64,000 nucleotides of DNA from Siphonodentalium dalli (Eukaryota; Mollusca; Scaphopoda; Gadilida; Siphonodentaliidae): contig CP136069.1 in NCBI GenBank assembly GCA_032622095.1, positions 162,429,043 through 162,493,042 on the forward strand. The letters run 5' to 3'. Shown here piece by piece: positions 1 through 64,000 of this stretch (within the stretch, counting starts at the first letter, position 1; each line of letters opens with the position of its first letter). The position numbers and the translations under genes are program-made. The notes beneath the pieces are model-generated. The model made no database searches, had not been told where the DNA came from, and saw only the letters and a list, made by a program, of their open reading frames with translations.

Positions 1-56
1 TCAAATACATTAGTGTGATCCTTTTATTCGCAATGTGCATGACGCAATCTCATTAT

Positions 57-450
57 ATGCGCACATTTAAACAATTTATCCAGGGTTCCAGACCTCCAGT
101 TACAACAACAACATAAACAACGTGGTTGGTTTAGCGCCGTTTTCTTCTGCATGCTTCGTAGTGTTGAAGAAAACAAAGTTGAAAACGAAATATTACTTGT
201 AAACTAAACCTAAACATATATCTAATTTTATGCGCCCAATTAAACAATGTATTCAGGGTGCCAGACCTCCAGTTACAACAACATGAAACAAATGTGATTT
301 ACCAAAGTTTGCTGGCTGCTTCGTTCTGTTGAATTTTTTGTTTGTTGAAATATTACATGTATATAAAGTAAACCTAAAAATATCTAATAAGATATTAGTT
401 TTATTAACATATTACTTGTATACACCTAAACCTAAATAAAAAAATTAATA
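57..450. repeat. Degenerate ~171-bp tandem duplication
   Basis: The segment beginning gcgcacatttaaacaat near 60 recurs as gcgcccaattaaacaat near 231. In both copies the text continues through ccagacctccagttac and then a tail rich in aaacctaaa. A third partial tail (aacatattacttgta) follows near 395. The copies have diverged, so this is an old duplication. Confidence 0.7.
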
Positions 451-1818
451 ATTTCTTAAAATATAGCCTGGTACCCTCAATGCATCTTTACTACATTTTG
501 TATCAGTCCTTATACATAATGCGCTGTATATTTAATGAGTCCGTCTGCATCATTTCTATTCATATGCCATTTACGGATGATAACTTTACTGAACTAAATG
601 GAATGAAATATGGTATGTAGGTTCAATACCACAAACTACAGGTCAACTTCAATATTGGAAACCGGCCGTTCACATTTAACAGAGTTGCGACACTTTTATC
701 AGATTGGGCTGATTGTTCCTCTTATTGGGTTTCGGTTGATACCTTCTGGTTATGAAAGGCAACATACGTATTATAAGTGTCTAAGTATAAGTAACATACG
801 TATTATAATTGTCTAAGTATAAGTAACTGCCATGCATGAGAGAGGAACTGGTGTTGAGCTGAGTTATATAGCGCGTTTACTCGTAAAATGCGACACAAAC
901 TCACACATGCATGCATGCGTGGTACGGATCTGCACTCTCAGAACTGCATGCATGCGCACCAAGACTGCATATATACATGTAGTTAAATAATTTAATCACT
1001 GGTGAATATATAGTGACATAATTTTCCCTCCATAATGTCATTTTATTCGCTGCCATGTGACTTGTATATCAGAATATGTACCATGCTCTTTATAATTCGA
1101 TCATTGTTCATTTGCTTTCGAATTTGTAATGTCGGAATGGCAGTTAAATGGGATGTCCATATTTGTGGTTGGGATTTTCGTACCGACGCTGTATCAACCC
1201 CTTTATATATGCATTCTGTAAGATTATTGTCAATGACATATTGAATGGCTTCATTTCTCAGATATACGGTATTGTGTTTAATACAGCTTATACATAAATT
1301 TGCAAAATTATTTGAATCTTACATAAAGAATATAAGATCAAATAATACATATACGAATGTGTCGAAATAATTAATTCATTTTTAATTCATTAATTCAAAT
1401 TAATCTTACCTATATAACTATATTCTTTGTGTGAATTTTTAAATTGGAATTTATCACATTGAGCATGCATGGAGGGTGGGTTCTGGACACGTTATGGTGT
1501 CCTTATTCACATATATATTATGCCATTAAACGTGTGACCAAGAGCTTGCACGCATTGAACAAATGTAAATTGGATGGCGTGTTGTATAATATGGCATGTC
1601 GTACTATAGTGTATGCACCACCAGCTTACCCGTCCGCATCCATCCACTGACCTTTGAACTTTTATTAATCTCCGGAATAGCTTGATCTGAGTTGAGAAGC
1701 ATCTCAATATACCATTCCGATCGAAACATGCATGAATTACCATGAATTACCATGAATGTCAATGATAAATACTATATATTTATTATTAGACATCATAATA
1801 TCATATCTAAGATCTGTA
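451..1818. other. Non-coding AT-rich stretch
   Basis: No supported gene. The only structure seen is a 32-bp tandem duplication at 761-824 (acatacgtattata then gtctaagtataagta, twice). The short open frames here have no recognisable domain and read as chance ORFs. Confidence 0.6.
761..824. repeat. 32-bp tandem duplication
   Basis: The unit beginning aacatacgtattataa occurs at 761 and again at 793 with one visible difference (aagtgtc against aattgtc). Confidence 0.8.
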
Positions 1819-2010
1819 ACTTGCTCCGCTGCAGGCCTGCAGCCCTCCCTTTTGCCCTGCACATATACGCCGCCTCTATATACACGCCTGCTTCACGTTA
1901 ATGGTAGTATAATTATACTACCATTATCGTGAAGCAGGCGTGTATATAGAGGCCGCGTATATGGGCAGCGCAAAAGGGGGTGGGCAGCGGAGCGCGTTAC
2001 AGGCCCCTGT
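1819..2010. repeat. Large imperfect palindrome (foldback)
   Basis: The core at 1872-1953 is an almost perfect palindrome with no loop, centred at 1912/1913, reading outward from tagtataattatacta. The arms contain gcctctatatacacgcctg and cgtgaagcaggcgtg. Homology continues on both sides through ttttgc, gctccgctgc and ctgtaac, giving arms of roughly 95 nt. It could be a foldback MITE or two head-to-head repeat copies. Confidence 0.8.
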
Positions 2011-3001
2011 GATAATAACACTGCATGGTACCCATCGTGCACATATATACATGTAACTTCCATATATGTCGAGAAAAATAAAAGCGACCACACGATTCCT
2101 ATCCGAAACAAAGTCAGTTTACGGATCTCACAACATCACTACATCTCCAAATAATAATAAATGGATATAAATTAAAAACAATTATGCCGTAATTGGATAT
2201 CGCACATGTAGGTCAAATGGTCTGGAGGAACACTAAATGCATGCATAAGAAATTTCATTTGGGGAAGCACTTTTTTTCTTCAAAATTGACTGCAGTGACA
2301 CAACGCGAAAGTGGTTAATATATGTGTATGTTGTTGTTGTTGTAACTGGAGGTTTGGAACTCTGAATTCATCTTTAACAAGTCTGAAATAATACGTTCAC
2401 TGCCATGTATATATATGGAACCACATGACGAACACAATATTTGAAATTTATAGATATCACGACACAGTTGCCGTGCACGGAAAGACAAAAGTTAAGTGAC
2501 AACTATATGGGCTTCCATACATGTAGTGATACGGAATTGACCTCTGCAGGTGGCAAATAAATCGACATAATGGATTCCGAAACCAAGTGTTTAGACTAGT
2601 TTAGTGGGCTTGGTAAATTCGTTTCTGTGGGTAGTCCATGTGGAAAACGTTATATATTTTCAAATGGAATTGTAGTAGGGACACGTGGCCATATGTCACA
2701 AAGTTATGTTTTAGGGTAAAATTGGGTTTCGTGTTGTTTGCGTACGAATGCCAAAGGCTACTTTCGAAGACAAATTTCTGCCACTTCGCTTACATTTTCT
2801 CAGAAAATGCCACTGGTTTCTGATACTTCAAACCTAGACCTACAATTTGACATATAATTTTAGTCTGAACTCGTAGTTTTCGTCGAGAACGAGCCTCCGG
2901 TCCTAACCCACTCTCATCGACAAGGTATATTCATAACCCAGAGAGTTATCCCGCCTTAACAACGACAATAATCGACTTAGGACGTTGTTTATGTGAAATC
3001 T
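2011..3001. other. Non-coding stretch upstream of LINE-A
   Basis: No supported gene or RNA. It contains the right arm of the inverted pair at 2328-2370. The ORF at 2638-2823 has no recognisable domain. The missing LINE-A endonuclease might be expected here, but I see no GDFN- or SDH-type motif. Confidence 0.5.
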
Positions 3002-5712
3002 GGATGGATTTAGAGACGATCTACACTGCGCACTTAAAGAACACGTAGACAACATTTGTCTCAACCATAAAAATCCATATAGTGATAATGGAGATGATAA
3101 TGATGATTCTCACGTCAATGCCGCCTGTAATAATGATGAATATGAAAATATATACACTGTACTCGATGAATTGCCAGAAGAGATGAGAAACAGCTTTCGA
3201 CAAAACGAGAGCAAAGCGCAAACAAATTCACATTCTTGCCCGCATACACAAAATCATTAACGATATGAGGAATAACCAATTTGACCCAAACCTAAGAACG
3301 CGATACCATGTGAAATGAATAGCTTACAAAAAGGCGCTGAAGGCTAAACGACGAGCATTCTACGCAGATATATATTGTAAACTAGATACGTTAGAGACAA
3401 CCAACCCAAAACAATATTGGGAAATCATAAAAAAAATGCGGCAGAGACCGGTCTCACAAAATTAACTTGATGCTGATCGATCAGTTGATTTTTTCACTGA
3501 GCTTTATTGTCCGAAACTTGATAATCCAGATTGTGGATTATCTTCGGACACATATAAAACTTGTAAGCAAGCTATTAATAATGATGATATCACGACAGAG
3601 GAAGTTCTTGGCGCTACAAGAGAACTAAAAAACGGAAAGGCGATTGGACCCGACCAAATTTCGAACGAATTGCTGAAGTCACTCGTTCCATTGATAATTG
3701 ATGAAATTGTAAAATTGTTTAACTTAATTCTGGAGACAGGACATTATCCGAGTGATTGGAGCGAATCTACCCTCACTTTAATTCACAAAAAAGGAGACAA
3801 AAGTGATCCCAATAACTACAGGGCAATAGCAGTATCATCGGCGGTCGGTAAATTGTTTAACAAAATAATTAATCGTCGGTTAATTGATTTCTTACATGTC
3901 AACAATATTATGAGCGAAAACCAATTTGGTTTTTCGAAAGGGAAGAGCACCATTGATGGAGCATTTGGTCTGCACGCGGCCATTCAAAAATACAAACGAT
4001 TGGGAAACCCCCTATATGCTGCATTCATAGATTTCAGAAAAGCGTTCGATACAGTAAACAGACAATTACTTTAAAAAAAATTAAAATGCGCGGGCATTAA
4101 GGGACTCATACTACGGATAATACAGTCACTATATGACAATAGCTACCATATCACCAAAGCAAACAAAGGGTTATCCACGATAGGTGTTAGGCAAGGATTA
4201 ATATTGTCCCCAAACCTGTTCAAAATCTTTATTGATGACATTAAACAAGACTTTGACAGTCCTTGCGATGCTGTCCATTTAAGCAATGATACACTTAATC
4301 ACATTTTATTTGCTGACGACCTGGTTTTACTTTCGGATACTCCAAGTGGGCTACAGTGCTGTCTAAACAGACTAAATAGATACACTGAGACCAATAAACT
4401 CACCGTGAACACTGATAAAACTAAATGTGTGGTGTTTAGAAGTAGGAAAACTAAAACTTCACCAGACTTTCACATTGGAAATCAAAAGTTGGAAATTGTT
4501 AATGAATACAATTATCTTGGAATTAAATTTAGTAATACGGGTAGATTCTCACATGCAATGGAAGAATTGAGTGCTAAAGGACTCAAAGCAATGCATTCTT
4601 TATTTAACGCATGTTCAAACGACGCACCGATTCCACTAGTGAAGTCTTTAAAACTCTTCGATAGATTAATTAAGCCGATATTGTTATATGGTAGCGAAAT
4701 ATGGGGTGTGGAAATAACCACTAAAAATCACGATCGCCTACCATGTGAGAAGGTACACATAAAATATTGTAAGCGGTTAATCGGAGTCGGCAGATTTTCT
4801 TCGAACAACGCGGTTCGCGCCGAGTTAGGGAGCCACCCATTATTTATTGACGTGGCATGCAAACTTTCATCTTTTGTAATTAAGATAATTTCACGGTCGG
4901 ACTGTAATCTGCTCCGTAATTCTGCGTTGGAACAACAAGTGGCATCGGTTAAGAAATCAATCTTCAAAACGGCAGAATCACTGGGGTGGAATATTGCAGA
5001 CCTAAAAAATCCGGGTCCAGTTCTGGGTCAATTCAAAAGAAACCTTATTGAAGATTATTATATATATTTCAGACAGAGTCTCACTGATGAATGCTCAAAA
5101 ACGGGAAGTAATAAATTACGAACATACCGACTATTCAAACTTAAGTACGAAATAGAACCTTATCTTCTTCACACACCATCAATAGAAAATAGAATCGTTT
5201 TTACTAGACTGCGTATAAGTAATCATAAACTGGCTATTGAAAAAGGACGCCACACCCAACCACCGACGGCATTGGAACAAGACTATGTATATTTTGTTCC
5301 GGTGATGCTATTGAAGATGAAAAACACTTTCTTTTGGAATGTAGTGCTTACCGCACAGCGCGGCTCGAACTAATAACTCTTATGAAGACACAGTTCCCAG
5401 ACTTTGAAAACATGACACAAACTGAACAGCTTGTCAAAATCCTATCCAACAATATTTCAAATTCATGCACTTCAATATGTCATATAATCCGAAAATTATT
5501 TTCCGCACGCAATGAGCATCGCCTCATAAGCAATGAATAAATGAAGACGAGACGACCCTATGCACATTCAGCTTTACTTAAATGATTATATATTACCATC
5601 TATTATTATATCATTTATTATATTGTTCAATGTACAACTATATATTATTATGTTTGCATACTGTCCTTATGGGTGGATACACACATGCATGTAATCTCTG
5701 TAAATATCGTGT
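3002..5712 (+). mobile_element. LINE-A, degenerate non-LTR retrotransposon
   Basis: A 5'-truncated LINE. An acidic linker-like stretch is open in frame 2 at 3002-3190. The reverse transcriptase then continues in frame 1, and a C-terminal zinc-binding motif follows in frame 3. The 3' UTR probably runs to about 5712, because the tract at 5652-5712 (gtggatacacacatgcatg) recurs in reverse complement at 6903-6964, where no coding part is present. The copy is inactive: it has several in-frame stops and at least two frameshifts. Confidence 0.8.
3181..5539 (+). pseudogene. LINE-A reverse transcriptase, broken
   Basis: This is the remains of the polymerase that copies element RNA at the target site. 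Frame 1 reads through in-frame stops near 3184, 3316, 3463 and 4075. RT landmarks in order are KNGKAIGPDQI near 3633, YRAIAVSS near 3820, NQFGFSKGKST near 3920, a catalytic-Asp block AFIDFRKAFDT near 4024, GVRQGLILSPNLF near 4186 and FADDLVLL near 4309. The FADD catalytic pair is intact. A frame change near 5283 (to frame 3) restores a C-terminal CX2CX10HX4C zinc-binding motif (5286-5345). The upstream endonuclease is not seen. Family assignment below the level of LINE RT is not possible by eye. Confidence 0.85.
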
Positions 5713-6964
5713 ATTTGGCGTTTGACATGGATCATACACACCGTGTAATATGTGTCCGCTGACAACCCAATCATTGCGACTGTGTTTGACCACAGTGAGT
5801 TAAACTCTGAACCGCTGAAGAGCCGTTGACTGGGACAAAGTCGTCAGGCCGCTTAAAATAATTATTCGCGCGATAACTCAAATGGTCGACGTTCTGTTTA
5901 AATCATTGCCAGTCTTCTATTGGTGTTAATACCAGTGATGGCCTCTTCCCCAACGCAGGGGGCTATGACCCCCAACATGCACGGGGAGCTATATTATCCC
6001 AGAAGCTACCGAATTCACCATTGCATATTTCCTCGACGGGGGGTGTGCATGCAGCACCCTGAGTCCTGACACCCTGCTTTATAAATATCGTAGTCATGTC
6101 TGTCGTGTCTGTTTTCTACGAGTGATTAATCTAATATGCAGTAATTTATGCTAATCATATAATTATGAACATATTATACAGCTTTAAATTTGAATGCATG
6201 GTGTTGCTATTTGTCTTCATTCGGCGAAAGGGTTGCCTAGCTACGAGTTCCCAACTACGTCACCTTTCATCTCTTGTGTTATACAGTTATACATGTATAC
6301 GCAAAATTTACAACTATGGAATATTTAAGTAAAACATTATATTAAAGATATATTTATATATATGTTATAATTCAAGCTTGTGACAGTTAGGAGCTTGTTC
6401 AACCTTTGGCTTGAGAAACATATATATAAATGGGGGGGGGGGGGTGTCACTATTTTAATTTCAACGCTGTACCTGCATTATTTGTTGGCGCTATAATGAA
6501 TATTAGCAATCCCAATTGAATTAATGTTATCACATGAGCTCGCTCTCAAATTATCAGAGAAATCTCAACAAGCCGGTATCATCCTATAAAAGAATTCTGC
6601 ATATTTTATTTTTGTTTTGGATGACCATGTTTCCAAGAAATGACAGAAACAAATCAAGTATAAAATCGACAGGCTCTAATCCACTTTTCGAATTGAATTA
6701 TAACTCGTGAAAAACAGCAACATATATCAGACAAGAATTACTCATTTCGGCATCCATGAAAGAAGACATGTTTATGACTGGCCTGAAATTACTTGATGCC
6801 AGTTTGTTTGTTAATGGCTTATAACTACTCACTGGTGAAATTTACCTCTCGCGCGCAGGTGATTAATTTTGTCAATTATTGGTGTGGCCATGTAAAATAC
6901 ATGTATTTTACATACAGACATTACATGCATGTGTGTATCCACCCTATAAGGATGTTTTGCCTAT
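5652..6964. repeat. Inverted copies of a LINE-type 3' end
   Basis: The sequence tgggtggatacacacatgc at 5652-5712 is matched in reverse complement at 6903-6964. In the minus-strand copy it is preceded by an aagataagataag tract. The second copy is probably a solo 3' remnant of a LINE-A-like insertion on the minus strand. Confidence 0.6.
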
Positions 6965-7107
6965 TAAACTTATCTTATCTTACACAAATGTACAGTGAAA
7001 TATCAAGTGATGACTTCGAGGATTTACCGCAACAAAAGAGGAATAACTCTATTCATCACGAATCGCAATCTCCCCGAGATAGTTAACGCACGCGCCGATC
7101 TCAGCAC
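5713..7107. other. Non-coding spacer between LINE-A and LINE-B
   Basis: It holds a poly-G run near 6432 and the minus-strand LINE 3' remnant at 6903-6964. Nothing else was recognised. A 97-codon ORF at 6793-7086 spans that remnant and has no domain. Confidence 0.55.
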
Positions 7108-7474
7108 AAAGTTCAAAGTTCAAAGTTCAAAAGCTTTATTTATAAAGTCAGGCATTTACAAACATGAGCATTAAGCTCTTAACTGACTTGTAAAACAATG
7201 AATATGTACATAAACAGTAACGTGAATAAAACACAACCTATCTGAAAAATAAATTACATGTATATTAGCTAAAACTATGTAAAAGACGAGTAAAATCCCT
7301 GAGGACAGGTAGCCCTGACTGGATCAAAAGCGTAAGACACAAATTTGTATATTCATATACGGCACAGTAATGTGCACAACGAGTCCATATTTCATTCCTG
7401 GATAACACGTTTTGTTCCATTCAGAGATACCAGACCTGAGAGTGCGGATTAAAATACAAAACATATGCATATAA

Positions 7475-8044
7475 TTAGGATATCCTACAGGCACTGCATT
7501 TACATTTAAAACCATTCCAGGTTTGTAACATACATTCAAAGTCTTTCATCGTCTCTGCGGTTCTGCGTGACTCTGGAAGAGAATTCCACACTTTAGGTGC
7601 CATGAATCTAAACGAGCTTAAACCGAAAGTAGTAGTATCAGGTGATGGCAGTTCCAGAGTCTCAGAATTTCTAAAAGAGTATGAACTATGTTTACGTTTC
7701 ACCAGGCAGTCCAAATAGGAATGAGTGCTAATGTTCTTCTTTAGTATTTTGAAAACTGTGAGTGCCATAAGTCTGAGTCTTTGGAGATGTAGATGCTCAC
7801 AGTTTGCAATCTTTAGGAGAAAGTCATAATCAGATGTGTAGTCATTATAGATAAAACGAAAGGCTCTCTCCTGAATTTTCTCCAGCCTGTCCGTAGAGGA
7901 CACACTGCAGAAATGCCAGGTAAGAGGGCAGTAATTAAAATTTGAGAGGATGAAAGATTTGAAGATACATTTTTTGCCTGAGATGGTCAGCATATGTCCA
8001 AGTCTCTTTAAGACATTTAGCTGCCTTGATGCCTTTGAACATAG
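7475..8044 (-). pseudogene. LINE-B C-terminal domain
   Basis: This is the thumb and C-terminal region: ILSNFNYCPLTWHFCS, then RLEKIQERAFRFIYND, and near the end APKVWNSLPESRR with a following ETMKDFECML. That order is characteristic of CR1/Jockey-type LINE C-termini. It lies in the frame used after the shift near 8390 and is separated from the RT by a stop near 8045. The 3' UTR then runs to 7108. Confidence 0.85.
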
Positions 8045-8982
8045 CTAATCAATGTGAGTGTTAAACGTCAATTTACTGTCCAGAGTTATACCGAGTAATT
8101 TCACTTCCTCGATACATGGGATAAGATGTGAAGCATTTATGCCAGTTATAGATTTACTTTTGGGACCCAATGATATTGCGCCATTTAGTGCGAACCACTC
8201 AATGAGATGAAGGCTATCAGATTCCAGAGTGCTCCGAACTACATCAGGGTCCTTGTGAGAGAAGGAAATTGTGTTATCGTCTGCATAATTATAAAGGGAG
8301 CAGTCCTTCACAAAGCCGAAAATGTCATTCAGAAAGATGTTAAACATGGTTGGGCCCAGTAATATCCCTGTGGTACACCATTGGTGATGCACCTCCAGGA
8401 ACTCACACTGGAGCCAAGTTTAACGCAGTGTCTGCGACCAGAAAGATAGCTCCCCATATAAGACACCGACTTTTCACAAAAATTATATGCACGTAGTTTC
8501 TCTAACATAAGATCATGAGGTCGGCAATCAAAAGCCTTTGAAAGGTCCATCATTACAGCGGCAACACTTTCATGCTTGTCAAGTGCCCTGCGCCAGTCTT
8601 CAATGGCACTTAACATTACGTCACTGCATTCATGATGCTTCCTAAAAGCTGAGAGAGCGGGGTTAAAAATAGATTCAAAATGCATTTGTAGCTGTGAATT
8701 TATCGCTTTCTCAAATAATTTTGATACAGTAGGTAAAATACTAACAGGCCTGTAGTTTTCCTTACTCAAAATATCATTTTTTTGTGTATAGGTGTCACTT
8801 GAGCAACTTTAAGGCTATCCGGGAAAGCAACGACAGACAGAGTGGTTAAAAAGATTACTCAAAGGCACGTGGATTGCTGAGTTACATATTTTCAGCATTT
8901 TTGCTGAGATACCATCAATGCCAGTAGCCTTTTTTGAGTTTAGCTTACATATCTCTTTGGAGAAGAACTCTTCAGAGATTGG
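8045..8982 (-). pseudogene. LINE-B reverse transcriptase core
   Basis: RT motifs in order are KKATGIDGISAKMLK near 8930, ENYRPVSILPTVSKLFEKA at about 8710-8765, the catalytic-Asp block VMMDLSKAFDC near 8535, GVPQG near 8375 and NYADDNTISF near 8270. The catalytic YADD is intact. A frameshift near 8390 splits GVPQG from ILLGPTMFNIFLNDI, and another disturbance lies near 8800. The end reaches VKLLGITLDSKLTF, the usual post-palm motif. Confidence 0.85.
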
Positions 8983-9933
8983 TTACAGGCTAAAAGTCTC
9001 CGGCGAAATACAGTTCTCTTTGATTTTGACGATGCTTGGGTGTTCCTTATTTACAGGATGGTTCATGGGTATATTTGATGCAACGTCAATAAAAAATGAG
9101 TTGAAAATTTCACAGACAGATTGTTGGTCAGTAATTAACTCACCATTTTCCAGTAATAATGTACTTGTTTTGGCTTTAAAGCCCTTATTTGTCAGAAATG
9201 GTTTGACAGTTGGCCAAAAATCAGCAGATTTTGGGCCATCTGAACATTTGTCATTAAAATACGACTGGATGCTTTCCTTCTTGATACGTGTGACCAGATT
9301 TCTTTGTTTACGGTAAAGTTCCCAAGATTTATGTGATCTGTATTTAAAATAGCGTTTCTGTAAGAATCTTTTCTTATAGATAGCTTTTCTCAAAACCTTA
9401 TTCATAAACGGGGCCGGGTTTTTATGTGGCCGCCTTGTTTTAACAGGGATGTGCTCATCAATGACATAAAGAAGAAGCCTTTCATGCATCCAGTATATAT
9501 CATTGATATCATCAAATCCATATGCTGCATGGAAAGGAATCTTCGTAATGTCCTCAATGAGCGCATCAGTTTTTAGAGATTTTAAACTCCTATAATTTAT
9601 AGGATCTTTACGAGGTAAAGCCACATGTGATTTCAGTTGAAAGGAAATTAAGTTATGTACATCACTTATTCCCGTACAGAAGTTTAGATGATGGAAGCAT
9701 AAATTTGCTTTGTTTGTCAGAATGACATCATTTAAGGTTGGATTTGCGTTTTTTGTAAAACACGTAGGAGTTTTAACAATATTTTTCAGAGATAAAACCT
9801 TTAAAAATGCGGAAAAATTAGTGCATTTGGATGAGTTTAACATATCTATGTTAAGGTCACCAATATATAAAAGGTTGTCATTTTCAAAAGTCTTGTTTGA
9901 CATACATGGTGGTCGGTATAATCCTGAGAAGAG
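8983..9933 (-). pseudogene. LINE-B endonuclease C-half and RT linker
   Basis: In the same frame as the preceding block, it starts right after the stop with FSGLYRPP, an endonuclease core strand. It continues with YIGDLNID, whose Asp is catalytic, and ISDVHNLISF in place of the usual SDH motif (the catalytic-site His appears shifted). A basic linker follows (KNPAPFMNKVLRKAIYKKR, KSADFWPTVKPFLTNKG), typical of the region before the RT fingers. The frame stops near 8980. Confidence 0.85.
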
Positions 9934-11025
9934 TCATTTTGCTCTGTTAAGTTGAACCTCAACCATGATGGATTCTATGTCTTTAAATTCAAGATTAGGT
10001 TTTCGACCACCAGGTATGTCAGATCTTAAATATGCAACTATGCCACCGCCCTTAGCGGTTCGATCTTTACGCCAGAAATGATATCCTTCTACATCCCTGA
10101 ACTGGGCATCTGGGAAACTACTGTCAAGTTTAGTTTCACTTAAAAAGAGTAAATCAACAAGATTATTTGAGAGAATATTTCGGATATCAATATATTTGTA
10201 TCTCATACTGTTTATGTTGAGATAAGCGACTTGAAAGTTTCTTGGATTTTTGTGTCGAAGTTCCTTTAGTTCATCAAATATACACGGTGTAGATGATGAA
10301 TTTGAAGATGTCGAAATGTCCACAAGATCTACATCAGAAAAGTCAGTTTCTTCAGAATATGATACAGTTGATGTTAATGATGAATTAAAATAAGGCATCT
10401 GTTGTGGGCCTTCCACACATGCTCTACATGTCCATTTTGTGTTTTGGTCGTGTGTTGAAATGAGCAATGGCCTCCCATCCGAACACTTTATATGAGATCT
10501 AATGTTGCAGATATTGCACGGAATATAAAGCTCGGCCCTTGGAACAGCTCTTGAGCATACTGCACATGGATTTCTTATCGGCCCTGGGTTTGGGCACTGA
10601 CCGCACAGTAAGATGTTTAATACAAGAGTCAGCTGTCTAATAGACACATTTCGAATACCACTACCAGTGCTGTGTGTTGTTGTCTTCCTTGAGCACAAAT
10701 ATTTGTTTCGGATATTTGCGTCATTTATGGTTTGTGGGAATATCTGTGATATGCCGAAAAGGCCATATGAGTTTTCCATAAAATACAAACTGCTGGAGAA
10801 CAAGGTGTTTCCATCTATGGCATAATTGTAGTTTGTATGGTTGAAATTTCCTTCACATTCAGCCAAAACAGAGGTGTGGCTAAAGTTTATGGATATGGCA
10901 AATGAAGTCCACAGAATTGACCTGAATATTTGGAAGAAAATATTCATTGTTTTCGTGTGCCTCTTGCATGGGATCGTCAATAGAACGCACCCGCAGCAGA
11001 TTTTACTTGGAGTGGTCGTTGGCAC
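9934..11025 (-). pseudogene. LINE-B N-terminal zinc finger and endonuclease start
   Basis: A 363-codon frame starting MPTTTPSK. Residues 1-130 are unrecognised, with a hydrophobic patch around 29-48. Residues 137-149 read VLNILLCGQCPNPGP, resembling the 2A-like LLCGDxExNPGP tract seen upstream of zinc fingers in some LINEs, but lacking its Asp and Glu. Residues 154-203 form a PHD-like C4HC3 set (C154, C157, C170, C173, H178, C181, C200, C203). The apurinic-type endonuclease begins at about 264 with YLNINSM and SETKLD, whose Glu matches the metal-binding residue. The frame hits TGA near 9933 and resumes directly in the next block, so this is one polyprotein broken by a stop. Confidence 0.85.
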
Positions 11026-11100
11026 GTGTCACTTGGGTTGGGAGATCGAGTACACCCTGCACGAAGATAGGGAACGCAAAAAAAATTTGCGCTGAAAGTC

Positions 11101-11280
11101 GTTAAGTCAGGATAGGTTACGCGTCAATTGAATGAATGAGTTTGACCCCCCATTCGCTAGGTTGACGCTGTGATGAGATTCGTCTTCATAAAAGCTTTTA
11201 TCAGTATAAAATAGTTTAAAATATAATCGGAGTAAAAAGTTTAAAAGCTTCAACCGGAAGCAGATAGGCAATGCACATAT
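11101..11280. other. Junction between two opposed LINE 5' ends
   Basis: The 5' end of LINE-B (minus) and the truncated 5' end of LINE-C (plus) lie here within about 180 bp. There is no clear target-site duplication. A minus ORF spanning 11107-11346 has no domain. Confidence 0.5.
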
Positions 11281-12944
11281 AATGTCCACTTTCTCGATAC
11301 TGTCAGCTCTTCGTACGAGTACAACGCAGTCTGTGATTCCTCGCAACGCCTCCCGGTGCAGAGGTGGCGATACAAAGGTGGTATATGCATCATGTGGAAA
11401 AAGACATTAAGTGGACGTATAACAGTTCTTGAACTTAATGACGACAGAGTCTGTGGAATACAAATGCAAGTAGAACCTGGCGTGTTTTTGTACATCTTCC
11501 GGGTATACCTACCTTCCACAAATTAAAACGTAAAATCTTACCAGGAATACGTCCAGAAACTGAACGATAATTTCTCCACATTCAGTTCACTAGGTCATAT
11601 CGTTCTGATGGGTGATTTCAATGGGAATCCTGAGAAATCGGGGGGGGGTAAAATGTTGTCGCGATGTATGAGAAGGTGCAAACTCGTGACTATCCATTGC
11701 TCGCCATTATGTAAAGGTCTCATGTCAACGTTTTTTCCTGCCAATGGGGGTCCAGGAACTATAATCGACCATATCATCAATCAATCATACCCACATCAGA
11801 ACTTCACAAAATTTGTCGCTTCGAGGTCGTAGATGATTCAGAAAAATAACGTGTCGAATCATCGCCCACTTTTTGCACAAATTTGTTACGAAACAATTTC
11901 ATGCCCCAATAAAACACCTGCCACAAACAAAAAAGTCAATTGGAAACACAGTGCATCCCCTGTATTGATCAACGCATACCAATCATTTATACATTTCAAC
12001 TTACCTGATCGATGCATTCAAACCGTAGATCAGCTTGACAGCTACTATGACGAGATTGTGTCAGTCATAAGAAATGCCACACAACAAGTCATACCGTCTA
12101 GGAGGTTCAATCGCCACCTCAGACCTTTTTGGAATGATACCTTACAAGAACTGCATCATAATATGGCATCAATGCGACACGTGTGGATCTCTGCCGAGAG
12201 AACACGAGAGGAAGCACACATTGCATATCGATCATACAAAGACGCAAAATGTCTCTTTCGTGCACAATTCCGCAAATCGAATGAGCTTTATCTCCAAGAA
12301 ATGGATGACAAGCTAGACCAAATGGCCGAACTTGACATAAACAGCTTTTCTAGGGCTTTCGAACAAAAGAAAAGTTCAACGGCAAAGTGGCAAACCGCAT
12401 CAAACTGTTTATTTGAATTAAGCGGTTCCACACTTAGAGACCCACAGGCGGTAATTGAAACCTGGTCTTCATATTATGAGAACCTCTATTCCCCATTACA
12501 ATCTAACGATTTTGACGAAAAACACTTCTCATATGTTAACGCTGAAATAGAAAACATACGCTCGTCGCTCGGGTATAGCGACCTTGATGCAGATTTATGT
12601 TTCAATGTGTCTATTGATGAAGTACAATATGTACTGCAAAATGCAAAGAAAGACAAGGCTCCTGGATTAGACACCTTATGGTATGAACATATAATTTATG
12701 GTGGAGAGCGTCTGCAGAGCTCAGTTGCAATATTGATGTCCAAAATGGTTGAACTCAACCATGTCCCAGCACGAGCCAAAATCGGCCGTATGGTACCGCT
12801 TTTCAAAGGAGGCAATAAATCCAAAAAACAATTCGATAATTATCGTGCTATTACATTGCTCCCTGTTATATATACAATTTTTGAGAAAATTATTTTTGAT
12901 CTCGTGAAACCTTTTCAACAGATCTCATCAAAGTACATCCACTG
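11281..12944 (+). pseudogene. LINE-C endonuclease and RT N-terminal part
   Basis: Frame 1 is readable from about 11281, although the listed start is only where recognisable endonuclease begins (FLDTVSSSYEYNAV, then YKGGICIMWKKTLSGRI). Catalytic landmarks are LMGDFNGNP near 11605, IDHIINQ near 11764 and SNHRPLF near 11854, where the usual SDH Asp is Asn. Single stops interrupt the frame near 11521 and 11830. The RT starts with KKDKAPGLDTLWYEHI near 12648, RMVPLFKGG and YRAITLLP near 12840. A frameshift near 12945 separates it from the palm. Confidence 0.8.
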
Positions 12945-14392
12945 CAGCATGGATTTCAAAAAGGTGTTAGCTGCTTCACGTCGTCCTTCATAATCCAGGA
13001 AAGTATCGCTTTCACGGCCGAAAATCACAGCCCACTGTTTGCTTGTTTTTTAGATGTCCGTAAAGCATTTGACACAGTTTGGATTCACGGTCTCCTGCTC
13101 AAACTCTATCAACGTGGATTCACTGGTAAAATATGGCATATTATCAGTTGTTTGCTAAGTGGAATAAAATGCTCTGTTGAATTCAATGGTTCGATTTCGC
13201 GATACGTCGATATACAACAGGGAACACGTCAAGGAAGTATACTCTCCCCCTTATTTTACATGATCTTCATCGATGAACTAATTTTCCAACTTGAAAACAG
13301 TCACCATGGTTTGCGAGTGGGTTATGCGTGTTGCGCCCCTCCAAACCAAGCCGACAATATGACTCTCTTGTCTCTAACCTCTTCTGCCCTCCAAACTGTG
13401 TGTGACCTATGCGGCTCATACAGTCAAAAATGGAGATTCAAATACAACCAGGACAAATGCAAAGTAGTCATTTTAATGAACCATCTTCCTTACAAAATCC
13501 CGAGAAACAGTTGTATGGATTATAAATTATGAACTCGTGTCGGAATCAGATGAGGTCACACACCTTGGAATCCCATTACAAAACATTAACATGGGCAACC
13601 ATCTAACTGATCAGATATGCAACAAAATACGCTCTACGTATCTCATGTTAAGTAACGCTGGTATGTATGCCGGTGGCATAACACCCCTCAGTTCAAACAC
13701 TTTGTACAACACTGTAGTTTTACCCAAAGGCCAACACGGGTCTGAATTCCTTTGCGGCATATCTTTGACAAATTAAAACTCGTTGGAAAAAGTTCACAGA
13801 TTTTGCTTTAAACAAATTCAAGGACTTCCTTATAGAGCGCGCACATATGTGGTACAAGGCTTGCTATGACTATGCCCTCTATCAGCAGTTATTGACAAGA
13901 GAAAACTTAGTCTGCTTGGGTGTCTTTGCAGGACATGAAAAGACATCGAAAACGATTTTCATGTTTCGTCTTAACGGTCACCTTCAAAAATATAATTGTA
14001 ATGCATCGTTTATTTTTGAAATCATTAGAATTCTTGACAACTATAACCTCACACCATATCTAACATCGTTTCTAGAAGAAGGACACTTCCCACCCAAGGA
14101 GACATGGAAATCCCTCATAGTAACAGAAATCAAACAACCAAACGAGCAGTCATGGCAGACAAGATTACGCAATGAACATTCCCTAGTCCCATTCGCAAAT
14201 AATCATAGTTCACTGTCAATTTTACCTCTTTGGCTAGCACGTAGAAGCTATCCTCAATATAAGCTTGAATTTCTAAAAATAGCCAAAATCCTGGCCCGGG
14301 CTTGTCCCCAGTACACGGGAAGTGTCAGATATGTCATAAACTTTTTGAAAACGAAATCGAACATGCAATCCGCTTATGTTCCGCTTTAGCCG
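12945..14392 (+). pseudogene. LINE-C RT palm and C-terminal zinc motif
   Basis: Frame 3 resumes with HGFQKGVSCFTSSF and CFLDVRKAFDTVW (catalytic Asp, near 13050), then QQGTRQGSILSPLFYMIF near 13215. The palm motif reads ADNM (13351-13362) instead of ADDM, so a catalytic Asp is lost. After a shift near 13533 comes DEVTHLGIPLQ. Further shifts pass through VHRFCFKQIQGLP near 13790 and a block ending in WKSLIVTEI near 14100. At 14323-14380 another frame shows a CX2CX9HX4C zinc-binding motif like that of LINE-A. Confidence 0.8.
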
Positions 14393-15001
14393 AAACAAGA
14401 ATCGAAATATGGTTCAACGTCATATAGGATTTCTGTATAACATGTTTCTTATATATTGACTACTTGAGCCCCATAGCTCAGTTGATGATATTTCTTGCAT
14501 GCATCCCGCCACCCATTCGGGACCTCGTAAATGATATTAAGCAATTCATCTTGTTTCTTGTTCGCAATTCATTCAAACTGTGGGACATGTACGGATCTGA
14601 TTCGGCTAGAATCTATCGACTAAATGGATCACCTGTAAACAGCTCACGAACCGCTCTGCTCGAAGACAGAAGAAAACAAGATATACATAAATAATTTGTA
14701 TTTAGTCGGAGTGGCATCTAGCTAAACATGATATACTCTATAACGCAAATAAAGCTATATCGCAGACAATTCCATCTTGCTCCATTCGACAGATAATATT
14801 ATCCAGTTGAAGTGTTTCGTGAAATCATGAATACACGAGGCCTAGAGGTGTAATGCACATACATCATTGAATTTGTATCGCGCATATTTTGTGTATAAAA
14901 CCATGTGATATATTGATGTTTATCTGTGTCACCTATATGTTGAAACACTAATCTTGTGTATGATGTATAATGTTTAAACTCTCCGTTTGCGGATGAAATA
15001 A

Positions 15002-15002
<1 letters not shown>

Positions 15003-15034
<32 letters not shown>
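15003..15034. repeat. (TA)n microsatellite, LINE-C 3' tail
   Basis: An unbroken TA run directly after the aataaag at the LINE-C 3' end. It is either the element's own tail or a pre-existing target microsatellite. Confidence 0.9.
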
Positions 15035-15037
<3 letters not shown>

Positions 15038-15704
15038 CTTAGCGCAATGATGTCGTTGACAACGCCAATGCCCGAACTTTATCATGTTAGTTATACAATT
15101 ATGATATTAGATTCGTGTTAGGTTATTTAGTTTCGACTGTGAGATAAACATGAGTGATAAGGGTGGTTGAACAATTTTGTCAACATGAAAAGACACATTT
15201 AGAATGGAACTATACTTTTTTTCTTGAAGGTGTCTTTACTTCCTCTTTGGTTGTGATAAGGCAGTCACTATTAATTTAACCCCAGCCGTTTCGAGATAGT
15301 TTTTCCTTGCAAAAATGGATCTCAAATTCGTCGTTGATCTGTACGAAATTAGTAACATCGTCCACTATATTCGATTAGAGCCTCGCAAAGGCTCGGCTGA
15401 ATCGAATTTAGTGCACTCGGTTAATATATTTCGTATAGAATTGCGACTCATTATAGAGGCTCTATGTTCTAGACCAAATTCTTGATAGTTTAGTCAACAT
15501 AATCATAAACCAAGCAATAATTATATTTTATTTGCAATCTGGGGACAAAAGTTGCAGGATAAATTCATAAACCAGGCTATTAAATTGATGTTGCTTTAGG
15601 GTAAAGACAATATATAAATATATTAAATAGTTTTATGTTTATGTTAAATCAGATTGAACATTTAAAAAAACGTATGACTATAATGATATAGTTACTATAC
15701 ATAC
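15035..15704. other. Non-coding spacer 3' of the last visible exon
   Basis: It contains the imperfect palindrome at 15342-15435. No further CCP or HYR exon was found on the minus strand, so the next exon of the gene, if any, must lie beyond the LINE cluster. Confidence 0.5.
15342..15435. repeat. Imperfect palindrome
   Basis: Outer arms tacgaaat and atttcgta, middle arms cactatattcgatt and aatcgaatttagtg, and inner gagcctcg and aggctc fold on each other. Probably a small foldback element. Confidence 0.6.
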
Positions 15705-15893
15705 GGGTGCAGTCTGGTATAGTATCGGCGGGCTGCCAGTCAGAACTGCCACAAACGAAAGTCGCCATCGACGCAAGATTGATTGTGGCGATGTCGTAAC
15801 CAGACATACAAAGAGGTGTGCAGAACACGCCCCCGACCCATGTATCACATGCGACGGCCCCATTCCTCGGAGGAGCTAGTTCCGGGCATGTCG
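15705..15893 (-). CDS. Exon: CCP domain, subtype B, third triplet
   Basis: The acceptor is ttttcag before cgacatgccc and the donor is cc/gtatgt. It is 189 nt, phase 1 at both ends. The translation begins TCPELAPPRNGAVACDTWVG and ends DTIPDCT. It has six cysteines and the usual GY and W of a sushi domain (CMSGYDIAT, SSDWQPAD). It is the 3'-most exon found and, with its donor intact, is not the end of the gene. Confidence 0.85.
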
Positions 15894-18800
15894 CTGAAAA
15901 ATTAAGTCAGTCATGTATAATGTTCGAAAATGAATGCCTCGTATAATAGACGTTGTCAAAATATAAATTTACACAATATTTTCTCACAATAATGGCTCAC
16001 AATAGACCTACACATGTAGTTTGATTTTCTATTCACAGTGAGGTGGATTCAGAAAGAAGTATTAATCCGTGATGTACACTACACACTATATAAACGGGTA
16101 TATTCCTTCTACGTGTAGATATTTATATTAATGTATGTTGTCCCTCTCCAGTCCACAGAAGAACTGGTGTGTGAGGGTGTGTGATTCCATGGATTCCGGA
16201 GCGGGGGCCTTCGCCCCTTGCTCTCAGCCAGGTAGAATAACGGGGGGCGAATGTGCCCTCTGGCAGATTCAGAGTAAAGTCAGCTTCGTCCGACATTCTT
16301 TTCTCAGAGCTAAACATAATACCACTCAATATTGCAATAGCTAATGAGGTATCCATTACCACCTGGGACAGATGGCCAGAATATTAACATACATGTGTTG
16401 CATATGGGTATAATTGTAAACGAACCGTTTCTAGTAACGCAAATCGGGCATGTCAGTGTGAAACAGACTTAAGGTGTGCGATGTTTATATCTCGCTATAT
16501 GTCAAATAACACCTACGATGTTGCTAATATCATGATGAGTGAAAGAGAGCAACTATAATTATCAGTATTTTCTGTATCTGAACCATGTAAATAAATGAAA
16601 TTTGTTGATTCGCTATCGGACAATATAAGTGGGCACAGCACCCGTTCAAATATTTATTTAAGGTTCAAGGGTAATTTTTCATGACACCTAAATTTCACTT
16701 CTAGTTAGAATCTTGTGTATGAAGTGTTTGGAACACGAAGTGCTAGATGGAAGTGGCTATTTTGTTTGATATTGAATTTTGTTTAATTATCAATTGTTGT
16801 TGTAACTCGTTGTCTGGAACCCCTGAATTAATTTATACGGATTGTTAATGTGTTAGCCACACCGTCATATTCTATAGTATCTTTAACAGCTAACGATATG
16901 AGAAGTAAACTTTGTGTAGTTCCACTTGGAACGATACTACTGTAGTTTACCTTCAAATACCTGTATGAATTATTCTTGCGAGATAATTACATGCTATTTA
17001 CAGGCAAATTTCGGTAGCATCGCTACATGTTGAAGTACATAGATTTTACTTCGTGTGTAGTTAGCTGTGGTAGAGTTGCATCTTATATGCTTGTTTACGA
17101 CAAAATGCCTGCAAACCATACCGTGCAAACTTGCCAGTGTATGAACGTACCCTAAACGAATATAGTTTTGATTACACCATGGACAATTGCTTATATAACC
17201 ATACCCCAGCCGTACCAAAATATATAGAATCAATAATTACCCTGTAAATGTAAAATGAGTCTAACTGCGAATGGTTCGAGTGACTTTGTTTTGATCATGG
17301 TGCTCGACGATATATCATGGGTCGAGAAATAGGGGGCTACTACATAATCTGAAGCATGATATATGCCTGCATAAATGTATGGGGTATATCATCGTTAGCC
17401 TTGCGTGTAATATAAATAGCATGTTTAAGAGGTAATTATGTCATTAAATGTTGAATAGGCATAATACTATATGCACTAACGAAGCCATAGCTAACTGAGA
17501 TTAGATCTACATTAGACCCACCAGGAGGAGAGCAATTTGGTTTCTCTTGTCCATCTGGCCACACCCACGATCCAGTTGATGAGAATTCCTGTCTATCACA
17601 TTTGATGACTTCAGAGCCAGTCAGTGAGTAAGCCCCCAAACAGGACATGTTGCAGCTGGTCCCGAAGATGGCGTCTGTGTGTGTGCAATTCATGTCCATG
17701 TAATCAATTGTTGAGAACTCTAATACGTTGCATGTCACAACTGTAAATATACATATATATAATAGTCCTTTATTTCCTCAAATGTTGGAGATCAAGTATA
17801 AACATTCAAATGCAATACAAATCACAATACATGTTAAGCCTACATAGAATAATTATTATTGTGAATACGTATATAGGACAGAGTCACATATACCTTATTT
17901 CCGGTCTACCCTCACATACAATATGAATAGAGCAACATAGTTGGTTTGTTTGTTTTACAGAATTTGATATACACTATAACACTCCATCCTATAAATCAAT
18001 ATTGAAAGTTTCTAATACATGTATATTCAAGCCAAAATTACATTATGTTATATAGCATATTATATATAACACCTGGAAATATAAGCACACCAGATCTAAC
18101 TACTGTTCTATGAAAATGTGTATTAACATATTCATACGGTAAAATGCAGCTATATCAGCTGCACCATACAGTAGTAGTTTTTTGCGATTAATTTATAACA
18201 AAGATTTGATAATTATAATTATGTTGCCTTAACCCTTTCAGTGCCAGGTCCGATTCTTGTATCAACCCATATACCCTGTGCCAATGCATTATCTTATATA
18301 TGCGAGTCGACCATAGGTCGCCTCGCATATATAAGAGAATGCATTGGCCTAACAATTTTTCATCATTTGTTATTATTTTTTACAATTTTTACATTTTTAA
18401 TAATTTTTTCTTATATTCTTTAACAGACTTATTTTGTAGGTTTAGTGCCAGGGAATCTTACGTTTTTCATGGGCATCAAAATTATTACTATGAATACTCG
18501 GTGATAGTTTTGAGTTATAACATGCCCCTAAGGTTTTATCCAGTTTGTTTTTAAATTCGCTATAGCATGCTTAAGCATACCCCAAAACAATTCAACACAA
18601 TACAATCTAAAAAAAAACAAAAATTATTTTTTAATGTTTTTAGGGCCGATTTTACAGATCGTTAATTAACGGCCGATCAGATCGGCTCCTGGCAATGAAA
18701 GGGTTAAATGGAGTCAACGCATTTGAAGTGTGTTCATGCTAAATAACATCAGTTCTAAAAAACTATCATCAACACTTACATGAAAAATAGATTGCATGAC

Positions 18801-21800
18801 TGTTCGATCTTATTTTCATTATTATTAACTTTTCAATAATGGAATGTCGTATGTCTGTTACAGTGGAATTATCGACAGACGTCAAATTAGTCACCAAAGT
18901 TTAATAAAAACTTGACGGTCAACTTTGGAAAATGTCAAAGCATTGAAAAATATTCTAAAAATCATATTCAGACTGAAATATTTTAACTTACTACACGATT
19001 TGCGATATTTGTTGATAAATCACTGTTACTGTTTTATTTACATAACAACTGTATAAACATGCGAATTTAATTATCCGATAAAAATGTTTATCTATTTCTT
19101 CATGTTCTTCTTATTGGTGACATGTTTTATAGACTGTTTTATTTTTTTAATATTTACCCACTGCGAGTTCATTGGGTCCCTAATTAACTTTGCGTCAATA
19201 ACTTAATTAAATGGCATGATGTGATCATCTCATTAGTTTGTTCTAATATTCTGTGTGTAACTGTTTTAGAATAAACATATTAAAATAGCTTCAACAGACC
19301 TTCAACACTTATTGTAAAAGTACATGGATTCCCAATGTTATCTGACAGATCTTTGACTGAGAACATAATCGAATAATCGCCATCCTGGACTATCGTTCCT
19401 ACTGCTGGTCCAAGCTCTTGTGAGATAGTGACACGTCCAGAGTTATCTCTGGCTGCCACTGGTAACCAGGCTAGTTCCACATATGTCTCGCCAGCTGCTG
19501 GGTATAGAGCTTGGTCAACAGGACATGAGGTAATCACAGGAGGTTCAATATCTGCAAATCAAGTCAATCAAATTAAGGGTTGCTTTATAACTCTAAACAC
19601 AAGGAGGATAATTAAATCTACGAATCAGATTCTGCATTATTTTGAACTCGCAAAAGGTATGTCATCAAGACATGTTTGCAAAGTGCTCAAAGATACAAAC
19701 ACAGAGAGCAGACCCATGCATACCCTGACGTAAATATTTGCCAACCTAACGGTATGAAGCTTGAAACTTACATTTGATACATCACGCTCCGGTGTTAGGG
19801 TGACAAAATATGTTGATAATTAGGTTGAAGATATTTATTCAGTATTTAAACGCCACCGGCAGAATTACTCAAGTCACATAATTTACAAATATCTTGATCC
19901 GTTTTCTACAGTTTGGAATAACATAACAGAGCGTCACTTAGCACCACATTCTTGAAATAGTAGACATGAAGATCGATTGTTCTACATATCTCATAGAAAT
20001 AGAAACAAAAAGTTGGAAAATGTCTATGATTTTGTCATGTATGATTTTTAGTGTATAAATAAAGCCTGTACGTCAGCATATCATGTATGTATCGATTATT
20101 CATTCCTTCCAAATAAATAAAACATTTAAATGACGCATGTCCGTTTAACACTTTCTTTAGTAACCAGTTATGAGGTATACAATTGAATCGTAAATATCGC
20201 GTATATTGCATGTTATTGTCACGTTTGTACCCTTGGTTATGTAACCAAACATCAAAAACGTTCCAAAACCGATTGTTTATAGATAAGCACTTGGAACTAC
20301 CGATACGATGAAAATGCCCCGTTGCGCTGTGGAATGATGCAAGCAACAATCGCATTCAAATCACACCAAATTTTATTTTAATCGACCCATTCTACCCACT
20401 GTCAGTTCAAAATCAAGCTAACCCACGTTACTTCGTGATTGGGAAATGATCAGACAGAAAACATGTACATAATATAATTGATCTTGCAAATACATGAATA
20501 TTTCTCAATTCTGAAAATGCCCCGTTGCGCTGTGGAATGATGCAAGCAACAATCGCATTCAAATCACACCAAATTTTATTTTAATCGACCCATTCTACCC
20601 ACTGTCAGTTCAAAATCAAGCTAACCCACGTTACTTCGTGATTGGGAAATGATCAGACAGAAAACATGTACATAATATAATTGATCTTGCAAATACATGA
20701 ATATTTCTCAATCCAGTTAGTATTTTCTCCTAACCTATATATGGTAATACATACCGAGTAAGGAATATTACTGAGTCGTATTGTGAGTTATAACTTGTAA
20801 GCGCACCAAATTAGGGATTTTATAACCGACGTATAACGCGTGAAAATCTAAATAAGGAAATGGCGCAATATCGTGACTGCTTATAAACAATCCACTGCGC
20901 AATTTGTGGGGAAACTAAATAGTCGACCTGCATTTTCATGAACACAAAGCATGTTTTGTGAATAATATCGGATTCATATCATCATTATGCTATACTATTA
21001 GTATAGTCTTGAGGAAATTATCGTAATTTGATCATGTTCTTTCTAAATTATAACCTACAACGAAGGTAGCCCGTCCCTTTAAAAAACTCTTTCAAAGATA
21101 AAACGCTCTTTAAAATGTGTTTTAAATATTTTTTTATTTCTGAATATCTCCACTATTTTGTCAATATAATTACCCCATACCCCCTTCGATTAAATCTGGA
21201 TACTCATAATGAAATACAATCCTAACATCACGTGGCACCTGCTAATCGTGAACCACAATTTGATATTGTTTTATGTATCACCCTTGGCATATTGGCTGGA
21301 AACAGATGATGCAAATGCGGAGAGCATCATATTCATTGTGGGGACATGTTCAGATAATAAGCTTAAACATCTGTGCCAATATGCTACACAAACACAACGA
21401 CGATCGGAACCTACGGACAGAATCTTCAATGTAGGGAGACAATCTCCATTACGTAGGGGCCACACGATATACACTGCTACCTATTGAGATACGTGACATG
21501 GTTGTAACGGATTAAGCGAACCGAGGCTGAGAACTAATGTGGCATGATGGCGAAGAAAGATTAGACGCATACGAAGGAGTATAGGTAGCTACCTGACCGA
21601 TTTATATACGGATTAGAGCGAGTAGATGTCGCCAAAAGATTATCATTGAAAGCTAATGCGGCGTGCTGACGAGAAGCGACGACCCGTAGACGAATTAGAA
21701 GATGACGTTCGCTTGACTGCGTCAGGAACACCCCATTCGATCAGCCAAGAAAAATGCCCCATGCACGGCACGTCAGGAAGGACTATAAAGAATCCCGGAT

Positions 21801-24800
21801 TTCCATAGCCAAATCAGTATGCTCTGAGACGTTCACCAGTTGATACCAGTACCCGTACGATTGACGCAGATATACCAAGAAGGACGTTAGCAGCAAGGTG
21901 GTCGGAAATATGAGGTAAGCAAAAAAGCTTGTATTTCCGAACAACGCATCCCTGATGTACCAACGACGAAGCGCACTCGACGATAGCAGACGACAGGCCG
22001 ATGTACACAACTAGAGATCAACCACACAACATATGAAGACACGAGCAGCGCCCAATTCACACAGACGACAGGAAGACGCACTCAAATTATAAAGACACGA
22101 GAAGACCCCGATCCACGCATACGACAGGAAGGGGAACTCAACTAGGAGAAGCCATATCGACGACCCGAAGGTATTCTATTGAACTGTTTGTAATCATTTT
22201 AATGCCTGAACGTTATGTTCCCCATCTTGGCACGTTTTCGTTTACTGGTGCATTGGTGAGCTATAATTTGAATGCTAAAACACAAGAGAACACAACGTGA
22301 AGGAAACGCAACGAGGACAGAGTAGCTAGACCCGGAAAGAACATTGTGAACAAGAAGTGTTGGACAATTCGCAAGACGTGAGTCTAACTGCTTATATTAA
22401 TAATGGCTACCCACAGGCACATTAAGATATTAATTCATAAATCGTCGCATGGCTATGTCAGCGGTGACCCAAGTATGTCATCGGTGACCCAAGTAGTTAA
22501 GTCTTTCGATGTTAGCCACACACAGTATAATGAGTGGATTAAATCAATAGAGAAATGTGCAGTACTTACTGGCGCGACCAAGACCAAAAAACCTTATATG
22601 GCTTTCCAGAGTAGTATATGCGCAGTTTCAGATTTTCTACAAAGATATTTGGCCACGAATCAAAACGCTACATGGCAAGAAACAAAACTACTGAACTAGC
22701 TAATCGATTTGCAGAAGTACTTGATAGTCAACTCGCATTTTCGATGCTCAGGAAAATTAAACAGAAGCCCAACAAATACGTGCATGTGCTCGCTGAACGA
22801 ATTTTGGAAATGGCAGACATCGCGCATGTACACCAACCTGGTGGAATATATGCAGTTCAAGTTCAACTCGTGGGTTTTTATATTGACGCTTTAAAAAGTG
22901 ACAGCTTGAAAATGAAATTGATTAGAGATACCCCAAGAACGCTAAAATTGGCGGCCGAAACCGTGATGCGTGAAATGGGAATCTGACGTGTTTTAACCTC
23001 AGGACAGGTCGCGAAAATTACAATGACCTGGAACCATTGGAAGTCGGGCATTTTCGAAACAAACCACAAAAACATCCTGTTAAATATGTGGCCGCGTTAA
23101 TCACCGTTCACGCCCGCGGCATGTACATATGGAGGAAGTCACTAACCCCCAACGAGGGATCGAATGTTGGACTTGTCAGGGAAAATCATTTGGCCCGAGA
23201 TTGTCCCTTTAAGACAGAAAACCAAAGGCACATATCTTGCTGGGTTTGTGAAGGTAATCATTTGGCTGGAAATTGCCCCTCTAAAACTGGAAGCCAAAGC
23301 AATAGGTAATGGAACCCATGAGTGAAACCATCCCAAGGAAACCGCCGGAACCAACCAAAACGGTCACGTGACCCATCCCATAATGGACCTCACCACAGCC
23401 GGAAATATCCGACAGCCAACAAGCCACCACAACTGATGACCCTACCCACATACCCACAATAGTAGAACGTCCTCTCATTGAGACCACAAATGAGAGGAAT
23501 TTCACCATAAATATCGTAGGTAGCCCAGCTCATGTTTGGTTAGAATATGTAAAAATAGATATCGTTCATTAGTGGATAGTGACGCAGAGGTATCAATTGA
23601 TTCACAAACGTGTATGTGATGCATTACCGTTTCGACCAAAACTAACTAGGGAACACATTAACCTCAGCTCAGTAAATGGAAAAACATTAGGTGCAATGGT
23701 AGCATTTAACTAACTTTCAGAATGGCCAAAATAAAATTGACTCAAAAGTTTTATGTAGTAAATGATATGACCCGGAATATGATCTTAGGGAGGGATTGGC
23801 TGACCTATCGGGGGGTCAGACTGTATTATGATCTAAATGTCTCAAGGTCAGTCTTGTGTATGTGCCCTTGGAAGAGGACACACATATAGCTTCTCTTTTG
23901 AGATTGGCTCACAAGGTTAGCTTAAAAACACAAACTTCAACCTTATGTATGGGAAAATCAAAACAGTTAGCTGCACTTCATAAATCAACGTTAGTAGAAG
24001 TGGCCCAAATCGAAAAAGGTTACCTGGCATCAGAGCCCTGTCTGACATAAAGTCCCGGTGCTACTTATCAATAACACTAATAAAAATGTTCATCTACGAC
24101 GCGGCAGTGTAGTGGGGAAATCAGTCATATACAAACCAGACACTAATCTTCAAGTCAACTCTTTAACACAGGGATCTCAATTCCCAGTGGCCAGCAATTA
24201 TCCCAATAATGGCTACGCCCGTAGGCACCCCAATTATAATCAGGCAGACAATTCAAAATCAGCGCCCTCTACAGTACAGTAGAGAAACAATAGAATTTTA
24301 CTGAAGTTTCATGCCCAGATCAATATCTAGAGGCACTGTTGACATTGTTGAAATGCAACTCAGACATCTTTGCTGAAATGGACACCGAGCTGACTCAAAC
24401 CAGCACAGTTAAAATGCACATTGACACATGAAATCGTCCCCCAATAAAACATTCGTCCATATCGCACCCCCTTAAATAAACGACAGCTGGTCGACACTGC
24501 CATAAATGATATTCTCGAAACTGACAATATCAGGCCAATTTCCAGCCCTTGGTCTTCCCTGATCATGCTGGTCGATAAGAAGGACGGCACAAAATGGTTT
24601 TGTACCGACTTTAGGTAGCTTAATTCCATAACCCGGCCATGTCATATCCACTTCCGGTCATCGACGATATTTTGGCACTTAAATGTTTTACTGCTCTTGA
24701 TTTTAAATCTGGATATTGGCAGTGCCAGGTCGCAGAGGACAAACAAAAGACAGCTTTCGCATGCCACCGAGGACTCTTCGAATTCAATTCTATTCCATTC

Positions 24801-27800
24801 GGGCTCCGAAATGCTGGCGGTGTTTTCTCGCAGCTTATGGCCCAAGTGTTATGTGGAATGGGTGATTATGCAATTGCGTATTTAGACGGTATTTTGATAC
24901 ACAGTGAGAACCTAGAATTACATTTGGAACATATACAAAAAGTGTTTGAAACAGTAAACGCAATATTTAGGTTTCATGATACCAATGGTGTCCGACATGA
25001 CAAGGTCAACGCCATTCGATATCTTGCACCCAAACTTCAGTCAAGGAGGTGCGTTCCTTCATTTGCATGAGTAACTACTATCGTAGATTTGTCCCCTCCT
25101 TTTCACAGATTGCCGAACCTCTGGTACAACATACAAAACATATGCTAAATTCAAATGGGACCACGCTTGCCAAAGTTCAAACTAAAGGAAGAACTGACAG
25201 CAGTAACCCTCCTCGCCTATCCAAATACAGCAATGCCCTATACGTTGTATACCGATGCAAGTGACTTCTGCATGGGCGCCTGCCTGACCCAGTTAGGTGA
25301 AGATGCTATCGGAGAACCGATCTATTATCTCTCACACAAACTGGCGATACTCATACCCGATGACCAACTGTTGAAACAGAGGCATATGCAATTCTCTTTG
25401 CATTGCAAAGGCTGGACCATTACCTCCATAATGCCACTTTTACAATAAAAACAGACCATAAACCATTAAAACATATCCTGGAATCCCCCATGCAGAACAA
25501 GAAAATCCAACAGTGGGCTTTGGGCATTGCTGGATATAACTGCAACATTCAATACATAGCAGGCACAGATAATCACTGCAAAGACATGCTCAGTCGAACA
25601 CCCCCTAATGCATATACAGAACAGGAAAAGGCAGAAGTAGATCGCCGAAACACAGGCAGAGGTGGCCGCTTTAAATTCATCTAACTTTCAACCCAAAGAT
25701 GTTGCCAGATGCGAGGTAACTCACAAGGAGCTGCCGAGTAAAAATCAAATTAGCAAGGCCTACCAGCCTACTGATCTCCTGTTCAATAAGCCCAACTTCA
25801 ATATGCTTGAGGAACAACAGAGAGACCCGGAAATTGCGTCAGTTCTGGATGCCCTCAACAAAGGAGAGGACACCCGGAATGACAAACACTTGATGATTGT
25901 TGGGGTACTGTACTACCTCTCAAGTGCTCATGCAGAACCGACCCCACGCCTTTGGTACCCACACATCTCCAAACCAACGTAATCCAACAATACCATGAGA
26001 ACAATGGCCATTTTGGAATAGACAAGACACATGATGCAATTAAATCCAAATATTATTGGCCCAGACTGTACAAGGAACTCAACTGCTACGTTAGCAAATG
26101 CGTGACTTGCCAAGTCAGGTCTCTGCAGAAACAGTCCCCTAAAATGCAAACAACAGATACAGCCACTTAGCCTTTCGCTAAGATTGGTTTAGATCTATCG
26201 GGCCCCTACACCTCTTTATCGGGTAATCGTTATATTATCAGCTTCGTAGATTTATACAGTGGATGGGCGGTGGTATTTCCGGTCAAGAACAAATCAGCAG
26301 AGAACATTGTTCATCTCTTGTTCGATGAAATCTTTCTGCGACATAGTTGCCCCCTATAGTAGTCATTGACAATGGCAGTGAGACCTTCAATTACAAGGTC
26401 AGGGACACATTGAAGGCTTTAAACATTCATCACGTGACTACTTCATAATATCATCCCAGAGCAACGCTAGGGTGGAGAGATTCCACAGCGCCCTTCATGA
26501 CCTACTGACAAAGAAAACCAGCGGACCAGCTGAATACATGGGACGTCCATTTAAATCAAACACTAGCTGCAATCCGGTTTAACAAAAATGAATCTGCAAA
26601 ATTTTCCCCATTTTACTTATTATACAACCGGGACGTCGTGTTCCCAATATATAATCTCCTGAAACCAAGGCGCAAATGGGCTGTGGAAGACTATCATCAA
26701 ATAGCATTACAACAACATAAATCATTTATGCTGGTACACAAACACATGAAGCAGGCTAAACGCCAACAAGCAGCGAAATTTGACCAAAATGCCAAGGACA
26801 TCAAATTCGAAATTGGTGAGGCCGTCTATGTTAAGAATCACTTACGAAAGAGCAAACTGGAAAGTAAATGGAAACCCTACTTCCGCATAACCAAACAAAT
26901 AACGCCCGTTACTTTCGAGTTAAGGAATCAACTAACTTGGAAGGTCACACAATTCCATATACATATGCGCAAGGCCTACCTTGAATGGGAAATCCCCAAG
27001 ACTGATACCAACAAACGTGCACAAACGTGTGTTATACCCCCGGAAGATGAAGATAGCGACGTCCCTGCCCCTATGTGGGTGGATCTTCTGGCGAATTCGG
27101 AGACAATGTTCAGACTCCGATGATGAAGATATCCCTTTAAGCGAGCTTAAGTTGCGCTTACAGCGTCGAAAAGCGCGACTTATGCACTTCGGATCATTAC
27201 AAAAACATGACTCGTCCACGGAAAAGGAATCCGGGCCGATTGCGGAAGCACCAAGCTTGTATTTCCGAACAACGTATCCCTGATGTACCAACGACGAAGC
27301 GCAGCCGACGACAACAGACGACAGGCCGATATACACAACTAGATATCAACCACTCAACCTATGAAGACACGAGCAGCCCCCGATTCACGCGGACGACAGG
27401 AAGACTCACTCAACTTATGAAGCCACGAGAAGACCCCGATCCACGCAGACGACAGGAAGACGAACCCAACTAGCAGAAGCCATACCGACGACCAATTGAA
27501 CTGTTTGTAAATAAATTATCAAATCATTTTAATGTCTGAACGTTATATATCCCCCGTCTTGGCACACATGACATGACATAGACTAACAATTCCTGAGAAC
27601 ACTGCTCGTCAATAAGTATCAAGTAAAGAAAGGATTACTGGGAAAGTCCATTTTGGTCTAAATCAATCATTCAATCAAATGGTGAAACATCTTACCGATG
27701 CACGGTATTGTGGAAAGTGTCCAGGTTCCAGAGCTGCGGCATATCAGCGTGGACGATTGACTCGCCAAGAACCCGGCATCACAGCTGGCAAAGCAGGAAC

Positions 27801-30800
27801 TCTCGTACCGGAATCCATCGATGCAGTTAGCTTCGCTGTAACTTCCATTCGGAGACAGACTAATGGGCGATGGACACGAAATCTCTGCAAAATTAATAAA
27901 ATTGCGATCATACCCTAGTGTTTCAATCAAAGTTAGAGAAACTAAATCGGTATTAAACATTTCATCGTAAAAAAAAAATCTACTCTCCAGAGGGATCGTG
28001 CGTCAATGGTGGGACTGTAGAAAGACTGACCTTAATTCATAGCATGTTTAGTTACATTAAGGACGCTCTTTAAAATAACTGTTCATATTTATTCTTATTG
28101 AATAGGTCAGGGCTGTAAACCCCAGGTTACGTCATAATTAGCTCGAAAATGGCGGCAAGATCTCTCACATCAAAGCGAGTATTCATCGTTTTCGTCACCT
28201 ATATAAATAACTCAACTAAAAAAGATAGCAAAAGAGAGATGTATAAATTGTTTCTAGCTAAATGTGAATCCTGTCGCCATATAAATATGACTCTTGAGAA
28301 ACTTTCGGGGTTCAAATGACTACGCCACTATTTTTCGAAGTTGTGAAATGAATGTGAACGCCACAATCTCCTGATAACAACAAACCTGTTCGATGTCTGT
28401 TCTTGGAAACAAGTGCATCACCGGGACGTGGCAAAATACGCCCGTGGTAATTCCAACAAAGGGCCATAACTCTGGTGAACATCGGCGGGCATACCCCAAA
28501 TGCGAACTTGATTCTATTTTGGGCTAGTAAACTGACATACCAAATTTCATTCCATTCAGTTCAGATTTACTAAAGTTATCATCCGGAATCGAAAATATTT
28601 AGTGCAAATTCCAACAAAATGGGCAATAACTCTGGTAAAAATTGGCGGGGTGAACCCAAATTCGAACTCGACGTGTATTTGGGCTAGTAAACTTTCATTC
28701 CATTCAATTCAGACTTATTGAAGTTGTCATCTGGAAACGAACAAACGAACGGACAGATGGACAGACCAATAACATAATACGTTCCGTTCTTTAAAAACGG
28801 GCGTATAAAAACTAATGTTGAAATTGCCAGGTGAGTGAACTTCCAGTTATTTTCGAGCAAATTATGACTTGGTTCCTATCACTGTGTGTGGATGTATCAA
28901 TATTGGGTCTTCGTGGTGCCTATGTGCTAGGAATGTTGTTACATAATTTGTATTTTTTTTGTATATTTACCTGGTGAGTGATCATTTTGCTTGATGATAT
29001 TCACGCTTACTTTCAGTGTTAAGTTGCAACATATTTGTTGTCAAATAATTATGTACTGGAATTTTGATTTGGGCAATGTTGGAAATTCATCCATAATCAC
29101 ACAATATTTCATTTCACAATTAAAGACCAAAATATGTTCTTGGGTGTATTATTGCATATAGATGGGCACTCTAAAACTAATTAATTTATTTCGATAGATG
29201 CCTTGTCTCTTAGCATCCGTAAGCTCCTCCCACTAATTAATAGTTGTGGAAACTTACATTGATCGGATTGTTGCTTGTGTTAACTAAACTTACTCTCACA
29301 CGACGGTATCGTAGCATTGTATGACCCGTTTTGCAGACAACTGATTGTATCCTGTCCATCGACCATGTAGCCTGCGTCACACGTGAACTGACAACTTGTT
29401 CCAAAAATTATGTCGGTATTCTCGCATGAATGGCGACCATCTGGGATTGAGATTGAGGACCGGCATGTCACCACTGAAAAGAGAAGCAGATTTAATGGAC
29501 CTTTCCACAGCTGTCAATCAAATAATTATTAGCAGATATTTTCAACCAATCAGCGACTGAGCCGGTCAATGGCTGCATTGAAAATTCTGCTGCCATCTTT
29601 CTTCGCCCTAATTTTGATATCCGTTCATACATTCAGTGTTAATTTGGCTTCATTCAAACAACTTTTTTGTTATCAAATCATATATAATATACTGAGATTT
29701 ATAGTTGCGCCATGATGTTATAAATTTATCTGTGATTATAACAACGTTTTTTGTTTAGCATGACACTTTGTCATAATTTTCACATTTAATGGCAAAACGA
29801 ATGTGTGTTCTCTTGTCTATATATTAAAGGTACTAAATTACTATTTCTTTGGCTTCGGGGGAAAAAATATTTTATTCGAGTCGAGGAACCTACCCATCAC
29901 AGCTCAGAGTGCATGATCAGATACCGATTTCTGAAGTTTGTCATTTCAATTCTTTGTGGACCAGAAACACGTGGTCAAACGGACGGTCTTGTAGATAAAG
30001 ATGGATAACTCTAAAATCAAGTGGTAATAATAACGGGAGCTATCGAATTTGAATGTTTTAGACCAATAATATTGACACGGGCTGCCATCTTTTATTTTGT
30101 ATCATTAATTACTTTGGCGCCCGCTACAACCAAAAACATTAATTAGATTGGTCCTAAATTTAATATGCATATTCGTGTTATTTAATTTATATGCGATTTA
30201 TCAAATACTGATAAAAACTAGGAACTACTTGTTTATAGTGCGCAAGAATAATACGCTGGACTGTTGTTTTAATTTTGCACATGATTGCATGTGACGTCAA
30301 GTCAGTTCATTCATGATTTCGAACAGTCAAGGACATCACGGGAAATCGACCTTATATCAATATTACATGTTCAAAATTGTATTGCTTAATTACCTATACC
30401 ACGGGGGGTCGCACAAAAGTTTTATCATACAGTGCCGGGGTGGGTGGGTCCGAAGAGGCCCGAAAACAATGAGTTTGTGCAAAAATAATTCTATTCACAT
30501 GTTTTCCCTTGTTTTAAGTTGTTTTCAAATATATTCATTAATAATTGTGTTCTAATGAAGGTTATGGCCTTTACAGACACTTAGGAACAGGGTAGGTATA
30601 AGATATAAGTAATACAGGGGAGAACTTCCAAAAACATACCTATACCGGGCGGGGTGGGTGTATTTCAGAGGCCTGAAAAAAATTGTTTGTGCAAATGTTT
30701 TTCAACCCACATTATGGACATTGTTTTAAGTTGTTTTCACTAATAAATGTGTTCTAACATAGATTATGCCCTTAACCAACACTTAAGAACATATGTAGGT

Positions 30801-33800
30801 ATAAGATAAAGCACTCTCTGGTGCCAAATAAAAGTGATGACTAAATAGGAGTGCTGGTTTGCATTTAACCTCAAATTAATATTGAATAGTGCCTGATAGT
30901 GCTGGCATTTTCACTCTGGCATGTTTAGTGACCAAATAATACTAGTGCTTCAGAGTGCTGGCTAACAAAATACCACAAATTAAAAAATAAACATGCCAGC
31001 CTGTTTATTTGGCTCCAAAGAGTGATACTTATATACTATATAACTGTCATTGCAGGTATGGCTATAAGGTGTTCTGATACGATGGTTGGTGGCACCTTTT
31101 TGGGAACAACAGTGAAGAAGTCATTAATTAGTAACTGGACTATTTAAGTAAAAATTAAACGGCTATGTACCGGAACAGCACCTATTCGTGTCACGATCAT
31201 TTGCACCCTAGACGCGTGAATATATAGTTCCAATATGGCAATACTAGCATATATTAGCATATATTATCATAACATTAACAAAAAGGAAGTGGAAACTAGT
31301 ATCTAGTGCTCTTCACAACATTAAATACAAATAGGTCAAAGCTTGTTATGAGTACAACATCGAGCAGTGCGTAAAACTACAACACGTGAACGATGTTATA
31401 ACATGTTAATTGCTTTGTTGTCAATAGACTTAATTTATGTTGGTGAACACTTCGTGGTATGCCTACATGCAAACGATGCACTGATGAATATCGTTAACTA
31501 ATCATAAAGGCCAATTGTACACATGAACTGTGAACTAATCACACCAAAACTTGTTATACATGCATGTGTATATGGCGACTGTACGTGAGCTTGAATGGAA
31601 TTCAGTTTAGCTTTTCTAAATTCCGGATTATAAACAGAATATGTTTTAGAAATGCACGGAATTCCATAAAAGGTAATCTTCAGAAAAGCTAAAATTGTGT
31701 GAATAGCCGAGCATTATATATAACTCGATCATAGCATTACAGCTTTTCTAAAATGGCACACCTTTATAACAAGGCATTCATTGATAGCACACGCAGGGTT
31801 AAACATGGGATGTTAGAAAAGCCAATGTGTGTAAAATAACACTCTTTTAACTATCCACTTTTTAAATTCAGTTTAGCTTTTCTAAATTCCGGATTATAAA
31901 CAGAATATATTTTTAGGAATGCACGGAATTCCATAAAAGGTAATCTTCAGAAAAGCTGAAATTGTTTGAATAGCCGAGCATTACATATAACTCGATCATA
32001 GCATTACAGCTTTTCTAAAAAGGCACGCCTTTATAACAAGGTATTTCATTGATAGCACACGCAGGGTTAAACAGGGGATTTTAGAAAAGCCAATGTGTGT
32101 AAAATAACACTCTTTTAACTATCCACTTTTTAAATTCAGTTTAGCTTTTCTAAATTCCGGATTATAAACAGAATATGTTTTTAGGAATGCACGGAATTCC
32201 ATAAAAGGTAATCTTCAGAAAAGCTAAAATTGTGCGAATAGGCGAGCATTATATATAACTCGATCATAGCATTACAGCTTTTCTAAAAAGGCACGCCTTT
32301 ATAACAAGGCATTCATTGATAGCACACGCAGGGTTAACCAGGGGATGTTAGAAAAGCCAATGTGTGTAAAATAACACTCTTTTAACTATCCACTTTTTAA
32401 ATTCAATTTAGCTTTTCTAAATTCCGGATTATAAACATAATATGTTTTTAGGAATGCACGGAATTCCATAAAAGGTAATCTTCAGAAAAGCTAAAATTGT
32501 GTGAATAGCCGAGCATTATATATAACTCGATCATAGCATTACAGCTTTTCTAAAAAGGCACGCCTTTATAACAAGGCATTCATTGATAGCACACGCAGGG
32601 TTAAACAGGGGATGTTAGAAAAGCCAATGTGCGTAAAATAACACTCTTTTAACTATCCACTTTTTAAATTCAATTTAGCTTTTATAAATTCCGGATTATA
32701 AACATAATATGTTTTTAGGAATGCACGGAATTCCATAAAAGGTAATCTTCAGAAAAGCTAAAATTGTGTGAATAGCCGAGCATTATATATAACTCGATCA
32801 TAGCATTACAGCTTTTCTAAAAAGGCACGCCTTTATAACAAGGCATTCATTGATAGCACACGCAGGGTTAACCAGGGGATGTTAGAAAAGACAATGTGTG
32901 TAAAATAACACTATTTTAACTATCCACTTTTTAAATTCAATTTAGCTTTTCTAAATTCCGGATTATAAACATAATATGTTTTTAGGAATGCACGGAATTC
33001 CATAAAAGGTAATCTTCAGAAAAGCTAAAATTGTGTGAATAGCGGAGCATTATATATAACTCGATCATAGCATTACAGCTTTTCTAAAAATGCACGCCTT
33101 TATAACAAGGCATTCATTGATAGCACACGCATGTTTATAAAAAATAGGATGCGAGCTTCTTCACCTAGTTATTAAATATCTCTATATATTTTCCTTATAC
33201 ACATGAAACCAAGCATTAATTCATAATACACGAACTGTCAACTAGGGTGGGGGGGTAACATTATAGGAATTCTCGCTCATCACCTAATTATGTGATATGT
33301 TTGTCTTTACGTATAACCCCCTAAAATATCCAAGCCCCTGTTACGATATCTCACCCCAAAAAAACCCTTTACTCGGCAGGATTTAGGGTTGTTTTTTATT
33401 AATTATTTATATATATATATACTACCGGATCAGAACCTATTTTTTGGTTAAAAGTATGGCAATTAGGTGCTGTTACATCATTTCGATTGATTTAGGATAT
33501 ACATACAGCATATACATTGGCAATATTGTTATCCCGTCGCTATATATATACTACCGGAACACATATTTTCTGGTTAAAAGTATGGCAAATAGGTGCGGTT
33601 ACATCATTTAGATTTATTTAAGATATACATAGGGTGGGGGTAGCAGAATAGGAATTCTCGCTCATCACCTAATTATGTGATATGTTTGTCTTTACGTATA
33701 ACCCCCTAAAATATCCAAGCCCCTGTTACGATATCTCACCCCAAAAAAAACCCTTTACTCGGCAGGATTTAGGGTTGTTTTTTATTAATTATTTATATAT

Positions 33801-36800
33801 ATATACTACCGGATCAGAACCTATTTTTTGGTTAAAAGTATGGCAAATAGGTGATGTTACATCATTTAGATTGATTTAAGATATACATACAGCATATACA
33901 TTGACAATATTTATATCCCGTCGCTCTATATATACTACCGGAACAGCACCTATTTTCTGGTTAAAAGTATGGGAAATAGGTGCTGTTCCGGTAGTATATA
34001 TAGAGCGAACGGATAGATATACTGTCTATATATGCTGCAAATGACTTTTAATTCAAGATAAATGATGTAAATAATAGCAATAAACTCACTATATCGACGT
34101 CCTTGGCTATATATATACTACCGGAACAGCACCTATTTTCTGGTTAAAAGTATGGGAAATAGGTGCTGTTCCGGTAGTATATATAGAGCGAAAGGATGGA
34201 TATACTGTCTATATATGCTGCAAATGACTTTTAATTCAAGATAAATGATGTAAATAATAGCAATAAACTCACTATATCGACGTCCTTCGCTATATATATA
34301 TACTACCGGAACAGCACCTATTTTCTGGTTAAAAGAATGGGAAATAGGTGCTGTTCCGGTAGTATATATATAGCGAAAGGATAGATATACTGTATATATA
34401 TGACTTTTAATTCAATATAAATTATGTTAATAATAGCAATAAAGTCACTATTTCGACGTCCTTCGCTATATATATACTATGCATGGCGTATCACGTGACA
34501 AAACAAACTTGACCCAGAAAGAACATTGCAGCATCAAAATGTTATTACAATCTTCATCATGCTTACTAGTTACTACACATGTAATCGAGATGACGATGTA
34601 TATGAATATAAACACAATGGCATGTGATATATGGTAATTGATTTCAATATTATGTATTCCCATTTGTATTCATGTGGACAGCATCAATCCAATCGGTAAA
34701 CGTGTTGTTTAGGTCACGTGGTACCAACATTTTAGCAGAACATCATGTTTTCCACCGAAATATAAACTTCCAGAACGCATCCTAATTCCCATACTTTTAA
34801 CCGTAAAATAGGATGTGTTCCGGTAGTATATATATACGACAGCAAACTGTTTTTCTGCTAAAATAACACCACCTGTTGGTGTCACGTGACCTACAAAACA
34901 CACTTTTACCGATTCAAAATGTGTTGTGCGCATGAATACACACGAAAGGTCATAGGTGCTGTTCCGGTAGTATGCCAATTAAACACAATGTTGGCTTATT
35001 GGCACTATAAATATTACCTCACAATATATGTGCATACTGTAGAATAAAAAACTTTTTATTTCAAAATGTATTTTTCAATGTCGAAAACAACATCATAACC
35101 GTTGATAGTTTTTCAATTGTTTGAACACTTGGAATCTGCCAGAAACGGACCAATTTAAAACTTACCTTTGATTCTGTTTGATTTGGTCTTGAATAGATTT
35201 AAAATGATTTGTTTTCTTATTTTAGGGGTTGGGTCCAAAAAAATCAGGCGGAAAAAAATAAAAACATTTCACAAAAAGGGTGGATGGGTAGCAAAGGGGC
35301 TGTAAACAAATTTTGGGACCCTGTATGTGTAAATTTTCACACGACCCCCCGTATACCATATAATATATAGTACATCAAAATAAGCAACACAGTTTAAACA
35401 AGTCATATTGATATAAGATTGAAGTTTCATCTTATGGTAAGCTAAGTACCTTCAACCTCTATGGAGAAGATACAGGGAGATGCTTTGTTGCCGCTTCCGT
35501 CAGTGGCGTCATACTGTACACCGTAGGTTCCGTCAGCCACCAAAGTGTTCTTCAGAGGACCGTATACCTGAGTGACCTCAACATACCCGGAATTGTCACT
35601 GGCAGTCAAATCAACCCATGTGACCTCGGCGCGGTTTTGTCCAGACGGCGCAGTGATCGTTATTGTAACCGAATAGCAGTTGTCAAAGACAGGCGGAGTT
35701 GTATCTGGAATTTAGATTACAGAATAATACAATTTTGTAAATCTCAAAAATCTGGACGCAATGGTATATACGAAGAAATATAAATAGTATCTTATTATGA
35801 AAACAAATTCATGACTAGTCACTAAGTAAATGAATCATGGTATAATGTACAATCGACCTCAATATGTATCAAATTTTTGTAAATAAATGTCAAACCCACA
35901 CAAAAGTCTTGCAAATATTACATAAATAACTCAATCGGACGTTAATCACTATAATACTGTCAAATACTAGAAAGTATAAGTATTTTTTTTTTATCTTGTA
36001 AATTTGAATGATACACCGGGAGACAGATCAGCCTTAGCAGCAATCACTCGTGCTCCAGTTTTATAATTTATCCACCGCTGACTACCTCTGGTACCTATAG
36101 TCTGGTCGTTGAAGCATTGGCCCTAGAACAAATTGTTTACAAGCTGTTTTTGGTGTCATATTGTCGGGCAGAATGTAGGGAACAACATATCCAAAATCCG
36201 CTAACATCCGCTTTGGGGAAAATTCTCTATTGAAGATGGCGTCCATAATGTCTGTTGTTATCGGAAAATACTGAATTCTGCGGCAGGTGCTCCAATTAAT
36301 GCCAAATTCTTAATAAATTGAAATATACACAAACATTGCTTAGTCGTAAACCATATATGTAGAATATTTTTCCCAAAATGGACAAAATCGAATGAAATTT
36401 ACATTTAGTGCAAAATTGAATAGCTAGTCCTATACGAGTGAACAAACGCTCGAATATTGCGAGGAAGAATGACTACAAGTATAAGAGAAACTTTTGTTAG
36501 AGATGTACGATTTCTTTCTGATGTATCTCACGAGAGAGCAAGCGAAATCAGGGTATTGTGGAACGGTTAAATCTGGACTTTTCGGCGCCCAGAAACGGAA
36601 AAATGACGGTTTTATCTGTACCGCTAATCTTGAATCGTGTGATATATGTGTAATTAAACAGCTAAACGGGATATAGTAGGGATGTATTGACTATGCGGCC
36701 TTTCTCTAGAAGCAGAAATATATGTATTCAGAGCAGTCTCACGAATGAGTCCAATCACCAATTATTTTTATATCTACGGTATAAAACCTTAAACAAATAA

Positions 36801-39800
36801 TTGCTATAACACGGTATGAATTATGTTCATATTATACTGGAGAGAATGCGTAGATCCTATTGTACGTGTCTCAAAATAGTAGTTATAGTTGCCTCAGATC
36901 AAGTGATAAAACACGAATATTTCGCTTTTATCACAAGAATGCGTGATGGTGTACCATGAACTAAATTTATTAAATCACAAATGAGTACCATAGACTGTCT
37001 TCAATAAATTCAAAACTTGACCAAAATTGCCTACATAATCTGTGACAGAGACTGTGTTTATACCTGGAAATTATATTTGGTTGAATTCACCAAGGCCACA
37101 TCTACGCGAAACTTACTACGTTGTCTTCAACCGCATCACCGCGTTTACCCATTTTCCATAACGTTACACATGTCTGTTGCACACAGAACCACAACTAACA
37201 ATATTGGGTGAATGTTCAACGTTGGAATAACATCTTAAACGATGATCACCTGATATTTAGCACGATGACGTGGGTGGTAATGGTAATATATTTTCAAACA
37301 AAAATATACTGAAAACTAATAGTGTGCATTGTGCTGTAGCTTATTCTAGTTGTAAAGTGGCCACTGAAGTAATTTTAACAAAATTGTCTACTAAGAAACC
37401 GGGTTGGTAGCAGAATGAAAATTAGTCTTACCTACAATGTACTATGTACAGTCTCTTTGACCTGGTGAGATGCGGTGCTAATCCATTAAAGATATGAGTG
37501 TTTACAGTATAATAACCATTGCGACATACGTGTATCGTTTATTATCACCGGGAGTGTTGACAATTCCGGAAATATAACTAGTGTTTATACCTCTAGAGTA
37601 TGCACTTAAATTTCGGCGTTGCATTCAATATTTAATCACCATGCCGAATGAAACTACCATGCACTGTGAGGCGAAACATTAGTTCGTGTGTTGCATGCAC
37701 GAGCTATTTTTGTTTTGCCCAACAGTTGGATGTTGGATAAGCAGAACACCCAAACCTTAAAGACGTAAATCATTGGGGGTTGACTTTCTGTGCAGTGACC
37801 GATGATCCTTCAGATTGATCTGTTTTAATGGTGTGTGTACCTTTAAAGATATTTAACAACCGACTTGTATATTGGCAATACGTATTTACTCTTATGTGGT
37901 TACCCAATATGTTGCTTTCTACGTCGTATGGTTTGGAGTTGCGGCCATTTTGACAGCCATTTCATTGCTACGATTGTATAATTTTCTGTCCATGTCACTC
38001 TACCTGCTCCCGCATTCTAATTTAACACAAACTGATATAACGGCATAATTCTGATGCCACTATATATCGTATAATGACTTATATCGAGAACTGCGGTAGT
38101 ATAGACAACCATGTTCGATGCCATCGTTGTTCCTGATGCTTTTTCGCATCGATTGACACCGAAAACAGCTTGTAAACAATTTGTTCTAGGTTCACCTCAA
38201 ACTCGAGTCTCAACGACCAGACTACTACATAACGCCTGCCTTGTACACGTTACGTTTATTACGTCAATGTAGCTTTGTTAAGGCAACGTAGCTTTAATGT
38301 GATAATATGCAATCACGTGAATGATTGATAAATCATGTAGATAATTTTGAATGAGACTATAGTCTTCAATAATTATGTATGCCTATACATATAGCCTATA
38401 TATGGTTTAGATATCCATATAATAATGTATATAGTGAATGTTATACAATGTAAGTCTCTGCAATTACGCCGTTAATTAAGGATGCCACATTCAGTCCATT
38501 CTTGTTAAAACTAAACCGTGCTTCATTTCAATCAACTTATATGAAAGTAATGAGACGGAGTCTGGATATTTATCAAACTATCTTCAGAAATAAGTCCACG
38601 GACAAGACCACGGACACGGATCCGGTAGACCATATATGAATGTCCCATGATATATATAGTAATTGAAGCGTGTCTGCGTTCATATGTCTAGTCTATAGTG
38701 AGGTAAAATCAGTTGTCCACGGAAACTAAATGACAAGTGTAGTCCTGTCTGGATTATATGGCAAGCCGTTTTCACATCTTCGATTTACTTGGACTTAAGG
38801 GTAAATATTTGCACTTAAGTCCAAATAGTGAATTGCGCTTAAGCCCAAATACCACATAATTGTGAATTCGGCGAGGAATTGTACTTAAGTGCAAATGAAT
38901 TACACTTAAGTATAAATACTGATATTTTCGTCTATTTGTACTAAAGTTGTGTGGTATTTGCACTTAAGTAAAATTCATTTGCAATTAAGTGCAATTGAAC
39001 TGTATAAGAAACACCTCATCAGAGATTAAGTGCAAATATTTAAGTACATTTATTTGCTCTTAAGCAGGGGGTCGGAAAACATTTCCAGGCACGTATTATC
39101 ATTTTTATGTTTTCGGGCCTCGGGGGACCCAACCACCCAATTTCTTCCGTTTCCGGCAGGGGGGGTCGGAAAATAATTTCCAGGCACGTATGATGGGGTG
39201 GAGTGGGTGTCTCTCGGGTCCGAAAAGCAGTTTTTTTCCATGGGGGTGGGTGTCCAAAACTGACCGGAAAAAATTTCCGGAAATGGAAAAAAAGCCGAAA
39301 AGGCCGAAAACGGAAGAAATTGGGTGGATGGGTCCCCCGAGGCCCGAAAACATAAAAGTTATCATACGTGCCTCGAAATTTTTTCCGACCCCCCCCCCTA
39401 TTTCCGGCTTTTTTACAGGCAATTTTGGACACCCACCCCTTTTTTTTCCATTTCATAATTTTTTCCGGTCAGTTTTGGACACCCACCCCCCTTAATTTGA
39501 GAAAATTATCGATTGACCAACCAAATAGCTGATTATCCCTGATTATCATAGTTTATTGCGCGAGATTTTAATAGAACAGTGCATAATGAAGATAACGATA
39601 CTATTTGAATTTATCATATAAGTGTCATTAATCAAGAAATATGTCAACATAATCACATTTCTAGGGATAGGCAGAGTGCCAAAGTTTTTATTAAAATATT
39701 TATTTTATTTATTCATTTTCATAATATATAGTCACATGATCTTGTCACATAATCACATTTGAGTATTCTACAGACTACATGGTACAACACATTTCAGATT

Positions 39801-42800
39801 ATTTGATATTTTGATATTTGCTATGTGATATATTGCTTGAACCAAATTGTTTATCAAAACATGTGGAAATACAACTATTCATCCCAGTTCATCCCAGTTT
39901 GAAGAATAATGCTAATACCAAACATAACCATGATATACCAATGGCAGGCTGGTAGCCACTGCCTGAAGTAATAGGCTTCGTAATAATTGGGAATAACATA
40001 CGGATGGATAGCCCAATCTCACTTCTTTTTTTGCTCACTATATCAGTGACGATAAAATCTTTGTTACTGTGATTAACATTGCAAGGTGATCCACATTAAC
40101 TTGGAAAACAATTTGAAATTGTTCAAGCTGGCCCGGCTGCCCTTCAATTTATATGTTAAGATGTTATGTTTTACGTTGTCAAAAGTCTATTTTATTCAAT
40201 TATTTATTACATCCTTATTTCCATGTCCCATATGGTCAAGTGTGCTTTCATTTTATCGCTTATTTTCAGCTGAGTTCTGCATAGTTATTCTTATTTTGTT
40301 GTATCAGTAGATGGAACCCTGATTAAATTTTATTTTTCCAATAGCGCAGTTTCTTGTTCTATCAAGTTGAATTTGGGTTATTGTTGGCCATTGTGCAACT
40401 GATCCAACTTCTGGTAACCTCTATATATAGTATAGCATTGCTATTAACTATATATGACCTGTTTCTGTCCAAAACACATCAAAATAAGACTCAATAGCAG
40501 AAATGAATAAAAAATGTGGCACATGGAAAAAACTGCTTTTCGGACCAGAGTGACACCCACCCACCCCATCATACGTGCCTGAAAATTTTGTCCGACCCCC
40601 CCCCCCCCCCCCGTATTAAGTGCAAATATGTTCAATAATTACACTTAAGTGCAAATGCTAAACAGGAACTAGATGACTGTTTGTCCTACCTATCCAGGCC
40701 ATAAATGTAGTTTTGCGATACATGGTCTTTTCCATATTTACGGGGGCGTGGCCTATCTATTTAAGACTGTGAATCATGACCCACCTTTAGGAGTCGGGCC
40801 AATTTCCTACTTACTATCGGTAGGTATATGGGTATCCATATGGGTCCATGACAATTCCGATCATATTGGGTCATCGGTCATGTGGCGTCTTTGACTCACA
40901 TGAGTTACTTCATCATATCATTGGAGAAGAACGTGTATGAATTTGATGGAAACTAGAGCTAAACATATTTGTATCACTATCAGTTTTTTTGGTGCCCCTC
41001 CCCTCCACATCCATGACTCGAACAGCAATTTCGATGAAAAACATGGCCGCCGGCAGCCATCTTGTATTTTACTCTGTGTATGACTAAATGCTTTGCCTGA
41101 TGGAGTCATCAAATGTTTCCGTATTTCATTGAAAAGCATGGCCGCGAGCAGCCATCTTGGCTTTTGCTCTGTGCATCTCTAAATCCTTCGGCACATTCTA
41201 CAGACCACGTGCCTCATCCGATCATCACAAAACTTCATTGGGATCTGCGAGGTGACCTCTTTTTTCCACCCGAAATTCATTTAAAACATAGTCGCCAGCA
41301 GCCATCTTGAATTTCAAATTTGAATCCATCGCCGCACCCTGCAGCCCGCATTTATTGGAGAATTGTTTTTGAAAATTTACGGGCCTTTTTTGGATCAACT
41401 CTAGATAGGTGCTATCAAATTTGAACGATTTTTGTCGAAAAACATGGCCGCCGGCAGCCATCTTGGATTTACTCTTTGCATGACTAAACTTCACAATACT
41501 TCATATCGATCTTTTGGGTGACCACTAAATGGGAGCCATAATTCTTTTCCGTATTTCATTAAAAAAAACATGGTCGCCAACGGCCATCTTGGATTTTACT
41601 TGTTGAACGACTAAATCCTTCGGCACACCCAAGAGTCCAACTCCCTCATCCGATCATCACCAAACTTCATATGGATCTTCGGGGTGACCTCAAGATGTGA
41701 GCCACCTCGAATTTTTGTTCGTATTACTGTATCATTCGGAACTCCCTACAGCCAAACTATTTCACCCGATTAATCCCAAACTGTTTATACATCTCCAGTG
41801 AAACCTTTAGTTATTAAGCGTGTCAACTGTCCGAGTTCCATAGCACTCTCTGGACTGTAATACATGGCATGATGGTTGAGCTACAGTGTCATTGACACTT
41901 TCATTTCTTTCCTGATTTAAAGATACATACCCCGTCAAATTGGACACCAGATACATTAACATTGCATACGACATATTTTTTACATTTTATCAAGCGAATA
42001 AAAACATGAAACTTAATGGCAATCAACGAGTGTTCTTTACATATGAATCAATACATAACCAGAACATCCTAAATAATGCTTAAAAAACTAATTTGTGAAA
42101 GAAAACGCTCTTTAATTTTCACCGTTAATTGGCAATGATCAGCCAAAAAACGCTCTTTATAAAATGTGATTTTTCGAATATTCTGGCGTCTAACAACATC
42201 AAACCTGGTAAAACTGCCTTAGTCATAAGTCGAAAGTAAAATGTTGCCCATCAGAATTTTCCATGAGTGGGTTTACTTGTTCTTTCTAAATTTTGTCTGG
42301 CGTAGAAATCTATGCATAGAAGTATTATGGTGTCAAATCGGATGGGGTTAATTTAAATTTCCAATTGTTATTTGATAGACACGATTGGTGGCTGGAATTC
42401 TAAGTATCTTTGACTTTGACTTATAACTTTGACTTATAACTTATTCCCAGGGATGTGGCTTGGTGTTTTTCGTTCGGCAGTGCGGATCCAGAACAATGCT
42501 CCGAACAGTAGGGCATTTCATTTCGCACACACAGTCCCCTTCGGGTTAATTAGATTCTTCAAGCTGCATAGTATCCCAACATTTCCGGTTATTGGAAAAT
42601 TCTAACATGACAATCATCTACCGTGGTTGGCAAATTCTCATCAGTGCCATTTTGATTCCAAACTTTTCCAACCAAGACAAATTTATACACACCTTTAATT
42701 ATCATCGTAAAATGGCACAATTTCAGGCCTTGATTTGTTGTTAGTTTATGTACTTTTTTTTAATCCAACTCAATCCGAACCTGACTGAAAAATGCAAAAT

Positions 42801-45800
42801 GCTGGATTATATATAGGCCTAAATACATGCAATTTCAGGTCTCGATTTGTTTTTGTTTGTTTGGTTTTTGTAATTGATTTGCAGTTTTTGACTGGACACC
42901 CTCAACAGGCAGTACTGCTTAAAATTTTGCCGAAGATCAATACTCGTCTGGTATACTGAGAACTAATATAACACTCGATACTCCTGTTTTATATGTATAA
43001 GGGTTATCCGTCAAATTAATTATAATGTTGGACTGAAGTTTCTCACCAATGCAGCTGTTTTCCGCGTCCACTACCGGAGCCCAGAGTCCGTTATTCCCGC
43101 ATACTGTCATGCTGTGGTAGCTTCGTGTATATCCCGGGTCACATGTTGGCCAACACCTGCTGTTGTAGTTATAACCGCCTGAACATGAGTCTGTTGAGTA
43201 TATCCCATTTCTGGTCGTGTTTTGATCCAAAGAACTGCACGTGATCACTGAAAATGCATATCAATACATGCACAGAGAGGGAATATCATGTATCTAATGA
43301 GATTTGATTACGTTTCAGTTGTGATTGATTAGATACGATTGTGCTGAGACGACAATAAATGATTAAGTACTCACCACATGCATGCTTTATTTTTACGAAT
43401 ACATGTATTTGTATTGTAATGAAATACTTTAGACGTGTAATCCATTGTAAGTGGAGAATTTTTTCATTTGTTTAAAATTTCAGAAACAAAATTCACCCAC
43501 CATTTAAAATACCCCCGGAGGGGTATTGACATGCGAATAATCGATTTATTTTGAAGGGCATCATAAATGACATTCTAACTGGTTTAAAAACACCAACGCA
43601 ACATTAACCCATCAGTGCTAATGCCCACAAGAGGGGTATTTTTGTGACAATCATTTGTGTATTATATAGGCAGTTATAGTTCCATAGTCGGAAGGATCAT
43701 TGGTCCGAGTGTTCTGTGGTCGAGCGAAGCCTGATAGCCTGAAGGTGCGATAGCCCACCTGTTCAGTCGTTTAAGGGTCTATTTGTCTCTAGTCTAATTA
43801 ACCCAATGGACCTATCCGTAGGTACCGCCCATTTTCAATTAAAGCCAATGAGCCGATAGCTTAATCGTCGATGCGACATGAGTCTGTCTAGCGATAGGGA
43901 AGACACCACAAGCGATTACTCCCTAACAACCATTATAAGAAGTAGGGGGTTTACAGACACGAGAGCAAAATGTCTGTTATATAGCTACTAATGTGATGAA
44001 ATGTGCATGGGGAACATGTCCGGTTGACGAACGATATGTATACAAATCCCCAGAAGTGTTTTAGTTCGGTTTCCTAAACCAAAAATTAACAAAGACAAGT
44101 GTTTACTGGATTTATAAATATCACCGACGACACTCGGATTTTAATGTTATTTAAAGTCGAATGAGAAGATAAAACAATTCAAAATAAAAAGTGGAAATAG
44201 TAGTCCCGATCGATGTGTTATGAATATTAATTGCGCCGCGAAGATTTTTTTTTATGTGAAGTTTTTTCGTTATACATGTATATGTATCCGGTCGCAAAGT
44301 TGTCGACACCTCTAATGTCGCCGGGGCTCACGCAGGACTATCGGTGTACGGGGAACTGATATCGTTATATTTATTTCTGTCAGCTTTTGATGCTTGATAC
44401 TGTCCGACAATTATATTATAGATTAATTACTACATGGAAACCAGTTGGCTTATTTCATCAAGGTGTGAACTATTAGCATTGCTTCGATATGAGATATTCT
44501 ATTTGATATTGAAGTTATAATGGCTTCTGTTACACAATTTGATTAAACGTAAACATTGATCTTTGTTGGTTATTGGAAATGGCCAAAAATCACTCTTGGC
44601 TTTTTGTTCAAATCTTGTTCCATTTTTGTTTATATCTGACTTTTACAAGTCACTTTTACAAGAAGCATACACACACCTATATGCATCTTGAAAATCGTGA
44701 ATCTCGGAAATAAAGCTATATTATCGTGTTACATATCGGTTAAAAAAACAGCCCGTTCTCATCGGAAGCCATTTTAGTAATGAATATGTAGCGAGATTGA
44801 GATGGCTTGTGGTGCTTAGCAACAGTAACATTTAGCCTATTGATGGGCGGTACCTACGGGTGGGTCCATTAATAGCGACAGACAGGTATTGCAGTGGACA
44901 CTCATTAACACACAATATATTGCCACTGAAGCATCAGTATGCACAGAATGCACCAACCCCATGTGCATACACCGTGCATATAGACAATAAATGGTATGTT
45001 TTGAATAAGGACTGGTGACTATTAATATACCCTTAAAGACCGAACAGTCAGCTTGTATGTAGGACCCTTAAGCCATCGGATTGTGGAACATTCCTTCTAA
45101 CATACCATATTGGACTATCGAACCCTCAGAACAATGATCTGACAAGGTTCATACACAAATCTAGTCTTGCTACGTTATTATTTGTGTCAGAGTATATAAC
45201 TGGCCAAATATATTTTGGTATTTATACAATGGACATTTTCGATTTAACCCTCAGACTATTGAACCCAAGGACAATTGGACGATCGGTCACTAGGAGTATC
45301 GAACCCTCAGACTAACGGAATGTCCTGAGTTATATTGCCCGCACTGATGGACTGACTTTAGAATCATCGATGTATTATGTATAGTCGCGCCGTCGGAGAT
45401 GGTGTTGATGATGGTGTTGATGGTGACGATGATAATGATGATGGTGATGATGATGATGAAGATGAGCGATTAGTCACTTGGAATTATCATTCATATGTTT
45501 CCTAGTTAGTATAGCACTAGCAAGCTACATTTGATTGAAATTCGTGAATTTTCCTCATATCTAATTGATATCATGACAACGTCCAATTTCAAATGAATGT
45601 GAAATAGGAACTATTTTGCTAACTTCGATGTAGTTCTACTATGGGTATACACGTTTAACACGTGAAATTACGTTTGAAAATTTACACCCACAGTAGAAAT
45701 GTATACCCACAGTAGGAAGCCGTATACCCACAGTAGGGTGTAAAGATGAAATTTACAAAATAGGTGTTATACACACAATAGAACAGGCAATTATGGTATA

Positions 45801-48800
45801 AATGTATATATCAATGTTCTGCATTAATTTGCAGCGTTGACAATTAAAGCATTCAAAGCATTCAGATATATGCGTTGACGACAGCTAATTTAATGAAGAA
45901 ATCCAGCTATGTTACTTTAGTTATTATTGTTTCTTTGGGCCTCGATTTCGATTCTTCTGATTTCAGGAATAAAAAAACGATATGTATAGTAGCCTGGAAT
46001 CGGTTCTACACATTGAATAGAGCCACCAAGAACCAAATAACGGTTTTTTGTTTTGGTTCTGTTGCAACTTTTTTTGCAGTGTTATAGATAGATGCATCAG
46101 GTCACTTAAATATTCTTGTTTATTTTTTTAAATGGATCTTCACTGATCCTAACGTAATAGCATTGTTCATGGAGATCCGACTTTATTGAGTTTATATGGA
46201 TCAGTTTCGAGATTATTCATGCATGTGGGTATGTATATCACATATCCTGCGGCTATATGAAGAAGGTTAAGTGTTATATCAGCCTAGTAGGTACTTACAT
46301 TCACAGGTCGGAATGGTTGGGCTATAACCGCCATTTGCCTGGCATGTCACTGCCGGTGAACCATTTGTTTTGTAGCCATCAAAACATATTAATGTGCAAA
46401 CTGTACCATATATTACTTCCACTCTGGTGCATCGAAGTAGTCCATTAGCGACATCACGGTAGGTACATGTCCTAACTGAATTGTAGAACAATAAACATAG
46501 TAAGCAACAAATCTATTAAGCCCACGCTCGCGTGGCCCTAATTGAGTGGGGTTTTCCCAAATTATGAAATACTACAATATATTTGATACAGTTTTGCCTA
46601 AAAGTCTTGATATTTCGAAATAACATTTTCTCAAAAAATTTCAAAATTTATTTTTAACAATTTGTAAATTGTGATTAAAATGACCAGAAATTTACGAACC
46701 ATAAATCAATTAGAACTTATAAGCCTGCTTTCCAAAAACATGAACAATCTTTAAAGTTCACTGTAAAGTACAATGTTTTCATAAATTCAGTATATATATC
46801 CATGACATGATATCTGAGGATCATGACATGGACTTTATTATTCTTGATTCAAGAAATATCATAATAATTTTCATTTAGAAAGTCAACCACCCATCAATAA
46901 TGTTCAATATCTAAACATTTGCATGCCGTTCCTTTTGACTGCCTTATACCATGAATATCTTCTCTACTCTATGTCCGTATAGAGATCATAACAAAACAAA
47001 TATTTGTTTCGAACATATAGGCTATCTTATAGTACAACTATACACTTCTGTAAATATATCTATATATGTTAATTAGTACTCTGTATTCGCCACTTAATTG
47101 TGGCATTGAGTAAATAAACAATCAATCAAACGATAATGTGACGTCACCAATTGTTTACATAATACGAGGAGTTATTTATTAAAGATGCGAGTACTTTCCC
47201 GCACAGTAGAACGGTTGGCTTACAAGATTAATGTCGTAATCGGAAATCAAGAGGCCAAACGAAATCGGTCGACTTGCAACCTCTCATGACCATCAGCAAC
47301 CGCTATCATCGCCACGACGATAACAACAACATTCTCCTATTTATATATACGTTATTAGTTCGCTTATAAATCGGACGCCGTGCTTATAACATATTTATAA
47401 CACCCAATCATCCCGAGAAATTAACAATCAGTGATGAGTTTCTATTACCAATTAAATATGTGTCAGTCTTACAAACCTGGTAAATACCAATCAATACTCC
47501 ATAATTTCCAGTGAACGATTCATTTCCGCTTTATACATGTATGTATTTGTAACGAATCGTGACATTCCACTTGACTATTGTGGTAATCTTGGATTAATTA
47601 AAGAGCACACCACTCTTCTCTTCTGTTGTGCATTATTCCATACATTCATAACCATATTTATTATATCACAAGCAGCACTTTCGGCCAATTTAAGTTATGC
47701 AATGGGGTACGGTTACCGACCTTTATTTTACTTTAATTTAAATATCTGTTGCCCCGGCAGTAAAACGGTCTGTCTTGATTACAATTTTTTCGTTGTGTTG
47801 TGGGGGGGGGTACTAAATGTACCACTGTTCAAGAAGTAACTGCAGGATTTCGACGACAGAGCAAAGACTCAAGCAACGCGTCCGAATACTTTTCCCCCTC
47901 TCGATCTGAAGTTTTAGTATGCCATACCCGGTATTACAAGCTGGTTTCATTCTGGTGCTAATGGGCGATATTAGCCACATAATATGGTCCCTCTCAGTTC
48001 CATATGGTCAGAATCCCAAATTATGTTATGACCAAATTCCATAACCCATCATTTAAAATGAATTAATCATGCCTATTAAGGTACTGGGACAACCTGAATA
48101 AAACATTTAGTAGTCATTGGATTAAGTAAATTGGTTTTTAAAAACCAGGTGAATCACGATTTGCTACCTTTTGGGAACAACAGAATAATGTTCGGGATAT
48201 ATGTGAAAAATCTACTTTTTTTTACCAAATTCGGTTGACATTTTGCAAGCCATCTGGAATAATTTTTCTAAAAACACATCAATGTGACACATTTAAGACC
48301 AATGAAAACAATAAACACCATTGATATCAAAGATAGTTCCATTTCACTTGAAAGAATGGTCCAAACCTGAAAGGTAAATGTTTGCCGATTTTTATGGCAA
48401 CTTTGTGATTTATTATTTCTGGTAATATCAGTGGTTAAAATAATAAAAAATTAACAAAGGTGCATCAGAAATGTTAGTATTCAATGTACATAGACACAGT
48501 GGTCAATTGTGTTCAACAACCACAACTTGTAAGCCATTACTTGTCATGGGGGCAATATTTACCATCTTCCATATGTTGGCCGCCATTTTGACAGCCATTT
48601 TGAGACAAAGTACCATTGTGTTGGAATACTCATTAGTAATGGTATGCCTCTTTTCTAGTGCACAGTTCTGGTAACTTCTTGTTGAAGTATGACTATAATC
48701 TCAATGGTGACTTTTTGTGAAATGTTATACCGCGTTCTATAACATCGAATTTTTGAGGGATCGGAAGTGGCTTGACATATTCCATTGCTCCAATGAACAG

Positions 48801-51800
48801 TTAACATGAACAATACAAAAGTCACAATTCTGAACCAGTTCCCTACAGCAGAGATATTAGTTTTGTTTTTTTAAATTACCCCCCCCCCCCTTCAGTATGC
48901 CATTTTGGTGGCCCTCTTGGACGTGGAGTTCCAATTTCATCCACAAAGAAACAGAATCTAGGCCCATTTGGAACATGAATTGGAATGCTCCATTCTTATT
49001 TTGCTGGACCTCTCATTCGAAATAGACGAATACGCACGAATGTCGGGTTAATACAAGTTCAACAATTAAGCCTGTGGCCGTTTGTTGAACTAATATTAGC
49101 TCAACAATCCTACAAATGAATCAATTGGAATCAAGTAACTACTCATCAATCGAGAACTCAGTTAACGGATTGAGGTTTGTCACAATTCCTCTCTACTGAC
49201 AATGTGATTATGCTATATCGGTAGGTGGGTGGAATCAATTTATTTCGAATCCAATATAAAATCGGATTAAGAGGGGGTGGCCCTTCTTATCTGTAAACGC
49301 CAGGAAATATCATTTCTTCTGTGACGTTTTTATGATCAGTGAATACCAGTGAAAATTTATACCAAATATTACATATGTACACGAAAGAGGAATCAAAAGT
49401 GAACCGTCTCAAGTTCGCCATTCTACACAGAATTTGAAGGGGTGGTTCTTATCTGTAAACGCCAGAAAATATTGTTTCTTAAGTTATGTTTTCATGGTCA
49501 GTGAGCATTAGTTAATATTTAAACCAAAAATCTCGGGTGTACGCGAAGGTGTAATTGAAAGTGATGTTGTGGGTTTTTTTGGAGCGCCCCTAGCCCCTAA
49601 ACACAAGGATTGCGAAACTTAAGAAATAGATTGTCTTCGCTGATTTAACGGTAACACAAGATCGGAAGCATCAAACCTTTCGTACGTGATAGTTTAATTG
49701 AAACCTCTGGGATCCCTGTACATTTGGACCGAATCGCTAGCATATAGATAGAAATGTTCAGTGTCGACGCTGGTTGAACGAATCATGTCTATGGATATCG
49801 AATCGCCCAAACCATTCTCCGAATTTTGATAATGAATTAAAATCACATGGATGTTTACGCTCCAAAAAAACCTAATAATATTCTCTTTTGAATTTTTACC
49901 GGTATTGAAATAGGTTGATAAATACTTGAACTACCTTTTACGGGTATTATGTGTCACAGAAAGACGCATTGAAGTCACAAAGTACAACTTTGAACACGGT
50001 GTTTGGTCCCAAACAACCAAGAAGCCATGTGCACAGCATCGTACAAAAAGAGTTTTCTATGTTTGTCCATATCCTGATATGGTAGAAATAATGAGCGTTT
50101 GTTTCACTTCTGCGCGAAAAATTGGAAACGGGTTGTATGAAGCTGGTATATCAAATTATCAATGGATGTATATCGTGTATTTGTCAGCCTATCTTGTAGC
50201 TCCTAAAATTACACCAAATGGTCGTTCAAAATAGGTCAATACATAGGTGAAATACGCTTGTACGGAGTATTGGAGTAATAGAAGTTAAACCCTGTTAAGC
50301 ATAAAACAATAACGAGCGTTCATTTTTAGACTTATTATCTCAACATTTCCTAAGAAAACTGCTCGTCAGTAAGTATTTATAAAGGTCAGACTTAATAATG
50401 TAGTTTTATTCTTCTCACCTTTGACGGTGACTTTGAAATTGCAAAAGGCTGCCGCCCCCCTGTTGTCAATAACTCGGTAAGTGACCTGTACCGGATATCG
50501 TGGGAATCTAGAACCACTACCCAGTCCGTATATTCGTCGCACCGAAGACCTGAAAGACAACAGAATGAAAGCTCAGAAACTAGTATGAAGCGCGTGTGAT
50601 TGGCCAATAAATTAAGTGGCAAATCAAATCGATCATTGACATTATTTGTCGATATTTCCTGCTAAAACAATTTTGATGACTGCCAACACCTTTTCAACAC
50701 CGATTCAATGAAGCTCTATTTCTATCAATAACAGTGTATGCTTGAAATTCATGGTCTACTCTACTTAGTGAATCGGTCCTACTAAACAACAAACTTAAGA
50801 CAAGGTATATTGTGATGGAGCATGAGTTCTTTTCGGACTAACTAGATATGCTGCGAACTCCACTTTACTATAACTGAGCTCATATGACAGTAGGCAGTCG
50901 TTTGCAAAAAGACGTGTGTGTGATGTTACACATTCTGACAGGTTAATTACATTGCTAGGAAGAGAACAGGGGAAAATCCAACGAATCAGGCAACTATGCT
51001 ACTTGATTAATACATTAGATGTATTAGTATATCACCAACTCTTTGTTCAGTATATGATTCCATATATTATGATAGAAGTCTAAAAAGACCACTTCTGGTA
51101 ATAATAGTTTGGGTTGCCTTAACGATTTTGTAGTTAGTGTTAAGTGGAAGAGAATTCGAGCTACGCAGGAGTATGACACTGTCTGTGTATTTTGTTTCTA
51201 ATGACATAAAACATTCATCCCTGATTTGATTATATGATGGGCAGACTAAAAGAAAGTGGTCTGCGCTTTCTATGTCGCTACACGAGCATCTGTTGCTTTC
51301 ATTTAGGTGATTGTTGTGGAGGTCTTCATTGAGACTACTGCTCATATTATTCTCATGTTGAGACGCTCACTGGCATCAAGTCGCGATTTAAACACTTCTA
51401 GGAATTCCGTTTGTTTCAGTTCAGGGGTCAAGTCATTCCATAATCTACTCGCTGATGGCAGAACAGTATCCATGGATAAGGAGAGATCTGAGCGAGGGGG
51501 TCTGAGTGAAGTTTTTCTGAATGAGTATCGTTCTGCTCCTGGGTTCGCTTGGTTCAACACGTTACAGAGACATATGAAACATTTTGTATAATTGATGTAA
51601 CTTGAATTTGTTCCGTCTATCCGCCAAAGTTTGCCAACCAAGGTCAGATATTATATTATTAGTGTTAATACATGTACCCGTATTATTACGCCACAAGGTG
51701 GTGTAAGCTGTATTACAGTTTTTCATGTTCGAGCGGACGATCGATAATCCACTGGGCGAATGAATTATGGTTAGGTATTTTTTCGTACTTGAGTATAAAC

Positions 51801-54716
51801 CGTACCGATAGAGTGACGATAGTCCAACAAAGATTAGCACATGTGTTTACGTCACCGGTGTAATTGTGGGGACATGTTTCTATTATGAAGGTTCGCTATC
51901 CCGAAGGTCCACTATTCCGAAGGTTCTCTACTCTGAATACTTGCTATTTCGAAGGTTCACTATTCCGAAGGTTCGCTATTCCGAAGGTTCTGTATTCCGA
52001 ATGTTTTTGTTATTTTTAGGTTATTTCTATATTCTAAAGTATTTAGAGGGTTCATTATCACGAAGATTCTTTTTGTGGAGTGTGCGCTCACATCCGAACT
52101 GATCCTGCGCGCATACCGAAACAGATACAGGAGGAAATAACTTAGAACATTAAATGTGATTTTGTTTTGTTTTCGCGGGTTTTCTCGAGATTTAATGTGA
52201 TTACGTGGGCCCATACCTTTGAATTCTTGGCATATAATATGAATGTTGTGGTATATATGGACCCTCCTGCATTGGGACATGACACAGTTGACTTAAGCGC
52301 TGTTCTGTGTGGGCTCCAATTTGGGGTTCAATATTTTAAGGGCCAAATTTAGAATTTTATGGGCCCATACCTTTGAACTCTGGGCATATAATATGAATAT
52401 TGAGGGGGGGCAAGACTCTATTCCGAAGGTTCACTATCCCGAAGGTACACTATTCCGAAATTTCTCTGAATGTTCGCTATTCCGAAGGTTCACCAATCCG
52501 AAGGTTCGTTATTCCGAAGGTTCTCTATTCCGAAGGTTTTTGTTATTTTAAGGTTAATTCTATATTCTAAAGTATTGAGAGGGTTCATTATCACGAAGAT
52601 TCTTTTTATGAAGGAAATAACTTAAAACATTAAATGTGATTTTGTTTTGTTTTCGCGGGTTTTCTTGAGTTTAATGTCATTACGTATGACCTTATTTCTC
52701 ATTACATATTCACGCCAAGCAGCCCACACAATTGCTATGTTTCCATGCGATTTAATGTCATTACGTGTGACCTAATATCTCAATAATCTGAGGCAAGAGT
52801 ACGCCTGCTAAAGGCGAATTATAACAGTGGAGCTATAACGCTCAATGAATACTGGAGGCTATAACAAACTGCGCAGCAGACTATCGCTGAATAGACGAGT
52901 ATGAGATGAGCATAACTGCAATTGTGACATTGTTTAAAGGCCCACTTAATTTTCGAGTCATTGATTTTTGTTATAGTATATACGGTTTTAATAACAATTT
53001 ATGCCATAAAATTTGAATAAAATACTATAATTCATCACTATTTGAAACGCAGAATACTTCTATTTCCTAGTTTGAAACACCTTTGAAAAACCGCGACAAG
53101 TCGTGCGTCGTATATCTAGCAACTAACATGTCCTGTTCGGCTTTCCATAGATTTCAACGTAATTTGATACTTAGGGGTGTTTGTGTCCGGGAAGTGTTTT
53201 GGACGGGTCAAATCGTGACCCCGACCTGATCTTGACCTTTAAAACTGTCAATGCAAGGTCAATTTGGGTAAAACGGACGAATTTCGGCGAAATTTGATAC
53301 CTAGGGATACTTTTGTCCGGGGAGTGTTTTGAACGGGTCAAATCGTGACCTCGGCGTGACCTTGACCTGCAATGTGGTCAATCAAAGGTCAAATCGGGTA
53401 AAACGGGTGGATTTCGACGACATTTGATACCTATGGGTACTTTTGTCGGGGAGTGTTTTGGACGGGTCAAATCATGACTCCGACCTTACCTTCACCTTCA
53501 AAATTGTTAATTAGCTAGGGGTATTTTTCTCCGGGGTGGGGGTTTTTTGGACGGGTCAAATCATGACCCTGACCTTGATTTTCGAAATAGTTAATTCAAG
53601 GTCAAATCGCGCCTTTTGCCGGAAATCAGATGGGAAACAGCCCGGACGAAATCGGGCCCATCAGCTTGTGTAATAAAGAAGACAGTTTGAAGAATGTAAT
53701 GTATAACACGAGAAACGGGAAAACTTGAAATATGGAAGTATGCAAATTTCCCACAAAAAAATTGAAAGCTAGTTTATAGTATAATTATATTATAATTTAT
53801 ATTTATGGCTAATAATATGATATTGGTGGCGTTACCATTTCTGACTATGGTTTTCTTGTTAAATATGAGACCAAGATGTCTATGATAATAAACTTCCTCA
53901 ACAATACAGTTTGCCATTGTAAGAGGTGGATGATCGGGGGTGTTTACCAAGAAATAAGGGAATTGGTTTTTATTTCATAAAAAGGTAGCAAGCCAACGAT
54001 TGGACCATTCAACCAACTTTGCAATATCATTGTTAATTAAGGCTGTTGCTCGATTTGGATCTTCTATATATGGTCAAAACATTGATGTGTCATCTGCAAA
54101 AAGCCGAATGTGACAAGTAACATGTTCAGATATATCATTGATTAAATTAAAAAGAGAAGAGGTCTGAGTATTAATCCTTGTGTGATACCATCTCTCACGT
54201 GGCCCCATTCCGAATTAGCGCTACCTACGACTACTCGTTGCTGACGATATGTTAAATAAGACTCGCGGAGTTTTAGAAGATTACCAGTTATACCTATACG
54301 TCCCAATGTGTAAAGGATGCCCTTATGCCAGACCTTAACGAAAGTTTTACAGACATCACAAAACATACATCAATTTCTCAATAATGTAATCGTAAATAGC
54401 TGTTAGTTTGTATACAGTAGAGTCGCCTCTAACGAAGCCAGACTGAACTATTGATCTAACTCCGTTAGTAGTCAAAAACTCCCACACTTTATTTTATAAA
54501 TGCACTTCTCAAAAGCTTTGGACATACAACTTAACAATGATAATGGTTTATAATTAGAAACGAGAGATTTGTCAACCAGATGGACATTTCACTACTACTA
54601 TTATGAGGAGGAACTCTTGTTTCGTGTTAAGATTTCGTTTTCATTAGGGCCCACACATAACTAACTTAGCAGGGAACATAATTACTTGAAGAGTAAATAG
54701 TCCGATTTTACAATCT

Positions 54717-54754
<38 letters not shown>

Positions 54755-55492
54755 AAAAATCTATACCATTTGTAACCACACACAATCCTCGCCACAACAT
54801 CTCGCGATGTGCAAAGGACCTTTTTCCTATCCTAGAAAAGAGTAACAAAATTCGATCGCTGGTGAATAAGGACGAAATAATAGATAGTAAGCGCCAACCA
54901 AGTAACTTAAAACGAATCCTGACAAAGGCACGCTTCCCATAGAAAACAAAACTGAATACCAAGTAAAACACTGTGGTGACAAACAATGTAAAGCATGCCG
55001 TCAAGTGTTTCCGGGGAAAAAATTACCATTAAAAAACAAAATGGAAATATTCCCAAATACTGACTTGGACTGTAAATCAAAAACTCTGATACACTACATA
55101 ACTTGCGATGGATGCGGCGAAGGATACGTAGGCCAAATCGGAAACACTGTATGTGGAAGGGTGACCATCCATCGGCAACAAATAAATCATAAGGAATATC
55201 GACAGATACCACTAAGTGGGCATTTGGAAGAATGCAACAATGGCAACTTCAGGATATTCCCATTCTACAAAATGAAAACAGACAATATTGTGGCTAGACT
55301 AGTGCAAGAAGATCTCTTTAAACAACGTTTCCGGTCGAAACTAAACGCCGGAAGTGACGTGTACAACCCACACCGGAAGTGACGTCATAATAACTTGTTG
55401 TTAATCAATGTCTATTGACAAATGCAAGAAGCATGAAAGGCCTATAGACTAAACGAATTAAAAATCAGTTCAGATCATGAATTAATCATTTC

Positions 55493-55534
<42 letters not shown>

Positions 55535-57724
55535 GTGTATACATGTATGCATACGATGTTTTTAAGATATCAATGTGTGTGCAAGGTGTGTGTGAGTTGT
55601 GTACGATTGTCGACACCCCACCAGTCCCGTCTATATATCTATGCAGTCGTTGTTATCAGATAGTGTTCTGTACATAAATGTGTAATATAATGAAAAAATT
55701 AAAATTAAAATTAAAAAACTTATTAAACAAAAAATTGTTTTGCTTTTCTGACTGCTGATAGTACTTCATTGCTTATCGTTCGGTAATTTGGTCTGATTTT
55801 CATTAAAAGCACCCATCGACTATCAATTCACAACCGCTTCTATGTGTTCCACTGGCTTTACGGATTATCCTGCATGCAGAAATGAGTTAATGTTCTATTG
55901 TGTGCTGTTTTCTTGTGTTGATACTGATGCAATGATACAATAAAGCTGATAATCTGAAATCCAGTGATGGGTGATAGGATGCACTTAAATTATTTAAGAG
56001 GGTCGCCATACAATATCATGGCATAGTGGTGCATGCGCAACGATCGTGATATTCAAGGGAATACACAATTATGGATTTAATTAAAACTTGAGTGCCACGT
56101 GTAAGTGTTTTAGTATATATATTATATGTGTGATTTGAATATTCTTTCGAATGTTCGGTCACATGACATAATCGGGCGTTTAAACCAGTTAACATATTTT
56201 ATAACTTGGTACGTAACAAAACTGGAATAGAAAATAAGTGAGAATTATAAGAAATGAAGAGCGAAAAGCCATAAAATTACACTTTTGAGGCCTCCTCAGA
56301 TACATGGTGTATATCTGTATTTTGTTGATGACAGTCCTGATGCTTCTTGCGTCTGGTCTCACAAAGCGCCACGTGCAAGTGGTCGTTGAAGGAACCTGCT
56401 ACCAGAAAGAACCAGTGGCTTGTCGTTCTTTTGGTTTTACTTCTGTTGTTATTATTACTGAATGTTGGGATTCTTTGACTGCATTGCTCAGCTCATCCAT
56501 CTCATTGGCGAGACTGTCTGTGTTTGTGTACAGACAGCAGAATTTAAAACTATTTACAGTTTCTTTCGATTTCTTTAGCTTTCTGCTCTTGGTTTTAGAT
56601 GGTCCACTTTTCTGTTCAATTGATGGCACCGTACTCATGAGTTCCATTCACCATTGGCATTCGATTCTTTTTCTGTGGCTATGGTGTACAACCTCTTGGA
56701 TTCTTCCCTTTCTATTCGGGTTAAGTCTCTCGTTATTGAGAGATTCCTCGGTTTATCCGTCGCATCCTTCAAATTCTTATTTTTCTCGAACATTGCACCT
56801 TTACTTTACTAACCTAATTTAGCGGGTTTTTTTGCGGGGTTTTTTTGTGTGTGTGAAAAAAAATGTGTTTGATTCACATCCAAAGTTTGTGTGCAAAGTT
56901 AATGTATTTTCCCTTTTTGTTACGAATGAAATAAAAACATACATGCTATATTCCCTGTGTATTGTTCATTTCGGTGGAGGTAAATTTGATACGAACATAT
57001 ACTGGACTTTTGACCAATACCTAATTCTCAAAACCACATTTTGATCAAAACTAATTGTGCTTGGTTTTGATCAGAATCAAAATGCATGTATTGCATATCT
57101 GACATTGTGACAAAGTTGAAACTCCATTTTGGTTTCGTGTGAAATCAAATTTTTTAATAATGTATTTTATAGGTTTTTATTTCAATATCCTTTAAAGGGG
57201 TATTGTACACTAAATCTGGTAATTTTTGGAACCATTTCCTTTTATACTCAACAGAATATATGTAACAAATGAATGAATTTGAGCCTTGGATGAGTACAAA
57301 ATACACTCATTTACTGTATGAACATGGTAATTATAACGAAAATGAATTTATGACTCCAGCCATCAATTCATTTTCATTATCATTACCATGCTGTTTGCTT
57401 CATTCCTAGAGCATGGGTGTATTTTGCACTAATCTATTGCTCAAATTCATTCATTTGTTGCATATATTCGGTTGAGTATAAACGGAGATGGCCCCATAAA
57501 TGGCTTGATTTAGTGTAATGTGCGTACCCCTTTAATTCCGTCGGCCATTATTATGGCTTGTATCACACAATGCGAATTTACATACGTCATGACTCCTTGT
57601 TGAGCATCGTAGGCCCTTGGACTTCTCCAACTGTAGCGTGCTGTCACCTCATTTCGTCCTGCATAAATCGTCTTAGAAGACGGGCACGATGTGAAATATG
57701 GCGCCGTGTTGGGCGGAGGAGGAC
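15705..57724 (-). CDS. Multi-exon HYR/CCP (sushi) modular gene, partial
   Basis: Ten minus-strand exons, listed individually below, make 644 codons across 42 kb. Each has an AG acceptor and a GT donor, and the phases join without a stop. The order is HYR-CCP-CCP three times. Exon lengths 5' to 3' are 139, 131, 177, 201, 255, 180, 189, 252, 219 and 189 nt. Proteins built from CCP and HYR domains are usually extracellular adhesion, matrix or recognition molecules (SVEP1 and hyalin are known examples). No signal peptide, transmembrane segment, stop codon or promoter is visible, so both ends are missing. Coding is only about 4.6 percent of the span. The whole could in principle be two adjacent genes, but the regular pattern and compatible phases favour one. 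Confidence 0.85.
15894..17521 (-). other. Intron between CCP-A3 and CCP-B3
   Basis: 1628 bp. A GC-rich patch at about 16140-16290 is open on both strands but has no domain. A tract near 16795-16835 (gttgttgtaactcg) is related to the inverted repeats at 79-114 and 2328-2370. Nothing else was seen. Confidence 0.6.
17522..17740 (-). CDS. Exon: CCP domain, subtype A, third triplet
   Basis: The acceptor is atatttacag before ttgtgacatg and the donor is cctg/gtgggt. It is 219 nt, phase 1-1. The protein starts VVTCNVLEFSTIDYMDMNC, contains the subtype A signature AIFGTSCNMSC and ends with PNCSPP. Six cysteines are present. The open frame continues past the donor into intron sequence, but the domain ends at the proline pair, which supports the donor chosen. 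Confidence 0.88.
18233..18703. mobile_element. piggyBac-type MITE, 471 bp
   Basis: Terminal inverted repeats CCCTTTCAGTGCCAGG (18233-18248) and CCTGGCAATGAAAGGG (18688-18703) match at 15 of 16 positions. Both ends are flanked by TTAA (18229-18232 and 18704-18707), the target duplication of piggyBac transposases. No transposase frame is inside. Near the left end a hairpin at 18281-18347 has 26-nt arms (one mismatch) around a 15-nt loop. It must have been mobilised in trans. Confidence 0.9.
18281..18347. repeat. Internal hairpin of the MITE
   Basis: The left arm ccaatgcattatcttatata continues to tgcgag. The right arm is its reverse complement with one mismatch. The loop is tcgaccataggtcgc. Confidence 0.9.
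19300..19551 (-). CDS. Exon: HYR domain, third triplet
   Basis: The acceptor is gatttgcag before atattgaacc and the donor is gaag/gtctgt (a weaker donor). It is 252 nt, phase 1-1, a whole HYR domain of 84 codons. Family landmarks are EPPVITSCP at the start, ARDNSG in the middle, and FSVKDLSDNIGNPCTFTISV near the end with the second Cys. HYR is an immunoglobulin-like fold tied to cell adhesion. Confidence 0.9.
19552..21924 (-). other. Intron part upstream of the Gypsy-1 repeat
   Basis: It contains the exact tandem duplication at 20309-20712. From 21372 to 21924 there is a stretch beginning TGTGCCAA that may be the outer part of the Gypsy-1 5' LTR. Nothing else was recognised. Confidence 0.5.
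20309..20712. repeat. Exact tandem duplication, 203-bp period
   Basis: The unit starting tgaaaatgccccgttgcg at 20309 is repeated from 20512. I see no difference between copies over about 201 nt. It is either a very recent duplication or an assembly artefact. Confidence 0.95.
21925..22234 (+). repeat. Gypsy-1 5' LTR (conserved part)
   Basis: A direct repeat of the 3' LTR from aagcttgtatttccgaac to cttggcac. It contains repeated gacgacaggaag-type words. The true left edge may be further out, at TGTGCCAA (21372), which is the inverse of the LTR end TTGGCAC. Confidence 0.75.
22403..23309 (+). pseudogene. Gypsy-1 gag with zinc knuckles
   Basis: This is the capsid-like structural protein. Readable blocks are FDVSHTQYNEWIKSIEKC near 22510, then after a frame change near 22690 TTELANRFAEVLDSQLAF, and VQLVGFYIDALKSDSLKMK near 22865. 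Two CCHC-like knuckles follow: one frameshifted (NHLARDC near 23189) and one reading CWVCEGNHLAGNC near 23240, one residue short of the CX2CX4HX4C standard. The QLVGFYIDALKSDSL block matches QLVGYFVDGLYNDSL in Gypsy-2, so the two gags are homologous. Confidence 0.8.
23500..25690 (+). pseudogene. Gypsy-1 protease, RT and RNase H
   Basis: The aspartic protease motif is SLVDSDAEVSI near 23563 (usual DSGA, with Gly to Asp), then RNMILGRDWL near 23775. RT landmarks are YPLPVIDDILALKCFTALD near 24643, FGLRNAGGVFSQLM near 24800 and AYLDGILIHS near 24876, where the second catalytic Asp of YxDD is Gly. RNase H shows YTLYTDASDFCMGACLTQ near 25240 and TIKTDHKPLKHIL near 25439. Several stops and frameshifts separate these blocks. 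Confidence 0.85.
25690..27252 (+). pseudogene. Gypsy-1 integrase and C-terminal tail
   Basis: Integrase joins the cDNA copy to chromosomal DNA. The zinc-binding N-terminus reads YHENNGHFGIDKTHDAI with CVTCQ following (HHCC, 25990-26120). The DDE core keeps IGLDLSGPY near 26185 and VVIDNGSETF near 26361 but is broken by stops near 26170, 26357 and 26446. The C-terminal segment from 26638 includes KFEIGEAVYVKNHLRKSKL. After a shift near 27110 an acidic-basic tail (SDDEDIPLSELKLRLQRRK) runs into the 3' repeat. Confidence 0.85.
27253..27566 (+). repeat. Gypsy-1 3' LTR
   Basis: A direct repeat of 21925-22234 ending in TTGGCACA. Compared with the 5' copy it has an extra aaataaattatcaaatc-like segment and scattered substitutions. 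It abuts the pol tail with no obvious polypurine tract. Confidence 0.8.
27696..27884 (-). CDS. Exon: CCP domain, subtype B, second triplet
   Basis: The acceptor is aattttgcag before agatttcgtg and the donor is atcg/gtaaga. It is 189 nt, phase 1-1. It starts EISCPSPISLSPNGSYSEAN, carries the subtype B signature FRYESSCFASCDAGF and ends TLSTIPCIG. Six cysteines. The W in SGTWTLS is the conserved sushi tryptophan. Confidence 0.9.
27885..29293 (-). other. Intron between CCP-A2 and CCP-B2
   Basis: 1409 bp, the shortest intron found. It contains the interspersed repeat at 28435-28800. No other feature was recognised. Confidence 0.65.
28435..28800. repeat. Interspersed repeat with gggc(c/a)ataactctggt motif
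   Basis: Two imperfect units: gggccataactctggtga near 28459 and gggcaataactctggtaa near 28620. Each is followed by ttcattccattca and tcatc(c/t)gga words, then a gaacggacagatggacag tail. I associate such repeats with molluscan genomes; this is from memory. Confidence 0.6.
29294..29473 (-). CDS. Exon: CCP domain, subtype A, second triplet
   Basis: The acceptor is tcttttcag before tggtgacatg and the donor is gaga/gtaagt. It is 180 nt, phase 1-1. The protein starts VVTCRSSISIPDGRHSCEN, includes the subtype A signature IIFGTSCQFTCDAGY and ends IPSCE. Six cysteines, with potential N-glycosylation sites at NGS and NAT. The donor matches the consensus well. Confidence 0.92.
29474..30396 (-). other. 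Intron start, no feature seen
   Basis: AT-rich intron sequence on the acceptor side of CCP-A2. No gene, RNA or clear repeat was recognised. Confidence 0.5.
30812..31024. repeat. MITE-like element, 21-bp inverted ends
   Basis: CACTCTCTGGTGCCAAATAA at 30812 pairs with TTATTTGGCTCCAAAGAGTG ending at 31024, with two mismatches over 21 bp. The interior repeats agtgctgg words. I found no target duplication. Confidence 0.6.
31600..33131. repeat. 267-bp satellite array, about 5.7 copies
   Basis: Units begin attca(g/a)tttagcttttct at 31600, 31866, 32134, 32401, 32668 and 32935, with periods of 266-268. Each unit has four copies of agcttttct in alternating orientation (+, -, +, -), so stem-loops can form within a unit. 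The starts of units 1-3 (attcagtttagc) differ from those of units 4-6 (attcaatttagc), so the array grew in two blocks. Confidence 0.95.
33244..33921. repeat. 387-bp segmental tandem duplication
   Basis: The segment starting agggtggggg at 33244 recurs at 33631 and stays nearly identical through ccctttactcggcaggatt and a ctaccggatcagaacct tract. Each copy ends in a degraded version of the hairpin found just downstream. Confidence 0.9.
33922..34466. repeat. Tandem array of long hairpins
   Basis: Three hairpins at 33922-34007, 34107-34186 and 34288-34375, with a fourth broken start near 34464. The first has perfect 34-bp arms (outer cgctctatatatactaccgg, inner aacagcacctattt) and an 18-nt loop (tctggttaaaagtatggg). 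Hairpins are spaced 181-185 bp by a shared spacer containing atgacttttaattcaag. Confidence 0.95.
34467..34979. repeat. Diverged inverted repeat of the same family
   Basis: Arms near 34680-34740 (tcggtaaacgtgttgttta) and 34850-34920 (acacacttttaccgatt) pair and both carry cacgtgac. Single hairpin arms (gttccggtagtat) occur near 34815 and 34960. Confidence 0.65.
35450..35704 (-). CDS. Exon: HYR domain, second triplet
   Basis: The acceptor is aattccag before atacaactcc and the donor is gaag/gtactt. It is 255 nt, phase 1-1, a whole HYR domain of 85 codons. It starts TTPPVFDNCYSVTITITAPS, includes VTWVDLTASDNSG and ends KASPCIFSIEVE. It is more similar in layout to HYR3 than to HYR1 and needs no internal intron. 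Confidence 0.92.
35705..36097 (-). other. Intron, no feature seen
   Basis: AT-rich sequence directly upstream of the HYR2 acceptor. Nothing recognised. Confidence 0.5.
36098..38224. mobile_element. Non-autonomous element with ~90-bp inverted ends
   Basis: Both ends begin tagtctggtcgttga and share an internal arm (36122-36158 and 38154-38190) that pairs over 37 bp with one mismatch, including caaattgtttacaagctg. A shorter gaacaac match follows inside. The 2.1-kb interior has no transposase frame. It is a candidate DNA transposon; no target duplication was identified. Confidence 0.65.
38225..38784 (-). other. Intron, no feature seen
   Basis: AT-rich. No gene or repeat recognised. Confidence 0.5.
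38785..40665. repeat. Cluster of cacttaagtgcaaat motifs
   Basis: About 11 imperfect copies of cacttaagtgc lie at 38785-39058 and two more at 40614-40665, often followed by aaat. The two parts look like one cluster split by the G-rich segment at 39060-40612. The palindromic core CACTTAAGTG matches the NK2 homeodomain site consensus (TNAAGTG), but a transposon-derived origin is equally possible. Confidence 0.6.
39060..40612. repeat. G-rich repeat with inverted copies
   Basis: The segment gggggtcggaaaataattt through ccgaaaagcag at 39165-39245 is matched in reverse complement at 40526-40606. Further copies lie at 39060-39130 and 39340-39480. Words such as gggtgggtgggt could form G-quadruplexes. 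The middle (about 39490-40520) is AT-rich and has no recognised gene. The open frames across the G-rich parts are compositional. Confidence 0.65.
40666..41030 (-). other. Intron, no feature seen
   Basis: No gene or repeat recognised. Confidence 0.45.
41036..41720. repeat. Degenerate repeat with atggccgcc...gccatcttgg
   Basis: Five copies of a block acatggccgccggcagccat then cttgga start near 41041, 41137, 41285, 41442 and 41568. Several are followed by cgactaaatccttcggcac and tcatccgatcatcac. The inverted pair atggc/gccat lets each block fold. gccatctt matches the YY1 core. Confidence 0.75.
41721..43046 (-). other. Intron, no feature seen
   Basis: It contains acgctctttaaaat-like words (42105, 42150) also seen at 21100 and 28065, and a short ctttgacttataa duplication near 42410. 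Nothing else recognised. Confidence 0.5.
43047..43247 (-). CDS. Exon: CCP domain, subtype B, first triplet
   Basis: The acceptor is tgcattttcag before tgatcacgtg and the donor is attg/gtgaga. It is 201 nt, phase 1-1. It starts ITCSSLDQNTTRNGIYS, has the subtype B signature YNYNSRCWPTCDPGY and ends DAENSCIG. Six cysteines, and an N-glycosylation site in QNTTRN. Confidence 0.92.
43248..43804 (-). other. Intron with degenerate short repeats
   Basis: Near 43680-43790 there are words such as ccatagtcggaagg and tttaagggtc. These resemble the reverse complement of the gaaccctcagac repeats at 45030-45320. Confidence 0.45.
43805..44870. repeat. Inverted-repeat element, 28-bp ends
   Basis: AATGGACCTATCCGTAGGTA and on to CCGCCCAT (43805-43832) pairs with 44843-44870 at 26 of 28 positions. 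An internal caccacaagc word is also mirrored. The 1.07-kb interior has no transposase. No clear target duplication. Confidence 0.65.
44871..46298 (-). other. Intron with minisatellites
   Basis: At 45030-45320 there are about six degenerate phrases built on gaaccctcagactat. At 45405-45470 there is a gat/ggt trinucleotide microsatellite. At 45635-45745 gtatacccacagtagg is repeated three to four times. Confidence 0.6.
46299..46475 (-). CDS. Exon: CCP domain, subtype A, first triplet
   Basis: The acceptor is ctacaattcag before ttaggacatg and the donor is gaat/gtaagt. It is 177 nt, phase 1-1. It starts VRTCTYRDVANGLLRCTRVE, contains the subtype A signature VIYGTVCTLICFDGY and ends PTIPTCE. Six cysteines. 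The donor is a perfect GTAAGT. Confidence 0.9.
46476..49259 (-). other. Intron, mostly featureless
   Basis: AT-rich, with a poly-G run near 47803 and a poly-C run near 48883. Open frames at 47537-47839 and 48471-48674 have no recognisable domain. Nothing else seen. Confidence 0.5.
49260..49600. repeat. Degenerate tandem duplication, ~165 bp
   Basis: The tract ttcttatctgtaaacgcca occurs near 49284 and near 49447. In both it is followed by gaaaatat-like text, a gtcagtga word and a gtacacgaa/gtacgcgaa word. Confidence 0.7.
49601..50418 (-). other. Intron, no feature seen
   Basis: The 102-codon plus-strand ORF at 49926-50234 has no domain I recognise. Confidence 0.45.
50419..50549 (-). CDS. Exon: HYR domain 1, second half
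   Basis: The acceptor is tgtctttcag before gtcttcggtg and the donor is aaag/gtgaga. It is 131 nt, entering in phase 2 and leaving in phase 1. The correct frame reads SSVRRIYGLGSGSRFPRYPV, then VTYRVIDNRGAAAFCNFKVT, matching the end of an HYR domain including its second Cys. It completes the half encoded at 57586-57724 across a 7-kb intron. Confidence 0.85.
50550..51059 (-). other. Intron, no feature seen
   Basis: Probably includes the 3' UTR of the LINE fragment next to it. No gene recognised. Confidence 0.45.
51060..51850 (-). pseudogene. LINE C-terminal fragment
   Basis: Minus-strand remains of the end of a LINE ORF2, split over three frames. ISDLGWQTLADRRNKFKLHQ with LYKMFHMSL lies near 51640-51575. 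RYSFRKTSLRPP and SASRLWNDLTPELKQTEFLE, with VFKSRL after it, span about 51530-51370. A zinc-type motif CSCSDIESADHFLLVCPSYN sits near 51285. The order is typical of LINE C-termini. No polymerase core is attached; it may belong to the same copy as the RT remnant at 53850-54660. Confidence 0.8.
51885..52680. repeat. 16-bp minisatellite in two blocks, within a larger duplication
   Basis: Units of ccgaaggttcgctatt and variants fill 51885-52006 and 52415-52538, about eight per block. Flanking text (ttagagggttcattatcac, then gattttgttttgttttcgcg) follows each block, so a ~515-bp segment was duplicated. A second shared word, gggcccatacctttgaa, lies at 52206 and 52361. Confidence 0.85.
52681..53160 (-). 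other. Intron, no feature seen
   Basis: No gene or repeat recognised apart from a word shared with the minisatellite flanks (tttaatgtcattacgt, 52671 and 52751). Confidence 0.45.
53161..53640. repeat. 130-bp tandem repeat rich in ggtca half-sites
   Basis: Units begin atttgatac at 53162, 53292 and 53422, with a fourth shortened copy from about 53515. Each contains ggacgggtcaaatc, then one or more tgacc/ggtca hexamers such as tgaccttgacc and aaggtcaa. About 3.7 copies. Confidence 0.85.
53850..54660 (-). pseudogene. LINE reverse transcriptase remnant
   Basis: Minus-strand RT blocks in order are VSNYKPLSLLSCMSKAFEKC near 54555, QSGFVRGDSTVYKLTAIYDY near 54440, CDVCKTFVKVWHKGILYTLG near 54355 (catalytic Asp), VRDGITQGLILRPLLFLI near 54190, HIRLFADDTSMF near 54115 and HPPLTMANCIVEEVYYHRHL near 53930. 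FADD is intact but there are several frameshifts. Both ends are cut: the upstream end stops just before a (TA)n run at 54720. Confidence 0.8.
54720..54751. repeat. (TA)n microsatellite, left flank of the Penelope-like fragment
   Basis: An unbroken TA run directly before the first readable Penelope-like sequence. Confidence 0.95.
54752..55381 (+). pseudogene. Penelope-like element fragment with GIY-YIG endonuclease
   Basis: Plus-strand remains of the C-terminal part of a Penelope-like retroelement. The upstream part reads RQPSNLKRILTKARF near 54890, with two stops. A frame change then gives HCGDKQCKACRQVFPG near 54980, the Cys-rich linker. The 125-codon open frame from 55005 holds the GIY-YIG nuclease: YITCDGCGEGYVGQIGNTVC (residues 31-50), R52, H56, then HLEECN and DLFKQRFRSKLN (104-114), the usual end. 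GIY-YIG nucleases cut DNA for target-primed insertion. The RT core is missing. Confidence 0.85.
55495..55532. repeat. (TA)n microsatellite, right flank of the Penelope-like fragment
   Basis: A TA run about 115 bp after the end of the nuclease frame, matching the run at 54720-54751. Confidence 0.95.
55533..56398 (-). other. Intron, no gene seen
   Basis: It contains an aattaaaattaaaattaa run near 55690 and an aataaagc near 55939 that may be the end of another degraded retroelement. Confidence 0.45.
56399..56650 (-). pseudogene. LINE endonuclease N-terminal remnant
   Basis: A minus-strand frame reading FCCLYTNTDSLANEMDELSN, then VIITTEVKPK. This matches the start of LINE endonucleases (YTNxxSL and the catalytic Glu of TEVKPK). 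It degrades beyond that point. The same orientation and order as the RT remnant at 53850-54660 suggests one broken copy into which the Penelope-like fragment inserted. Confidence 0.65.
56651..57191 (-). other. Intron, no feature seen
   Basis: AT-rich, with a ttttgatca(a/g)aa mirrored word near 57030-57080. Nothing else recognised. Confidence 0.45.
57192..57535. repeat. Foldback MITE, 344 bp
   Basis: Ends TTAAAGGGGTA and TACCCCTTTAA. Most of the element is two long inverted arms. Left arm words such as ttatactcaac, aacaaatgaatgaatttgag, acaaaatacac and catggtaat recur in reverse complement on the right with scattered differences. The centre is near 57360. The ends overlap TTAA or TA, so the target duplication is ambiguous. 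Confidence 0.85.
57586..57724 (-). CDS. Exon: HYR domain 1, first half
   Basis: The acceptor is ctcattcag before gtcctcctcc and the donor is atgac/gtatgt. It is 139 nt, phase 1 in and phase 2 out. It reads PPPPNTAPYFTSCPSSKTIY, then AGRNEVTARYSWRSPRAYDA, the start of an HYR domain with the first Cys in TSCP. The usual DNSG turn is absent (YDAQQGVMT), so this HYR has diverged. It is the 5'-most exon I can support. Confidence 0.8.
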
Positions 57725-59100
57725 CTGAATGAGATAGAAATATTCAGTTCAATTGTACACTCCTCGTTGAAATAAACTTTCGAGTGTCATATATCAAGGA
57801 CTGAAACTCACTATTGAGTCGTTCACGAAATTGACGATGATCCAGGTTCCCATTAGCTCGATATACATGACAAGTTGTCTGACTTAAGGTGTTATTCCCC
57901 TAAATTATGCCATCACGGGAAAATGTCAACTAATTGAAATACTGAACCTAGAGCGATTCCAAGTTCAGATATTGCTCAACTTATTATGAAAGCATAGCTA
58001 CGACTGAAATACGTGGTGCAGCGTCATGACCACGTGACTACAAAAAAAATAATAACACGCGGACCACGTGTTTGACAGATGCGAAAAAAAATACAATATA
58101 ACAGGGGGATGGTAGATTAGTGAATTATGTATTTATTTTAAATATTGTTGGTTGCTATTTTCGTTCAGTTCAAGGAAGTACTTCGCCGAAAATGTGACAG
58201 TAATGAGTCTATTTTGTAATTGTATTTTGAAAAAGTGTGCACGACAACAAATCAAAAACTACCACAAAATAATAACGGATATTCACCGCACACGATAATT
58301 ATAGGTGCATCTTAATTTAACGGAAACACGTCTGTCGTTAGATATGACGGGGTGTTGGAATTAGAATGCGAATTCATGCATGGCTATAATCAAAATATGG
58401 TATCTTTCCAGACAACCGACCTACTTGCGTAATCGGGTACGTGTCCACACTATTTTTGGAATTATCTAGGTAGTAAAAATGTTGTTATACGATTCCTGAT
58501 ATAAATAAAATCTGTGTATAGCATGTATACAACTAATTGCAATTGTCGTCATTTTCATTTTGGTGGCAGTGTGAAGTGAAACTTGCATTGGGATACAAAA
58601 GTCCAAAATGTATCAGTCTACTTGATAAAAGTCATTCCAATACTCCAATATATATGCTGTTTTCTGAATATATTCCAGAAGTAATCCTACGTACTCATCG
58701 CATTGAAAGATGTGGGTATTGTGTACCATAGTGGAATGTCGGGGTTAATATTGGCCTGAAAGTCTGTGTAGAGTATGTCAATAGAACCAATTACAAACTG
58801 ATCAATCAATAAGTGTGTGGGAACAGATCAATGTCACATGGAAGTAGTTATACTGGTCTGAAAGTATATTGTATCACGGGGATGCGACAAGTCATGTGAC
58901 TTGGGAAGCAAGTTGGAATAAAATACTAGGTTGGCGTTCGGTTGTGGCTTTTGGTCGTACGTTCTTGAAGAGACCGATAGCCCCACGACAGACTTTCAGG
59001 CGAAATCTCAAACTGCTAGCTTTGTGGAAAGTTGTGGCATTCGTATATTCATGCATTCTTTGCTGTTCTAATAACAGACTGTATCTTTAAAACTGTGTCT
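57725..59100. other. Stretch between the first exon and Gypsy-2
   Basis: No upstream CCP or HYR exon was found on the minus strand. Part of it (perhaps from about 58500) may be the Gypsy-2 5' LTR, but the matching 3' LTR lies outside the window so this cannot be confirmed. Confidence 0.4.
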
Positions 59101-59279
59101 GGATCTGTGTTACCCAACGTGGAGAGACGATCTACGGCCGACTATAGGACACATATTTTTGGTTGCCGTGTGCAGAATTCCTAATTAAGCTGTTGGTGAA
59201 TTAGGGAAAATGAAATTCTAAAGGACAGTGCTAAGGACAATGCAAGAAATACACTTTTGCCGGAAATTCAGTGACATTA

Positions 59280-59520
59280 AGTACAAAAGAAAATTCAGGA
59301 AGAAAATATGTAAACATTCCGTTGAAAATAAAATCCAGGAAAAAGATATGTAAACATTCCGTTGAAAATAAATTCCAGGAAGAAGATAAATTCAGGACAT
59401 TCTGTGAAAAATAAAATTCACAAATATTAACATTCAGTTTAGAAGAAAAACCAAGAAGAAGATAAAGTCACAAATATTAACATTCAGTTCAACAAGAAAT
59501 TCAAGAAGAAGTTACACAAA
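59280..59520. repeat. Degenerate repeats in the Gypsy-2 leader
   Basis: Words such as atatgtaaacattccgttga occur twice about 60 bp apart (near 59307 and 59347). Variants acaaatattaacattcagtt then recur near 59421 and 59468. The stretch is purine-rich with ccaggaagaag-like phrases. Confidence 0.75.
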
Positions 59521-59667
59521 TTTGACATTTCGAAGTTCACTGACAATTCAAGTTGATTGAACAGAAGTTTCTGTGGTGTTGTGCTAGGGTGAGTACCTTT
59601 TTCATAGACTGAATGCATTCTTAAACAACATACCAAATGTAATTTCAATTTATAGCAGATTACTGTG

Positions 59668-61389
59668 CAGGTATGCCCTTAAATATATATCAGCAGAATA
59701 TTTTAATCCGCCACCTCGAGTACCAGTGATACCAGATACATTAATTGGGTATGACGCACCATTTAAATTTCTAAACTATTGCAGTTTTTGTAAGGAACGC
59801 GTTAGTACAATATCGCCGAAAGTGTTTAAATGAGTCGTGCAAATTAAACTAGAGGTACATTGCAATAGAATAAGGGTTTTGGAAGAGATTCAAATTTTTA
59901 ATAAATTTGATAATAGTGTTTTTGACAGGTACACAATAAGGACAACTATTAAAACACCGTTTGCAGATTTTCCAGCATTAACTGTTAATATAATTGTCGC
60001 TCGACTACTGTTTTTATGATACCCGACACCATTTGGATGTCTAATTCATCTGAAAACATTAATTAAGAATAAAGCACGCGAATTAGGCCAAAGTGAAGAA
60101 GCAGTAATGTTTATTGATGAGGAATTGAAAGGTTAATTAATAATTGAAAGCTTGTTAATAAAATAAACTGGCCGAAGCACCAGAGATACCTAGTTTAGAT
60201 TTTGGAAGTGAGTCAGAGATAAGAATGATGGAGTATGAGGTAGAGACGAGACGTAGAGACGAGGAGAGGAATAGAAATTTAAACCCTAATGACCGACCAC
60301 CTGCGTATGAACGAATTGATCAGGGAAATGGTCAGAATATGAAGAGTGTGCTAGGTCAGTTGACTGAACAAATGCATCTATTTCAAAATTCAGTCAACAA
60401 TCCGAGGCCTCGAGGCAGTCAACAGCAGTACATGCAGCTTTTGGCGCTGCTACGATAATAGGAACTTATTCAGGTGAACCCAAAGGGTTCAAAGACTGGA
60501 TTTTACAAATACAAAGGTATTCTGTCGCTGTGGACGCAGCTGATGAGGATAAAATTAAGTTAGATAATCAAACTGCACGGGGACCAGTAGCAGAATTTGT
60601 ACAATGATTTATGAAACAAAATACGATTCATGGGGTCCTAAGAATTACTTGGGCTGAGTTTAAAAGGGAAGTACGGACCCGTTATGGCGAGATAGCAGAT
60701 AATCAACATGCCCTCTCTATTTTACGCAATATTAGACAAAAGAAAGATGAGAGTATTCAGGTATATGCCGAACGATTAAGGGAGATCTCTACGGATGCGT
60801 TTGAGGATCATATACAAGATCCAGCCATTGAAATGCAATTGGTGGGATATTTTGTGGATGGGTTATATAATGATTCATTGAGATTTAAATTAATGAGGGA
60901 AAATCATCCACAGTTAGACATGGCAGTAGGTTATGCAATGAGGGAAGATAATTTACATAACCGTTTTAAATTAAGGTATTGAGAGAGTCCATATGATGGG
61001 TCTCAAAGGAATGTGGTTGATAACGAAAAGCCAATCGCAATGGAGGTTGATCATTTTCGTAGAAGGGTTTTTGACAGAGTTCAGAGGCCTCAACCAAATA
61101 GGACCACGCCCAGTGCCATCTCAAAATAGGCATCAGGAACCATGCCCAGTGCAATCTCAAAATAGGTATCAGGGGCCATGCGTTATGTCGGGACAAATTA
61201 GGGGGCCTCGACCCCAACATAATGGGAGGGCGATACAAATGAGAAATGAAACAGTAAGGCCAGTTAATCCTTCAAATTCACTGGGTTTTGTAAGGAATCA
61301 ACGCCCTGGGACGCCATTTCGGTGTGAATATTGTCAAAAAGGGGGACATTCTATAGACTGGAGTTGGTTGCGCCAGGCAGATGATAAAC
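59668..61389 (+). pseudogene. Gypsy-2 gag with damaged zinc knuckle
   Basis: A possible N-terminal part is readable from about 59680 (PPPRVPVIPDTLIGYDAPFK). From 60225 comes an Arg/Glu-rich segment (EYEVETRRRDEERNRN). After a shift near 60450 the capsid-like region follows: GEPKGFKDWILQIQRYSVAV, ITWAEFKREVRTRYGEIADN near 60650, and QLVGYFVDGLYNDSL near 60838, homologous to Gypsy-1. The knuckle CEYCQKGGHSIDW near 61325 lacks the last Cys. A Pro/Gln-rich repeat (about 61100-61200) precedes it. Confidence 0.75.
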
Positions 61390-61426
61390 GAAGGAAACAT
61401 TTTAACTAAGGGGTTCCATTTTTAAG

Positions 61427-62646
61427 GTGGCCGAAAAATGGAACGAAACAAATCAAAAGAAAATAATAGACAATTTTCAAGCCGGAATAATCGAGAAAAT
61501 TAAATATTTTGAGTCAGGTAAACGTCGAATGAATAACTCAAATAGTTTACAAGATGATAAGACATCTCGTATACGAAATAGAAAAACAAAAAATGACATT
61601 AAAGGTAATCAAATAAAAAGTAAAAATGAGCCACCAGTGAAAAATTTAATAAAATTTGGTAAAAATGAGTTAAAGAGAGGCAATGTTAAAAATAAGTTGA
61701 CTAGTGGAAAAGAAAAATCTAAACTTGATAACACAACTCCGAAAATAATAATTGAGCAAAAGAAACAAACTATCACTCATAAAAAGGAAGTGAAAAATAA
61801 AAATAGGGATTTTATGAAACATAAAAACATTGATATGAATTGTGTAACAAAGACACCTGAGTTTAAAATTAGTAGCACAAATTACAATTATACTGAAGAC
61901 ACTGGGAAACTGTTGGAGGAACACGTACCATGTTCCATTGTAATAATGATTAAAAAACAAAGAGTAAGAGCTTTGTTGCCTAGTGGAGCTGATTGTTCAC
62001 TAATTAATATAAACTTGTATGAAAAATTACAAGATTGACCCAAACTGATTAATAAACAAGCAACTGTTACTTCAGCGAGCAATGATACATTAGAAATAAT
62101 AGGGTATATAAACCTCGATTTTAATATAAACAAACTAAAGGTTATTCATAGGTTATTAGGTTATATGTAACTAAGAATTTAAACAGGTCACTGATACTTG
62201 GACGAGATTTTTTAAGAGACAATGGAGTAAGAATGTATTTTGATTTGGGAGCCCTGCAAATTAGAAATCAATTAGTGGGCCTAGTACCAGACATCCATAT
62301 AGTCTCTTTAATACGCCTGAAAGTTAATTGTAAACTGCACCCTAGGACAGGTGCCATTTGTTCAGCCAAAATAGTAGGTGGAGCTAAGATGTTTAATTCT
62401 CCCTTCATAATGGCGACTAGTACAGAGAGCGGGTTTCTCAGACAGCATCCAGGGGTCATTTTTGAAGAGTCAATAACCACAACTAAAAACAATTGTATTC
62501 CTATTAAAATCATTAATCAAACTGACAGGCATTATAATTTGAAACGTGGCTGTGTTGTAGGGAAAATACGGCCTATGCAGGAAGCAGAAATAAATCAAAT
62601 TTCTAATTCTTTTGAAGTGGGAGAGGTACGGGTCGATGAGAATTAA
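61427..62646 (+). pseudogene. Gypsy-2 protease region
   Basis: A Lys/Asn-rich linker of about 150 codons leads to the protease motif VRALLPSGADCSLINI near 61963, where the catalytic Asp of DSGA is Pro. A stop follows at 62036. The open frame then gives LILGRDFLRDNGVRMYFDLG near 62190, the conserved second protease motif, and a spacer to about 62646 before the RT. Confidence 0.75.
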
Positions 62647-64000
62647 TGCCCCACCCGAACATTTAAAGGGGGTCACTGAATTGGTATTGAAAAATCAGGA
62701 TATTTTGCTGCAAACGATAAACAATTGGGAGAAACACCAACATATAAAATGACCATAGACACCGCAAATCATGAACCAATCTCACTAAAACCTTATAGAG
62801 TACCCTTACACCGGAGACAGCTCTATAGAGATGCTATTGATTCAATGGAAAACGCAGGGATAATAACCAAATCTAAGAGCAGTTGGTCCAATCCTTGTCT
62901 TTTATCCCCTAAATCTGATGGTACATGGAGATTTGTTTGAGATTTTCAATCTTTATATAAGATAACAAAGACAATTTGTTATCCTTTGCCTATAATTGAT
63001 GATATAATTTCGGAGTTAAAGGGATCCAAGGTGTTCAGTCTATTGGATGCGAGACAAGGCTATTTTGCCATACCTATCGATAAAAAGGACAGATAAAAGA
63101 CTACATTTACTTGTTTCTATGGTAACTGGTTTTTTAATCGCACCCCCTATGGTATGAAGAACGATCCGGTGCGTACAGTGAGTTGATGGCAATTGTTTTA
63201 AAAGGGTTAACTAACGTAATAAACTATATTGATGATATATTGATTTTCAGTGATTGTATATCTAGTCACGTGACCCATGTAACTCAGGTATTTCAAAGGC
63301 TAAGGGAACATAACATCAAACTGAAATTAATGAAGTGTTCATTTTTCAAATCAGAGACAAAATATTTGGGTTTTATAGTAAATGAATCAGGTATAGCACC
63401 AGATCCTAACAAAGTTAAGGCATTAAAGAACATGATAGCGCCTACTACAGTGAGAGGTGTTAGAGGTTTCGTTGGAGCTATGTCCTATTACCGACGTTTT
63501 CTCCCTAACTTTAGTGAAATAGCTATTCCTTTGATTAATTTAACTAAGAAATATGCCAAGTTTAAGTGGGATAAACAGTGCCAAGATGCTTTTGAATATT
63601 TAAAAGAAAGTGTAGTTGTCATACCTCAACTTGCTTATCCAGATTTGAATAAACCATATACCTTGTATACAGATAGTAGTCAAAATGCGATTGGTGCGGT
63701 ATTAGTTCAAAGTTGTGATCAAAATTAGGGAATAAATATACCACAATGTAGGAATGAAAAGCCAATTTATTTTCTGTCAGCAAAATTGAGTCCTACATTG
63801 TGCAAAATGTCAGTGATTGAAAAAGAAGCCTATGCAATATTTTATGCTCTTAAAAAGCTTGATCATTATTTAAATGGAGCCACCTTTACTATTAAAATGT
63901 ATCATCAACCTTTAAAATATTTATTAACAACTCAATATAATAATCCGAAAATTCAGAGGTGGATGTTGTGTTTATCAGCTTATAATTGCACTATAGAATA
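62647..64000 (+). pseudogene. Gypsy-2 RT and RNase H, partial
   Basis: RT blocks are ISLKPYRVPLHRRQLYRDAI near 62777, WSNPCLLSPKSDGTWRFV near 62885 (followed by a TGA), YPLPIIDDIISELKGSKVFS near 62980 and NYIDDILIFSD near 63222, with an intact catalytic pair. Connection motifs TKYLGFIVNESG and FVGAMSYYRRFLPNFSEIA follow. RNase H starts YTLYTDSSQNAIGAVLVQ near 63655 and continues past a stop at 63726 with KPIYFLSAKLS and KLDHYLNGATFTIK. The window ends inside RNase H; integrase and the 3' LTR must lie beyond. Confidence 0.85.

Follow-up and report, generated by a model that had tools for sequence, protein, structure and literature searches.

Three HYR-CCP-CCP exon cassettes in a scaphopod gene: probably the outer half of a membrane-anchored, polydom-like surface protein

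The window, i.e. the whole stretch of 64,000 nucleotides that was analysed, corresponds to C9:162429043-162493042 in the genome of the scaphopod Siphonodentalium dalli, which comprises 2.23 Gb in nine contigs. Within it, ten minus-strand exons (57724..15705, window positions) encode the domain series (HYR-CCP-CCP)x3:

E1, 57586..57724, minus strand: first half of HYR 1, entered in phase 1 and left in phase 2 (splice sites, frame; Pfam HYR 3.7e-8 jointly with E2)
E2, 50419..50549, minus strand: second half of HYR 1 (splice sites, frame; Pfam HYR 3.7e-8 jointly with E1)
E3, 46299..46475, minus strand: CCP-A of cassette 1 (Pfam Sushi 2.8e-10)
E4, 43047..43247, minus strand: CCP-B of cassette 1 (Pfam Sushi 1.3e-4)
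E5, 35450..35704, minus strand: HYR 2 (Pfam HYR 7.9e-13)
E6, 29294..29473, minus strand: CCP-A of cassette 2 (Pfam Sushi 7.3e-10)
E7, 27696..27884, minus strand: CCP-B of cassette 2 (Pfam Sushi 9.5e-8; identical in paralogue B, see below)
E8, 19300..19551, minus strand: HYR 3 (Pfam HYR 3.5e-8)
E9, 17522..17740, minus strand: CCP-A of cassette 3 (Pfam Sushi 4.8e-4, E just above cut-off)
E10, 15705..15893, minus strand: CCP-B of cassette 3, by likeness to the class-B CCPs; last exon of the gene found within the window

Each of the ten exons is preceded by CAG and followed by GT, and the predicted join is in frame. The introns bounding domains are in phase 1; the one within HYR 1, which is spread across E1 and E2, is in phase 2. 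The initial annotation had proposed ten exons in a strict HYR-CCP(A)-CCP(B) order repeated three times, phase 1 at all domain-bounding introns and a joined translation of 644 residues; all of this was borne out in coordinates and frame (1932 nt, 644 codons), with three HYR and five Sushi domains recognised by Pfam and E10 added by likeness. For E10, Pfam gave no hit; its assignment as a CCP relies on six cysteines, on likeness to class B and on a home-made HYR/CCP profile, which was derived from E1-E10 themselves, so that their recovery is no independent proof. In the 164 kb around the gene, this profile yielded nothing else of either domain type below E 0.05. No additional exon of these types that would break the triplets, as the initial annotation had proposed to look for, was thus found, nor were further triplets on either side within the same 164 kb; the gene itself does continue, with other domains.

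Comparison with an inverted paralogue (paralogue B, on the plus strand of C9:162651131-162754829, at a distance of 164 kb) indicates that the gene continues beyond the ten exons for about 90 kb, past window coordinate 1 and to about C9:162353349. The whole model spans C9:162486766-162353349 (133 kb) and comprises 28 exons with about 1,740 codons, its 5' end missing. Following E10, these elements are arranged in order, each on the gene strand in both copies:

Xa, Xb: module X (no Pfam family)
Ephrin_rec_like 1 (Pfam 3.9e-12, window copy)
Ephrin_rec_like 2 (Pfam 7e-10, paralogue B copy)
Y: three exons, unassigned region
First EGF pair (Pfam 4.8e-9, paralogue B)
First TSP1 (Pfam 6.5e-11, paralogue B)
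Second EGF pair (Pfam 4.4e-11, paralogue B)
Second TSP1 (Pfam 5.8e-13, paralogue B)
Degenerate CCP (without Pfam hit)
X'a, X'b: second X-like module
Ephrin_rec_like 3 (Pfam 2.3e-9, paralogue B)
Ephrin_rec_like 4 (Pfam 2.9e-11, paralogue B)
Transmembrane exon: one hydrophobic helix
Tail exon: some 50 residues, last exon of the model

A 644-residue protein standing alone is not supported; the cassettes form the first part of a longer gene, which goes on with Ephrin_rec_like, EGF, TSP1 and transmembrane exons. Exon junctions are in frame in 25 of 27 cases; the other two, Xa-Xb and X'a-X'b, both lie inside X modules and are not in frame with the listed exon ends, for which other donors are possible. 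An RKKR run after Xa in paralogue B and a KR pair in X'a adjoin these exon ends and may be absent from the protein. The donor site of the transmembrane exon overlaps an in-frame TGA, so that this exon could instead end the protein, and the tail ends differ between the window gene and paralogue B. A strict scan for a signal-peptide or start exon, covering 10 kb before E1 of paralogue B, was negative. In 100 kb around paralogue B, the home-made profile returned the same ten exons and one weak CCP (E 0.0028) near the 3' end. Searches with module X returned neither a Pfam family that passed the cut-off nor a relative of solved structure, every match having an E above 0.03; AlphaFold predicts one helix and a hairpin for Xb alone, with moderate confidence (mean pLDDT 77).

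Large introns (up to 8.1 kb among the cassette exons, 41 kb from E10 to Xa, 19 kb from Xa to Xb) leave room for possible missed exons and, like the two junctions that are out of frame, could be taken to mean that the exons come from two or more genes, or from a pseudogene. Such an origin is very improbable given what the paralogues preserve: order and strand are the same, E1-E10 are open and free of indels, and dN/dS is below 1. All 28 exons recur in paralogue B in the same order, and the two copies align from upstream of E1 to the tail exon in homologous blocks of 77-98% identity with insertions between them; in the aligned non-coding DNA, the mean difference between them is 4.2% (single blocks 2 to 23%), with 400 indels. 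In E1-E10, which were defined from the window alone, both copies are devoid of stops in 634 codons, compared to 5.4 expected neutrally at the observed synonymous divergence (zero stops occurred in 0.4% of 5000 neutral simulations), and devoid of indels in 1680 of 1932 coding bases aligned, compared to 10 expected at the non-coding rate, E8 lying outside the aligned chain. The dN/dS ratio is 0.53 for E1-E10 and 0.37 for Xa-Eph4 (994 codons). The C-terminal exon ends were chosen as open and of equal length in both copies; the absence of stops and indels there is therefore partly built in, and for Xa-Eph4 only the ratio is informative.

An assembly haplotype duplicate is unlikely as the source of paralogue B: the copies are inverted and 164 kb apart on one contig, differ by the non-coding substitutions and indels given above, and have three further copies nearby.

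The introns hold several repeats. A gypsy-like retrotransposon (22388-27123, plus strand, judged by eye from its open reading frames) is located in the E7-E8 intron; the aligned block spanning it shows 98% identity with paralogue B across 12.7 kb, so the element either was there before the gene was duplicated or was transferred by gene conversion. The E5-E6 intron contains two tandem arrays (31599-33131, a 267-base unit in 5.7 copies; 33921-34479, a 183-base unit in 3.1 copies), and two identical tandem copies of 203 bases are found at 20309-20712. Elsewhere in the window, transposon-like open reading frames were recognised by eye at 3466-5373, 7475-11028, 11527-14389, 54906-55382 and 60162-63728. 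They comprise reverse transcriptases on both strands, another gypsy-like element and, at 54906-55382, a GIY-YIG-like end.

The triplet order itself could in principle be a product of chance or an artefact, which was rejected on the basis of the Pfam domains, the register of the CCP classes, the recurrence in sister genes and the open frames: nine domains of these two kinds can be arranged in 84 orders, the A and B classes of CCPs fit the cassette register, and the order recurs in the sister genes. When the six CCPs are divided into two groups of three (10 groupings), separation of the first from the second CCPs of the cassettes scores best (42.2; next 11.5). Among the HYR domains, HYR 2 and HYR 3 are the closest pair (38% identity), HYR 1 being 25-28% identical to either. 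In a tree of CCPs (17 rows, four genes), the midpoint separates the two classes with a support of 83/86, less than the tool requires for a firm branch; cassette 2 has its second-class row on a long branch, whose placement the tool regards as unsure, and the degenerate C-terminal CCP lies on the side of class A. The CCP groupings and the tree thus support the earlier proposal that a three-domain cassette was duplicated, as opposed to random shuffling, and the three cassettes would derive from one HYR-CCP-CCP unit.

A protein without close relatives is not supported either. A genome search with Xb gave 12 matches, all on the same contig, C9, and one per gene (78.17, 78.46, 138.04, 162.25, 162.38 (the window gene), 162.72, 163.22, 163.36, 176.41, 177.08, 177.36 and 177.63 Mb). 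Judging from these matches, the whole gene was probably copied into a family of at least 12 genes on one chromosome. At each of the 12 loci, module X precedes the first Ephrin_rec_like match, and TSP1 lies inside the Ephrin_rec_like series in at least 11. Two consecutive, unbroken HYR-CCP-CCP units are found in at least nine (at 138.04, 162.25, 162.72, 163.36, 176.41, 177.08, 177.36 and 177.63 Mb and in the window gene); the domain lists are lower bounds, since 150 candidates each were scored for Sushi (of 278), Ephrin_rec_like (of 256) and TSP1 (of 1812), and a missing unit proves nothing. The two genes near 78 Mb are visible only in part. The gene of 163.22 Mb (E4 at 163.17) has an extra partial HYR next to E5. 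Since the genes at 176.41 and 177.08 Mb (HYR positions 176.43 and 177.04) show four HYR matches each, one of the four partial, cassette number is not fixed, and 'strictly three' is no rule of the family. C9, which makes up 9.7% of the genome, holds 43 of its 51 HYR matches; five further groups on it (77.96, 78.27, 176.55, 177.21 and 177.45 Mb) combine HYR and CCP without an X or Ephrin_rec_like match among the candidates scored. Other clusters of Ephrin_rec_like and Sushi matches, at C3:164.29-164.76, C1:29.2-30.1, C5:104.70-104.84 and C3:208.98-209.30 Mb, are without a module X match and are perhaps further related receptor families. A dense TSP1 array on one strand occupies C3:161.60-161.82 Mb.

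Twelve copies on one contig, a variable number of HYR domains and recent inverted copies are features also expected of a diversifying recognition family (immune, allorecognition or gamete) whose copies are selected for variety. The divergence along the duplicated block, which could reflect gene conversion, may be read in the same direction. Between window positions 58723 to 15032 and C9:162650085-162701648, identity is uneven, about 90% at the block ends and 96-98% over much of its central part, E7 being the same in both; this pattern is possibly due to gene conversion. A diversifying family is nevertheless decidedly unlikely in view of the ectodomain ratios of the closest pair (0.53 and 0.37, see above) and of the pN/pS pooled over five genes (E5 0.46, E6 0.46, E10 0.54, Xb 0.73), where single pairs above 1 rest on few changes. 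Strong positive selection on the cassettes is not supported by these values, all below 1; selection on the predicted ectodomain is purifying. The transmembrane exon (dN/dS 4.3; 40 codons, 1 synonymous change) and the tail exon (1.9; 45 codons, about 4 synonymous changes) have diverged rapidly between the window gene and paralogue B, with too few changes for ratios above 1 to be read as positive selection. A related, more specific scenario is quite improbable: a chromosome-restricted set of membrane-anchored polydom-like receptors might use the distal (HYR-CCP-CCP)n rod as its variable recognition part, cassette and gene number varying as at a locus that recognises microbes, gametes or other individuals.

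The explanation that best accommodates these data is that the ten exons probably encode the outer, membrane-distal half of a large surface protein that crosses the membrane once (type I). This protein would be a lineage-expanded, membrane-anchored relative of the polydom-like proteins, the kin of SVEP1; its cassettes would have arisen by unit duplication, and its gene would have been multiplied into a family on one chromosome. The cassettes could form an extended distal rod, which binds a partner in the matrix or on a neighbouring cell, and the Ephrin_rec_like/EGF/TSP1 part a stalk. The short tail may anchor the protein or couple it to other receptors, presumably with no enzyme signalling of its own; some 50 residues are too short to hold a kinase. 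A role in extracellular recognition or adhesion, as initially suggested, is supported as the likely one. Alternatively, the product might be a secreted matrix protein like SVEP1, the transmembrane exon being skipped or the chain being cut at basic sites in the X modules. Polydom/SVEP1 is itself an extracellular matrix protein according to the available passages of PMC10281526, and the RKKR run and the KR pair, both perhaps not in the protein, would be the candidate sites. Secretion is conceivable but unlikely considering the hydrophobic exon: in five of the 12 genes, those at 162-163 Mb, it is matched over its full 42 residues and free of stops (no match in the other seven), and a tail exon follows it in each of these five (47 of 48 residues in two, 37 of 48 in three).

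The locus is a clear case of exon-cassette duplication within a gene, with later copying of the gene as a whole. Module X serves as a common marker exon, through which copy number, expression and polymorphism of the family are directly testable.

Among known proteins, SRPX and SRPX2 combine Sushi and HYR domains in one protein, but they are short and have one HYR; to our knowledge, they are without cassette repeat, Ephrin_rec_like or TSP1. With polydom/SVEP1, whose domains are described in the available passages as vWFA, Eph-like, HYR, EGF, pentraxin and CCP, and which binds Tie1 via a CCP and also integrin alpha9beta1 (PMC10281526), the window gene shares the combination of CCP, HYR, Eph-like and EGF modules within a single extracellular chain. 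It differs from this description by TSP1, the transmembrane exon and the repeated cassette, and neither a pentraxin nor a long CCP array was found in it: an exon-wise search (8 candidates; a strongly diverged copy could escape it) gave one genome-wide pentraxin match, at C3:206181325, and none on C9, and the place of a long C-terminal CCP array after the second TSP1 is taken by one degenerate CCP before X', two Ephrin_rec_like domains and the transmembrane exon. The sole pentraxin match sits at a separate SVEP1-like locus (C3:206.09-206.41 Mb) with the order Eph, CCP, CCP, HYR, HYR, three Eph, pentraxin and a long CCP array, which argues against the window gene being canonical SVEP1. At this SVEP1-like locus, 47 Sushi matches fall in one open frame of 2818 residues (C3:206394530-206402929), apparently a single giant exon.

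Titles and opening abstracts, with few subscription journals covered, contained no description of the module X gene family. The initial annotation had considered the exact triplet to be without a known counterpart and the protein a candidate for an undescribed one; the repeated cassette and the transmembrane exon do set the gene apart, but it has published relatives in the polydom-like proteins. Those of Nematostella vectensis, as far as the available passages of PMC12549020 describe them, are shorter, of the type EGF-Sushi-HYR-TKE, some with TSP1, without vWFA or pentraxin, and occur as several paralogues in one genome. The features held in common are a Sushi-HYR-ephrin-type (TKE) core, EGF modules, TSP1 (in some members there), the lack of a pentraxin, the presence of several paralogues and, for the window gene, no terminal Sushi array found. 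In contrast to these proteins, the window gene carries its HYR-CCP-CCP unit three times and has a transmembrane exon, membrane anchoring not being mentioned in those passages; the EGF pairs found in it follow the first Ephrin_rec_like pair (EGF was sought downstream only), and EGF precedes Sushi-HYR-TKE in the Nematostella type. The best reading of the predicted domain content is thus that the window gene fits the polydom-like proteins and not canonical SVEP1. The gene suggests that polydom-like proteins, matrix proteins in the available parts of the cited papers, can be anchored at the cell surface.
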